Made by a program: the position numbers and the translations under genes. Source: a virus. From it: DNA of 41,194 nucleotides. The notes beneath the pieces are model-generated. The model worked only from the letters and a program-made list of their open reading frames with translations. It ran no database searches and was not told the origin of the DNA. Positions 1 through 41,194 of this stretch are shown piece after piece (the stretch's first letter is position 1; each line of letters begins with the position of its first letter). Location: the IMG/VR virus record IMGVR_UViG_3300050821_002495, positions 1-41,194 of that record, one strand, 5' to 3'.

Positions 1-221
1 CCTTCTTTGTCCGGTTTCCGGACCATGATTAAAGTTTTATTGAGCGCTAATGCCAGCGGGGGAGCTATTAAAGCTCCACTCATTCCGCGAAAAGCTATGG
101 CGTCAAACTCGTACTTTTTCAGTTCTTTCTTCGCGAGTCTGACTGATTTTCTTAATTCAGCCGTAGGTAAGAGATAATTCAGATAACCCGCATGGTCATA
201 TTCGGGTTTATGATTACTCAT
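1..221 (-). CDS. Phosphoribosyltransferase-like protein, C-terminus outside window
   Basis: The gene runs off the left edge, so only about 73 N-terminal residues are visible. The segment FDAIAFRGMSGALIAPPLA followed by a strand ending in MVRKPDKEG resembles the start of the phage adenine-phosphoribosyltransferase-like fold, with its hydrophobic strand, G-x-S-G-A turn and RKP loop. The PRPP-binding loop would lie outside the window, so activity cannot be judged. An RBS-like GAGG lies 7 nt before the ATG. It is the most distal visible member of the minus-strand early run. A role in nucleotide salvage is inferred from the family only. Confidence 0.6.
   Translation of the reverse strand, partial: MSNHKPEYDHAGYLNYLLPTAELRKSVRLAKKELKKYEFDAIAFRGMSGALIAPPLALALNKTLIMVRKPDKE
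9..23. repeat. 15-bp palindrome GTCCGGTTTCCGGAC, copy 1
   Basis: A perfect 6-bp stem with a TTT loop, lying inside the phosphoribosyltransferase-like coding sequence. Identical copies occur at 6346, 18809 and 30791. A degenerate relative, GTTCGGAAACCGGAT, is at 241-255. Confidence 0.85.
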
Positions 222-254
222 TGTTAACCTCGAATTTAATGTTCGGAAACCGGA

Positions 255-431
255 TTAAACCCCCGCTGCTTTCGCCCATTTTTTAGCGGGCGTTTCAACC
301 CGTTTTACCTTGACTGCCTCTCTAAGTTGTTGTAAAGAATAAGTTTGTTCCATAGCGCCGAATGTTTCGAGTTTTTTGTCCCATTGTAGCGGAGAGTTAG
401 ATTTAGGCGCGAACAGTAAAATTTTGAACAT
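255..431 (-). CDS. Small hypothetical protein, 58 aa
   Basis: The reading frame begins MFKILLFAPKSNSPLQWDKK and ends KKWAKAAGV. An AGGAG sequence precedes the ATG at about 8 nt, which fixes the start. The C-terminal half is basic. No family is recognised. It lies between the pentapeptide-repeat gene and the phosphoribosyltransferase-like gene, all in the same direction, with a strong hairpin directly upstream of its ribosome binding site. Spacing suggests one operon. Confidence 0.6.
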   Translation of the reverse strand: MFKILLFAPKSNSPLQWDKKLETFGAMEQTYSLQQLREAVKVKRVETPAKKWAKAAGV

Positions 432-445
432 ATAGGCTCCTACTA

Positions 446-469
446 GTGTCCAGAATTGTTTCTGGACAC
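446..469 (-). promoter_or_regulatory. Perfect 10-bp hairpin before the 255-431 gene
   Basis: GTGTCCAGAA and TTCTGGACAC form a perfect 10-bp stem around a 4-nt loop. On the minus strand it follows the stop of the pentapeptide gene and ends a few bases before the AGGAG of the next gene. No U-run follows, so an RNA-processing, stability or translational role is as likely as termination. The stem ends in GTCC/GGAC like the dispersed 15-bp palindrome. Confidence 0.7.
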
Positions 470-485
470 GGATTGAAGTCTATTT

Positions 486-1172
486 TTAGTAATGGATTGC
501 TTCTGCTTTTGTAATAAAGAAGTGAATACCGCCGGAACAAACATTAAAACGGTCCTCATCCCATTTGTCACAGGTTACTGTTTCGCCAACCCGATAAAGA
601 GTAATTCCATCGTGTTGGCTTATTCCTTCGGTTGCGCCGATAACTTCGAGTACTTGAACATGCGAAGCTCGGCACTTGCGTTCCATCCCATTTGACCGTT
701 TTGCATCTTCTGGAATAAGAACTCGTACTAAAACGTTGTTTCTGCATTTCTTCCAGCCAGTAAATGCGCCATGTTCTGGAACAATGTTTAGTTTAGCTAA
801 AACTAGGTCAGTCAGTCCTAAAGCGCCTCGCAAGTCAGCGCGCAAGTCAGCGCCTTGCAAGTAAGCGCCTCGCAAGTAAGCGCCTCGCAAGTAAGCGCCT
901 CGCAAGTCAGCGCCTCGCAAGTCAGCGCGCAAGTCAGCGCCTTGCAAGTAAGCGCCTTGCAAGTAAGCGTCTCGCAAGTCAGCGCCTCGCAAGTCAGCGC
1001 CTCGCAAGTCAGCGCATCGCAAGTCAGCGCCTTGCAAGTAAGCGCCTTGCAAGTAAGCGCCTCGCAAGTCAGTTTTAACTTTTACGGCGGCTAAAATCAA
1101 TGCAGAAAAGCTAGTAGCTTCATCTGCAAGGATAGTAACCCCTGTATAGTAGTTTTTTATTTCATATTTCAT
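486..1172 (-). CDS. Pentapeptide-repeat protein with DUF5758-like C-terminal domain
   Basis: A 228-residue protein. Residues 1-33 are a short lead-in. Residues about 34-117 are tandem A(D/Y)L(R/Q)G pentapeptides expected to form a right-handed quadrilateral beta helix. The remaining part, from about GLTDLVLAKLNIVPEHG to the end, with GWKKCRNN, DAKRSNG.ERKCRAS and FNVCSGGIHFFIT, matches the domain commonly attached to phage pentapeptide repeats (DUF5758). Twice the repeat register slips to ADLRADLRG, reflecting 12-nt instead of 15-nt DNA units. An AAGGAATAAAC sequence upstream supports the ATG. Function is unknown; DNA-mimic or anti-host roles of the family are speculative here. Confidence 0.85.
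   Translation of the reverse strand: MKYEIKNYYTGVTILADEATSFSALILAAVKVKTDLRGAYLQGAYLQGADLRCADLRGADLRGADLRDAYLQGAYLQGADLRADLRGADLRGAYLRGAYLRGAYLQGADLRADLRGALGLTDLVLAKLNIVPEHGAFTGWKKCRNNVLVRVLIPEDAKRSNGMERKCRASHVQVLEVIGATEGISQHDGITLYRVGETVTCDKWDEDRFNVCSGGIHFFITKAEAIHY
822..1072. repeat. 15-bp coding tandem repeat (pentapeptide array)
   Basis: About 16 near-identical units of the form GCAAGT(C/A)AGCGCC(T/T)(C/T), mostly 15 bp and twice 12 bp. Nucleotide identity between units is much higher than needed to keep the protein motif, so the array was recently expanded or is homogenised. It is coding, not a CRISPR: the units are contiguous with no spacers. Confidence 0.9.
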
Positions 1173-1204
1173 GTTTATTCCTTTCGGGTTTTACCCGGTC
1201 TATC

Positions 1205-1264
1205 TTAGAAACCTGAAGTAAACAGAGTTTTCACAATAACAAGAAACACCTTGAGTATAATCAT
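1205..1264 (-). CDS. Possible tiny hydrophobic peptide, 19 aa
   Basis: MIILKVFLVIVKTLFTSGF is preceded by AAGGGAGAAAACCCG and its ATG overlaps the upstream stop codon as ATGA, the usual arrangement for coupled translation. The peptide is one hydrophobic stretch. The length is too short for coding statistics, so this is offered only because of the ribosome binding site and the overlap. Confidence 0.3.
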   Translation of the reverse strand: MIILKVFLVIVKTLFTSGF

Positions 1265-1470
1265 CGGGTTTTCTCCCTTTGTACGGAAAGTGAATTCGCT
1301 GAATGGAATCGAACCATTGCCGTCTGTCTAATTCTGTGATAATAGACAGACATTCCCTCCCACTCACTCACAGTTAAGTTTGAGTCAGCGAACAAGTCGG
1401 GTTTATCGTGGAGCGCGAGAAGTTTAGCGCGAATTAGCATCTTCATTACCACAGAATAAACCCGTAGCAA
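1261..1470 (-). CDS. Small hypothetical protein, 69 aa
   Basis: The product MLRVYSVVMKMLIRAKLLAL continues with an acidic, aromatic middle (DKPDLFADSNLTVSEWEGM) and a basic tail. The TTG start at 1470 has GGAG 8 nt upstream; internal ATG codons at 1446 and 1440 are alternatives with poorer sites. No family recognised. It is one of a run of small same-strand genes. A 13-bp sequence, ACAGAATAAACCC (1451-1463), is repeated at 2374-2386, near the start of the zinc-ribbon gene. Confidence 0.55.
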   Translation of the reverse strand: MLRVYSVVMKMLIRAKLLALHDKPDLFADSNLTVSEWEGMSVYYHRIRQTAMVRFHSANSLSVQREKTR

Positions 1471-1518
1471 TCCCCTGTCTCCAAGAGATTGCGACTGACT
1501 TACTCACGCCTTGGAAGA

Positions 1519-1608
1519 TTACTTGTAGTCCAAAACCCGCCATTCACCGTTCTTACCCACGATGTAACGACGGTCACTGCAAACGATTATTGTTCCGGGT
1601 TCATACAC
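1519..1608 (-). CDS. Small hypothetical protein, 29 aa
   Basis: A GTG start preceded by AAGGAGATAGCCT gives MYEPGTIIVCSDRRYIVGKN and a short remainder ending WRVLDYK. The strong ribosome binding site and beta-strand-like composition (alternating hydrophobic residues, a central turn) support a real micro-protein resembling a small SH3-like barrel fragment. Function unknown. Confidence 0.5.
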   Translation of the reverse strand: MYEPGTIIVCSDRRYIVGKNGEWRVLDYK

Positions 1609-1634
1609 AGGCTATCTCCTTTGTTTAGAGTGAG

Positions 1635-1745
1635 TTACAACGCTTTCCGGGCATGGCGACACCTAAGACAACGCCACCATTTACCCTCTGCAAACTCGAA
1701 CTTCCGCTGCTTACTACACGACGGACAGAATAGCCAGCGAATCAT
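1635..1745 (-). CDS. Small zinc-ribbon protein, 36 aa
   Basis: MIRWLFCPSCSKQRKFEFAE is followed by a tail holding CLRC. The CPSC and CLRC pairs, separated by about 18 residues, form a typical four-cysteine zinc ribbon, and the rest is strongly basic, suggesting nucleic-acid contact. The ATG follows the stop of the upstream membrane micro-protein by only 4 nt (TGAAACCATG), so coupled translation is likely. Confidence 0.6.
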   Translation of the reverse strand: MIRWLFCPSCSKQRKFEFAEGKWWRCLRCRHARKAL

Positions 1746-1749
1746 GGTT

Positions 1750-1860
1750 TCACCCCATTAACTGACTGACAGCCAAGATTATGGCCGTTGAGATTAGCAA
1801 TAACCCGACAAGCATGGAAGCATCGAGTATTGCTGAGAGTAGTTCTTCCGGGTTTATCAC
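1750..1860 (-). CDS. Small single-pass membrane protein, 36 aa
   Basis: A GTG start preceded by GAGG gives MINPEELLSAILDASMLVGL and then a hydrophobic run (LLISTAIILAVSQLMG). The acidic N-terminus followed by about 22 hydrophobic residues predicts one membrane segment. The stop lies 4 nt before the next ATG. Membrane micro-proteins of early phage regions often modulate host functions, but nothing in this sequence tells which. Confidence 0.55.
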   Translation of the reverse strand: MINPEELLSAILDASMLVGLLLISTAIILAVSQLMG

Positions 1861-1873
1861 AAGTTTACCTCGT

Positions 1874-2044
1874 TCAGTTACCGGACTTTAATTCTCCAAC
1901 ATGGTCTATTTCAAAGTCTCCCGGTTCGAGCGTAGTCCAATCGTCCGAGTTTTTGGCAAGCTCCTCAGCCTCTTCTGAGCTATTAGCTTGCACGTCAATA
2001 AACTCGACGTGAGACACTATGGCCTGAACCCGATAAGTTTTCAT
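1874..2044 (-). CDS. Small acidic protein, 56 aa
   Basis: MKTYRVQAIVSHVEFIDVQA is followed by SSEEAEELAK and a C-terminal strand. The beta-hairpin plus helix with an EEA.ELAK motif recalls small DpnD/PcfM-like proteins, although the match is by eye only. AGGAGACAGTC precedes the ATG. The gene sits behind a nested stem-loop (2070-2111). Confidence 0.65.
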   Translation of the reverse strand: MKTYRVQAIVSHVEFIDVQANSSEEAEELAKNSDDWTTLEPGDFEIDHVGELKSGN

Positions 2045-2069
2045 GACTGTCTCCTATAAACCCTTATCA

Positions 2070-2111
2070 AAGCGTATCTGAGGAACTACCGGGCAAGGTA
2101 GCGATACGCTT
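2070..2111 (-). promoter_or_regulatory. Nested stem-loop between two small genes
   Basis: AAGCGTATC (2070-2078) pairs perfectly with GATACGCTT (2103-2111), and inside it CTACC pairs with GGTAG. The element lies between the zinc-ribbon gene ending at 2143 and the gene starting at 2044, both on the minus strand. It could be an attenuator or terminator; the downstream U content is modest. Confidence 0.6.
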
Positions 2112-2142
2112 GGGAAGGATTTATGGCCGGAACGACTGAAGA

Positions 2143-2352
2143 TTAATCTTGTGTATCGTCTGTGGAAAGTTTGATTATGGGTTCACCTTGAGCATAGCCC
2201 AAGACTTCCATCCAAGAACCATAATCTAACCCCTCAGACTTGCAACGATTGCAGGGTCGGCTACAAAAAGAAGAAGTTAATTCTTTGGTCTGGTCCGGTT
2301 GTTTATCTGACTGTCTGTGTCCACACTCTTGACAGGTTCTAATCCAAGTCAT
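2143..2352 (-). CDS. Small zinc-ribbon protein, 69 aa
   Basis: MTWIRTCQECGHRQSDKQPD begins the protein. Cysteines at 8, 11, 30, 34 and 37 (CQEC ... FCSRPCNRC) form a zinc-ribbon core, and the C-terminal half is acidic. GGAG lies 9 nt before the ATG at 2352. An in-frame extension to 2388 is possible but has a poorer site. Likely a nucleic-acid- or protein-binding accessory factor; no specific family recognised. Confidence 0.65.
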   Translation of the reverse strand: MTWIRTCQECGHRQSDKQPDQTKELTSSFCSRPCNRCKSEGLDYGSWMEVLGYAQGEPIIKLSTDDTQD

Positions 2353-2435
2353 TGTGACACGCTCCAAAGGGTTACAGAATAAACCCAAGCAGAGGGACTG
2401 ACTAAGGCCAATCCCCTAGCTTGGAGTTACTCTCC

Positions 2436-2549
2436 TTACTTATTCCCGGACTTATTCCCGGTTTTCTTGGCGTCTGCCTTTTGAGTAGCTTTGGCAATCG
2501 CCCGTAGTTCAAACCACGTTTCCTTGGGTACAACTCAAACTACAGTCAT
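2436..2549 (-). pseudogene. Small gene with in-frame TGA at codon 5
   Basis: A strong GAGGAGACCAAGACT sequence precedes ATG at 2549, but the frame reads MTVV, then TGA, then VVPKETWFELRAIAKATQK and a lysine/glycine-rich tail to the TAA at 2436. The part after the stop looks protein-like and has no start codon of its own. Either the gene is broken, or the base is a sequencing error, or the TGA is read through. A +1 shift at GTTTGA also gives an open frame, but with a less protein-like sequence. Confidence 0.4.
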
Positions 2550-2614
2550 AGTCTTGGTCTCCTCAGTGTCCGCTTAACGGACAGACAGGGGATTTATTCC
2601 CCTGTTTCGACCTG

Positions 2615-2890
2615 TTATTCCTTGACCGGCTTGACTGACAGCTTGGAGCGATTCGCTTCGATGAATGCCTTGAGGTTAGAGTAGTTCTCGCCCCAAATCT
2701 CCATGAGCTTTTCGGCTTGAGACACGTACAACGTGACCGGAAACCGGCCAATGCCATAGGTCGAGATAGCGCCCTTGTCGGAGACCTTGAGTCCGCCGTT
2801 GGTACGCTTTGACTGACTTGCTTCAAGCTCTGCAATCCTCGCCAGCAATTGCTCGCGAGTCAATTCCGTTGCTTGTGTTCCGGTTTGCAT
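2615..2890 (-). CDS. Conserved small phage protein (GRFPVTLY motif), 91 aa
   Basis: The N-terminal 25 residues are an amphipathic helix (LTREQLLARIAELEASQ), followed by the block LKVSDKGAISTYGIGRFPVT and then a C-terminal helix pair ending in ANRSKLSVKPVKE. The KVS.KGA.S.YG.GRFPVTLY block is familiar from many unrelated phage small proteins of unknown function. AGAGG precedes the ATG. It is the first gene of the minus-strand run, so its leader (2891 onward) probably carries the leftward promoter. Confidence 0.75.
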   Translation of the reverse strand: MQTGTQATELTREQLLARIAELEASQSKRTNGGLKVSDKGAISTYGIGRFPVTLYVSQAEKLMEIWGENYSNLKAFIEANRSKLSVKPVKE

Positions 2891-2916
2891 ATAACCTCTT
2901 TCGTTTCAATGAGATA

Positions 2917-2934
2917 CAGTGTGTTAACACACTG
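2917..2934. promoter_or_regulatory. Perfect 18-bp palindrome, operator-like
   Basis: CAGTGTGTTAACACACTG is a perfect uninterrupted dyad, 26 bp upstream of the leftward gene start at 2890. Its position suits a dimeric repressor site over the leftward promoter. Confidence 0.6.
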
Positions 2935-3050
2935 ATTTAGATGGGAAAACCCATCGGGACGCCTATCGGAGTAGCCAGTAGATACACTGACAGTTAAACC
3001 CGATAGACGTGATGTTGGGTTCTCATGTTGTTAGCTTCTAACTCCTCGCC

Positions 3051-3067
3051 CCTAGGTCTAACCTAGG
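3051..3067. repeat. CCTAGGT hairpin
   Basis: CCTAGGT and ACCTAGG form a 7-bp stem with a CTA loop; CCTAGG is itself palindromic and occurs twice. Role unknown. Confidence 0.5.
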
Positions 3068-3188
3068 CTGTGCGGTATGTATCTTTGGCGTATGCGGCTG
3101 ACTAGCAAGCACACCGATACTCTCCGCTCTCGGACGGCGATTGTCTGCTACAAAACGTGGGCTTAATCCGTATTCCGCTTTTCGGCGT

Positions 3189-3290
3189 CTAGGGTATTCT
3201 CGCGTTGGTTCGCGGTACTGTCGGTTCCAACGTTCCCGAATCCCTGTTCTGTCCGTGCTGCCATTTAGCGCGGCGTTTTGTCCGTCGCAT
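3189..3290 (-). CDS. Possible small basic peptide, 33 aa (doubtful)
   Basis: An ATG preceded by GGAAGAGACC opens a frame starting MRRTKRRAKWQHGQNRDSG. It is strongly basic at its N-terminus. Overlapping frames on both strands are also open here, so coding is uncertain. Confidence 0.2.
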   Translation of the reverse strand: MRRTKRRAKWQHGQNRDSGTLEPTVPRTNARIP

Positions 3291-3374
3291 GGTCTCTTCC
3301 GGTTACTACATCCGGTCTTTCAATGCCATGCGGCAACCCGACTAGTGCAAACGGAGCGCCAACCCGTATGTCGT

Positions 3375-3751
3375 TGAAAACAAACGGTCATGTGAGTACC
3401 AGTACGACATGAAAGTGACACAAAATGTCTTCGCTTTTTTTTCGCTTTTTGTTCGCTTTCACTTGTAAACACCCTGTTTTCAGCGAGTTAACTGTGACAC
3501 AAAATGTCAGTACTAGTACAACAAAAAACGTCAAGCGTCTGAAAACAAACGGGTTAGCGATGGCATCTGAATTGCTCTAACGCGAGTCTTAAACAATGAA
3601 TTCAGACAGTCATAGACATGGCTGTTGTCTTAATCGTGGGCTTAATCTTACTCGGCATAAACTACTAAATTTTCTCGCCATATATGATGCAAGAAAAATT
3701 TGCAACGTGTTGAAAACAAAAGACTTAGCGCATATTCGCTTTTTGTTCGCT
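3375..3751. repeat. Interspersed direct repeats in the control region
   Basis: TGAAAACAAACGG occurs at 3375-3387 and 3540-3552, with a variant at 3711-3722. GTGACACAAAATGTC, itself an inverted repeat (TGACA/TGTCA), occurs at 3415-3429 and 3494-3508. TTCGCTTTTTGTTCGCT occurs at 3441-3457 and 3735-3751. Palindrome-like GTACCAGTAC and GTACTAGTAC lie beside the GTGACAC copies. The pattern resembles iterons or clustered operator sites. Confidence 0.7.
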
Positions 3752-3759
3752 AATTCGTG

Positions 3760-3798
3760 TTAGTTGAGTTCATAGCTCAACTAACAATCTAGTATGAT
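3760..3798 (+). promoter_or_regulatory. Inverted repeat next to a TATGAT box
   Basis: TTAGTTGAG (3760-3768) and CTCAACTAA (3776-3784) form a perfect 9-bp inverted repeat, followed 8 bp later by TATGAT (3793-3798), a plausible -10 box. No good -35 lies at normal spacing, so an activator-dependent or repressor-covered rightward promoter is possible. Confidence 0.4.
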
Positions 3799-3859
3799 GG
3801 CTGTAAGTTGTTGATTTTATTGGGGTTAGTAGTAACATTATCAATTTTTCTTCGAGGCC

Positions 3860-3882
3860 GGGGGTGGAGAGTCCCTGGGGGG
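3860..3882 (+). other. G-rich tract
   Basis: Runs of five, two and six G residues within 23 bp, in an otherwise AT-rich intergenic region. It could form a G-quadruplex-like structure or mark a protein site. Purpose unknown. Confidence 0.4.
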
Positions 3883-3945
3883 TCGTGTCCAGGAGTAAAC
3901 TCACCTAGTAAAAACAATCATTCTCTCTACACACTAACTATACCT

Positions 3946-3978
3946 CGTCTTAATCCCGTCTTAAAAACGTCTTAATTC
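3946..3978 (+). repeat. Three 11-bp direct repeats CGTCTTAANNN
   Basis: CGTCTTAATCC, CGTCTTAAAAA and CGTCTTAATTC follow each other at exactly 11 bp, about one helical turn, ending 48 bp before the first rightward gene. Related GTCTTAA sequences occur near 3586 and 3628. The phasing suggests cooperative protein binding on one DNA face. Confidence 0.65.
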
Positions 3979-4026
3979 ACACTATCTAAAAACTAAGCAC
4001 GAATAAAATCCATTCTAGGAGCCAGT

Positions 4027-4401
4027 ATGTCATTCGATTCAGAAATTAACAAACAAGAGAAGATTCAGCTAGACGAAATTGATTCAGTCGCTGCTCGGGC
4101 GGCTTATAGTCTATCTGAATTCAGAGGAGAGCAGGTTTCAGAACTTGCTGAAAGTCGTAGACGAGATTCAGCGGCTCAGAGCCAGCAAGTCCAATCTACT
4201 ATCCGTCAGCAAGAAGAACAGCATGCTATGTACATGCGGCACCAAGAGCAGAACCACCTCCTTTGGACGGCTGTCTTCTCTATCGTGCTGAGTAACCTTT
4301 CCGGTAATCAGTCTATAAGCCGGTCAGATAATTCGGCTTTGGCTGGAAACCTATCCCAAGTTTTAGCTAAGTTAGCGGAGACCGTTCCGCCTAAGAGTTA
4401 A
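4027..4401 (+). CDS. Coiled-coil protein, 124 aa, first rightward gene
   Basis: AGGAGCCAGT precedes the ATG. Residues about 30-85 are charged and Gln-rich with heptad-like spacing (ESRRRDSAAQSQQVQSTIRQ), predicting a long coiled coil. The following segment, LLWTAVFSIVLSNLSG, is hydrophobic and could be a membrane or core helix. The tail is Ser/Asn-rich. No family recognised. A spanin-like or structural oligomerising role is possible but unsupported. Confidence 0.65.
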   Translation: MSFDSEINKQEKIQLDEIDSVAARAAYSLSEFRGEQVSELAESRRRDSAAQSQQVQSTIRQQEEQHAMYMRHQEQNHLLWTAVFSIVLSNLSGNQSISRSDNSALAGNLSQVLAKLAETVPPKS

Positions 4402-4404
4402 ACT

Positions 4405-4656
4405 ATGAACTGCCAAGACGTGACTTGTCCGGAAAATGAACAATCAACTCTAGATATGGTTAGTGAAGGTTTAGATGCTTTCAATAAAGCTACTAAGGGT
4501 AAACGTATATTGGACGGAGGATTGCCTACTCGCTCAGGTAGAAACATTCAGTTTTTTCGGTACGAGTTAATTCCGGAAATTGAACAGGTGGTCCCCTGGG
4601 CACCGCAGTCCTATCCAGGTGAATGGCCAACCCTTGGACCTGGATTTTTCTGCTAG
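4405..4656 (+). CDS. Hypothetical protein, 83 aa
   Basis: Begins MNCQDVTCPENEQSTLDMVS and has a C-terminal part rich in Pro, Trp and Gly. It starts 3 nt after the previous stop with AAGAG 7 nt upstream. One copy of the 15-bp repeat family (4427-4441) encodes part of CPENEQ. No recognised domain. Confidence 0.55.
   Translation: MNCQDVTCPENEQSTLDMVSEGLDAFNKATKGKRILDGGLPTRSGRNIQFFRYELIPEIEQVVPWAPQSYPGEWPTLGPGFFC
4427..4441 (+). repeat. 15-bp repeat variant GTCCGGAAAATGAAC
   Basis: A degenerate member of the 15-bp palindrome family, located in coding sequence near the 5' end of the gene. An identical copy is at 19720-19734. Confidence 0.6.
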
Positions 4657-4665
4657 GAGGTCTTA

Positions 4666-4866
4666 ATGACCAAGTGGCTTATCGAGTATATAGGTCTTGG
4701 TACCCCGCCGGTTTATATAGCTGGACCTATTTACGGTCATGACTGGTGTATCTGTTTTAGTCCTCATAAAGCTCTACAGTTCAATACCAAGGAAGAAGCA
4801 GAAGCTGAGATAGTTCGGCTTAATGTCAAGTCTAAGTGGAAACCAACCGAACATAGTTTCCTATAA
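4666..4866 (+). CDS. Hypothetical protein, 66 aa
   Basis: TAGGAGGTCTTA precedes the ATG. The sequence MTKWLIEYIGLGTPPVYIAG and the later FNTKEEAEAEIVRLNVKSKW describe a small alpha/beta protein with a final helix of the KEEAE.EI type found in many small phage proteins. Function unknown. Confidence 0.65.
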   Translation: MTKWLIEYIGLGTPPVYIAGPIYGHDWCICFSPHKALQFNTKEEAEAEIVRLNVKSKWKPTEHSFL

Positions 4867-4884
4867 GTTCAAGTATAAAGTTTC

Positions 4885-4916
4885 GAGATAGAATGCGAGC
4901 GTTGCTCACTAATCTC
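4885..4916 (+). promoter_or_regulatory. Nested hairpin upstream of the 4947 gene
   Basis: GAGAT pairs with ATCTC, and inside it GAGC-GTT-GCTC forms a second stem. It lies in the 80-nt gap before a probable structural gene and could terminate or stabilise transcripts. Confidence 0.45.
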
Positions 4917-4946
4917 TGGTTTTAATAATTCAATAAAGGAATAAAA

Positions 4947-5567
4947 ATGTCTAATCAAAATACAGTAGCCGGGTTTTATAACATCCCCGCTCAGGTAATC
5001 ACAGTATCAACCGAAGTAGCTTTACTGGTTCCAGCCGCAGGCGTCTATGCTGGTCTACCTTCTCCTGTTCTTCCCGCAGCTTCCGGTCTAAGTGCCAGCC
5101 CTTCCCCAGATATTACCGGTATTGGGTCTACTCTTGACGTACACCGCTTTAACGTTCGTTTGACCGGTAAAGTAGCTAACCCAGGCGGTGGTAACTTAGC
5201 TCTAAGACTATATCAAGTTCCATTTGCAAACGTCGGAGTTATTAGCGCTGCCGGTTCTGTTACTTCTGCTGGTGCCCCCGGTTCCGGAGACGTAATTCTT
5301 GTTACATTTACTTCTATTACCGCTCCAGCTAATCCTTCGACATTTTCTGTTGAGGCGGACCTTGTTTGGAGTTCTTCGGTCAATCGTATTGATGGTTATT
5401 TCTTCGGTAATGCGAACGGAGTCTTTATGGATTTTGCTGAAGTAACCGCCGTAACTTCGGGAGTCGCAACGGCAAACCAGTTAAACTTTCTGCCATCTTT
5501 TCAGTTTAGCGTTGCTAATGCTACAAACTCCGTTCAGTTGAGCGAGTTTGTTGTGGAAAGAGTTTAG
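4947..5567 (+). CDS. Jelly-roll-like virion protein, 206 aa
   Basis: The composition is beta-rich with Ala/Gly/Ser/Thr/Val and no signal peptide. The middle block (VHRFNVRLTGKVANPGGGNL then ALRLYQ) and the end (FQFSVANATNSVQLSEFVVE) follow the same order as in the protein at 31557 (FRVRVQGRF, LTLKFYQ, ITPVEISFEDI), so the two look like divergent paralogues. A head-decoration or fibre role is inferred. A GGAATAAAA ribosome binding site precedes the ATG. Confidence 0.65.
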   Translation: MSNQNTVAGFYNIPAQVITVSTEVALLVPAAGVYAGLPSPVLPAASGLSASPSPDITGIGSTLDVHRFNVRLTGKVANPGGGNLALRLYQVPFANVGVISAAGSVTSAGAPGSGDVILVTFTSITAPANPSTFSVEADLVWSSSVNRIDGYFFGNANGVFMDFAEVTAVTSGVATANQLNFLPSFQFSVANATNSVQLSEFVVERV

Positions 5568-5583
5568 TTCGAACTAATGGTCG

Positions 5584-5622
5584 GGGGTAGCCGACACTAC
5601 CCCTGATTCTCTTGTCGGAGAG
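5584..5622 (+). promoter_or_regulatory. Candidate H-type pseudoknot over the RBS of the 5627 endonuclease
   Basis: Stem 1 is GGGGTAG (5584-5590) with CTACCCC (5597-5603). Its whole loop, CCGACA (5591-5596), is complementary to TGTCGG (5613-5618), which overlaps the GGAGAG ribosome binding site. A second element with the same design but different paired bases precedes the endonuclease at 29286. Pairing would hide the ribosome binding site. Confidence 0.7.
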
Positions 5623-5626
5623 AAAG

Positions 5627-6193
5627 ATGATAATTTATTTACTTCGTTGTACAGTTTCTGGAAAAGCATATATAGGTCAATCTATTCATTCTTTAGAAGA
5701 TAGGTGGAAGATTCATCTCAAAGATGCTAAAAGAGGTGCTCCATATATGCTACACAAAGCTATTCGTAAATATGGCCCGGAAGCTTTTGAGAAAACCGTT
5801 CTTCAAGAAGTCTCTGCGGTAGAAGAATTAAATACCTTGGAAATATACTATATTAAGACTCAAAATACCAAAGTCCCTTTCGGCTATAATATGACCGATG
5901 GTGGAGAGGGTCATAAAGGTCAAGAATTTAGTTTAGAACATAGACGTAAATTGAGCGAGTCCTTAATTGGAAACAAACACACTGCCGGTCATGTTTTAAC
6001 TGAGGAACATAAATCTAAAGTCAGTATTGCGCTTAAAGGAAAAACTCGTTCTGCCGAAGCTAGAGCAAACATGAGTATCGGTCAAAAAGGTAATCAAAAA
6101 TGGCTTGGTAGAAAACACTCTCCTGAGACCATAGAAAAATGTAGGATTGCCCGAACAAAGTATTGGGAAAGGAAAAAAACACTATGTCAATAG
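5627..6193 (+). CDS. GIY-YIG homing endonuclease with NUMOD3-type motifs (188 aa)
   Basis: The catalytic domain starts MIIYLLRCTVSGKAYIGQS, with IY at 3-4, YIG at 15-17 and the catalytic-type Arg in DRWKIHL near residue 26; HKAIRKYGPEAFE and the later FGYNMTDGGEGHKG are family hallmarks. The C-terminal part repeats S.EHRRKLSESLIGNKH and LTEEHKSKVSIALKGK, typical NUMOD3-like DNA-binding modules. The ATG at 5627 fits GGAGAG at 5617; an in-frame TTG at 5612 lies inside the pseudoknot and is less likely. Free-standing, inserted after the jelly-roll gene. Its target is probably a homologous locus in related phages. Confidence 0.9.
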   Translation: MIIYLLRCTVSGKAYIGQSIHSLEDRWKIHLKDAKRGAPYMLHKAIRKYGPEAFEKTVLQEVSAVEELNTLEIYYIKTQNTKVPFGYNMTDGGEGHKGQEFSLEHRRKLSESLIGNKHTAGHVLTEEHKSKVSIALKGKTRSAEARANMSIGQKGNQKWLGRKHSPETIEKCRIARTKYWERKKTLCQ

Positions 6194-6339
6194 TAATCGC
6201 TTTTGTTGTAGGAGTTTTCGGCGGAGGTTGGGCCGGATATTCTTATGGTTCTAAAGTACAGAAAGCAGTAGAAGCTAAAGTCGCATCCGTTGCGGGTTCG
6301 GTAGCTGCTTCTGCTAGTTCTGTAGCAAAGAAAGTCTAA
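6184..6339 (+). CDS. Small membrane-anchored protein, 51 aa
   Basis: MSIVIAFVVGVFGGGWAGYS is one glycine-rich membrane helix, followed by an Ala/Ser/Val/Lys-rich helix (KVQKAVEAKVASVAGSVAAS). The start overlaps the endonuclease end by 10 nt. The layout of a short helix plus an amphipathic lysine-containing tail is seen in small phage membrane proteins. Function unknown. Confidence 0.6.
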   Translation: MSIVIAFVVGVFGGGWAGYSYGSKVQKAVEAKVASVAGSVAASASSVAKKV

Positions 6340-6345
6340 CTAATT

Positions 6346-6360
6346 GTCCGGTTTCCGGAC
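6346..6360 (+). repeat. 15-bp palindrome GTCCGGTTTCCGGAC, copy 2
   Basis: Lies 7 nt after the stop of the 51-aa gene and 3 nt before tRNA-Gly. The 6-bp stem with a TTT loop could end the upstream message or guide processing of the tRNA transcript. Confidence 0.85.
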
Positions 6361-6362
6361 AT

Positions 6363-6439
6363 GCGAGGCTAGTGTTTAAAAGCCAGCACACCGGTCTTCC
6401 AAACCGGTAGTATCGGTGCAACTCCGATGCTTCGCTCCA
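6363..6439 (+). tRNA. tRNA-Gly (TCC), CCA encoded
   Basis: The acceptor GCGAGGC pairs with GCTTCGC (one G-U). The anticodon arm is CCGGT-CTTCCAA-ACCGG, giving TCC, which reads GGA. The T arm is ATCGG-TGCAACT-CCGAT, and CCA is encoded at 6437-6439. The D stem GTGT/GCAC contains one wobble pair. All arms are intact. Confidence 0.88.
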
Positions 6440-6444
6440 TTTAA

Positions 6445-6518
6445 GGAGTCGTCGTCTAGTGACAAGACGCTCGACTGTCGCTCGAAGAACGAGGGTTTGA
6501 TTCCCTTCGACTCCGCCA
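6445..6518 (+). tRNA. tRNA-Asp (GTC), CCA encoded
   Basis: The acceptor GGAGTCG pairs with CGACTCC, followed by discriminator G and encoded CCA. The D arm is GTCT-AGTGACA-AGAC. The anticodon loop CTGTCGC gives GTC. The T arm is GAGGG-TTTGATT-CCCTT. The outermost anticodon-stem pair is a mismatch (C-A). It follows tRNA-Gly by 5 nt, so the two are probably cut from one transcript. Confidence 0.88.
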
Positions 6519-6530
6519 TTTTGGTGTTAA

Positions 6531-6929
6531 ATGAAAATCCCATACTGGAAACTCGCCTTCGGTCCAGCCATACTATTTGTTCTCGGGTTTTTAATGAATG
6601 CAATAGTAGTAGCCGACAACAGCGGGACTATGCCTGTCCTAGTTCATAACTGCACCCAAGAATTAATGGGCGAAGATGATGACCTTCATGTGTGTATGGG
6701 CGAGGAAGCTCATCTTAAAATCCTGGCAGACTGGATACTGTGGAATCACGTAGGGGTTTTTAGTCCCGGTGATTTTTTGGAGATAGCAGGAGAGCTAACC
6801 TTTAACCCGTTTTTAATAGCGTGGCTAGCGTTCGTAATAAGAGATTATAACCGTAGAGGAATAGATGGCGGTAGAACACATTCTTGGTGGGAAAGAAAAC
6901 AAACAACTAGAACGCCCTATCCTGATTGA
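6531..6929 (+). CDS. Two-helix membrane protein, DUF5317-like (132 aa)
   Basis: The N-terminal helix LAFGPAILFVLGFLMNAIVV is followed by NSGTMPVLVHNC, a cysteine-containing loop, VFSPGDFLEIAG and a second hydrophobic helix near FLIAWLAFVIRDY. The N.G.MPV and SPGD blocks recall the DUF5317 membrane family. It starts 12 nt after tRNA-Asp without an obvious ribosome binding site. Its 3' end overlaps the next gene by 65 nt. Function unknown. Confidence 0.6.
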   Translation: MKIPYWKLAFGPAILFVLGFLMNAIVVADNSGTMPVLVHNCTQELMGEDDDLHVCMGEEAHLKILADWILWNHVGVFSPGDFLEIAGELTFNPFLIAWLAFVIRDYNRRGIDGGRTHSWWERKQTTRTPYPD

Positions 6930-7464
6930 CCCGGTTGATGATGAAGGATATTTTCTATTACCCGAAGAATTTAGTCCTAAAGATGAAGTAAGATGGGCTA
7001 AACGCCGTCAGGATTCTATTCGTGTCGCCCAGTATGCGGATTCTAAGTGCGGGCTTCCTAATACCTATGACCCCGAAGGCGCTTATTTATGCGGTGGGTG
7101 TGGAGACGGCAGTTCGAAACCTTGTAACAAACTAGTAATTGAAAATAGTGAATGCTTAATTCGCATAGCTCCTATAAATAAACCCGACCTACAAAGTTGT
7201 GGCTATTGGGAGATACAAAACGCAGGAGACCCCGAGGGTCGATACTGCGATAAAGGAAAGTTAGAAGACGACCGTATAGGGTTTGGTGAAACCGAAAACC
7301 CCAAAGGATTTGGCTGCATAAGATGTGAATATGGTCAGCAAGGAATGCCCCGTCCTGATAGCGAAGGTCGTACTCTGTGGTGTAAGAAAAAAGGACACCC
7401 GGTAGAAGAAAACGCCTGCTGTGAAGATAACGAACCTCTAGAAAATGAAGAGAGCGAAGAATAG
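6865..7464 (+). CDS. Cysteine-rich protein, 199 aa
   Basis: AGAGGAATAG precedes the ATG. The central part carries many cysteines in pairs (CGLPN, CGGCGDGSSKPC, CLIRIA, CGYWE, YCDKG, CIRCEYG, WCKKKG, ACCED), suggesting several metal sites or disulfides. The ends are acidic. The spacing recalls small iron-sulfur or zinc proteins seen near phage structural genes, but no exact family can be named. It overlaps the membrane protein before it by 65 nt and abuts the next gene through TAGTG. Confidence 0.7.
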   Translation: MAVEHILGGKENKQLERPILIDPVDDEGYFLLPEEFSPKDEVRWAKRRQDSIRVAQYADSKCGLPNTYDPEGAYLCGGCGDGSSKPCNKLVIENSECLIRIAPINKPDLQSCGYWEIQNAGDPEGRYCDKGKLEDDRIGFGETENPKGFGCIRCEYGQQGMPRPDSEGRTLWCKKKGHPVEENACCEDNEPLENEESEE

Positions 7465-7913
7465 TGAGAGCGGACCAACTAATCTATCACCAAGGAATGT
7501 GGCGGGCCGAAGTCGGTGGTAAGCACTATTGCGCTCAAACCAAAGAACTTCTAAAACTCGGCTTAAAGCATGTAGGTATCTCAGTAAGTGAACCACAGTA
7601 TATCGAGTTTGATGACCGTACTCCAACCGAAGTTTATATAGACGTGCTTCGTAGCCCTGAATCTCCTCTACTAGTTAAACAAGAAACCCTGATACGTTTG
7701 TTTACGTTAGCTAATCAGGGCGACCCACTAGCCGAAGAACTCGTAAATGCCATTCCTACTGACCGGTCGTTTGATGCTCAGTACTATACTAAACAAATAG
7801 GTAAAACTGATTTTCTATTTGTGGGCGTTGCCGAACTACATGAGTACGTAGATAACATAGTGCTACGGTCTAAGCTTATAACAGAGCTTGGCAATTTATA
7901 TAAGAGAATCTAA
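7464..7913 (+). CDS. Hypothetical protein, 149 aa
   Basis: GTG start overlapping the preceding stop (TAGTG), implying coupled translation. The sequence MRADQLIYHQGMWRAEVGGK begins a mixed alpha/beta protein with a C-terminal helix (LRSKLITELGNLYKRI). No known motif. It lies between the Cys-rich gene and the first fibre-like gene. Confidence 0.6.
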   Translation: MRADQLIYHQGMWRAEVGGKHYCAQTKELLKLGLKHVGISVSEPQYIEFDDRTPTEVYIDVLRSPESPLLVKQETLIRLFTLANQGDPLAEELVNAIPTDRSFDAQYYTKQIGKTDFLFVGVAELHEYVDNIVLRSKLITELGNLYKRI

Positions 7914-7915
7914 AG

Positions 7916-8557
7916 ATGCCAATAGGACCGTCAAATGCACTTGCCCCGTATATAGGCCCCGGAGGGTTAATAGTAGTTATTGACCCCGCAGTTATCATTA
8001 GTAATAACGTACTAAATGTGCTTCCTCAAACTAATGTAATAGTAGCTCCCAACACTACTAATTTTATTTTCTATAACGCGGTGTCTAACGCAATTCAAGT
8101 TAATACCTCCGGTTTTCCTAGTCAAGTTATTCCTATCGCTACCGCCACTACATCTATGAATGGCAACATGGTTCTTCTTGATAATAGACCAGATTTCACT
8201 ATTATCAGTCTTCCTACTGCTTTAGTTAACGCTCCGGGTACTTCGCTAACAACAGGTAATTTTTCATTTTCCGGATGGGGAACCGGAGCCAGTCTAGTAG
8301 TTAATTCCGGCACTCAAACCGGATTTTCGATTACTATAACCGCCGGTACTAGTCCTAGTCAACGTCCCACTATCACCCTAACTTTTAATACGTCTTATTC
8401 AAATGCTCCTATCACGATAGCTCAAGTCAATGGTGGAACCGGAATGGTAACTGATATTACTGCTGCTAACACTACTACTCAATCAGTCATGACCTATGAC
8501 GGTCTTCCAGTAAATACAAAAACATATACTATACAGGTTTTTACCCTTGGTCAATAA
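7916..8557 (+). CDS. Fibre-like beta protein, 213 aa
   Basis: Thr/Asn/Ser/Val-rich with alternating hydrophobic residues throughout (for example FTIISLPTALVNAPGTSLTT), as in phage tail-fibre or receptor-binding beta structures. No signal peptide, unlike the next four genes. Ends overlapping the TTG start of the 1869-aa gene by 11 nt. A virion surface role is inferred from composition and position. Confidence 0.6.
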   Translation: MPIGPSNALAPYIGPGGLIVVIDPAVIISNNVLNVLPQTNVIVAPNTTNFIFYNAVSNAIQVNTSGFPSQVIPIATATTSMNGNMVLLDNRPDFTIISLPTALVNAPGTSLTTGNFSFSGWGTGASLVVNSGTQTGFSITITAGTSPSQRPTITLTFNTSYSNAPITIAQVNGGTGMVTDITAANTTTQSVMTYDGLPVNTKTYTIQVFTLGQ

Positions 8558-11500
8558 ATTCATAAAATTTATATTTGGGTTGGCATTACTACTCGGGATA
8601 ACCCTGCCTACTCGTGGCCAAACCAGTTTAACAGGCCGTATAGTAGAAGACGTAGCGGCTAATCGTCCCACTACTTGCACGACCGGCGATGTTTATGTAG
8701 ATACAGATGATGCCAATAGTTGGAGATGCTTTCCTAATAATGTTTGGGTTAGTTTCGGTGGCGGTTTAGTAAGTCCGATTACTGCTCCTAATCCTTTACA
8801 GTTTAATGTCGATTTAATATTTAAAGGTCCTAATCCTGCGTATGATGCTCGTGTTTCAGGCGTTCGGTCAGTTAGTGTTGGTTCGGTACCGGCTATCCCC
8901 GGAACTACCGTATCTATTAATGCCGGTTCTGCTTCCGCTATAATTTCTAGTTCTTCTGGTTTTCAAACCGGAGACGGCGTTGTTATTTATGGTGCGGGCG
9001 TCACTAATCCTATTTCAACCCCTTCCTCCCCGACTGTTACTCCTGTTAATGCAGTTGGCCTGACCGGCACACTGTTAGACACCGCCAGTCCTAGTGGTTC
9101 TACTACCTATCAATATTGTGTAGCAGCCTGGGGCGGACCTGTCGGCCAAGCAGTTACGGCCTGCAGTGCTAATACTAGTATAAGTACGGGTCAGGCGTCT
9201 CTAGGACCGCAAAGTGTTTCGATTACTTCAATCGCTAACTCTAATGGTACTTTTTCAATCGTAACATCTTCTGCCCACACAGTTGCGGTGGGTGCTTTAG
9301 TGCAAATACGAGGGGCGCTCCCGGCAAATTTTAACGGATATTTTCGTGTATTAACTGCTGTAGATAACACCCATCTAACCGTAAGTACTTCTTACGATAC
9401 CCGAAACGGAGCTTTGGTTGCGCCAACCACGGCAGGCACTTTGACTTGGTGGAATTCTAATAGAATTACAGTCGCCGCCGCTACAGGTTCTAGCAACGGT
9501 ACTAAGTACCTAGTATACGGCCGTACCTCTGGTTCTATGACTTTGCTCGGAGTGATGTGGCCACAAAACTCTAATTTTAACACCGACCCCACATATCTCG
9601 CTTTTGATGATTACGGACCTACTTTTACTGTTGCGCCAAACCTGCCGTTTTATATTTCATCTTCCCCTCCTGTTTCCTCTACAAATGACTCTTTAGTTAC
9701 TACCATTGTTTCTGGACTACCGAGCACCACGATTATCTTAGCTGCTACAGCTAGTAATTCGGTGTCTGGTGCTACAATTCTATTCGACGACGGCGTAACA
9801 CTAGCTGCCGCATCTCTAGCCGCTAAAAACGAAGGAGCCAAATTAGTACTTCCGGCTGGAGGTACATATCCTATTAACTCGCCAACAACACTCGCTAATA
9901 GCGGAGAGCTGGATTACTATGGCGGATTAAACCTAAACGAAACTTTAAATATTAGTACGAATACGGTTTCCGGACAATATATCCCAAACGGTTCAGCAGC
10001 ATCGTTTGGATTGAACCCCTCCCCGGTGATAAATGTACTTCGCGGTTGGCCCGGATTATACGCCACTAATAACGTCTATCTTCACTATTTAACTATTAGT
10101 AGTGGCGAGTCAGCAAATTTATTTATGCAAGACGGTGGTACCGGTCAAATTCCGGCCAGTACTTTTGACCGTACACAGTGGACTCTTAGTGGTAACGGGT
10201 ATACTAGTACCGCACAAGTATTTCGTACTAACCATACGAACTCTTTTGCGGATATTTTTTATAGTGGTACACTTCTTACAGCCGGTCAATTAGGTTCCGG
10301 TTCCATGTCCACACCTGGAATTTTTTGGAGTGGGCCGGGAAATCCGGTAATGCGAGATACTTTCCTAAGCGGTAAAGGTATGCTGCTTCGTCCTGCGGTA
10401 TCGGGTTCGACCTACGTAATGGACTGGGTTTATAGTCAAGCTAACTACATGCCGTACTTATCAGTTATTGGCGTGGATGGAGGCGGAGTAGGAATAACCG
10501 GAAGAATCAACACCGTTTTATTTGACACTACACAGGCACCGCTAATAGCGAATCTTGGCGGGGTCATTCTCTCCTTAGTGACCGATAGTATTCCAAGTCA
10601 AACATTGATTTCTTCTCCTAATAGCGACACCTCTATCGTAGGTCCACCCGTAGGAAGTCTTGGAACCAATGTTAGTACGATATCAAACGAGCCGACTTTT
10701 TTTTCTGTGAACGATGGAACGTTTAATGCGGGGGTTATTCAGGCTAATCAAGTAACACCACAGTATCCAATTAATTCTTTTGTTCCAATTGGGCCAGCCT
10801 TTGCAGTATTTGTTGAAGACCTTCCAGGAACTGCCCCTACTTGTTCTGTAGTCAATAGTGGCACTTTCTTTCCGTCGGCGGGCACATGGTTTTTTGAATA
10901 TGCATATAAATACGCTAATGGAGGAATGGGAACTCCTTCGTTTCCGAGTACCGGTTGTACTGTTAACGGGACTAGCCAGGATATAAACGTAGTTTTACCG
11001 ACAGCTCCTGCTACTATTGGTTTAGGCGCGTATATTATGGCGGCAAACGCGGCTAATGGACCTTACTTTTATATTGGAGGGTCAGACCCGACAACCCAAG
11101 GAGCCGCTTGGAATGCGTCAACTAACACGTATTTATTTTCAGGTTTTGCGTCTATTCCGTCTCCTACATCAGCAGGTTCAGGACCGTCAGGGATAAGTAG
11201 TGGTTTAATCTGGGGTAAAGTGGTTTCTATAGGCTCAAGTACCATTAGTGCCCCGAATAATACAGTTCCCCGCAATTTAACTCTTCCCGATACTTCTGGC
11301 ACCGTCGGGATTATGACTGGTTCTTTCACCAATGCTCACTGTTTACAGGCTAGTGTTATTGGAGGAGTTCTATCAATAGCAGATACTGGCGCTACTTGCG
11401 GAAGTGGCGGCGGTGGCGCTACCTTTCAGGTTAATGGCACTAATACTAGTAGCCAAACTACTATAAATTTTCAAAGTGCTGCTACCTTTAATGGTATAAC

Positions 11501-14156
11501 CGCAGCGTTTTCTAATCCTTCCGCTGGAAACGTCCTTCTTACTTTAAGCGGCGCGGCAACAAATGCATTTCTTCTAAACTCAAGTGTAACTATCAATACG
11601 GCTTTACCTTTAACCGGCGGAGGAGTACTCGCCCTTGGTGGAACGTTAAATCTTACTTGTCCAAATTGTAGTTCTGGAGGAGTTAACTCTCGTACTACGA
11701 ATTATAACCTCGTATCTACTGACGATGGATTCTTGGTATCTTCTAATGGCACTAGTTTAACTGACACACTTCCTTCTACACCTCCTAGTGCTTTTTGGGA
11801 TGTAGATATTCAGAATCTGAATGCTACAAACCTGACTATTAGTAGAAACGGACTTCTTATCAATGGAGCGGCTAATAATATAGTAGTTCCTCCATTCCAA
11901 TCGGTTCGAATTTTTACAGATAGCGCTAACTATTTTAACCCTAATCCTCCACTTATAGCCGGGACTAATATTACAATTACCGGAGCACCAAACGGTATTA
12001 CTATTGCAGCTTCTGGAACAGGAGTAGGAGGTTCTGGTACAACAGGATTTTTCTCTTGTTGGACTTCTTCATCTAATCTCGGAAACTGTCACATGGATGA
12101 CGGTGTAACTACGGCGGCTACTATAACCGCTACAGAACCTATAGTAGCTCCAAGTGTTACCGCTAATGGCTTATGCAATGCTGGAACTACAGGTTGCGTA
12201 ATATTAACCGCCGGTACTGCCCCATCTTCTTTTAATACTAACTCGTTTACTCTATATGCGCCTACATCTATCTCTACTCCATATGGTTGGGTAGTACCTA
12301 GCGCCGCTGCTACTGGTATTCTACATCTTACTAATGCAGCTAACGTAGTTACCTTATCTGTTAGCGCCATTAATCTAGCTGGTGCTGATGTAACCGGAAA
12401 CCTGCCTTTCAGTCAGTTAAGCGCGGCTACTAACTCAAATCCCGGCACTTTTGCGGTATCTAGTAACACATGGGATTTTAGTGCTGCCACCTTAATTAAG
12501 ATGCGCACTGCCGCAGGTTTAACGACCACGGTTAACGGTGATATAGGATACGATACTACTAATAAAAACTGGCATGCGTTTCAGAATGGCGTAGATAGCT
12601 ATCAATTTGGCGGTCCAGTTTCCGGAACTTACACTAGCGGAGACTGCGTAGAGTTTAGTAAAGTATCTAACGTTATTACACTAATTGATGCTGGTGCCGC
12701 TTGCGGGTCTGGAGGCGGTGGAGGAGCTACTCTTCAAACTAACAGCGTAAATAATACTAGTCAGACTACGCTCAATCTTATTAATAGCGCCGCTACAAAC
12801 GGTATTACTCTAACTGTTACCAACACTTCTGGTGGTACAGTACAACTGGGATATACTGGTACTCTAAATAACTCTGGTTTAACAAATTCATCTACTACTA
12901 TTGATGGGGTTACTTGTACTCTTGGTTCTACCTGTACTCTCACTCTAGATGAAATTAGCAACCCAGTTGCATCTAAAACCTTTACTTTTCCTGCTACGAA
13001 CGTACTAACTATTTCTGGTACTGCTCCTGCTAGTCAAAGCGGAGCAGGCCTTAACGCCGGTACTTTATTTAGCGTAACAGGTGTTACTGGTTCAGCTACA
13101 ACCGGGTCGGCTACTACCGCCGGTAGTGGGTCTTTTATTTCTCTAACTTGCGGTAATGGCGGGTCCGGTTCTGGAGGCACAAACGCAGTGGGTGGTCAAG
13201 GCGGAGACTGCACTATTATTGCAGGTAATGCGGGTGTTTCCGGTGGTACGGCAGCTAATGCAAGAGGTGGTAATATAGTACTAACTTCTGGTTTAGCAGG
13301 TAGCGGTGGTTCAGGAGCCGCTGGTGCAGCCGGTATTATTCAACTTAATGGAGCTACAATACTTGCTACTCCAAGCACATCCGCTGTTAATAACTCCTGG
13401 TCATTTCAAATCCAGGGTGAGTATCAAAACTCCGGAACACCAACGTTCACTACAGATACTTGGACTGTTCAGGATATAATCGGCTCTGGTACTAACGGTA
13501 CTAGTACTTTAACTTTTAGTCATTTAGGTTCCACCGGGTCTTCGGCAGTTAACGTACCTTTACTAACAGTCGGTACCGCTCCTGCTTGTGTACCAGGAAC
13601 CGCTGGTGGAGAATGTTTTACCCAAGGTACTGCATTTACTAACGTAGCTGGTTCTGCTGGTTTTTATCCAGATTCAACCACAAACGAATTCATGGCCGCT
13701 ACAAATGGCTCTAGTTCCTTTGGTATGCTAGTACGCAGTCAGCCATCTCCTATACATCAAACTGGTAAAACGGCGGCTATTTCTACCGCTACTTTGTGTG
13801 CTGCTTCCGCAGGTGCTTGTAACACTGCTGGTGAATATCACTTACATTTTGATTTTATAGAAACCGGAACCGCTTGTACAGTTCCCGGAACCGGCGGTGT
13901 TACATTCTTACTAACTTGGACAGATAGTAATGGAACGGCCCACTCAGCAGTTTCGCTAGGAATGGACGATGCGTCTACTATTAATGCTGTTTCGCAGACC
14001 TTCCACTTTCAGACTTCACTTGGAGCGGCGTGGGGAAGCGGAGACTTTAACATCTCGACCAACGGTTCGGTAATTCAATATGCTACGGGCTATACCGCTT
14101 GTGGTACTGGAACCGGTACATACCAACTAGATGCAGCTATAACGAGACTACAATAG
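8547..14156 (+). CDS. Giant fibre/adhesin-like protein with signal peptide (1869 aa)
   Basis: TTG start. The N-terminus has two lysines, then a hydrophobic core (FIFGLALLLGITLP) and a TRGQ cleavage region, a classic Sec signal peptide. What follows is beta-rich: a short TCTTGDVYVDTDDANSWRCF module, a long Gly/Ser/Thr region, and twice a CGSGGGG linker (about residues 950 and 1390) introducing related modules (ATFQVNGTNTSSQTTINFQS and ATLQTNSVNNTSQTTLNLIN). AGLTTTVNGDIGYDTTNKNW is a tail-fibre-like block. The last 110 residues form a distinct beta domain ending DAAITRLQ. It may be an exported adhesin or a virion fibre. Confidence 0.75.
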   Translation: MVNKFIKFIFGLALLLGITLPTRGQTSLTGRIVEDVAANRPTTCTTGDVYVDTDDANSWRCFPNNVWVSFGGGLVSPITAPNPLQFNVDLIFKGPNPAYDARVSGVRSVSVGSVPAIPGTTVSINAGSASAIISSSSGFQTGDGVVIYGAGVTNPISTPSSPTVTPVNAVGLTGTLLDTASPSGSTTYQYCVAAWGGPVGQAVTACSANTSISTGQASLGPQSVSITSIANSNGTFSIVTSSAHTVAVGALVQIRGALPANFNGYFRVLTAVDNTHLTVSTSYDTRNGALVAPTTAGTLTWWNSNRITVAAATGSSNGTKYLVYGRTSGSMTLLGVMWPQNSNFNTDPTYLAFDDYGPTFTVAPNLPFYISSSPPVSSTNDSLVTTIVSGLPSTTIILAATASNSVSGATILFDDGVTLAAASLAAKNEGAKLVLPAGGTYPINSPTTLANSGELDYYGGLNLNETLNISTNTVSGQYIPNGSAASFGLNPSPVINVLRGWPGLYATNNVYLHYLTISSGESANLFMQDGGTGQIPASTFDRTQWTLSGNGYTSTAQVFRTNHTNSFADIFYSGTLLTAGQLGSGSMSTPGIFWSGPGNPVMRDTFLSGKGMLLRPAVSGSTYVMDWVYSQANYMPYLSVIGVDGGGVGITGRINTVLFDTTQAPLIANLGGVILSLVTDSIPSQTLISSPNSDTSIVGPPVGSLGTNVSTISNEPTFFSVNDGTFNAGVIQANQVTPQYPINSFVPIGPAFAVFVEDLPGTAPTCSVVNSGTFFPSAGTWFFEYAYKYANGGMGTPSFPSTGCTVNGTSQDINVVLPTAPATIGLGAYIMAANAANGPYFYIGGSDPTTQGAAWNASTNTYLFSGFASIPSPTSAGSGPSGISSGLIWGKVVSIGSSTISAPNNTVPRNLTLPDTSGTVGIMTGSFTNAHCLQASVIGGVLSIADTGATCGSGGGGATFQVNGTNTSSQTTINFQSAATFNGITAAFSNPSAGNVLLTLSGAATNAFLLNSSVTINTALPLTGGGVLALGGTLNLTCPNCSSGGVNSRTTNYNLVSTDDGFLVSSNGTSLTDTLPSTPPSAFWDVDIQNLNATNLTISRNGLLINGAANNIVVPPFQSVRIFTDSANYFNPNPPLIAGTNITITGAPNGITIAASGTGVGGSGTTGFFSCWTSSSNLGNCHMDDGVTTAATITATEPIVAPSVTANGLCNAGTTGCVILTAGTAPSSFNTNSFTLYAPTSISTPYGWVVPSAAATGILHLTNAANVVTLSVSAINLAGADVTGNLPFSQLSAATNSNPGTFAVSSNTWDFSAATLIKMRTAAGLTTTVNGDIGYDTTNKNWHAFQNGVDSYQFGGPVSGTYTSGDCVEFSKVSNVITLIDAGAACGSGGGGGATLQTNSVNNTSQTTLNLINSAATNGITLTVTNTSGGTVQLGYTGTLNNSGLTNSSTTIDGVTCTLGSTCTLTLDEISNPVASKTFTFPATNVLTISGTAPASQSGAGLNAGTLFSVTGVTGSATTGSATTAGSGSFISLTCGNGGSGSGGTNAVGGQGGDCTIIAGNAGVSGGTAANARGGNIVLTSGLAGSGGSGAAGAAGIIQLNGATILATPSTSAVNNSWSFQIQGEYQNSGTPTFTTDTWTVQDIIGSGTNGTSTLTFSHLGSTGSSAVNVPLLTVGTAPACVPGTAGGECFTQGTAFTNVAGSAGFYPDSTTNEFMAATNGSSSFGMLVRSQPSPIHQTGKTAAISTATLCAASAGACNTAGEYHLHFDFIETGTACTVPGTGGVTFLLTWTDSNGTAHSAVSLGMDDASTINAVSQTFHFQTSLGAAWGSGDFNISTNGSVIQYATGYTACGTGTGTYQLDAAITRLQ

Positions 14157-15553
14157 TGAAACGTTTATTATTGACTGTCCTATTCATAGTTTCATTTGGA
14201 TTTCCGGCCAAAGCTGCAAATCCTACTTTTGTAGGTAGCGCAACTCCAGTTACTAGTACTAATGGTACTGACACTTCAATAACTATAACCTACAGTCCTT
14301 CTTCTGGAAACTGTGTACTTATTGCTTTAGGTTCTAATGTTAGTACTCTTTCTATCTCATCCGTAAAAGATAGTAGTAATAACGTAATCCCTCTCTTAGT
14401 TTTAGATACTAATGGAAGCAAATTTTCTGCTATTTATGGTACTACTGGTGTCGCTTCTGGAATAACGTCTTTTACGGTCACGTTTACTGCTGGACCACAT
14501 ATTTGGGGCACAGTAGCGGAATATTCCGGTGTATCTAACTTCGGTCAAATAACCGACGGAGATACGGCTGGAACGGTAACATCTGCTAGCCTAAGTATAA
14601 CTACTCAAGCCAACAATAACATATTTGTTGGAATGTTTACTATATACGGTAGTGCTACAGGTATTACTGGTACCGGGTCCACTAACGTTCGTCAAACCAG
14701 TAGTTTTTCTGATGTAGGCGCTTTTGCGGACACCGCTCTGGCTACTGCTGGTTCTATATCGACCGCTATTAGCTGGACCGTGGCTTCGCCATATGCGGCG
14801 GTAGGACTTGAACTATCTAGTAATCCTATGAATATAGTACAGTTTATCGGGGCTAATTGCAACTCCGCTACTACTTGTTCCGCCACATTTACTCAGGCAG
14901 TTCAAATAAGTAACTATGTTATTCCTGTTTCATATGATGGTACATCGTCTTCAGCAAATGATACTTTTTCAGACGGTACAAATAGTTATACTCAAGTAAT
15001 GCCTACTACTGGCGGCACTCCCCACTCTTTTTGTGGTCTGTCAGTGGATGGAGATACTGTAGCTATGTCTTATGCTAAAGCCACCACTAACGTTGCTCTG
15101 ACCGTTACTATAGCGAATGGTGGGACAAGCGGTCATAAAATCATCTTATTAGCGGAAGTTAACGGACTTGCATCTTCTAGTCCTTTAGACCAAACGTCTA
15201 GTTGTATTAATACTTCTGGAGTTACTTCTTTAACTACTGGTAGCGTAACTACGGGTTTTACAAATGAAATTATACTAGCAGTTTTTGGTTTAGCTGCATC
15301 AGCTACTTTTACTCCAGGAACAAACTATATACTATTATCTCAAATACCTAGTGGAGCAGGCAACGGAGTGGAAGGAAATGAGTCTAGAGAAGTAACGTCT
15401 ATAGCCAGCTACAACGCTTCTATGACTATTAGTGCTTCCCAAGAAATGGCCGGATTTTTAGCTACTTTTAAAGCGGCTATTCAGCCTGTTCCTACTACGG
15501 CTTCTATGACATTCGGACCAACAAAAGTACTAGGAGGCACTACTAAATGGTAA
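14156..15553 (+). CDS. Secreted tandem jelly-roll protein (465 aa)
   Basis: The GTG at 14156 overlaps the preceding TAG and gives MKRLLLTVLFIVSFGFPAKA, a textbook signal peptide with an AKA cleavage site before ANP. Two related beta domains follow, about residues 21-220 and 221-450. Both have the pattern of a small-molecule or glycan-binding jelly roll (TFVGSATPVTST ... VAEYSGVSNF; IVQFIGANCNS ... LLAEVNGLAS). No catalytic motif is visible. Co-oriented and overlapping with both neighbours. Confidence 0.7.
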   Translation: MKRLLLTVLFIVSFGFPAKAANPTFVGSATPVTSTNGTDTSITITYSPSSGNCVLIALGSNVSTLSISSVKDSSNNVIPLLVLDTNGSKFSAIYGTTGVASGITSFTVTFTAGPHIWGTVAEYSGVSNFGQITDGDTAGTVTSASLSITTQANNNIFVGMFTIYGSATGITGTGSTNVRQTSSFSDVGAFADTALATAGSISTAISWTVASPYAAVGLELSSNPMNIVQFIGANCNSATTCSATFTQAVQISNYVIPVSYDGTSSSANDTFSDGTNSYTQVMPTTGGTPHSFCGLSVDGDTVAMSYAKATTNVALTVTIANGGTSGHKIILLAEVNGLASSSPLDQTSSCINTSGVTSLTTGSVTTGFTNEIILAVFGLAASATFTPGTNYILLSQIPSGAGNGVEGNESREVTSIASYNASMTISASQEMAGFLATFKAAIQPVPTTASMTFGPTKVLGGTTKW

Positions 15554-18165
15554 GAGCACTCCTAGCAACGATTATTCTCCTTTTAACTAGTATATCGGCT
15601 TTTAGTCAAACTCAAATAACAGGGTCTACTACTATAGCCGGAAACATTTCTCTTGGTACTGCTGTAGCAATAGGCCCTAATACTGGTTTACCTCCCGACC
15701 AGCTTCCAGTAGGTTCTGGTTGGCACGACCTAGGAGTCCAGAGTTCTCTAAACGGAAGTGGTCAATGCTTTACTCCCGCTCCTCCTGGTTCTACTGGTTG
15801 CGAATCCGTTCTTGGTTCTTGGGGTAGTGGAGCCATGATGCAAATGTCTGCCCAAATGTGCGTAAATGGCGGCGGGCACGTAAACTATAGCGGTAACGAA
15901 ATATATTGTTTAACTCTAACCGGTTCTAGTGGCTGGACATGGGTACGTATAACAAATCCTACTTCTCCTTACTCCACTACTAGCCAAGACTGTTTACCAG
16001 AAGGGTTTAATTGCAGTTCTTTAACTGTAGGGTCTACAAACGGATTTCCGCAGTCTGTCCATCCATATAACGGATTAACATCCATTCCTAACCAAAATCG
16101 TATGGTACGCTGTATGGGTTCTAAGGCCGTTAGTGGAAACACAACTCTGTGGTGCTGGTCGTATGATTTTACAAATAATTTTTGGACTTTAGAAGATAAG
16201 TCAGTTGTTGGTAGTAATTGCTCTGGCGCTACTGCACAAGGACTTGGTGGTCACGCAGTATACGATAATTATACAGGTCATGTTTTTATAAATAGTGTTG
16301 GGTGCTTATACGAACTCGACCCAGTTGCACACACAACGATACAACTGGTTTCTTTTGATAACGTAGCTATAGATGACCACTTAACGTCTGATATAGACCC
16401 TATTCGTCATTTAATGGTGTATGTTGGTTGTGCCGGATGTAGCGGCAGCCCTAGTGGTATTGTTACTACAGATATTACTCCAGGCAGTGCTCATACTCAC
16501 ACCAATCTAACCTCTTCCATGACCGGTTGCACCGCTATTGGCGGTCAAAGTTATAATGGTATTGCCTATGACCCGGTAACTACTCTCATGGTTGTGTTGC
16601 TTACTGACGTTTCGCACATGTATTACGTAAACGTAAGTGCGAATGCGGTACTGACACAACAAGGTTCAATTGCAGCTAAAAGCTGTGTCGAGATTACTGG
16701 TTTTACCGGCGGACCAACTAGTGCAGGTCTTTCAGGTAATTATAACGGTCTTTTTAAGCGCTGGTCTTATGCGGCATTTTGCGACTGTTTTGTTTATGTA
16801 GGAGACTTTAATCAGGATAGTTTTATCTTCCGGCTACCAAGACTTCCTGTTGACCAGCAACAGTTCGTGGCATCTTCGGCTAGTCCGCAAGTGTTCCGCG
16901 CACTTGGCCTAAACGTGGCTTGCGACCTGACAGATGGCTGTGATGGCACGTTCGATGGTTTCAAATCGAACGACCTACCCGCCAATCCGCCGGTATTAGA
17001 TAACGCTGTCGCAGGAACCGTAGGAGCCATCAAGTTTACGGTACCAGCGCAAGGCGGACCAAATGACGCAGGGTCTATTCGTTACAATTTTAATCCTATC
17101 GGTGCAACTACAAACCAGTTCGGAACCGGCGGAGAGTTCTGGGTAAAGTATCGCGTCCGTTGGGATAATTGGGGAACGTGGGCCGTCACCGCTGGACAGA
17201 GCGCAGCGGGGCCAAAGTTCGATATAACCGGTGCTGGACAGTCAGCAAGCGATGTTAGCCTAGAAGTAGGTTCCTGCACCATTCTTGAACAGACCACGCA
17301 GGATGTTGCAGGACGTAAGTTTATTCAGATGTACACTTCTTGCGGAAATTTTATCAGCTACGAGGCTCCCGCTGTTGGTTCTACATTTGACCTTGAACCC
17401 GGTTTGAACGGGCAGTGCCTATACCAATCCACACAAACTGACTGTTACAAATATCTAAATAACCTAAACACATGGGTTGACATTGTAAAACATGTCAAAA
17501 TTAACGAAATGTCTGGTCCTGGTAAAGGAACATCGAAGATTGAGCTATGGGCAGCACCGGACGGCCAACCACTGCAAACCTTGGTTAGTGTTTCTGACGC
17601 AGGAATATATCCAGATAATACCGGCTCCGACCCGCATAGTTCGCTATTGTACGGTAAGGTCTGGCTACTTCCCTACATCTCGAATCGCGACAACACGGTC
17701 AACGACGGCTTCGTGACGCACGTCTGGTACGACAAGCTTGAACTCTCGCGGGGCTGTATTACCGTTCCCGGACCGCTCATCTCCGTGCAAGGTATTTGCC
17801 CGGCGACGCTCATCAAGGCGACAGACGTAGATAGCACGCACGTCACCGTGACTTGGCAACATAACGACCTTTATGGGCTAGACACCTATATAGTGGAGCG
17901 TTGTCCCGGTGTAATTAACGATTGTGGCAAGAACCCGGCAGCGAACTTTACGCAAATTGCTATTACTGATACCGCGAATCACATTTGCACCAACCTTTTG
18001 GCCTGTAGCTTTACGGATTCGACTGTAACAACCGGTCACACTTATAGTTACCGCGTTCGTCCTGTGCGGCTTATCTATGGCATTACTTATAAAGGACCAT
18101 ACACCGGCGGATTGTGCTACCTTGGTGCTACTGGAACTTGCGACCCCACAACTACAACACCATAA
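15547..18165 (+). CDS. Secreted multidomain protein: propeller-like, lectin-like, Fn3 (872 aa)
   Basis: The signal peptide MVRALLATIILLLTSISAFS ends before QTQI. Residues about 55-440 contain repeated blade-like segments (GSWGSGAMMQMS, VYDNYTGHVFINSVGCLYEL, RHLMVYVGCAGC) typical of a Kelch/galactose-oxidase-like propeller. Residues about 460-770 (FTVPAQGGPNDAGSIRYNF, FWVKYRVRWDNWGTW, VWYDKLELSRG) look like a concanavalin/polysaccharide-lyase-type jelly roll. The C-terminus (ATDVDSTHVTVTWQHNDLYG, SYRVRPVR) is a fibronectin type III domain. Paired cysteines suggest an oxidising compartment. The DNA of the second half looks more GC-rich than the first. Confidence 0.7.
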   Translation: MVRALLATIILLLTSISAFSQTQITGSTTIAGNISLGTAVAIGPNTGLPPDQLPVGSGWHDLGVQSSLNGSGQCFTPAPPGSTGCESVLGSWGSGAMMQMSAQMCVNGGGHVNYSGNEIYCLTLTGSSGWTWVRITNPTSPYSTTSQDCLPEGFNCSSLTVGSTNGFPQSVHPYNGLTSIPNQNRMVRCMGSKAVSGNTTLWCWSYDFTNNFWTLEDKSVVGSNCSGATAQGLGGHAVYDNYTGHVFINSVGCLYELDPVAHTTIQLVSFDNVAIDDHLTSDIDPIRHLMVYVGCAGCSGSPSGIVTTDITPGSAHTHTNLTSSMTGCTAIGGQSYNGIAYDPVTTLMVVLLTDVSHMYYVNVSANAVLTQQGSIAAKSCVEITGFTGGPTSAGLSGNYNGLFKRWSYAAFCDCFVYVGDFNQDSFIFRLPRLPVDQQQFVASSASPQVFRALGLNVACDLTDGCDGTFDGFKSNDLPANPPVLDNAVAGTVGAIKFTVPAQGGPNDAGSIRYNFNPIGATTNQFGTGGEFWVKYRVRWDNWGTWAVTAGQSAAGPKFDITGAGQSASDVSLEVGSCTILEQTTQDVAGRKFIQMYTSCGNFISYEAPAVGSTFDLEPGLNGQCLYQSTQTDCYKYLNNLNTWVDIVKHVKINEMSGPGKGTSKIELWAAPDGQPLQTLVSVSDAGIYPDNTGSDPHSSLLYGKVWLLPYISNRDNTVNDGFVTHVWYDKLELSRGCITVPGPLISVQGICPATLIKATDVDSTHVTVTWQHNDLYGLDTYIVERCPGVINDCGKNPAANFTQIAITDTANHICTNLLACSFTDSTVTTGHTYSYRVRPVRLIYGITYKGPYTGGLCYLGATGTCDPTTTTP

Positions 18166-18173
18166 GGAGAAAC

Positions 18174-18569
18174 ATGAAAAAGATATTACTTATTGTCGGA
18201 TTTTTAATTTTAGCGGGTTTTGCTTCTTATAAATACGCATATGGTCAAGGTCCGAATCCGGTTCCCTTACAGCTAACTTTATCAGGGGTTCATACTCAGT
18301 GTGTTCCTAATGCGGCTACTACTCCCGCTCATTTAGATGTTTGCGGAGCAGGAGATGGAATATTTCTTGCTAATAATGGCGGTGCTTTTGTACAAGTAGC
18401 AACTGTTACGGTAACTGCTCAAGGAGTAACACAAATTACTATTTGTAACGCTGCCGGTGCATCTTGTGGTGCTGCTCAAACCGGAGCAGTTAGTATAAAT
18501 ATCCCTAAGTCAGTCGTGGTAACTGCGCCCGCTACTACGACCGTAACTCCTACTGCGACACTACAATAA
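18174..18569 (+). CDS. Small secreted protein, 131 aa
   Basis: AAGGAGAAAC precedes the ATG at 18174. MKKILLIVGFLILAGFASYK then YAYGQ forms a signal peptide. The mature part is a beta-rich module (VPLQLTLSGVHTQCVPNA, TVTAQGVTQITICNAAGASC) with four cysteines and a Thr/Ala-rich tail. It is the fourth consecutive signal-peptide gene. Stop and next start overlap as TAATG. Confidence 0.65.
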   Translation: MKKILLIVGFLILAGFASYKYAYGQGPNPVPLQLTLSGVHTQCVPNAATTPAHLDVCGAGDGIFLANNGGAFVQVATVTVTAQGVTQITICNAAGASCGAAQTGAVSINIPKSVVVTAPATTTVTPTATLQ

Positions 18570-18802
18570 TGGTACCAGATACATTCATCAAAGAGATATT
18601 TAACGAAGAGAACGGTAAAACCAGCTTTGCTCGAATAGGCAGTTTCCTTTCTCTTCTTGCGGGCGTGGGATGGGTATCATACTTAGTGTATAAAAACCAC
18701 GTTCTTCCTGACCTGAGTGGTATCTCTTTATTTATAGGAGTGCCTTATGGTACTAATAAGTTCACTAATTTTATCGGCCAGTTTACAGGCAAAGGACAAT
18801 AA
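18569..18802 (+). CDS. Holin-like small membrane protein (77 aa)
   Basis: TAATG overlap with the previous gene. The N-terminal IKEIFNEENGKTSFARIGSF is followed by a helix (LSLLAGVGWVSYLVYK) and a shorter hydrophobic segment (ISLFIGVPYGTNKFTN). The layout ENGK.S..R.GSF plus two helices matches a small phage membrane protein type often annotated as holin-like. No endolysin is recognised beside it, so a lysis role stays tentative. Confidence 0.55.
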   Translation: MVPDTFIKEIFNEENGKTSFARIGSFLSLLAGVGWVSYLVYKNHVLPDLSGISLFIGVPYGTNKFTNFIGQFTGKGQ

Positions 18803-18808
18803 ATACTT

Positions 18809-18823
18809 GTCCGGTTTCCGGAC
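18809..18823 (+). repeat. 15-bp palindrome GTCCGGTTTCCGGAC, copy 3
   Basis: Six nt after the holin-like stop and directly before TTTAAAGGAG, the ribosome binding site of the next gene. As RNA it forms a short hairpin beside the translation start. Confidence 0.85.
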
Positions 18824-18840
18824 TTTAAAGGAGTACTTCC

Positions 18841-19221
18841 GTGGCAAACAGCTATAACAGCAACCCTCTAATTTTCGATACCGATACAACACAGGGTTGG
18901 CGTTCATTACAAACTCTTAATACCGGAAACCTACCTACGACCGCACAACAACTTTCTGGAGCCGTAACTAGACAGTGGGGTGTTCGAGTCACTAAGATTG
19001 TTCTAGAGTCTAATGGAACTACTGTTGCAGGAGTAGTAACAGTAGCAGACCCAAATGATGGAACTATTTTATGGAATTCGGGCGTGGCAGCGGCTGCCGG
19101 GGCTACCGGTACCATACTAACACGAGAAGATTTTGCTGACCACTTTCCCGCTTGGAGAGATTTTAAGATAACAGGCTTAACCGCGACTGTTACAAAAGTA
19201 TACATATGGTATAGAAGTTAA
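18841..19221 (+). CDS. Small beta-rich virion-type protein (126 aa)
   Basis: GTG start with AAAGGAG upstream. MANSYNSNPLIFDTDTTQGW opens a protein of alternating beta strands (TKIVLESNGTTVAGVVTVAD, DFKITGLTATVTKVYIWYRS) without a signal peptide. Size and composition resemble small head-decoration or head-associated proteins; it precedes the packaging genes. Confidence 0.6.
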   Translation: MANSYNSNPLIFDTDTTQGWRSLQTLNTGNLPTTAQQLSGAVTRQWGVRVTKIVLESNGTTVAGVVTVADPNDGTILWNSGVAAAAGATGTILTREDFADHFPAWRDFKITGLTATVTKVYIWYRS

Positions 19222-19230
19222 AGGACTTAT

Positions 19231-19506
19231 ATGGCTAAAGATAGAGTATCAGAAGTAATGGGTGGAAAGAAATCCAGCAAGAAACCGGCCAAGAAAAAGG
19301 GCGGGAAGAAAACCAAAGGTATGCATGTACGAAAAGCCACTAGCGGTGGTTACATTGCCAAGCATGACGCACCCGAACCCGGTGCGGAGCAGGAAGAACA
19401 CGCCCTTCCAGACATGGCCGCCCTTCAAGAACACATGGCTCAGAATCTACAAGGCGAAGAAGAACCCGGTGGCGGCATGCCCGCACCCGCCCAAGCGATG
19501 GCTTAA
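19231..19506 (+). CDS. Lysine-rich small protein with HVRKATSGGYIAKHD motif (91 aa)
   Basis: The first 30 residues are extremely Lys-rich (KKSSKKPAKKKGGKKTKG). The motif MHVRKATSGGYIAKHD follows, and then an acidic, Pro-rich tail. Small proteins with H.RKA..GGYI..H occur close to terminase genes in many phages; their role is unknown. Stop overlaps the next ATG by one base. The basic part suggests DNA contact. Confidence 0.65.
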   Translation: MAKDRVSEVMGGKKSSKKPAKKKGGKKTKGMHVRKATSGGYIAKHDAPEPGAEQEEHALPDMAALQEHMAQNLQGEEEPGGGMPAPAQAMA

Positions 19507-19769
19507 TGTCTAGGTTTAAAGCTGCCCGCCATGTTCTTGGCGGTAAATCTCGCAAGAAAATTCGTTCAGTTCGTGGTCGCCGAAAGATTAAGAAAACTGT
19601 GGATGAGTGGAAAGCGGGAACTCTGCATAGCGGGTCTAAGACAGGTCCTGTAGTTAAGTCACAGAAGCAAGCGGTCGCAATTTCGCTCTCGCAAGGTCGC
19701 AAGCACGTAAGGAAGGGTAGTCCGGAAAATGAACACAATAGAACCAGCACCTCCGAAACAGGGGTGTAA
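19506..19769 (+). CDS. DUF6496-like basic protein (87 aa)
   Basis: Contains IKKTVDEWKAGTLHSGSKTG followed by PVVKSQKQAVAISLSQGRK, the hallmark block of the DUF6496 family of small basic phage and bacterial proteins. It ends SETGV, and the last codons overlap the acceptor stem of the downstream tRNA by 10 bp. A 15-bp repeat variant lies at 19720-19734 in the coding sequence. Confidence 0.75.
   Translation: MSRFKAARHVLGGKSRKKIRSVRGRRKIKKTVDEWKAGTLHSGSKTGPVVKSQKQAVAISLSQGRKHVRKGSPENEHNRTSTSETGV
19720..19734 (+). repeat. 15-bp repeat variant GTCCGGAAAATGAAC
   Basis: Same sequence as at 4427-4441. Both are coding and read as PEN(E). Confidence 0.6.
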
Positions 19770-19847
19770 GCCAGTAAATGGAAGCTGTCCGGTTTTGGAA
19801 ACCGGTGTCGCAAGACTTTAGAGGTTCGAGTCCTCTCACCCCTACCA
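19760..19847 (+). tRNA. Unusual tRNA: anticodon TGG (Pro) with long variable arm
   Basis: The acceptor AGGGGTG pairs perfectly with CACCCCT, followed by discriminator A and encoded CCA. The T arm AGAGG-TTCGAGT-CCTCT is perfect. The anticodon arm CCGGT-TTTGGAA-ACCGG fixes TGG, reading CCA (Pro). The variable region is about 14 nt and folds as GTC-GCAA-GAC, as in class II tRNAs (Leu, Ser, Tyr). The D stem is only 3 bp (AGC/GCT), and one extra base lies between the D and anticodon arms. The 5' end overlaps the previous CDS. Confidence 0.7.
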
Positions 19848-19851
19848 TCTT

Positions 19852-19926
19852 TGCTCTGGAGAACCGGCAGTTCAAGCAAGCCTCATAAACTCGCCTCCGT
19901 GGGTTCGACTCCCACCCGAGCAACCA
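19852..19926 (+). tRNA. Degenerate tRNA-like sequence, possible Met (CAT)
   Basis: The T arm GTGGG-TTCGACT-CCCAC is perfect, CCA is encoded, and the loop CTCATAA would give CAT. The acceptor has a mismatch (TGCTCTG against CCGAGCA), the D arm is shortened (GAAC-CGGCA-GTTC) and the anticodon stem has two mismatches. It may be a decaying tRNA, a divergent tRNA-Met, or one that decodes AUA after modification. Confidence 0.5.
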
Positions 19927-19941
19927 TCTTAAAGGCAGAAA

Positions 19942-21804
19942 ATGGAATATGTAGAGTTTTCAGATGACGAACTATACGAAAAAATGGCGGACGTTAGACA
20001 GAAGTTTCCTCCTAAAGATACCGCTGAATTTGAAAACTACAAAAAGCTATTACCTCTGACCGACTTAGGAAAAGAAGTCCGCCGTAGGGCGGAGACAGAT
20101 TTATTCTTTTTTGCTAAGTATTTTATAGGTTATGACAATCAGAAAAATGACATGATTGTTGACCATGTTCACCGCCGGTTGTGTGAACTGTTCGTAAAAA
20201 AAGATAAATCAAAAGATATTAAAAGTCAGGACACCCGCAAGGAAAGACTTGTTCTTTATCCTCGCGGAAGCTTAAAAAGTACCATAGATGTCATAGACGC
20301 GGCCCAATGGATTCTGAATTTTCCTAATATCCGAATCCTGTTCCTGACTGCTGCCGATGACCTAGCTGTTGGTTTCGTAGACCAGTTAAAGAACTTTTTT
20401 ATTATCAGAATGGATTCTCCGAGTTTTATGAATCTGTTCTTTCCCGAGTTTTGTATACCGGATACTAAAACCGCACTAGGGAGCGCGTTTACTTTTAACT
20501 GTCCTAAGCGCACTATCTTTGACGATAAAGATTCTACAGTCAGAGCACTGTCCGTTCTTTCGACCGGTTCGGGTTTTCACTTTGACGTAATGAAAGCTGA
20601 CGACGCGGTATCTGACCGTAATTCTGAAAACGAAGAACAGTGCATCAAAGTAACTAAAAAGATTAATCTAGCTCGCAAGATGCTGATGGCTTGGGGTTTT
20701 TTCGACCGTATCGGAACCCGGTATCACGAAATAGACAACTACGGACAGACACTTGAAAAAGAACTTATTGGCGAAGTCGAACGCCATAGCGGACCTTGTT
20801 GGGAACAGATAGACGTAAAATCGTCCGGTTTGCGGATTTTAATTGGCCGCGCTATTGTTCTGAAACCCGGCAACGAAAATAAGACTTATGGTGATGCAGG
20901 CGAAGAAGGCTGTAATCTTCTGTTTCCTGAATACATGAGTTTTAGTTGGCTGATGAATGAACTCCATAAAGACGAGTTTATTTTTGAAGGCCAGTTAAAC
21001 CAGAATCCCCGCCCTAAAAGCCACATTACTTTTGACCGGCCTTTACTTCTAAGTCATACAGTTCCTTTTAAAGAACTTCCGGTAAACGGACCAATTGCTA
21101 TAACCTGGGATTTTGCTTTCAGTCAGAAAAAAGACCGGGACTATAGTACAGCAGCAGTTGGTATTTGGAACGACAAAGGCCAGCTTTTCATTTTAGATTT
21201 AGTCCGGGCTAAATTTAATCACACTACCTTAGCAAAAGCCATAGTTGATTTAGCAGCACACTGGCATCCTATGATTATAGGAATTGAGGATGCTGCGGGT
21301 TCTAGATTCCTCGAACCTACTATTATTAATGAAGCTCGTAATCGCGGAATGGCAGATGTACTAGCTATCTGTAGTAAGATAGACTGGTTTCCGCCGGAAC
21401 AACAGAAAGATGCTAAGAAATCGCGTATGGCAGCCCTTCATCCTTGGCTGGTTAACAACATGCTTTATTTCGCTGCCCATCTTCCGTATCTGGAAATTCT
21501 TTACAGCGAGTTTGAGAAGTGCTTAGTCAGTCATCATCACGACGATATACCAGACGTGATTTCTCAGCTTCCTCGTTACGCACCTCGCATGAATAATATG
21601 ATTGCTAAGAATGAAGTCGTGACGATGACGCGCGAGGAAGCCGCGTTTAATTTAATGTTTAATGAAGGAACCGACCCATATGGCCGAATTGGTCTGGGTT
21701 TTGTACCTCAACCTTTAACACCCAGTATTACAGATGTAGGACCAGAAGCGCAAACACCTCATGGAGACCTAGCACCATTACTCGGGGCCGGGTTATGTGG
21801 ATAA
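19942..21804 (+). CDS. terL: Terminase large subunit (620 aa)
   Basis: Packaging motor and nuclease that cuts and translocates DNA at the portal. Visible motifs: Walker A-like YPRGSLKST (residues 106-114), Walker B-like VMKADDAVSD (216-225, D220/D221), coupling-type RIGTRYHE (256-263), and the RNase-H-like nuclease acids in ITWDFAFSQKKDRD (D390, D398/D400), IIGIEDAAG (E449/D450) and HHDDIPDVIS (D534/D535/D538). Length is usual for podovirus-type terminases. Begins 15 nt after the tRNA-like sequence with AAAGG upstream. No small terminase subunit was recognised. Confidence 0.93.
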   Translation: MEYVEFSDDELYEKMADVRQKFPPKDTAEFENYKKLLPLTDLGKEVRRRAETDLFFFAKYFIGYDNQKNDMIVDHVHRRLCELFVKKDKSKDIKSQDTRKERLVLYPRGSLKSTIDVIDAAQWILNFPNIRILFLTAADDLAVGFVDQLKNFFIIRMDSPSFMNLFFPEFCIPDTKTALGSAFTFNCPKRTIFDDKDSTVRALSVLSTGSGFHFDVMKADDAVSDRNSENEEQCIKVTKKINLARKMLMAWGFFDRIGTRYHEIDNYGQTLEKELIGEVERHSGPCWEQIDVKSSGLRILIGRAIVLKPGNENKTYGDAGEEGCNLLFPEYMSFSWLMNELHKDEFIFEGQLNQNPRPKSHITFDRPLLLSHTVPFKELPVNGPIAITWDFAFSQKKDRDYSTAAVGIWNDKGQLFILDLVRAKFNHTTLAKAIVDLAAHWHPMIIGIEDAAGSRFLEPTIINEARNRGMADVLAICSKIDWFPPEQQKDAKKSRMAALHPWLVNNMLYFAAHLPYLEILYSEFEKCLVSHHHDDIPDVISQLPRYAPRMNNMIAKNEVVTMTREEAAFNLMFNEGTDPYGRIGLGFVPQPLTPSITDVGPEAQTPHGDLAPLLGAGLCG

Positions 21805-22018
21805 TATGGAAGATAAAAGAAATCGACTCACTACAAAAGCTGTGGTCTATGACGATTTAGATACAGACGAAATAGAGATTAAAATAGTATTGAAAGAAGG
21901 AAAAACCTCTAAGGATTGTAGTCCATTTGTAATGGAGAGAGTGTTACTCAATCATATGTTTCGCAGTTGGCCAACTTGGTGGGAATATTGGATGAAACCA
22001 GGAAGTACACTAGGATAA
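21797..22018 (+). CDS. Hypothetical protein, 73 aa
   Basis: GTG at 21797 overlaps the terminase end; ATG at 21806 is an alternative. The central VVYDDLDTDEIEIKIVLKEG is an acidic beta hairpin, and the C-terminus is Trp-rich (FRSWPTWWEYWMKPG). No family recognised. Confidence 0.6.
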   Translation: MDNMEDKRNRLTTKAVVYDDLDTDEIEIKIVLKEGKTSKDCSPFVMERVLLNHMFRSWPTWWEYWMKPGSTLG

Positions 22019-22019
22019 T

Positions 22020-22247
22020 ATGGAACATGAAACGCCAGACAGTTTTATTGTGAACCCCCCAGTAGGAAACTCGAACTTAGAGTTCAGAGCGGAGTGCATA
22101 AAGTATGTGGAGCCGTACGTACGAGAAAACGGTATCCCACTCGACTGGAATAAATTTAATGCATTAGTTTTCGACGGTTCTTTAGAAGGAATTGTTTCAG
22201 GAGACCCTGAAGTAATAGAAAAATCTTTACATAAGATGAAAGAATAG
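22020..22247 (+). CDS. Hypothetical protein, 75 aa
   Basis: MEHETPDSFIVNPPVGNSNL starts just after the preceding stop, with AGGATAAT upstream. A mixed alpha/beta acidic protein with a C-terminal helix (PEVIEKSLHKMKE). Unknown function. Its TAG stop overlaps the likely AUA start of the next endonuclease. Confidence 0.6.
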   Translation: MEHETPDSFIVNPPVGNSNLEFRAECIKYVEPYVRENGIPLDWNKFNALVFDGSLEGIVSGDPEVIEKSLHKMKE

Positions 22248-22780
22248 TCTTTAAAATATATTTGGTTACTAACATTGTTAATGGCAAAGTCTATGTTGGC
22301 AAAACAGGTCAGACCATAGATGCTAGATGGAAAGAACATCTTAAATTGGCCAGACTAAACTATCCTTCTTACTTTTACAGAGCAATGAGAAAATATGGAC
22401 CGGATATGTTTAAGGTAAGAGAAATAGATTGTGTAGAGACCAACGAACTTGCTAACGTACGAGAAACTTACTGGATAACTCAAGTCTTCAAATCCCACTG
22501 TTCGGAAAACGGATATAATTCAACACTTGGTGGAGAGGGAGTTATAAGAAACGAAGAGTCAGAAAGAAAAAGAATAGATGCCCTACAAGGTAGAAAAGTT
22601 TCTGAGGAAACTAGAAGAAAAATTAGCGTTGCAAATTCAGGGAGAAAATTTTCTGATGAACACAGAAAGAAATTAAGTGATGCAAAATTAGGGGACAAAC
22701 ACCCTCTTTTTGGTAAGCATCATTCAGAAGAAACTCGTAAGAAGATGAGTAAAACTCACCTACGACGACAAGAGTTATAG
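22244..22780 (+). CDS. GIY-YIG homing endonuclease lacking a standard start codon (178 aa)
   Basis: The frame reads (ATA)-V-F-K-I-Y-L-V-T-N then NGKVYVGKTGQ, an almost exact counterpart of MFKIYLVHNLVNGKVYIGKT at 33549. The IY of the GIY strand lies upstream of the first ordinary start codon (TTG at 22262), so a useful protein must begin earlier; ATA at 22244, overlapping the previous TAG, is the only start-like codon. The rest is intact: DARWKEHL, RAMRKYGPDMF, GYNSTLGGEG and C-terminal NUMOD3-type repeats. Free-standing, after the terminase locus. Confidence 0.8.
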   Translation: MVFKIYLVTNIVNGKVYVGKTGQTIDARWKEHLKLARLNYPSYFYRAMRKYGPDMFKVREIDCVETNELANVRETYWITQVFKSHCSENGYNSTLGGEGVIRNEESERKRIDALQGRKVSEETRRKISVANSGRKFSDEHRKKLSDAKLGDKHPLFGKHHSEETRKKMSKTHLRRQEL

Positions 22781-22801
22781 TAAAATTCAAGGAGTAATAA
22801 T

Positions 22802-23440
22802 ATGAAAGTTGTTGCTGGAAAAGGTACGAAAGTAGACCCTAAGAAACCAAATCGGGCATGGGAAAATGAATCCTACGAGTTGGTTGAAAATGTAAACCAA
22901 GGTCCGGCTGGTGCTCGCAAAGGTAAAGTTATGGGTGGGCATAATCAGACCTCCGATAACATGGCTGAAAAGAACCAGTTAATCGGAATAGACGGTGCTA
23001 AACAAGACCCGTATCGCGCCGAAGGTTCTGACTGGCCTGACGGCAAAACTAGCGCTGACGCCGACCACGGTCAAGGTGGGGGGGCTACGTATGAAAACCC
23101 CAATGGCGGCGGCAAGAACGAGTTAGTTATCGATTCCGAGAATCAATGCGGGCCGCGTCACGTCGAAGATGATGGTTCTGGAGAACACGGTGCTGGTACA
23201 CCCGTACCCGGCAATCGCGCTGCCCGAGTTGCATCGAACTTTCCTATTGACTGGAATGATGGCGAAAGCCGTTCAGATGGCGGAGAAATAAGCATCTGGC
23301 AATCTGTTGACCTACAAACCGGTCATATCGTTGGTGGCGAACAAACCAGAGTTATGGATGTTCCTGATTTCAACGTTCACATACCGTCGGCTAAATCTGC
23401 CGGTTCTAAATCAGGCCGAGTAGCACGCGACCTAAAGTAA
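22802..23440 (+). CDS. Hydrophilic low-complexity protein (212 aa)
   Basis: AAGGAG precedes the ATG by 7 nt. Rich in Gly, Asp, Glu, Asn and Lys with few hydrophobic residues (GGATYENPNGGGKNELVIDS), predicted largely disordered until a C-terminal part with NFPIDWNDGE and VDLQTGHIVGGEQ. No family recognised. Its place between terminase and portal suggests a head or packaging accessory role, which is inference. Confidence 0.6.
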   Translation: MKVVAGKGTKVDPKKPNRAWENESYELVENVNQGPAGARKGKVMGGHNQTSDNMAEKNQLIGIDGAKQDPYRAEGSDWPDGKTSADADHGQGGGATYENPNGGGKNELVIDSENQCGPRHVEDDGSGEHGAGTPVPGNRAARVASNFPIDWNDGESRSDGGEISIWQSVDLQTGHIVGGEQTRVMDVPDFNVHIPSAKSAGSKSGRVARDLK

Positions 23441-23442
23441 TA

Positions 23443-23457
23443 GTCCGGAAACTGAAC
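23443..23457 (+). repeat. 15-bp repeat variant GTCCGGAAACTGAAC (intergenic)
   Basis: Two nt after a stop codon and before the portal gene's leader. Identical copies at 25774 and 33533 also directly follow stop codons. Confidence 0.75.
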
Positions 23458-23484
23458 ACTTAGAAGGGGCGGAGACAGCACAGA

Positions 23485-25557
23485 ATGTTACTGGATAAAC
23501 CGAGCGTAGACACCCACGCCCCTATTCTTTTGGACGAAGCCAAACAGGTAATGTCTACAGGAGTTTGGGGGGACGATGCCGCCCTCAAGCTTGTAATTAA
23601 AGATGCTATTACTGCCGAGAACTTCGAACAAACTAAGCAATGGGTAGCTCTTTGGCCGACTGCTACTATTCTTTACCAATCACCTTTTACTGCCCGTTAT
23701 TGGGAAGGTACTCAGGTAGAAAAAGCCAACATTCCATTTTTTACGGTTGCTACTGCCGTAAACTCGTTATCTCCTAAAATCTTGAACGGTCTTTTCTACG
23801 AAGACCCCCCGTTTATGATTCGTAAACGGCCAGGAACTACAGAAAATGCTACCCGAGCAGTAGGAGCTATTCTAGCATACCAACTCGAAGACATTGGTTT
23901 CAAAGAGACTCTTCGTCTCGGAGTTACTAATGCTATCCTATTTGGAACGGCTATATGGAAGTGGGGTTGGGAAACGTATACGGAAGAACGTACTGTCTAC
24001 AAACGTAAAACTCCTCCAGTAACTATTCCAAATGCTCCTGGTTTAGAAGACATACAAATTCACCCGGTCGATGAGGAAATCGAAGAAGAAGTAATCGAAG
24101 AGTATATCGACCGGCCTACTTTCGAACACATAGTAAATCTCCGCCACGTTCTGCCCGACCCCGGTCTTAATTTACCGGATATTAGAAAAGGTAAGTACGT
24201 AATCCACCGGATGTATCCGACTTGGAATGACTTAGACAAGTTACGCGACCGTCCTGGATTTAACATACCGTCTCGTGAGAAACTGCTTGAATTATTCTTT
24301 GCTCCTAAAGAAGTAGCCGAAGCTAACGCGGCGGAACTATCGGTTCAGAATCCACTATATGATTTAAGAGCAGCACCTCGTTACGAAGTCACTACAGAAG
24401 ACCCTTTTGCTCAACCACTAGAGTTACTAGAGCGTTGGGATAAAGACCGGTATATAGTAGTACTTAATAAAAAACTCGTAATTTGTAGTGACGAAAACCC
24501 ATACGGAGTGATTCCATTCCTATCCGTCAACTGGTGGGATGTACCAGAAGCTTTTTGGGGTATGGGTCTTGCGAAAACCATCGGTTCTGAGCAGAGACTC
24601 CAGCAAGGTATCACAAATGCTTGGCTAGATAACGTAGCGCTAAATCTTAATGGCGTCTACGTTCGTGTTATGGGTAAGGGCGTACCTACCCAAAGTATTC
24701 GCGTATCTCCGGGTAAAATCGTTAATGTTGATAACAAAGACGACTTCAAACCGCTGGATAGACTTCCTGCCGTGCCGGAAGCTGGCGCAGCCTTATCTAT
24801 ATCGCAAGCTAGAGCGGAGCAGGTGTCAGGAGCCAATGAGCCGGTTGTACAGGGCAGTATGGGCGGACCAAAGACAAGCATGGGACGCACTGCTACTGGC
24901 GCAAATCTTATTGCCGGTGGTTCGGACTCTCGAATCCAGGATTTTGTAGAGAAAATAGCCAATCAAGTTTTTATACCGTTTTTGTACCAAGCCCATATTC
25001 TTAATTGTGGATTATTACCCTTATCCACAGTCCGCCATATTCTTAACGACGAACTCGAACATGAGTACGTAAAAGAGAAACAAGGCGACATACTAGATAT
25101 CATTAATGCACGAGTTAAGTTCTCTATTGGTGCGGGTGCGCGTTTAGCTGCCCGTCGCAATATGGCCCAGTCCTTACCTTTGATTATGCAGTATCTAGCC
25201 AATCCCGAAGTAGTCCAGTCTTTGGCCGTCGAAGGTAAGAAAGTAGACCATGACGAGTTAATGGCGATGGTTTGGGAAGTTTCAGATTGGAGAAACTTCA
25301 GAGACGTAATCAAGCCTATGGATAAACAAGACATGCAGAGATGGCAGTTAATGCAACCGGGAGCCAAGGCTCAAGTACAACTCCAAGGTAAAGCCCAATT
25401 ACAACAACAGAAATTTGAACAAGAACAACAACTCCGGGAAGATGATAACTTCGGACGTGCTGGCCGTGAAATTCTACGGTCGGCCATAGAAAAGGCTGGA
25501 GAACCAGACGCGATAACCGGGGTTCCGGGTGGCGTCGGGTTCGGAAGTAACACATAA
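23485..25557 (+). CDS. Portal protein (690 aa)
   Basis: Forms the dodecameric DNA entry ring at one capsid vertex. Evidence is length, location just downstream of terminase, and typical segments: TARYWEGTQVEKANIPFFTV, an N-terminal helical wing, a mid part with VLPDPGLNLPDIRKGKYVIH, PFLSVNWWDVPEAFWGMGLA with TIGSEQRLQQGITNAWLDN, and a Gln-rich C-terminal coiled-coil barrel (QVQLQGKAQLQQQKFEQEQQ). GGAG lies 10 nt before the ATG. Matches the large portals of podoviruses. Ends TAATG, coupling it to the next gene. Confidence 0.88.
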   Translation: MLLDKPSVDTHAPILLDEAKQVMSTGVWGDDAALKLVIKDAITAENFEQTKQWVALWPTATILYQSPFTARYWEGTQVEKANIPFFTVATAVNSLSPKILNGLFYEDPPFMIRKRPGTTENATRAVGAILAYQLEDIGFKETLRLGVTNAILFGTAIWKWGWETYTEERTVYKRKTPPVTIPNAPGLEDIQIHPVDEEIEEEVIEEYIDRPTFEHIVNLRHVLPDPGLNLPDIRKGKYVIHRMYPTWNDLDKLRDRPGFNIPSREKLLELFFAPKEVAEANAAELSVQNPLYDLRAAPRYEVTTEDPFAQPLELLERWDKDRYIVVLNKKLVICSDENPYGVIPFLSVNWWDVPEAFWGMGLAKTIGSEQRLQQGITNAWLDNVALNLNGVYVRVMGKGVPTQSIRVSPGKIVNVDNKDDFKPLDRLPAVPEAGAALSISQARAEQVSGANEPVVQGSMGGPKTSMGRTATGANLIAGGSDSRIQDFVEKIANQVFIPFLYQAHILNCGLLPLSTVRHILNDELEHEYVKEKQGDILDIINARVKFSIGAGARLAARRNMAQSLPLIMQYLANPEVVQSLAVEGKKVDHDELMAMVWEVSDWRNFRDVIKPMDKQDMQRWQLMQPGAKAQVQLQGKAQLQQQKFEQEQQLREDDNFGRAGREILRSAIEKAGEPDAITGVPGGVGFGSNT

Positions 25558-25772
25558 TGAAAAGAATAATTGAAATAGTTAATGAACATGATGCATTCGA
25601 ATATTGTATAGATGGTTCTGGTCCTAAAATAGAAATTACAGAAGATACAACGGTTGTTTCGAATTCAGACCCGACACGTCCTATAAAAATAACAACCTTG
25701 CATAAATATCGTATACCAGAAGGTTACAAAGTTAGTATGTTTGAAATAGCGAAAACCGAAGTATATAAGTAA
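25557..25772 (+). CDS. Hypothetical protein, 71 aa
   Basis: ATG overlaps the portal stop (TAATG). MKRIIEIVNEHDAFEYCIDG continues into beta strands and ends EGYKVSMFEIAKTEVYK. Unknown function; small alpha/beta fold. Confidence 0.6.
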   Translation: MKRIIEIVNEHDAFEYCIDGSGPKIEITEDTTVVSNSDPTRPIKITTLHKYRIPEGYKVSMFEIAKTEVYK

Positions 25773-25773
25773 A

Positions 25774-25788
25774 GTCCGGAAACTGAAC
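25774..25788 (+). repeat. 15-bp repeat variant GTCCGGAAACTGAAC (intergenic)
   Basis: One nt after a stop. Its end also forms TGAAC-GCGAAAG-GTTCA, a hairpin running up to the start region of the next gene. Confidence 0.75.
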
Positions 25789-25804
25789 GCGAAAGGTTCA
25801 AGAG

Positions 25805-26173
25805 ATGCAATCAGAAGTAGCTTACAACCGTATTGAAAAAATGCGTGGGGAGGAACTAACCCCCGAAGAAAAATATGAGATAGACCAGTATTTTCGTGGT
25901 CGAGCGTTATCTCAAATAACCGTTACTGAAGGATACCAAGAAATTTTAAGTATGCTTCAAAGCTACGTAGTAGACGCGGTTGAAAAACTCGTAGCGGTGG
26001 ACCCGGCTGAAACCACAGAAGTACTGGCTTTTCACGCGGTAGCTTATGCAGCCAGTAAAATACACTCGAAGTTTCAACAAGATGTAAATGCGGCGGTTGA
26101 TGCATCAAGAACAACCCCGTCAGCTATTAAACAGTTTGCAAAAGCGGCCCCGGTACCCGCAGGAAGTTTGTAA
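25805..26173 (+). CDS. Helical hypothetical protein, 122 aa
   Basis: Mostly alpha-helical: EKMRGEELTPEEKYEIDQYF, then long helices through YQEILSMLQSYVVDAVEKLV and ASKIHSKFQQDVNAAVD. Lies between portal and scaffold, where head-completion or scaffold-related proteins are common. No defined family recognised. Confidence 0.6.
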   Translation: MQSEVAYNRIEKMRGEELTPEEKYEIDQYFRGRALSQITVTEGYQEILSMLQSYVVDAVEKLVAVDPAETTEVLAFHAVAYAASKIHSKFQQDVNAAVDASRTTPSAIKQFAKAAPVPAGSL

Positions 26174-26177
26174 CCGG

Positions 26178-26221
26178 AAATCCCGTAGTCGTTTCGGATT
26201 AAACGATACAAGGAGAATGAT
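26178..26221 (+). promoter_or_regulatory. Conserved leader with CGGATT-loop stem before the scaffold gene
   Basis: TCGTTT-CGGATT-AAACGA (26189-26206) is a 6-bp hairpin just upstream of AGGAGAATGA. AATCC (26179-26183) can also pair with GGATT in the loop, giving a pseudoknot. The same order, AAATCCCG / stem / CGGATT / stem / AGGAGAATGA, recurs at 32962-33000 with a different stem sequence. Confidence 0.6.
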
Positions 26222-27421
26222 ATGAGTGAACCACTCGCAGTAAATAGAACGCCCGTAGACCCGTTTAGTTTTGAAGACCCTCGATTTGCAGGGGTCGATA
26301 CAGCAGTGCGCAGAGAAGATTTACCGGTCGCAGACGATGACGGTTGGGAAGACCCTGGATTTCAAGCTACACAACGGGTTCCAGCTAGTAACCAATTTTT
26401 TAAAGACCTAAGCGATATCGCAGACGAGACTCCTGAAGTACAGGAAGTTCTCGATGCCGAAGTACTAGCAGCTACTCCTCCGCCTCCCGCTCCAGCGGTT
26501 GCCACAGTTGTAGTACCCGACCAACCTGAAGTTATCGAATATGACGATGGTTCCTCAGTCACCATAGAAAAGACAGCCAAGGGATGGAGCGCTACTTTAG
26601 ATAGTAATACATCTAGTGGCGTAGAAATCTTCCGTGGTAAAACCAAAGACGAAATGTGGCGTAATCTAGCGGCAGGCAAAATTAACGCTACCCGTAAGAT
26701 TAATTCACTGAATCGTCAGATTAAGTTGGGTCAACCCGAGGTTTCTCAGACTCAACCTGCCGCACCAAAAGTCCGGGAACTGACCGCCGACGAAGTGTTC
26801 GAGCTTAAAACTCAACTTCAGAATAACCCCGACCTAGCATTCCAAAGTTGGTTCCAAAAGAAAACCGGTAAAACTGTGGAACAACTAACCACTCTAGCTG
26901 AAAAAGGCGAAGAGGCTAACGAGAATCTTCGTCAGGAATATGAAGCTAAATCGTTTAGAGCTGAATATCCTGAATATTTTAATACTGACGAAAACTATCA
27001 GTCACTTCTAGCTTGGCTCAGAAAACACAAAAACCTAGATAAAGATATTTTACAGTTTAACGCAAAGAATTTAGGAGAAGCTTTTGAAGACCTATCCTCT
27101 GACGGATTGTTAGATGAAGCTCCGAAAGTAGCTCCAGTAAGACGAGCATCTGCACCACAACCTACCCCAGTAGCCGCTACCCCAGTTCCTGATGTTGTGC
27201 CTGCACCCGCTCCAGCGCCTGCTCCCGACCCACGGATTGTGGGAACGACAAAGCGGCGAGTACGTGGTAATTTCGGTATACCTCAGAGCGCTATTACCAA
27301 CGCTCAACCGGTCGCTGAAACCGCACCTACAGACGAAGAGTTGGATAATCTTTCTAACGATGAAATCAACCAGTTATTCTCTGGTGTTCGACGTTTAAGA
27401 GCACAATCCGCTCGGCGCTAA
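26222..27421 (+). CDS. Scaffold-like protein (399 aa)
   Basis: Directly precedes the capsid gene, as scaffolds do. The N-terminus is acidic and disordered. A middle domain (VIEYDDGSSVTIEKTAKGWS, EIFRGKTKDEMWRNLAAGKI) resembles a block often seen in phage scaffold-position proteins. Helical segments follow (LTADEVFELKTQLQNNPDLA, LAEKGEEANENLRQEYEAKS), then a Pro/Ala-rich hinge and a basic helical C-terminus (LFSGVRRLRAQSARR), which in scaffolds often contacts the coat protein. Confidence 0.7.
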   Translation: MSEPLAVNRTPVDPFSFEDPRFAGVDTAVRREDLPVADDDGWEDPGFQATQRVPASNQFFKDLSDIADETPEVQEVLDAEVLAATPPPPAPAVATVVVPDQPEVIEYDDGSSVTIEKTAKGWSATLDSNTSSGVEIFRGKTKDEMWRNLAAGKINATRKINSLNRQIKLGQPEVSQTQPAAPKVRELTADEVFELKTQLQNNPDLAFQSWFQKKTGKTVEQLTTLAEKGEEANENLRQEYEAKSFRAEYPEYFNTDENYQSLLAWLRKHKNLDKDILQFNAKNLGEAFEDLSSDGLLDEAPKVAPVRRASAPQPTPVAATPVPDVVPAPAPAPAPDPRIVGTTKRRVRGNFGIPQSAITNAQPVAETAPTDEELDNLSNDEINQLFSGVRRLRAQSARR

Positions 27422-27448
27422 GAACTAAACGACTCTAAAGAGAAATCT

Positions 27449-27574
27449 ATGAGTTATTCTCCCGCGAGTATTCAGACTTCCGGTGCGCTTCCTAACTTGG
27501 TTGCGATTTACTACGAACGTCAGAGTATTCCTAACCTGAAGGCCCAAACACCCTTCTTATCCATGACTATTTAA
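27449..27574 (+). CDS. Major capsid protein, segment 1
   Basis: MSYSPASIQTSGALPNLVAI continues to KAQTPFLSMT, a recognisable capsid N-arm of podovirus-like coat proteins. The frame then meets TAA after one more codon. AAAGAG precedes the ATG. Capsid coding resumes in the same frame at about 27611, so 27569-27610 is an interruption. Joining 27449-27568, 27611-27761 and 28425-29140 gives a 328-aa protein, a normal size for such coat proteins. Confidence 0.8.
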   Translation: MSYSPASIQTSGALPNLVAIYYERQSIPNLKAQTPFLSMTI

Positions 27575-27610
27575 GCTGCTTGGTCATGCAAACCGAAGTG
27601 GTAGATATTG
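27569..27610 (+). other. 42-nt in-frame interruption of the capsid gene
   Basis: Codons run ATT-TAA ... TGG-TAG-ATA-TTG, so two in-frame stops separate LSMT from KQKPLPLRSG. It contains a hairpin, CTTGGT (27579-27584) with ACC(G)AAG (27592-27598), around the loop CATGCAA. Imperfect 9-bp direct repeats flank it (TATTTAAGC at 27568, TATTGAAGC at 27606). It is too short for a group I intron. Exact limits are uncertain by a few codons. Confidence 0.6.
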
Positions 27611-27761
27611 AAGCAGAAACCACTTCCGCTACGGTCAGGAAATCAGATTCAATTTTTCACCTATGCTCTATTGGCGGCTAATACCAACCAAGCGGCAGAA
27701 GGTACTGTTGGGTCTCCAATTTCCGAAAGCTCCACTAAAATCATAGCGACAATTGGTCAGT
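27611..27761 (+). CDS. Major capsid protein, segment 2
   Basis: Encodes KQKPLPLRSGNQIQFFTYAL then NTNQAAEGTVGSPIS and ending STKIIATIGQ. The PLPLRSGNQIQFF.Y, EGTVG and T.GQYADF blocks are typical of N-arm/E-loop regions of podovirus-like coat proteins. The segment ends with the first base of a Tyr codon at the group I 5' splice site. If read on without splicing it hits a stop shortly after FKFGYIR. Confidence 0.82.
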
Positions 27762-28424
27762 TGAAATCATCGGCTGACTTTAAATTTGGCTATATCCGTT
27801 AACCCCTTATTAGCATCTAATATAAGAAGAGACGGAGGTAAGATTCCAATGGCTATTATAAGTAAAACGAAATGGGCATACGTCGCCGCAATGGTGGACG
27901 GAGAAGGTCACATTTCCATAGCAGGGACCAAATCAGGGCAAGGCTATAAAGGCAAACCCTATTGGTTAATAGATTGTAAGATTGGTATTTCAAACACTTC
28001 TGTGGAACTAATGAAGTGGCTAAAAGAGAATTTTGGCGGCGAATATCATGACGGTGGACAAGGTTCTAGAAGAATTTGTTATAGATGGAACCTTCAAAAC
28101 TACAAACAAATGGAAAAATTTGTTCTTGCAATCCTGCCTTATATGGTTATTAAGAGAAAACAGGCACTTTTAGCTCTTGAGTTTTTTCGTATGTTTGGGC
28201 AGAAAAACCCGGCTAAACGATTAGAACTAGCTAGAAGATGCCAAGCTCTTAATAGAGGAATAACCCCAGAGACTAATACGCCAAACCCGGTTTTAGAACC
28301 GGTGAAGATAGAGTCCGAACTTACTAGTGATAGTAAGAGTGCAGCAGTAGTGATACTGCCAGATAACGTCGATTTTAAAGTACGCTATCTTACCGCAGAA
28401 AACTCGGTAGCCTAAACACATTTG
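27762..28424 (+). mobile_element. Group I intron in the capsid gene
   Basis: Splicing after the U at 27761 and the G at 28424 restores GGT CAG T|AC GCT GAC, reading GQYADFINSSDLAM. P1 forms between exon GTCAGT (27756-27761) and GCTGAC (27773-27778), placing the required U-G pair at the splice site. P2 is a hairpin at 27806-27826. The R-like element CAGAGACTAATACG (28267-28280), P8 CCGGTT-TTAG-AACCGG (28287-28302) and the S-like GAAGATAGAGTCC (28304-28316) give P7. P9-type hairpins with GTGA loops follow (28320-28337 and near 28345). The last intron base is G. Confidence 0.85.
27849..28415 (+). CDS. LAGLIDADG homing endonuclease in the intron (188 aa)
   Basis: GGAGGT lies 10 nt before the ATG at 27849. 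A single LAGLIDADG motif, WAYVAAMVDGEGHISIAGTK (residues 9-28; metal-binding acids D17/E19), implies it acts as a homodimer. IGISNTSVELMKWLKENFGG and YRWNLQNYKQMEKFVLAILP are family-typical. Residues from about 136 onward are translated from the ribozyme core (R, P8, S and P9), so the tail is probably a by-product of overlap. It would cut intron-less capsid alleles near the GGTCAGT/ACGCTGAC junction. Confidence 0.88.
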   Translation: MAIISKTKWAYVAAMVDGEGHISIAGTKSGQGYKGKPYWLIDCKIGISNTSVELMKWLKENFGGEYHDGGQGSRRICYRWNLQNYKQMEKFVLAILPYMVIKRKQALLALEFFRMFGQKNPAKRLELARRCQALNRGITPETNTPNPVLEPVKIESELTSDSKSAAVVILPDNVDFKVRYLTAENSVA

Positions 28425-29140
28425 ACGCTGACTTTATTAACAGTTCCGACCTAGCTATGGACGTAGCGATTGACGACCCGTCGTTACTTCAGAACCTAGC
28501 AACCGAACTAAATTATCGCCTTGCTCTTACCCTCAACTCGCTCGTTCAGCTTACCTCTGACAGCGCGGTTGGTGTTGATGGCACGGTTAACATCCAGTTA
28601 GCAAACGGTTCATACCTTACTGCTAACAACCTCCGTACCGCTACTCAGCAATTGGCTGGCGTAAATGCCCGTCCACTTACTAAGGACGGTTACTGGGGCG
28701 GAATTATCCATCCGTTCGTTGTACACGACGTGCTAAACGACACGTCCGTCAATGGATTGACTGACATCCTAAAGCGCAACGGTGATTCAGCACAAAAACT
28801 ATTTGCGCCCCTGTCAAACGAGGAAGTTATCGAGTTCGCTGGCTGCCGTTTCAAACAGACCACGACCGCACCTTCCGTAACCATCTCCAGCAACACGTAC
28901 TACAATACGTATATTTATGCTGATGATGCCCTCTTTAGTGTCTTCCTTGGAAAAAATCCTGAGTCCGGTGAAAAGAACTACCGACTTATGATACAAGAAG
29001 CTCCTAGCCAGGGTTCAGTGAGCGACCCCGCACGACAGATAGGAGGTTGGGTTTCGTACAATGTTAAGTATACCAACACTCTTCGTCCCGGTTCCACTAT
29101 GGTTCTTCGACGCCTACAATCGGAAACTTCGAGTTCGTAG
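28425..29140 (+). CDS. Major capsid protein, segment 3
   Basis: Starts with the last two bases of the split Tyr codon and encodes ADFINSSDLAMDVAIDDPSL, LATELNYRLALTLNSLVQLT, YWGGIIHPFVVHDVLND and a C-terminus ending NVKYTNTLRPGSTMVLRR. These are HK97-fold coat-protein features: the spine-helix region with ELGYR-like LATELNYR, then HP.V..D in the A-domain. The coat gene is essential, so both interruptions must be bypassed for the phage to be viable. TAG stop at 29138. Confidence 0.88.
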
Positions 29141-29153
29141 GAGTAACCTTTTC

Positions 29154-29222
29154 CACTTAGTTAGCATCTAATTAAGTGCGGTTCAGTGCAGAGAAATCTG
29201 CGCTCCACTCTGGTCCCAGAGT
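29154..29222 (+). other. Structured RNA region after the capsid gene
   Basis: Three hairpins in a row: CACTTA(G)TTAG-CAT-CTAA(T)TAAGTG (29154-29178), GCAGA-GAAA-TCTGC and ACTCTGG-TC-CCAGAGT. The first shares the 11-mer TTAGCATCTAA with P2 of the capsid intron. Together with the pseudoknot that follows they form a highly structured leader for the 29286 endonuclease. It could include the capsid terminator, although no strong U-run is visible. Confidence 0.6.
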
Positions 29223-29239
29223 AATGGGCAACTGGAAAC

Positions 29240-29282
29240 GGGGGTGCCTCGAACACCCCCTATCCAACTCTTTCGAGGAGAG
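29240..29282 (+). promoter_or_regulatory. Candidate H-type pseudoknot over the RBS of the 29286 endonuclease
   Basis: Stem 1 is GGGGGTG (29240-29246) with CACCCCC (29254-29260). The complete loop CCTCGAA (29247-29253) is complementary to TTCGAGG (29272-29278), which overlaps GGAGAG. It has the same design as 5584-5622, with compensatory changes in both stems. Confidence 0.72.
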
Positions 29283-29285
29283 AAA

Positions 29286-29822
29286 ATGAAGTTTATTATT
29301 TATATTGTAAGAAACAAAATTAACAATAAGGTTTACGTTGGCAAAACATCTCAAAAACTCCGTCGCAGATGGTCCCATCATATCTCCCATGCTCCCGGCG
29401 ACCCGTATTACTTCCACAGAGCTATTTGTAAGTATGGCTCAGAGAACTTTGAAATATCTGAAATTGACTGCGCCGAAGAACTAACAACTGCAAATCAGCT
29501 AGAACAACAATATATACAAGAGTTTAAATCTTATAACCCCGAGTTTGGTTATAACAGTACGTTTGGCGGGGACGGGGTGCCTTGTACTCCCGAAGCAAAA
29601 GAAAAACACCGTCAATCAATGATTGGCAAACCCAAATCTATAGAATCTCGGCAAAAACAAAGTATTTCCGTAACAGGTGTAAACAACCCTCGTTATGGCT
29701 GTCCGGTTTCGGAAGAAACCCGTTTAAAGAGAAGTCTAAAATTAGCAGGCAGACCGAGACCTAAAGAAGTTATAGACAGAATCACATTAGCCAAGTTTCT
29801 TAAAACAGTAGCTTGGGGTTAA
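29286..29822 (+). CDS. GIY-YIG homing endonuclease (178 aa)
   Basis: MKFIIYIVRNKINNKVYVGK carries the GIY strand (IIYIV) and YVG, followed by RRRWSHHIS with the catalytic-type Arg, RAICKYGSENFE and GYNSTFGGDGVP. The C-terminus has NUMOD3-like segments (PEAKEKHRQSMIGKPKS, SEETRLKRSLKLAGRPRP). The ATG at 29286 fits GGAGAG; an upstream in-frame GTG at 29244 lies within the pseudoknot stem and would be structurally masked. Free-standing, just after the capsid gene. Confidence 0.9.
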   Translation: MKFIIYIVRNKINNKVYVGKTSQKLRRRWSHHISHAPGDPYYFHRAICKYGSENFEISEIDCAEELTTANQLEQQYIQEFKSYNPEFGYNSTFGGDGVPCTPEAKEKHRQSMIGKPKSIESRQKQSISVTGVNNPRYGCPVSEETRLKRSLKLAGRPRPKEVIDRITLAKFLKTVAWG

Positions 29823-29823
29823 G

Positions 29824-29997
29824 ATGTATAAATGCTTTGTTCTACACAGCATGAGTTCTCTTCTCCAACGAGCATATTGGAGAAGTATAAACGAGTTTTT
29901 TGAAGTACAACCGCATCATTTAGCGTTTAAAGAACATAGAATTAGCGAATTTGGAAACTGCCAGAGATGTGGCTGGCGTCCTAAAGTAAAGGAGTAA
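29824..29997 (+). CDS. Small Cys-containing protein, 57 aa
   Basis: MYKCFVLHSMSSLLQRAYWR ends with GNCQRCGWRPKVKE, a half zinc-ribbon (CQRCG). It starts one base after the endonuclease stop, without a strong ribosome binding site. Short, with no recognised family. Confidence 0.45.
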   Translation: MYKCFVLHSMSSLLQRAYWRSINEFFEVQPHHLAFKEHRISEFGNCQRCGWRPKVKE

Positions 29998-30025
29998 CAT
30001 GACTTAGTAACCAATGGAGGTTTCT

Positions 30026-30343
30026 ATGTCACGGTCATATCGTCGGCCTGCTAGCGCAATTACTACGTGTAATAGTGCGAAACAGGATAAGATTTTAGCT
30101 CATCGTGGAGTACGTCGGGCGCAAAACCATGCTCTACGTACCTGTCAAGATTGGGACGAGTTGTTAATTCCCCATAAATACGAGTGTTCTTGGAACGAAA
30201 CGTATTGTTGGGGTCGAGACGGAAAACAAAGATTATATTTTCTATCTGATTTTGAATACCTATGGGTTCACCCAATCACAGGAATAATTGAACCGTTACA
30301 TGAAAATGGAGCGGAAATGTTTGCAGCACTAAAAAGAAAATAG
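30026..30343 (+). CDS. Hypothetical SRSYRR-type protein (105 aa)
   Basis: GGAGG lies 5 nt before the ATG at 30026 (an in-frame ATG at 30014 is less likely). MSRSYRRPASAITTCNSAKQ with later HRGVRRAQNHALRTC resembles a common class of small basic phage proteins beginning SRSY(K/R). The C-terminal half (GRDGKQRLYFLSDFEYLWVH) is beta-rich. Function unknown. Confidence 0.6.
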   Translation: MSRSYRRPASAITTCNSAKQDKILAHRGVRRAQNHALRTCQDWDELLIPHKYECSWNETYCWGRDGKQRLYFLSDFEYLWVHPITGIIEPLHENGAEMFAALKRK

Positions 30344-30372
30344 CAAAAAGCATATCAGAAGGATAATTAGAA

Positions 30373-30855
30373 ATGGCGCATCCTAAAGAACATCTAGTAT
30401 ACGACTCCAGAGGGGTTGTTACTTACAATACAGAGACTAACGGCCAGTTGACATTGGGGCATTTGTCCCCGGAAGTTTTACGCGACCTAGCCCGCAATGA
30501 AGCCGCCAGTCATGAATGGCGGAAAGCTGCTGTCGAGTTGCTGCTGGAAAAACAACACCCGCACGCTAACCATCCTGAGTTGCGCGAACTAGTGTTTCAG
30601 ATTAAAGCTGAAAAAGAAGCTCGGGTTGAAGTCGAAGCTTTGGCTGCCGAAGCCAAGCATGAAGAACCATTTGCTAATGACCAGACTGCGGAAGCTTTGG
30701 TTGACGAGTTTATAAACCAGCCAGAAGCTCGGGCCGAGTTAGTGAAGGAAGAAGCGGTTCCAATTGAGGAGCACCCGTTTTTTAAACAAAGTCCGGTTTC
30801 CGGACAATGTGAAGCTCAAGATATCGAATCCTTGGAAAAACTCGCAATAGAATAA
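30373..30855 (+). CDS. Hypothetical helical acidic protein (160 aa)
   Basis: AGAAGGA lies upstream of the ATG. SPEVLRDLARNEAASHEWRK and AAVELLLEKQHPHANHPELR form a conserved-looking helical N-terminal domain. The C-terminal half is Glu/Ala-rich, probably disordered. A copy of the perfect 15-bp palindrome (30791-30805) encodes SPVSGQ. Ends TAATG, coupled to the phosphatase. Confidence 0.6.
   Translation: MAHPKEHLVYDSRGVVTYNTETNGQLTLGHLSPEVLRDLARNEAASHEWRKAAVELLLEKQHPHANHPELRELVFQIKAEKEARVEVEALAAEAKHEEPFANDQTAEALVDEFINQPEARAELVKEEAVPIEEHPFFKQSPVSGQCEAQDIESLEKLAIE
30791..30805 (+). repeat. 15-bp palindrome GTCCGGTTTCCGGAC, copy 4
   Basis: Embedded in coding sequence near the 3' end of the 30373 gene. 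Identical to copies at 9, 6346 and 18809. Confidence 0.85.
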
Positions 30856-31487
30856 TGGACGGTCAGAAACATCTGCTTGTTCTAGCTGTCCGCCACGGCC
30901 AGACAATCCTTAACGCTAAAGATGCTTTCAGGGGACCGATAGATGCGCCTTTGGACGCACAGGGTTTTAGAGATGCTAACGAAGTAGCTCACTATCTAGA
31001 ATCAGAACCAGTTTCCGCTATATTCCATTCTGATAAAAAAAGAACTCGCGCTACTGCCGAAACTATCGCCCGTCTAAAAAAAATGGAAGTTTACCCAAAC
31101 CCGAATTTAGCGGCTTGGAATGTAGGGGACCTTGGCGGTCAACCTAAAGATGAAGAGAATACTGAGTTAGTACACTGGCATGTAGAACACCCAGATGTAC
31201 CGCTTCCTGGTGGCGAATCGTTAAATCAGTTTAAAGCTCGTATCCACCCGCTAATTATAGATGCTACAGACCTAGCGATGAAAACCGGTTTACCGGTAGT
31301 ACTAGTAGTACACTCCAGCGTAATACATGAAATCGGCAATATGATTGGCGGCCATCACGAATACACCCTTGTCGAACCCGGTGGCGTAGCGGCTATTTAT
31401 ATACAAGATGGTAAACTCGACGCCTGTCCTATATTCAAGGCAAGACCTGAAAGCAAGTCCCGCCGTCGCGCCGATATAATGACTTAG
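30855..31487 (+). CDS. Histidine phosphatase superfamily protein (210 aa)
   Basis: Phosphoglycerate-mutase-like fold. AVRHGQTILNAKD holds the RHG signature (R13, H14 as phospho-acceptor). FRGPIDAPLDAQGFRDANEV, SDKKRTRATAET (R63) and PGGESLNQFKARI (E121) are in family order, and LVVHSSVIHEIGNMIGG holds the second His (H153). All catalytic residues are present, so it is probably active on a phosphorylated substrate that cannot be predicted. Coupled by TAATG to the gene before it. Unusual as cargo between head and tail genes. Confidence 0.88.
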   Translation: MDGQKHLLVLAVRHGQTILNAKDAFRGPIDAPLDAQGFRDANEVAHYLESEPVSAIFHSDKKRTRATAETIARLKKMEVYPNPNLAAWNVGDLGGQPKDEENTELVHWHVEHPDVPLPGGESLNQFKARIHPLIIDATDLAMKTGLPVVLVVHSSVIHEIGNMIGGHHEYTLVEPGGVAAIYIQDGKLDACPIFKARPESKSRRRADIMT

Positions 31488-31556
31488 TTGTAAAACCTCT
31501 CAAGTTCTTACCCGTTAAAAGGTACCGTTTTTCAAATCTAATTAAAGGATAAACTC

Positions 31557-32255
31557 GTGTCAAATTCTGATACCATCTTTGCATTACAGGGACTAGGCGT
31601 TGCTACTCCCCCTCGAAATCAGCTAGCTACCCTGACTGCTTTAGGTACTGGCGAAACTCTACTTACTATGGGTTCTGATGCCGGTACTAACGTAACCGCG
31701 TTTCTTCCGTTTCCCGGACAGTCGGATATAGTGGGGTCTTCTAGTCCCGCAGACGTTAATGCTAACGCCGCGATTCTTCTAGATAATACGGGCGGAAAAA
31801 CATCGTCTAATCGTGGAGCTAGTCGTCCATATTTTAATACACTAAGTTTTGACGGTCGAGCCTTTCGAGTACGAGTGCAGGGTCGTTTTGTTTCCAGTGC
31901 GGCTGCTAATACCTTAACTCTAAAGTTTTATCAAAACACTAAAGCTGCTGGTCCGGTCACTGCTGGCGCAGGTTTATTTGCTACAGTAGCTATCGGCGCT
32001 GCCGCTTTAGGTTCTGTCAGTGGAAACTTCATCGCAGAAGCCGCTGGTGAATGGGATTCCGTTAGCGCCAAGATGCAGGGAGCAGAAGCTTGGGGAGCTG
32101 CCGCCGGATTCTACGCTGCTAGGGCTGTAGGTCAGTCCACACCTTTTGCGGTGGCTGCCCCTCTTAGTAACTCCCTTATGTTCATTTCTGCTACCTTCGG
32201 CGCGGGCGCTGCTAACGCAATCACACCCGTCGAGATAAGTTTTGAGGATATTTAA
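31557..32255 (+). CDS. Jelly-roll-like virion protein, paralogue of the 4947 product (232 aa)
   Basis: GTG start with AAAGGATAAACTC upstream. Ala/Gly/Ser/Thr-rich beta protein. GRAFRVRVQGRFVSSAAANT with LTLKFYQ and the closing SLMFISATFGAGAANAITPV then EISFEDI parallel the 4947 product in order and spacing. Probably a head-decoration or fibre protein; which of the two is in the virion cannot be told. Confidence 0.62.
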   Translation: MSNSDTIFALQGLGVATPPRNQLATLTALGTGETLLTMGSDAGTNVTAFLPFPGQSDIVGSSSPADVNANAAILLDNTGGKTSSNRGASRPYFNTLSFDGRAFRVRVQGRFVSSAAANTLTLKFYQNTKAAGPVTAGAGLFATVAIGAAALGSVSGNFIAEAAGEWDSVSAKMQGAEAWGAAAGFYAARAVGQSTPFAVAAPLSNSLMFISATFGAGAANAITPVEISFEDI

Positions 32256-32285
32256 AATCACAAATTTTGCGCGAAAGGCAAAACG

Positions 32286-32963
32286 ATGCATGAAGTATTA
32301 CCCGTTCCAACAGAAGTGTTGGACCAACGCAACACCCGTCTTCATTGGAAGGAATGTTGCAGTTGTTTTAATGTAAAACCATTCGGCCAGTTTAGAACTG
32401 ATTCCAGCTTCCGTGAGGGAGTAAGGGACCAGTGCTACGAATGCGAGTCTACCCCTCGATTATCCACAATTGAACACACTCACAGGCTTCGGGAGAACAC
32501 GTACTCTTCTGAAGCCGTGCGTGCTCAAAGATGGGGTAAGGACCAACTCGACTGTATAGACGAAGAAGCCCGTCAAGGTAGATATAGGTATTCGTCTGAA
32601 ATATACGGGTTTTTGAAAGATGAAATTCCTAGTCTATACTTTACAGATGGCAATTTTATCGGCGATGTGTCCATTTACCGGACATATGGCTGCCCGCAAC
32701 CGCAACTAGAAGGTAGAACATTCCAGTACCTTTTTTACATGCCTTTAGGCTGGATGCGTGAATACTCTATTTACGAGTTTGACCATAGGGATGTACCGGT
32801 CAGGGAAAAAGAGCGAGGTTGGAGAACCGTTTTATTGCGGTTTATAAAAACCCGATTACTGAGTGAATCACGAGTTAATAATACTTTTGGAGAACCTTAC
32901 GGACCCGGTTCTATACACTACCAGAGACAACTTTGGCGGTGGAGAAACAATAAGTCCGATTAA
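32286..32963 (+). CDS. Protein with N-terminal treble-clef zinc module (225 aa)
   Basis: Residues about 22-55 read KECCSCFNVKPFGQFRTDSS then QCYECESTPR, a C-x2-C ... C-x2-C module with the F..F aromatic pattern that also occurs twice in the Endonuclease VII protein at 36304. The remaining 170 residues (YLFYMPLGWMREYSIYEFDH) are aromatic-rich with no nuclease motif. AAAGG precedes the ATG. Possibly a DNA-binding or virion-assembly factor. Confidence 0.6.
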   Translation: MHEVLPVPTEVLDQRNTRLHWKECCSCFNVKPFGQFRTDSSFREGVRDQCYECESTPRLSTIEHTHRLRENTYSSEAVRAQRWGKDQLDCIDEEARQGRYRYSSEIYGFLKDEIPSLYFTDGNFIGDVSIYRTYGCPQPQLEGRTFQYLFYMPLGWMREYSIYEFDHRDVPVREKERGWRTVLLRFIKTRLLSESRVNNTFGEPYGPGSIHYQRQLWRWRNNKSD

Positions 32964-33000
32964 ATCCCGCGCCATTCGGATTAATGGCAGGAGAATGAAC
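32962..33000 (+). promoter_or_regulatory. Conserved leader with CGGATT-loop stem, second copy
   Basis: GCCATT-CGGATT-AATGGC (32971-32988) is directly followed by AGGAG. Upstream AATCC (32963-32967) can pair with loop GGATT. Same architecture as 26178-26221 with a fully compensated stem. Confidence 0.6.
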
Positions 33001-33531
33001 ATGTTTGAAAATGAAGAATCAGAAGTAAAGGGAGTACTAGGCGGAAAACCCGCGCCTAAGAACTCCAAAGTAGAAATGTCTTTAGGCGAACTCGAAGGTC
33101 TGATTAGTAAGATTACCGAACAGTCGGATAAGAAACTGGAAGTTTTCGCCAAGATGCTTTCAGAAGCTTTACTTGAGTCGCGGAAACCTTACGTTTCTGA
33201 AGCTCAGAAGCAAAACGAATCGAGCATGCGCGAGTCCATGAAGACTCAGCGTGAACGGATTATGGCGGATATTCGCGCCAGCCAGGACGTTTGCCCGCAT
33301 CTTCAAGGTTCTAATGCTCTTAGTGAGATGTCTGGTCAGTTAACTTCGATTATTCATCACAGGTTGGATACCGGTCAAGTTATAGGTATTTGTACTAACT
33401 GCCAGCGTTTGTTTAGACCCGGCGACCCGGATTATCTACAGCAGATGAAGCGTAAGAGTGGAAACAAGATTTCCTCTGCTGGAGTCCGGTTTTTCCTTGA
33501 CCCCCGAGCAGTAGCCGCAGCGGGTATCTAA
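33001..33531 (+). CDS. Hypothetical protein with C-terminal zinc site (176 aa)
   Basis: AGGAG lies 7 nt before the ATG at 33001; an in-frame ATG at 32995 is too close to it. The N-terminal half is helical and charged (SLGELEGLISKITEQSDKKL). The C-terminal half has CPHLQGSNAL ... ITSIIHHRLDTGQVIGICTN with CQRLF, a possible C/H-based metal site. Common next to head-tail genes in related phages, role unknown. Confidence 0.62.
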   Translation: MFENEESEVKGVLGGKPAPKNSKVEMSLGELEGLISKITEQSDKKLEVFAKMLSEALLESRKPYVSEAQKQNESSMRESMKTQRERIMADIRASQDVCPHLQGSNALSEMSGQLTSIIHHRLDTGQVIGICTNCQRLFRPGDPDYLQQMKRKSGNKISSAGVRFFLDPRAVAAAGI

Positions 33532-33532
33532 A

Positions 33533-33547
33533 GTCCGGAAACTGAAC
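33533..33547 (+). repeat. 15-bp repeat variant GTCCGGAAACTGAAC (intergenic)
   Basis: One nt after a stop codon, and one nt before the ATG of a GIY-YIG gene. It occupies the whole intergenic gap, so the endonuclease has no ordinary ribosome binding site apart from GGAAA in the repeat. Confidence 0.75.
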
Positions 33548-33548
33548 A

Positions 33549-34280
33549 ATGTTTAAAATATATCTGGTTCATAATCTGGTTAACGGTAAAGTTTATATAG
33601 GTAAGACTTCTCTAACTATTGCCGAACGTTGGGCAGAACATTTAAAAAGAGTGAAGAATGGTTCGAGTTTTTACTTCCACAACGCTATCCGAAAACATGG
33701 GCCAGATATGTTTAAACTTAGAGAAATCGACCTGTTAGAAACCGAAGATTCAGCTAACAAGCGCGAAATTTACTGGATAACGGAGATTTTTAAATCCCAT
33801 TGTCCGGAAAATGGATACAATCTTACTCTCGGTGGAGATGGAGTTAGCCCCAACGAAAACACCAAAAACAAAATTCGTAACTCCAAAAAAGGTCATAAAT
33901 CTTATAACTACATTCACAACATGACCGAAGAAACTCTTAGAGAGTTATTTGATAAACAAAACTTAAATATCACTCAGATATCCGAAATATTTGGTTGCGC
34001 GATTTCCACTGTTTGGTCTAGATTAAAACTTTTGGGTTTAGATACACATAAAAACACTTATACTAGAAAAAGAACGTTTCCCGGAAGAGTGCTGTCTGAA
34101 GAACATAAAACAAAATTGAGTGCGGCTTTTAAAGGCGAAAAACACCCTTTTTTTGGTAAACATCATTCTGAAGAAGCTAAACAAAAAATGCGAGTCGCTA
34201 AACTAGGAAAACATCTATCGGAAGAACATAAAAAACATATAGGTGAATCTCTATTACAGAGAGCAAATGCCGTCAACTAA
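33549..34280 (+). CDS. GIY-YIG homing endonuclease with HTH and NUMOD3 modules (243 aa)
   Basis: MFKIYLVHNLVNGKVYIGKT begins the catalytic domain (IY at 4-5, YIG at 16-18), with AERWAEHL (R27), NAIRKHGPDMF and GYNLTLGGDGVS. Residues about 126-164 (TEETLRELFDKQNLNITQIS ... ISTVWSRLKLLGL) form a helix-turn-helix absent from its relative at 22244. The end has two NUMOD3-like repeats (SEEHKTKLSAAFKGEKHPFF, SEEHKKHIGESL). Its last 14 nt overlap the next structural gene. Confidence 0.9.
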   Translation: MFKIYLVHNLVNGKVYIGKTSLTIAERWAEHLKRVKNGSSFYFHNAIRKHGPDMFKLREIDLLETEDSANKREIYWITEIFKSHCPENGYNLTLGGDGVSPNENTKNKIRNSKKGHKSYNYIHNMTEETLRELFDKQNLNITQISEIFGCAISTVWSRLKLLGLDTHKNTYTRKRTFPGRVLSEEHKTKLSAAFKGEKHPFFGKHHSEEAKQKMRVAKLGKHLSEEHKKHIGESLLQRANAVN

Positions 34281-34992
34281 TACTTTACTAAGAGCTGTGA
34301 ATTTAAGTTCGGCATTTTGCAACTTGAGACCGCTAACCGGAATAGGCGGGTTCATTGACGAACCGGCGTTCTCTATAGGAGATTGGTGTCGCCAATTTAT
34401 TTTAGGCCCGCCGTTCTCTTGGAGATGGAATCGTACTTTTGTTCAGTTTGCTCTATCTCCTGGGGTACAAGACTATCCGCAGAATCTCCCACTATTTGGC
34501 TGGATGGAAAAAACCACTATTTTTGATAGCACAGTGAATCCGAGTGTTACTAAAGAATTAAACGTAAAGCTGAATTTAGGAGAAAGTTCCGTCATTGAAT
34601 CTCCGGTAGAAGTTTCTCCTCGACTAGATGATGATAATGGAAATATAACGTTCCGTTTCATGCCGGTACCCGATAAAGCGTACACAGCGGTAGTTACCTA
34701 TCAGATGGCCGCTCCTATATTTAAAAGTATTAACGATACTTGGGCACCTATTCCGGACTATCTTTCGTATCTTACTAACCAAGGATTCCTAGCTAAATCT
34801 TACGAGTTCATTAATGATGAACGTTGGGGTCCAGCTATGCAGTTATTTGTCCGTCAAGTCATAGCGGCTAATCAAGGTCTTTCAGATTCTGAGGTTAATA
34901 TCTTTCTAGGCGAGAGACTCGATAGCGCTCGCCAACAGCAAAACGTACTTGGTAATAATCAATCTGCCCGACAGGGTAGAGGAGCCTTCTAA
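34267..34992 (+). CDS. Head-tail connector-like protein (241 aa)
   Basis: ATG at 34267 with AGAGAG upstream, inside the end of the endonuclease gene. FCNLRPLTGIGGFIDEPAFS, IGDWCRQFILGPPFSWRWNR and a C-terminal helical part (YLTNQGFLAKSYEFINDERW) share a plan with the next protein (EPALTIANDVMQRFL ... WKFNR ... EYGYLFRQGFIALCKENAGS). This fits connector/adaptor proteins that form rings below the portal. Confidence 0.65.
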   Translation: MPSTNTLLRAVNLSSAFCNLRPLTGIGGFIDEPAFSIGDWCRQFILGPPFSWRWNRTFVQFALSPGVQDYPQNLPLFGWMEKTTIFDSTVNPSVTKELNVKLNLGESSVIESPVEVSPRLDDDNGNITFRFMPVPDKAYTAVVTYQMAAPIFKSINDTWAPIPDYLSYLTNQGFLAKSYEFINDERWGPAMQLFVRQVIAANQGLSDSEVNIFLGERLDSARQQQNVLGNNQSARQGRGAF

Positions 34993-36272
34993 TCGCTACT
35001 ACTATAAATCTTCAGCAAATAATTACAAGTGCTCGCGCTTATCCTGAATTAACAGTAGTATTGGGTACAAGCGGTTGGGAACGGGAACCCGCATTAACTA
35101 TCGCTAATGATGTAATGCAGCGGTTTCTAAGCAATCAACTCGACTGGAAATTTAACCGGTCGAACGTACCGCCTTTTCTGACCGTAGCTCTCCAACAAGA
35201 TTACGTAATGAATGTAGTAGACCTTTCGTGGTTAGAACAAATGTGGCGGGTTGATATTAATAATAATCAAAACCCACAAGGTCCTAAACCGATTTTTGCT
35301 ATGGAAGCGGTCAGAGATTTACAGCAGACGGCTTATCAGGCTACTCCTTTTAATTGTTCGTGGGTACCTAATTACTTGGCCGTCATGGGTGTATGGCAAG
35401 CTAATACACTTTATCAATCCGGATATGGACAGGCGCAAACCCCTGCTTCGCCACTTCAGCAGTTTAGAGATGTTAACGGAAACATACTTTTTATAGACAG
35501 CGGTTCACTCGGCTTAAATATTAGCAGTCCCGGCGTATCCGGTAGCGGAGGTTCTGTACCTCTACCCCCTGGAAACCCGTATGGTATTAGTGGGTCTATC
35601 CAACCATCTCTCCCGCCTAATTCGTGGGCAGCTATAAGTTCCGTGTCTATTTCCGGTAACATAGCTACATACATCGCTAATAACAATTTCATAGCCGGAC
35701 AAAGCGTTACAGTTAATGGTATTCGTGGAAACGGTTCGGTTTTTAATGTTATTAACCAACCTATTACTAGTGCTACTCCTACTCAATTTCAAGTAGCTAT
35801 CAATAATGGCAACATGACATTACCCTCTGTTTCTGAAACCGCTAGTGCAGGTCTAAACGTAATCGACGGCACTGTTCGTTGGACTGTTGCTAACCCTAAT
35901 GGAGTAGCAATGCGAGTAGCACCTTTACCAGCGTTTTCCGGCATTACTTGGCTGTTATTTCCAGTTTATCAGCGCAAACCGCCCATACTTACTTCTCTAC
36001 AACAACTGATATCCCCTATTCCGGATGAATATGGATATCTTTTTCGTCAGGGGTTTATCGCACTTTGTAAAGAGAACGCAGGGTCTAAAGACTCGCGAGA
36101 TGCTTATTTAAAATGGGAAGAAATGATTATGAACGCTCTGCGGTCAGGAGACCGGGAACGCGAGCAAGCGAGTTTCTATCCGACCGAAGGTTTAGTTAGT
36201 GGTAGTAGTGGTGGTTATTACCAAGGCATACCCATCGGGCCGGGTTTCCCATATAGTCCTTATCCTTTCTAA
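34992..36272 (+). CDS. Connector/tail adaptor-like protein, apparent AUC start (426 aa)
   Basis: The conserved-looking N-terminus (I/M)ATTINLQQIITSARAYP begins at ATC (34992), overlapping the previous TAA as TAATC, with AGAGGAG 7 nt upstream. The first ordinary start, TTG at 35061, would remove this part. Shares EPALTIANDV ... WKFNRSNVPPF and EYGYLFRQGFIALCKENAGS with the preceding connector-like protein. A beta-rich insert (about residues 150-310; NSWAAISSVSISGNIATYIA) is probably an added surface domain. Confidence 0.65.
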   Translation: MATTINLQQIITSARAYPELTVVLGTSGWEREPALTIANDVMQRFLSNQLDWKFNRSNVPPFLTVALQQDYVMNVVDLSWLEQMWRVDINNNQNPQGPKPIFAMEAVRDLQQTAYQATPFNCSWVPNYLAVMGVWQANTLYQSGYGQAQTPASPLQQFRDVNGNILFIDSGSLGLNISSPGVSGSGGSVPLPPGNPYGISGSIQPSLPPNSWAAISSVSISGNIATYIANNNFIAGQSVTVNGIRGNGSVFNVINQPITSATPTQFQVAINNGNMTLPSVSETASAGLNVIDGTVRWTVANPNGVAMRVAPLPAFSGITWLLFPVYQRKPPILTSLQQLISPIPDEYGYLFRQGFIALCKENAGSKDSRDAYLKWEEMIMNALRSGDREREQASFYPTEGLVSGSSGGYYQGIPIGPGFPYSPYPF

Positions 36273-36303
36273 CCCTTTTATTTTCAGTAACTTACAGACA
36301 AAA

Positions 36304-36957
36304 ATGAACCGTATAGAAAAAGAAAAACAAATAATCTCAAATCTGAAGTTTTGTATTAGTTGTGAAATTTCTAAACCCATCAATATGTTTAGTATTAATA
36401 ATACTACTTGGGATAGCGTTCTCTATCAATGTAAACAATGCCGAAGAGAATATGAACGGTCAAAATGGGTGATGAGCGATAAAACTAAAAAGTTTAGACT
36501 AAACCAAGAAATGCAAGTTATGCTGGGAATGAAAACTTGTACTTGTTGCGGACAACCAAAACCTTTGAATATGTTTCATAATAACAGGGATAAATGGGAT
36601 GGATTAGTAGATGCTTGTAAACCCTGTAACAGATTAAAAGTTAACAAGTGGCGCAAGGATTTTCCTGAAAAAGCTAAAAACGCAGATATCAAAAAGAACT
36701 ACGGTATTACACTATCTGACAAACTTAACATGCTCGAATCTCAAGGTCGAGTTTGTGCCGCCTGTGGCACCGACCAACCCGGTGGTAAATACAACGAGTG
36801 GCATATAGACCATAATCACGCTACAGGAAAAGTAAGAGAACTTCTTTGCGCCGACTGCAATATGGCTCTCGGGGTTGTAAGAGAAAGCATCCCTCGTTTA
36901 GAAGGACTTGTCCGGTATATGAACAAACACACTCAAGCGGCGGTGGTTTATTCCTAA
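36304..36957 (+). CDS. Endonuclease VII-family HNH endonuclease with two zinc modules (217 aa)
   Basis: The C-terminal domain CAACGTDQPGGKYNEWHIDH with HATGKVRELLCADCNMALG has the Endonuclease VII metal cysteines (C151, C154, C182, C185) and catalytic H-x-D-H-N-H (H167-H172). The N-terminus holds two repeated C-x2-C modules (CISCEISKPINMFS ... CKQC, C17-C46; CTCCGQPKPLNMF ... CKPC, C79-C108). T4 Endonuclease VII resolves Holliday junctions; here the insertion between structural genes suggests a free-standing homing endonuclease. ATG at 36304 has only a weak ribosome binding site; the frame extends upstream without a better start. Confidence 0.85.
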   Translation: MNRIEKEKQIISNLKFCISCEISKPINMFSINNTTWDSVLYQCKQCRREYERSKWVMSDKTKKFRLNQEMQVMLGMKTCTCCGQPKPLNMFHNNRDKWDGLVDACKPCNRLKVNKWRKDFPEKAKNADIKKNYGITLSDKLNMLESQGRVCAACGTDQPGGKYNEWHIDHNHATGKVRELLCADCNMALGVVRESIPRLEGLVRYMNKHTQAAVVYS

Positions 36958-38032
36958 GACCATAAGCGGAAATTTTCAGTTCCCAGACGGCACTCCAGCC
37001 GCCAATGCTATCTTGTATCTAAAATTATCTCAAGATGCTATAGCTACGGGTATTAGTCAAATAGCCCCTCGGGTTTTAGCGATTGGTCTAAATTCTCTTG
37101 GACAAATTCCTGCTGGTACTACTATCTATGCTAATGACGAATTGACGCCTAGTGGTACGGTTTACATAGCGTCAGTCATAGCTCCGGGTGGAGGTTTAGT
37201 CTATGGACCCGAACTTCTTGCTCTTATTGGCACATCTCCCATTAATTTGAACAGTTTAATCCCAACCAATGTTGGAGGAATAGTGATTAGTTTTCCAAGT
37301 CCGGTTTTACAGAATCCATCGGCTCCGCAGACAATTACTGGTCAGTCTCTGACCTTAACTAACACTGCACCACTTTTTGTAAACAGTGCTCTTACTTTCG
37401 CCAATCTTATTTCTAATTCTCCGAGTCCTGCTCAGTCTGGAAATATTCGCCTAGCTAGTGCAGACGCTATTAGCTGGAGAAATATTGGCGGTACCGGAGA
37501 CTTAAGTCTCAGTAAAAATAATTTAGACCAGTTAGTATGGCCTACTGGATTTATAATCGCTAACACCATTATTAATAGCGGCGGCATAATAAGCAATTAC
37601 GCAGGTGTAAATACTGTAGCAAACGGGGTACCGAGCGAGGTAGCTGCCGTAAATCTGACTGCTCAAACTGCCGCTATTGCTACTACTACTTTATTTTTTT
37701 TAACCCCTTTATTTGTAGCTTCTGGTCAATACCGACTATCCTGGAACGCCAAGGTAACAACCGCCGCAGGCACTAGTTCTACTCTCGGCGCGTTAACTAT
37801 AGTATACACAGACCCCGATGGAGTAGTACAAACCATTACGGCGGCTGCCCTGTCTCACGCAGGAGCAGTAGAAACAACGGATACCGGTAACTCGACTACT
37901 ACAGTTTTACTCGGCATTCCTATACTAATGAACTGTAAGGTTAGTACTTCAATAACATATGCTTTCGCGTACGCTAGTAACGCCGCCGCAGCGATGAACT
38001 ATAATCTAAATCTTCTCTTAGAGAGAATCTAA
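36950..38032 (+). CDS. Tail fibre-like protein, start codon unclear (about 360 aa)
   Basis: The N-terminal block PKTISGNFQFPDGTPAANAI then LYLKLSQDA is typical of phage fibre-base modules and lies before the first ordinary start (TTG 37013). ATT at 36950 (giving MPKTISGNF) or ATA at 36962 are the only start-like codons; the adjacent Endonuclease VII insertion may have removed the original start. The C-terminal 130 residues (VNLTAQTAAIATTTLFFLTP, GQYRLSWNAKVTT) form a beta domain ending NLNLLLERI, as in trimeric tail fibres. Confidence 0.65.
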   Translation: MPKTISGNFQFPDGTPAANAILYLKLSQDAIATGISQIAPRVLAIGLNSLGQIPAGTTIYANDELTPSGTVYIASVIAPGGGLVYGPELLALIGTSPINLNSLIPTNVGGIVISFPSPVLQNPSAPQTITGQSLTLTNTAPLFVNSALTFANLISNSPSPAQSGNIRLASADAISWRNIGGTGDLSLSKNNLDQLVWPTGFIIANTIINSGGIISNYAGVNTVANGVPSEVAAVNLTAQTAAIATTTLFFLTPLFVASGQYRLSWNAKVTTAAGTSSTLGALTIVYTDPDGVVQTITAAALSHAGAVETTDTGNSTTTVLLGIPILMNCKVSTSITYAFAYASNAAAAMNYNLNLLLERI

Positions 38033-40626
38033 TCTCGGACCCTGCCATTTTACAATTAGAAGGGTCACAGCCTAAAACGGCTGTGCGTTTCGTACCGCTA
38101 TCTTTACAGAAGTTTTTTACTGGTTTATGGACCCAACGCTCTCCTTTTAATTCGCCAGACAATCGCTATAATACCCGGTTTCTTGGCGGTCGGCCAGAAC
38201 TTTTGACCGACGGATTGAACGTAGAGATTACTAACTACGGTACTATAATCCGCCGTCCGGGAACTGTACAATATTCTACTGCGGTTTTATCGTCTAAAGG
38301 TCTTGCTTTTTATTCATTTCACGACTTAACCGGCGCTATCCGAGTTATGGCAGATACAGTTTTAGATGTCTCAGTTTTAACTTCTACTAGTGACACGGTT
38401 ATTTTTACTAAGACGGCTGGTTCAGGTCAAACAGATTTTATAGGAGTTGGCAACACACTTTTTTTTGGTGATGGTATAGACCTTCAGGCATACCAGCCAA
38501 ACAATAACCCGGCGGCAACCCGTAACTGGGGAATAGCTATTGGTTCCATGAATGATGCGGTTGGGCCAACTATTGCTGGTACTGGTACTAACGTCACAAG
38601 AACCGGGTTTGCTACTAACTGGACTAATCCAAACAATGTTACTGCTACAGATACTGTAAATTTTGCAGTAGGAACTGCAAACACTAATTACTTATTTGCT
38701 AGTAATTTCGGGTTTTCTATACCTTTTACAAGTGTTATTAATGGTATACAAGTTAGTTTTTCAGGGTTTAGAGGCTCAACAAACGCAGGTCTTCCTATAG
38801 ATGTACAGTTAGTAAAAAATGGTAGCCCTGTAGGAACAATAAAAAACACAAGACTTAACCCTACCCAAAGTACTTACACTTTAGGAGGTACTTCTGATTT
38901 ATGGGGCACTACTTGGTCTCCTAATGACATCAGTCAGAGTACTTGGGGGGTTTATTTTTTCATTCCCGGTTCTGCTCTTTTAAGCGCTAACATAAATAAT
39001 GTTCAGGTAACTATATTCGGCACCGGCGGGCCTACCGTAGTTCTGCAAACAGGAAACGGTACTCTTGATACCTTTAACGGCGGTTGGGAATATGTAATAG
39101 CCTACGGGAATTCAGTTTCCGGACATATCTCGAATCCAACTTCAGCTTCTGCATCAACAGGTAATTTTGGTGGTCAGGGCTTTGTAAATACTTCGGGTAC
39201 AGCGGTTACACTGGTTTCAGGTGCGAATTTTATACAGGGTTCTACTTGGAACGGTCGTACTATAGTTATTAACGGTACTAATTTTACCGTTTCTGCTGTT
39301 ACTGGTCCAACTACTCTAACATTAACCACATCTGCCGGTACTTTGACGGACGTAACTTATTTAGTTGGTTATGCGGGCGTACAAGTAGATTTAGTAGCTA
39401 GTACCGACCCGCAAGTAAATCAGATTCACGTATATAGAACCAAAGACGGTGGTAGTGTATTCTATGAGTTGCCGACATCTCCTTACCCGAACACTACCCA
39501 AAATATTATAGATACTTCTACAGATGCCGGGCTACAGCAACTTATATTCTGGCCATTTGTTCCCACGCTTTCTAATACTCCTCCTCCTGCCGGTTTAGTA
39601 CATTACGTTTATCATCTTGGGAGAATCTGGGGAGTAGTAGGTAATTTCGTTTATTACTCCGCCGGTCCTGACGTTCTACTAGGCAGCGGTAACGAATCGT
39701 TTCCACCAGCTAATAGTTTTCTGTTTCCTTCCACTGTAGTACGACTAGTACCCATATCCAGTGGTTTATTGGTTTTTACTACAGATGATACTTATATTAT
39801 CCTTGGTACTAACACAGCTACTTTCTATGCTATGCCGTTTCAACTCGGATTAGGTATATTAGGTTATAACGCTTTAGATGTACAAGGTAGTAATATTTTC
39901 CTTTACACATCTGACCGTCAGTTTATACAAATGACTTCGGCGGGCATTAACCAAATAGGTTATGCTATTGGAGATACCCTCCAGGCTCAATTCGACCCAA
40001 CCACCGATATCCACGTAGCTTCGTTAATTCAAGGCACTTTCGACCAAGCGGTTTTTATTGGCGATGCCGTCGGTAGTTGGTATCGTTGCAATTGGAATCA
40101 ACCGCCCGAAGGCGGTCCTGCATTTAGTCCTAAAGCACTTATCACAAATGGGTTTACACATTTTCAACAAGTAGAAACATCTCCGGGTTTTCACCAACTT
40201 TTAATGTTTCAGAACTTAGGTGCTCAATCTATAGTTCTTTATCGAGACCCCAATACTTTTACCGATAACGGCACTTCTTACGGAGCTTTCCTGACTGTTG
40301 GTTCTATAGTTTTAGCTCAACCCGGCCAACTAGCCGAAGTAGTTAGCATTACTACTGAGTTACAACAACGTGGTACCCAACCCGCAGTTTCGGTACTGTT
40401 AGAAGAAATAGCAGGTAACTTTGAAGTCCTTCCAAACGGAGTACCTGACCCTCCTGGGTTAGTACCTAGTAACAGTGTTCTTGCTCAAAGATTTTATCTT
40501 ACTCAATCCCAAAATACCGTAGACTGTCGTCACCTACAAATTAAACTACAATTTATTCCTGAACCGTTTAAAAACGAATTGCTTACCCTAAGTATTTGGG
40601 GAGCATTAAAATATACTGGCGGTTAA
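38032..40626 (+). CDS. Large tail structural protein, apparent AUC start (864 aa)
   Basis: ATC at 38032 overlaps the previous TAA (TAATC), with AGAGAG 6 nt upstream, giving (I/M)SDPAILQLEGSQPKTAV before the GTG at 38083, the alternative start. RFVPLSLQKFFTGLWTQRSP and GGRPELLTDGLNVEITNYGT are features of large podovirus tail (nozzle-like) proteins. The rest is beta-rich with propeller-like strands (YVYHLGRIWGVVGNFVYYSA, VVRLVPISSGLLVFTTDDTY). Likely part of the tail tube or nozzle. Confidence 0.7.
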   Translation: MSDPAILQLEGSQPKTAVRFVPLSLQKFFTGLWTQRSPFNSPDNRYNTRFLGGRPELLTDGLNVEITNYGTIIRRPGTVQYSTAVLSSKGLAFYSFHDLTGAIRVMADTVLDVSVLTSTSDTVIFTKTAGSGQTDFIGVGNTLFFGDGIDLQAYQPNNNPAATRNWGIAIGSMNDAVGPTIAGTGTNVTRTGFATNWTNPNNVTATDTVNFAVGTANTNYLFASNFGFSIPFTSVINGIQVSFSGFRGSTNAGLPIDVQLVKNGSPVGTIKNTRLNPTQSTYTLGGTSDLWGTTWSPNDISQSTWGVYFFIPGSALLSANINNVQVTIFGTGGPTVVLQTGNGTLDTFNGGWEYVIAYGNSVSGHISNPTSASASTGNFGGQGFVNTSGTAVTLVSGANFIQGSTWNGRTIVINGTNFTVSAVTGPTTLTLTTSAGTLTDVTYLVGYAGVQVDLVASTDPQVNQIHVYRTKDGGSVFYELPTSPYPNTTQNIIDTSTDAGLQQLIFWPFVPTLSNTPPPAGLVHYVYHLGRIWGVVGNFVYYSAGPDVLLGSGNESFPPANSFLFPSTVVRLVPISSGLLVFTTDDTYIILGTNTATFYAMPFQLGLGILGYNALDVQGSNIFLYTSDRQFIQMTSAGINQIGYAIGDTLQAQFDPTTDIHVASLIQGTFDQAVFIGDAVGSWYRCNWNQPPEGGPAFSPKALITNGFTHFQQVETSPGFHQLLMFQNLGAQSIVLYRDPNTFTDNGTSYGAFLTVGSIVLAQPGQLAEVVSITTELQQRGTQPAVSVLLEEIAGNFEVLPNGVPDPPGLVPSNSVLAQRFYLTQSQNTVDCRHLQIKLQFIPEPFKNELLTLSIWGALKYTGG

Positions 40627-40627
40627 A

Positions 40628-40921
40628 ATGCCTCTGATAAATGAACGTATCTCAAATCCGGAAAACGACCTAAACTATAACCACCCTATTCCAGTTAACC
40701 ATCCGGGTCCTGTGGGCTCTGGACCTATAAACTCCCTTTCTCCTGACGGCAACCCCGCGCCAAATCGAGGGATATTTCCAATAGAAAATATGTACGACGA
40801 GCAAATCTACCGGTTTTTTCCGGCTACCCCGTATTTTGTCCGGGCCAACGTAGACGTTAATTTATCAGTACGAAATCTAGCACTCCAAGCATACGTCCGC
40901 TCTGGCGGTACTATAAACTAA
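40628..40921 (+). CDS. Hypothetical protein, 97 aa
   Basis: Starts 1 nt after the tail gene stop. MPLINERISNPENDLNYNHP is Pro/Asn-rich and extended, followed by a compact end (IENMYDEQIYRFFPATPYFV, NLSVRNLALQAYVRSGG). Probably a minor tail-associated protein by position; not recognised. Confidence 0.55.
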   Translation: MPLINERISNPENDLNYNHPIPVNHPGPVGSGPINSLSPDGNPAPNRGIFPIENMYDEQIYRFFPATPYFVRANVDVNLSVRNLALQAYVRSGGTIN

Positions 40922-40928
40922 GGTATTT

Positions 40929-41192
40929 ATGAATGGCGATATTTTAGAACTAGCAAGGCTAATAAACGAGTCTGAAAGAAAGGTTTCAGATAACATCCGA
41001 AGTCTAGTAGGTGAAGTAGGAGAGTTAAGAGGTACGGTTACTACAGGTTTACAAAGTACTAACCAGCGAGTTTCAGACCTAGAAGAAATTAACGACAGAG
41101 AAGAAACCCGTCATTGGGTTAAGATTAGCGTAGTAATACCAGTAATGCTCGCTATACATAAAGCTTTAACTGCTTTAGGATTTAAGATTTAG
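40929..41192 (+). CDS. Coiled-coil plus membrane-segment protein (87 aa)
   Basis: Residues about 1-62 form a charged coiled coil (LARLINESERKVSDNIRSLV, STNQRVSDLEEINDREE), followed by one hydrophobic helix (ISVVIPVMLAIHKALTALGF). This layout occurs in phage inner-membrane spanin-like or tail-assembly proteins; the membrane segment at the C-terminus makes a classic spanin less likely. Complete, ending 2 nt before the window edge. Confidence 0.6.
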   Translation: MNGDILELARLINESERKVSDNIRSLVGEVGELRGTVTTGLQSTNQRVSDLEEINDREETRHWVKISVVIPVMLAIHKALTALGFKI

Positions 41193-41194
41193 GA

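Follow-up and report, generated by a model that had tools for sequence, protein, structure and literature searches.

The window analysed here, the whole 41,194-nucleotide stretch of viral DNA, contains two open reading frames with GIY-YIG and NUMOD3 matches, each preceded by a leader of the same design (Table 1). In copy 1, the first hairpin (H1) is followed by a 9-nt linker (5604-5612) and the loop complement TGTCGG (5613-5618). In copy 2, the linker is 11 nt long (29261-29271) and the loop complement is TTCGAGG (29272-29278). Direct reading of both leaders agrees with the original prediction, which described a 7-bp stem and a loop complement overlapping GGAGAG. The 3' end of the linker ((TT)CTCT in copy 1, CTCT in copy 2) pairs with the AGAG(AA) beyond the complement and so closes a second hairpin (H2), the loop of which consists of the complement and nothing else. 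This loop matches that of H1 over 6/6 nt in copy 1 and 7/7 nt in copy 2. Because the stem of H2 holds the rest of the Shine-Dalgarno sequence (SD), the two loops can pair around the ribosome binding site, either as kissing loops or as a pseudoknot. H1 of copy 1 can be extended to 11-12 bp, and H2 of copy 2 is predicted to be weak on its own (-2.5 kcal/mol). Of four GIY-YIG genes identified in the window, only two are preceded by the leader; the genes near 22256 and 33549 have none.

Table 1. Coordinates of the two leaders and of the genes that follow them
Feature	Position	Strand	Details and basis
Copy 1 hairpin H1	5584..5603	+	7 bp; direct reading and R1 match
Copy 1 H1 parts	GGGGTAG 5584-5590, loop CCGACA 5591-5596, CTACCCC 5597-5603	+	direct reading
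Copy 1 hairpin H2 (TTCTCT / AGAGAA)	5607..5624	+	direct reading, predicted fold, family covariation
Copy 1 Shine-Dalgarno GGAGAG, within H2 and loop-loop helix	5617..5622	+	direct reading
Gene 1, GIY-YIG / NUMOD3 endonuclease, 188 aa, ATG 5627	5627..6193	+	
Copy 2 hairpin H1	29240..29260	+	7 bp; direct reading and R1 match
Copy 2 H1 parts	GGGGGTG 29240-29246, loop CCTCGAA 29247-29253, CACCCCC 29254-29260	+	direct reading
Copy 2 hairpin H2 (CTCT / AGAG)	29268..29282	+	direct reading; family covariation
Copy 2 Shine-Dalgarno GGAGAG, within H2 and loop-loop helix	29277..29282	+	direct reading
Gene 2, GIY-YIG / NUMOD3 endonuclease, 178 aa, ATG 29286	29286..29822	+	

Chance expectation was estimated by scoring a stem of at least 7 pairs with a loop complement of at least 6 nt close downstream. 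Twenty dinucleotide shuffles of the whole window, read on both strands, contained this design 5 times; the real window has it twice, both times on an SD. When each leader was shuffled 200,000 times, the design was recovered in 14 (copy 1) and 8 (copy 2) shuffles, and in none for either copy once the second hairpin was also required.

A family of leaders in viral DNA

Viral DNA was scanned with a pattern that left the loop centres unconstrained, which returned at least 119 stretches; loops were counted on 118 loci, with L352 left out. At least 97 distinct viral matches were obtained, and 86 of the 97 listed have fully complementary 7-nt loops, compared with a mean of 4.5 and a maximum of 13 when loops were permuted among the listed matches. 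All 86 have at least 5 pairs in H1 and at least 4 in H2, and the 11 misses have 1-6 and 2-7, respectively. The covariance model used to collect further elements contains H1 and H2 and no loop-loop helix. Run on 87 source records chosen for holding an element, it gave 119 matches, of which 89 fit the pattern and 30 do not. Two of these 30 were already known (L001, L151), and exactly complementary loops are present in 24 of the remaining 28 (two, L278 and L308, share one sequence) and absent in L276, L312 9145, L326, and L317. A covariance model built without the window sequences (R1) recovered both copies, at 5583-5630 (19.4 bits, E 4e-5) and 29239-29289 (41.0 bits, E 9.8e-14). These matches place the window copies in a larger family.

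In total, the loci examined contain 126 distinct elements, including the window's two and that of L352, with fully complementary loops of 6 or 7 nt. There are 48 different natural loop sequences in the family. Loop complementarity was a selection criterion for the 126-element set, and the unbiased counts are 86/97 and 24/28. The prevalence of the leader in pattern loci (91/120) is likewise biased by the choice of loci, and base totals count some DNA repeatedly because loci overlap.

Homologous genes were examined separately, since a lack of further examples there had been named as grounds for refutation. Among the first 96 loci related to two window proteins, the design was seen before the matched gene only in the window's own copies. 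The refutation suggested by this loose scan, which was judged by eye, was overturned once capsid-related contigs were scanned. Protein-selected loci have the leader in 19/66 GIY-YIG and 18/71 endonuclease VII cases (12 new), against 0/145 control regions. These fractions are not population rates: the protein queries were derived from leader-bearing genes, only the best 80 loci for each were kept, and one GIY-YIG locus with insufficient upstream sequence was dropped. In the pieces examined from G002-G039, the leader precedes only 5 of 53 nuclease-like ORFs. Because only these minorities of protein-selected relatives have the design, and the 96 homologous loci have none beyond the window, the leader is one optional kind among relatives of these nucleases and not a general one. 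Further examples of the family exist outside the homologous loci sampled first.

Rfam 15 has no match at the elements tested, either for the whole window at the gathering cut-off or for 12 element-bearing loci at E<=1, and both window leaders at E<=10 matched only microRNA and lncRNA models far below the cut-off. In named phages, blastn with three elements returned no or only short partial matches. The covariance model gave only weak matches on 8 whole named phage records (best E 0.0086), and no convincing SD-type copy was found in these records, including the loci around the weak matches. Within that scope, no cultured phage with the element is known. As a separate observation, the only named relative of capsid protein P0004 is that of Tunturiibacter phage Tunturi_3 (35% identity). 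In the GTDB genome collection, a stricter pattern found 13 stretches, in which a looser pattern made 14 matches. Complementary loops occur in four of these; in three of the four, located on two contigs (L363 and L365), the complete design precedes an ORF. A single Microcystis sequence accounts for five of the other matches.

Covariation and predicted fold

Both stems and the loop-loop helix covary across the family. The loop-loop helix is 99.3% paired, with 6 of its 7 pairs changed on both sides, and each of H2 pairs 0-3 occurs as more than one standard pair type among 123 elements. Overall, 98.6% of cells are paired, against 75.1% after shuffling and 34.5-61.7% in slid versions. The claim that the helices vary in sequence and keep pairing, made from two copies, therefore holds in the family alignment. 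Counts for H1 and H2 are biased toward pairing, since the model hits were fitted to them, and the related record G001 (L001) has a copy 1 identical to that of the window, which adds no covariation. Outside the helices, little of the sequence is fixed.

The original prediction interpreted the leaders as H-type pseudoknots. Covariation of the loop-loop helix supports that part of the proposal, but H2 is conserved as well, and a plain H-type pseudoknot was set aside as the whole fold and retained as a possible state. As far as can be judged from covariation alone, the fold is a pair of kissing hairpins or two alternative folds. The linker is at least 8 nt long in only 25/86 elements and shorter in 61/86 (assuming an 8-bp H1 and a 4-bp H2), so by a rough A-form estimate the three helices may not all form together in most members.

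Energies were computed for five elements. Stability is greatest for H1 (-11.2 to -22.0 kcal/mol), and the loop-loop duplexes range from -6.5 to -9.0 kcal/mol, compared with -6.4 to -12.7 kcal/mol for SD:anti-SD pairing. In two of the five, SD:anti-SD pairing (-12.4 and -12.7 kcal/mol) exceeds H2 or the loop-loop duplex taken singly.

Genes, promoters, and an empty site

An ORF of at least 40 codons follows 77 of the 86 listed elements; three of the nine without one lie at a contig end. Among the listed matches, 65 of the 77 downstream ORFs fall into four clusters, with the families endonuclease VII, GIY-YIG, and HNH. The clusters were named from the families present in the set and from a check of six members, not of each one; the six were doubtful cases, and all proved nuclease-like. 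Four of the 12 singleton ORFs also match endonuclease families (L268, L285, L302, and L322), and another matches the T5orf172 domain (L347). Three leaders precede other phage genes, namely terminase (L260), primase-helicase (L239), and replication initiation (L330), and the downstream ORF of L257 has no family match. The earlier view that the leader covers the ribosome binding site of GIY-YIG genes is right for both window copies and has to be widened to endonuclease VII and HNH genes. Since the same leader is common to unrelated nucleases, autoregulation by the endonuclease is disfavoured. The distance from the end of the GG-loop to the start codon is 7-8 nt in 73 of 99 ORF-bearing elements.

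Promoters were searched only in the 90 nt upstream of H1, a strong sigma70-like promoter being defined by at least 10 of 12 bases. Such promoters precede 19/81 elements compared with 1/243 control regions, and none was found within that distance in the other 62 elements or upstream of either window copy (8 and 7 of 12 bases). The -10 box of the 19 ends 4-54 nt before H1, and because these promoters lie upstream of H1, their transcripts include most or all of the leader. One empty site was found: L342 is without the leader and the gene, both of which are present at L237. Judging by this single block-like case, the leader can move with its gene.

Proposed control of translation

We consider that the two leaders belong to a family of phage RNAs acting in cis on the translation of homing-endonuclease-type genes by locking the ribosome binding site, with a probability of about 0.78. 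H1 is a hairpin rich in GC with a loop of 6-7 nt, and H2 is a short hairpin with an exactly complementary loop. The H2 loop usually ends with the GG of the SD, whose AGRR belongs to the H2 stem; in most members the distance to the start codon is 7-8 nt. In the proposed mechanism, pairing of the loops, either by kissing or as a pseudoknot with H2 open, would bury the ribosome binding site together with the H2 stem, so that the endonuclease may be made at a low level or only once the lock opens. The leader can travel with its gene, and in some copies a sigma70-type promoter just upstream places H1 near the mRNA 5' end. The sequence data show the structure (by covariation), its action as RNA, its association with nuclease genes, and one block-like empty site. 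Repression of translation is inferred, without expression or probing data, and so is a regulated opening of the lock, whose trigger is not known.

Hiding the ribosome binding site of a homing gene in RNA is known from T4. In a review (PMC2988022), RNA structures are described that hide the ribosome binding sites of I-TevI, II, III, segB, and mobE. In T4-type homing leaders, including that of Aeh1 mobE, a good SD some 8 nt ahead of the start codon is covered by a stable RNA structure, which late transcripts avoid (PMC2988022). In the phage leaders, SD pairing in a stable structure at about this distance is predicted and is supported by covariation. They differ from the T4 type in that a fully complementary loop-loop helix connects their two hairpins, in that they precede unrelated nuclease families, and in that the promoters, where seen, lie upstream of the whole structure. 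In the E. coli rpsO and alpha-operon leaders, the ribosome binding site is likewise part of a pseudoknot (PMC10931766), and a hairpin loop that pairs with SD-overlapping sequence, as in rpsO, is present here. Those leaders bind S15 or S4, whereas no ligand is known for the phage leaders, all of their loop bases are paired, and the genes that follow them are of many kinds.

Two hairpins with mutually complementary loops also place the leaders among kissing-loop structures. In the TAR/TAR* and ColE1 RNAI/RNAII kissing complexes, loops of 6 or 7 nt pair over their full length between two RNAs. The phage leaders resemble these in full-length pairing and differ in that both loops lie in one leader, one of them with the SD. 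In the RepZ leader of IncI/IncB plasmids, a hairpin loop pairs beside the ribosome binding site and the pseudoknot is required for translation; in the phage leaders, the pairing includes the SD itself. Within the open-access PMC literature, the two-hairpin loop-loop fold appears to be new.

A two-state regulator is the alternative that survives best, and we regard it as possible though not probable. A shared factor, such as a host or phage protein, a ribosomal protein, or a small molecule, would choose between H1 with H2 and the H1 pseudoknot. This would accommodate the covariation of both H2 and the loop-loop helix despite linkers that look too short for all helices in 61/86 elements, and one leader type before unrelated nuclease families suggests a common factor rather than the gene's own product. 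There is a precedent in S15, which stabilises the pseudoknot on E. coli rpsO and entraps the ribosome (PMC10931766). However, no conserved unpaired ligand-like core was seen in the family, and part of the SD is paired in either state, so that switching between them may change output only slightly.

It is unlikely, in our judgement, that the leader is an activator whose loop pairing provides a favoured binding site for the ribosome or shields the message. A hairpin at the very 5' end protects mRNA, and H1 would lie near that end for 9 of the 19 strong promoters (-10 box ending 4-13 nt before it); ribosomal protein S1 can also bind pseudoknots (PMC10931766). Nevertheless, the SD letters are themselves paired in both helices, and in the five computed elements the loop-loop duplexes and H2 compete with SD:anti-SD pairing. 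A DNA-level element, whose nested inverted repeats would take part in cassette movement by forming a cruciform or by folding as a single strand, could explain the joint absence of leader and gene at the empty site and the mirror pattern matches, as the reverse complement keeps the symmetry of the design. We consider it very improbable, because start-codon spacing is tight, SD letters are kept on one side, and wobble is tolerated on one strand only (31 G.T against 3 A.C in 430 H1 cells), an excess which points to an element that acts as RNA. That H1 alone matters, as an mRNA stabiliser or the 3' end of the upstream gene, is scarcely tenable despite its stability and the GC-rich hairpins after capsid genes of relatives, since it does not account for the exact 7/7 loop matches or H2 covariation, and the window copies have no U-run after H1, for which reason a terminator was also rejected.

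The locked ribosome binding site, our preferred reading, has a bolder and tentative extension: a modular mobile riboregulator, in which one lock, with many different loop sequences, sits on homing endonucleases of unrelated folds and may be opened, through a two-hairpin/pseudoknot change, by an infection signal common to these phages. If true, several nuclease superfamilies would share a phage RNA switch of a new class. As selfish elements, homing endonucleases may be costly to the phage that bears them, and here a proposed RNA lock of about 50 nt precedes nucleases of at least three types in environmental phages. How translation of the other free-standing T4 homing endonucleases is controlled is termed not obvious in the review cited above (PMC2988022), and the lock makes such control directly testable by reporters. 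The natural loop sequences provide material for synthetic ribosome binding site locks, and the leader serves well as a marker of homing genes that are short or decayed.

The two leaders and the RNA family

Before two GIY-YIG genes of the window, the original prediction placed a hairpin (H1) whose loop is complementary to sequence overlapping the Shine–Dalgarno (SD) sequence, and direct reading located both leaders where they had been predicted. This design arises in 14 and 8 per 200,000 shuffles of the copy 1 and copy 2 leaders, and the window leaders are far above chance for their own composition. Reading of the linker revealed CTCT 5' and AGAG 3' of the H1-loop complement in both copies; these flanks define a second hairpin, H2, whose loop coincides exactly with the complement. 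The SD GGAGAG is thereby divided, with GG in the H2 loop and AGAG in the H2 stem. When H2 is included, none of 200,000 shuffles shows the design for either leader.

Among 96 loci with relatives of either endonuclease, no matched gene was seen to have a new leader copy in front of it. Across 233 partly overlapping loci (2.26 Mb), a scan for hairpin pairs with complementary loops identified seven distinct elements with 6–7 nt loops before an ORF: two in the window, two in locus L146, and one each in L142, L151, and L093. Apart from the mirror of copy 1, just one other match with loops of at least 6 nt remained, and it lacks an ORF. The L142 gene is of the GIY-YIG type, like those of the window, and its product (P0005) is 58% identical to that of copy 2; stem and loop letters of the two leaders differ, with the pairs kept. 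The genes at L146 (6293) and L151 match endonuclease families. Family searches gave no match for L146 (2495); we call this gene and that of L093 HNH-like from our own sequence reading alone.

IMG/VR was searched with a DNA pattern in which some letters were fixed but the three central letters of the loop were unconstrained. Of the 97 distinct matches among those listed, the central triplets are complementary in 86, and in each of these 86 the complementarity extends to 7/7 positions; shuffling the second loops among these matches gave a mean of 4.5 and a maximum of 13 (2000 runs). The central three loop pairs of the listed matches show all four Watson–Crick types. For two H2 pairs the pattern permits Y against R; at these, C.A occupies 0 of 172 cells in the 86 listed elements. 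H1 cells outside the pattern letters (n=430) hold 31 G.T and 3 A.C; wobble is therefore tolerated on one strand only. Judged from these pairings, the element is inferred to act as RNA, not as DNA.

The original prediction had proposed a covariance-model search, and named the absence of further examples or of covariation as refutation; on both counts the sequence data support it. Model R1, built from 11 non-window sequences and comprising H1 and H2 only, recovers both window leaders, with scores of 41.0 bits for copy 2 and 19.4 bits for copy 1. It gave 119 matches over 87 loci, which had been chosen as element-bearing. Thirty of these lie outside the pattern, 28 of them previously unknown; exact loop complementarity, which the model cannot require, holds in 24 of the 28. 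Over the 119 matches, 98.6% of cells are paired, compared with 75.1% after shuffling and 34.5–61.7% after sliding; for the loop-loop helix the paired share is 99.3%, and six of its seven pairs have changed on both sides. Loci were also selected by protein instead of RNA (best 80 per query, queries from leader-carrying genes). The leader was present in 19/66 GIY-YIG and 18/71 endonuclease VII loci so selected, 12 being new, and in 0/145 control regions. In some of these new leaders, H2 is altered past its usual letters (CTAT/ATAG in L383; ATCT/AGAT in L513 and L530). In total, 542 sequences yielded 126 distinct elements with fully complementary loops of 6–7 nt and an ORF. The second loop ends in GG or AG in 123 of the 126, with 48 different loop sequences among those 123, and the SD is displaced into the stem in three (L388, L415, and L420).

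Genes behind the leader and their mobility

Of the four GIY-YIG genes identified in the window, two carry the leader; the claim that the element covers the ribosome binding sites (RBS) of such genes stands for those two, and family-wide it is not limited to GIY-YIG. Pfam assigned endonuclease VII (22), GIY-YIG (17), and NUMOD3 (14) among 77 downstream ORFs, and PHROGs added HNH families. By blastp, 65 of the 77 fall into clusters of 24, 18, 16, and 7; six doubtful members (L236, L243, L269, L277, L325, and L348) all match endonuclease families. There are 75 clusters at 70% identity, so the set does not consist of a few repeated copies. Most of the 12 singletons are given in the table; T5orf172 is related to GIY-YIG, and the L257 ORF had no family match. 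At L260, L239, and L330 the leader may have been adopted by core phage genes or may be the remnant of a lost cassette.

Positions and assignments of features
Feature	Locus	Position	Remark
Leader, copy 1	window	about 5584-5624	gene 5627..6193
Leader, copy 2	window	about 29240-29282	gene 29286..29822
tRNA-Gly(tcc), tRNA-Asp(gtc), tRNA-Pro(tgg) genes	window	6363-6518 and 19760-19847	
G002 repeat copy	window	33533-33550	directly 5' of GIY-YIG gene at 33549
Small capsid insert	L117 (window)	27569-27610	42 nt; two in-frame stops
Small capsid insert	L142, L143		51 nt; same site as L117
Small capsid insert	L145		50 nt; other site
Small capsid insert	L147		32 nt; other site
Large capsid insert	window	27762-28424	663 nt
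ORF of large insert	window	27786-28415	
RNase P RNA, bacterial type (likely)	L234	754-1055, minus strand	80.5 bits; cut-off 100
Singleton ORFs	L268, L285, L302		endonuclease PHROGs match
Singleton ORF	L322		PD-(D/E)XK endonuclease match
Singleton ORF	L347		T5orf172 domain match
Singleton ORFs	L235, L276, L284		too short for assignment
Singleton ORF	L239		primase-helicase
Singleton ORF	L330		replication initiation protein
Singleton ORF	L260		terminase

In L342 the flanks of the L237 cassette, with 98% and 83% identity, are separated by 10 nt, and leader and gene, both present in L237, are jointly missing. L248 has the leader with a mere 34-codon ORF where L256 carries a longer gene, and the ORFs behind the two leaders of L266 have 2 and 21 codons; L248 and L266 look like decayed cassettes.

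Proposed translational control

Burial of the SD in both the loop-loop helix and H2 would form a translation lock, which is the simplest reading of that position. Of 99 elements with an ORF, 73 have the end of the GG loop 7 or 8 nt upstream of the start codon. For five elements, predicted energies are -6.5 to -9.0 kcal/mol for the loop-loop duplex, -2.5 to -8.2 for H2, and -6.4 to -12.7 for SD:anti-SD pairing. In-line stacking of H1, H2, and the loop-loop helix is doubted for most members because linkers are short (<8 nt in 61/86, H1 taken as 8 bp). A balance of two-hairpin and pseudoknot states is at least as likely, as inferred from rough A-form length.

A strong sigma70-like promoter (at least 10/12) lies within 90 nt upstream of 19/81 elements versus 1/243 control regions. 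Perfect palindromes of at least 10 nt occur within 40 nt upstream of 25/81 elements versus 4/243 control regions. Neither window copy has a strong promoter in the upstream 90 nt (8/12 and 7/12). Two upstream types recur (examples L291, L313, L326; L254, L325): a sigma70 promoter with a palindrome inside the spacer, TTGACA..GTTGCAAC..TAAGAT, and the palindromes TTTTGTAGCTACA / TTTTGTACGTACA. These palindromes are possible operators.

In T4 and Aeh1, the RBS of I-TevI, II, III, segB, and mobE is masked by RNA structure, and late promoters yield late transcripts that escape the structure (PMC2988022). In the present elements, by contrast, the strong promoter, where seen, is upstream of H1; this type of escape is therefore closed to its transcripts (starts within the leader were not scanned). 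RBS-hiding RNA of homing genes is thus already known. The elements tested match no Rfam family, and no description of the element, its fold, or its breadth of carriers was found in open-access PMC text.

The phage and its capsid gene

The window is part of G002, a 94.9-kb environmental phage record, and is identical to it over the compared stretches. The capsid protein groups the phage with 34 other IMG/VR loci (35 including its own); the sole named-phage relative by this protein is Tunturiibacter phage Tunturi_3, whose host is an acidobacterium according to the title of PMC11924767. G002 (L109-L113) contains 24 copies of a dispersed repeat, TCCGGAAACTG, often followed by AAC, and 10 of a hairpin-forming relative, TCCGGAAACCGGA; both are possible phage promoters or terminators.

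Five of the 35 capsid loci have a small insert in the major capsid gene, and all five also carry a large one. By our own reading, which excludes L147, the window and L142/L143 show group I P1-like pairing between the end of the 5' exon and the insert, and so does L145 with one mismatch; a U.G pair marks the splice point, and G is the last nucleotide of the insert. The small insert may represent a core-less mini-intron that the ribozyme next to it splices out. Alternatively, it could be a T4 gene-60-like bypass, but take-off and landing codons mismatch. The large window insert, its ends read from P1 and the protein frame, is probably an ORF-containing group I intron; Rfam Intron_gpI scored 30.3 bits (E 2.7e-5), under the gathering cut-off of 50. 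Its ORF matches HNH endonuclease PHROGs and looks LAGLIDADG-like.

By eye, GC-rich hairpins lie 3' of the capsid gene in many relatives (several of L118-L151), and several of their loops resemble CGGATTG, recurring downstream. In viral contig L234, the RNase P RNA candidate lies amid many tRNA genes.
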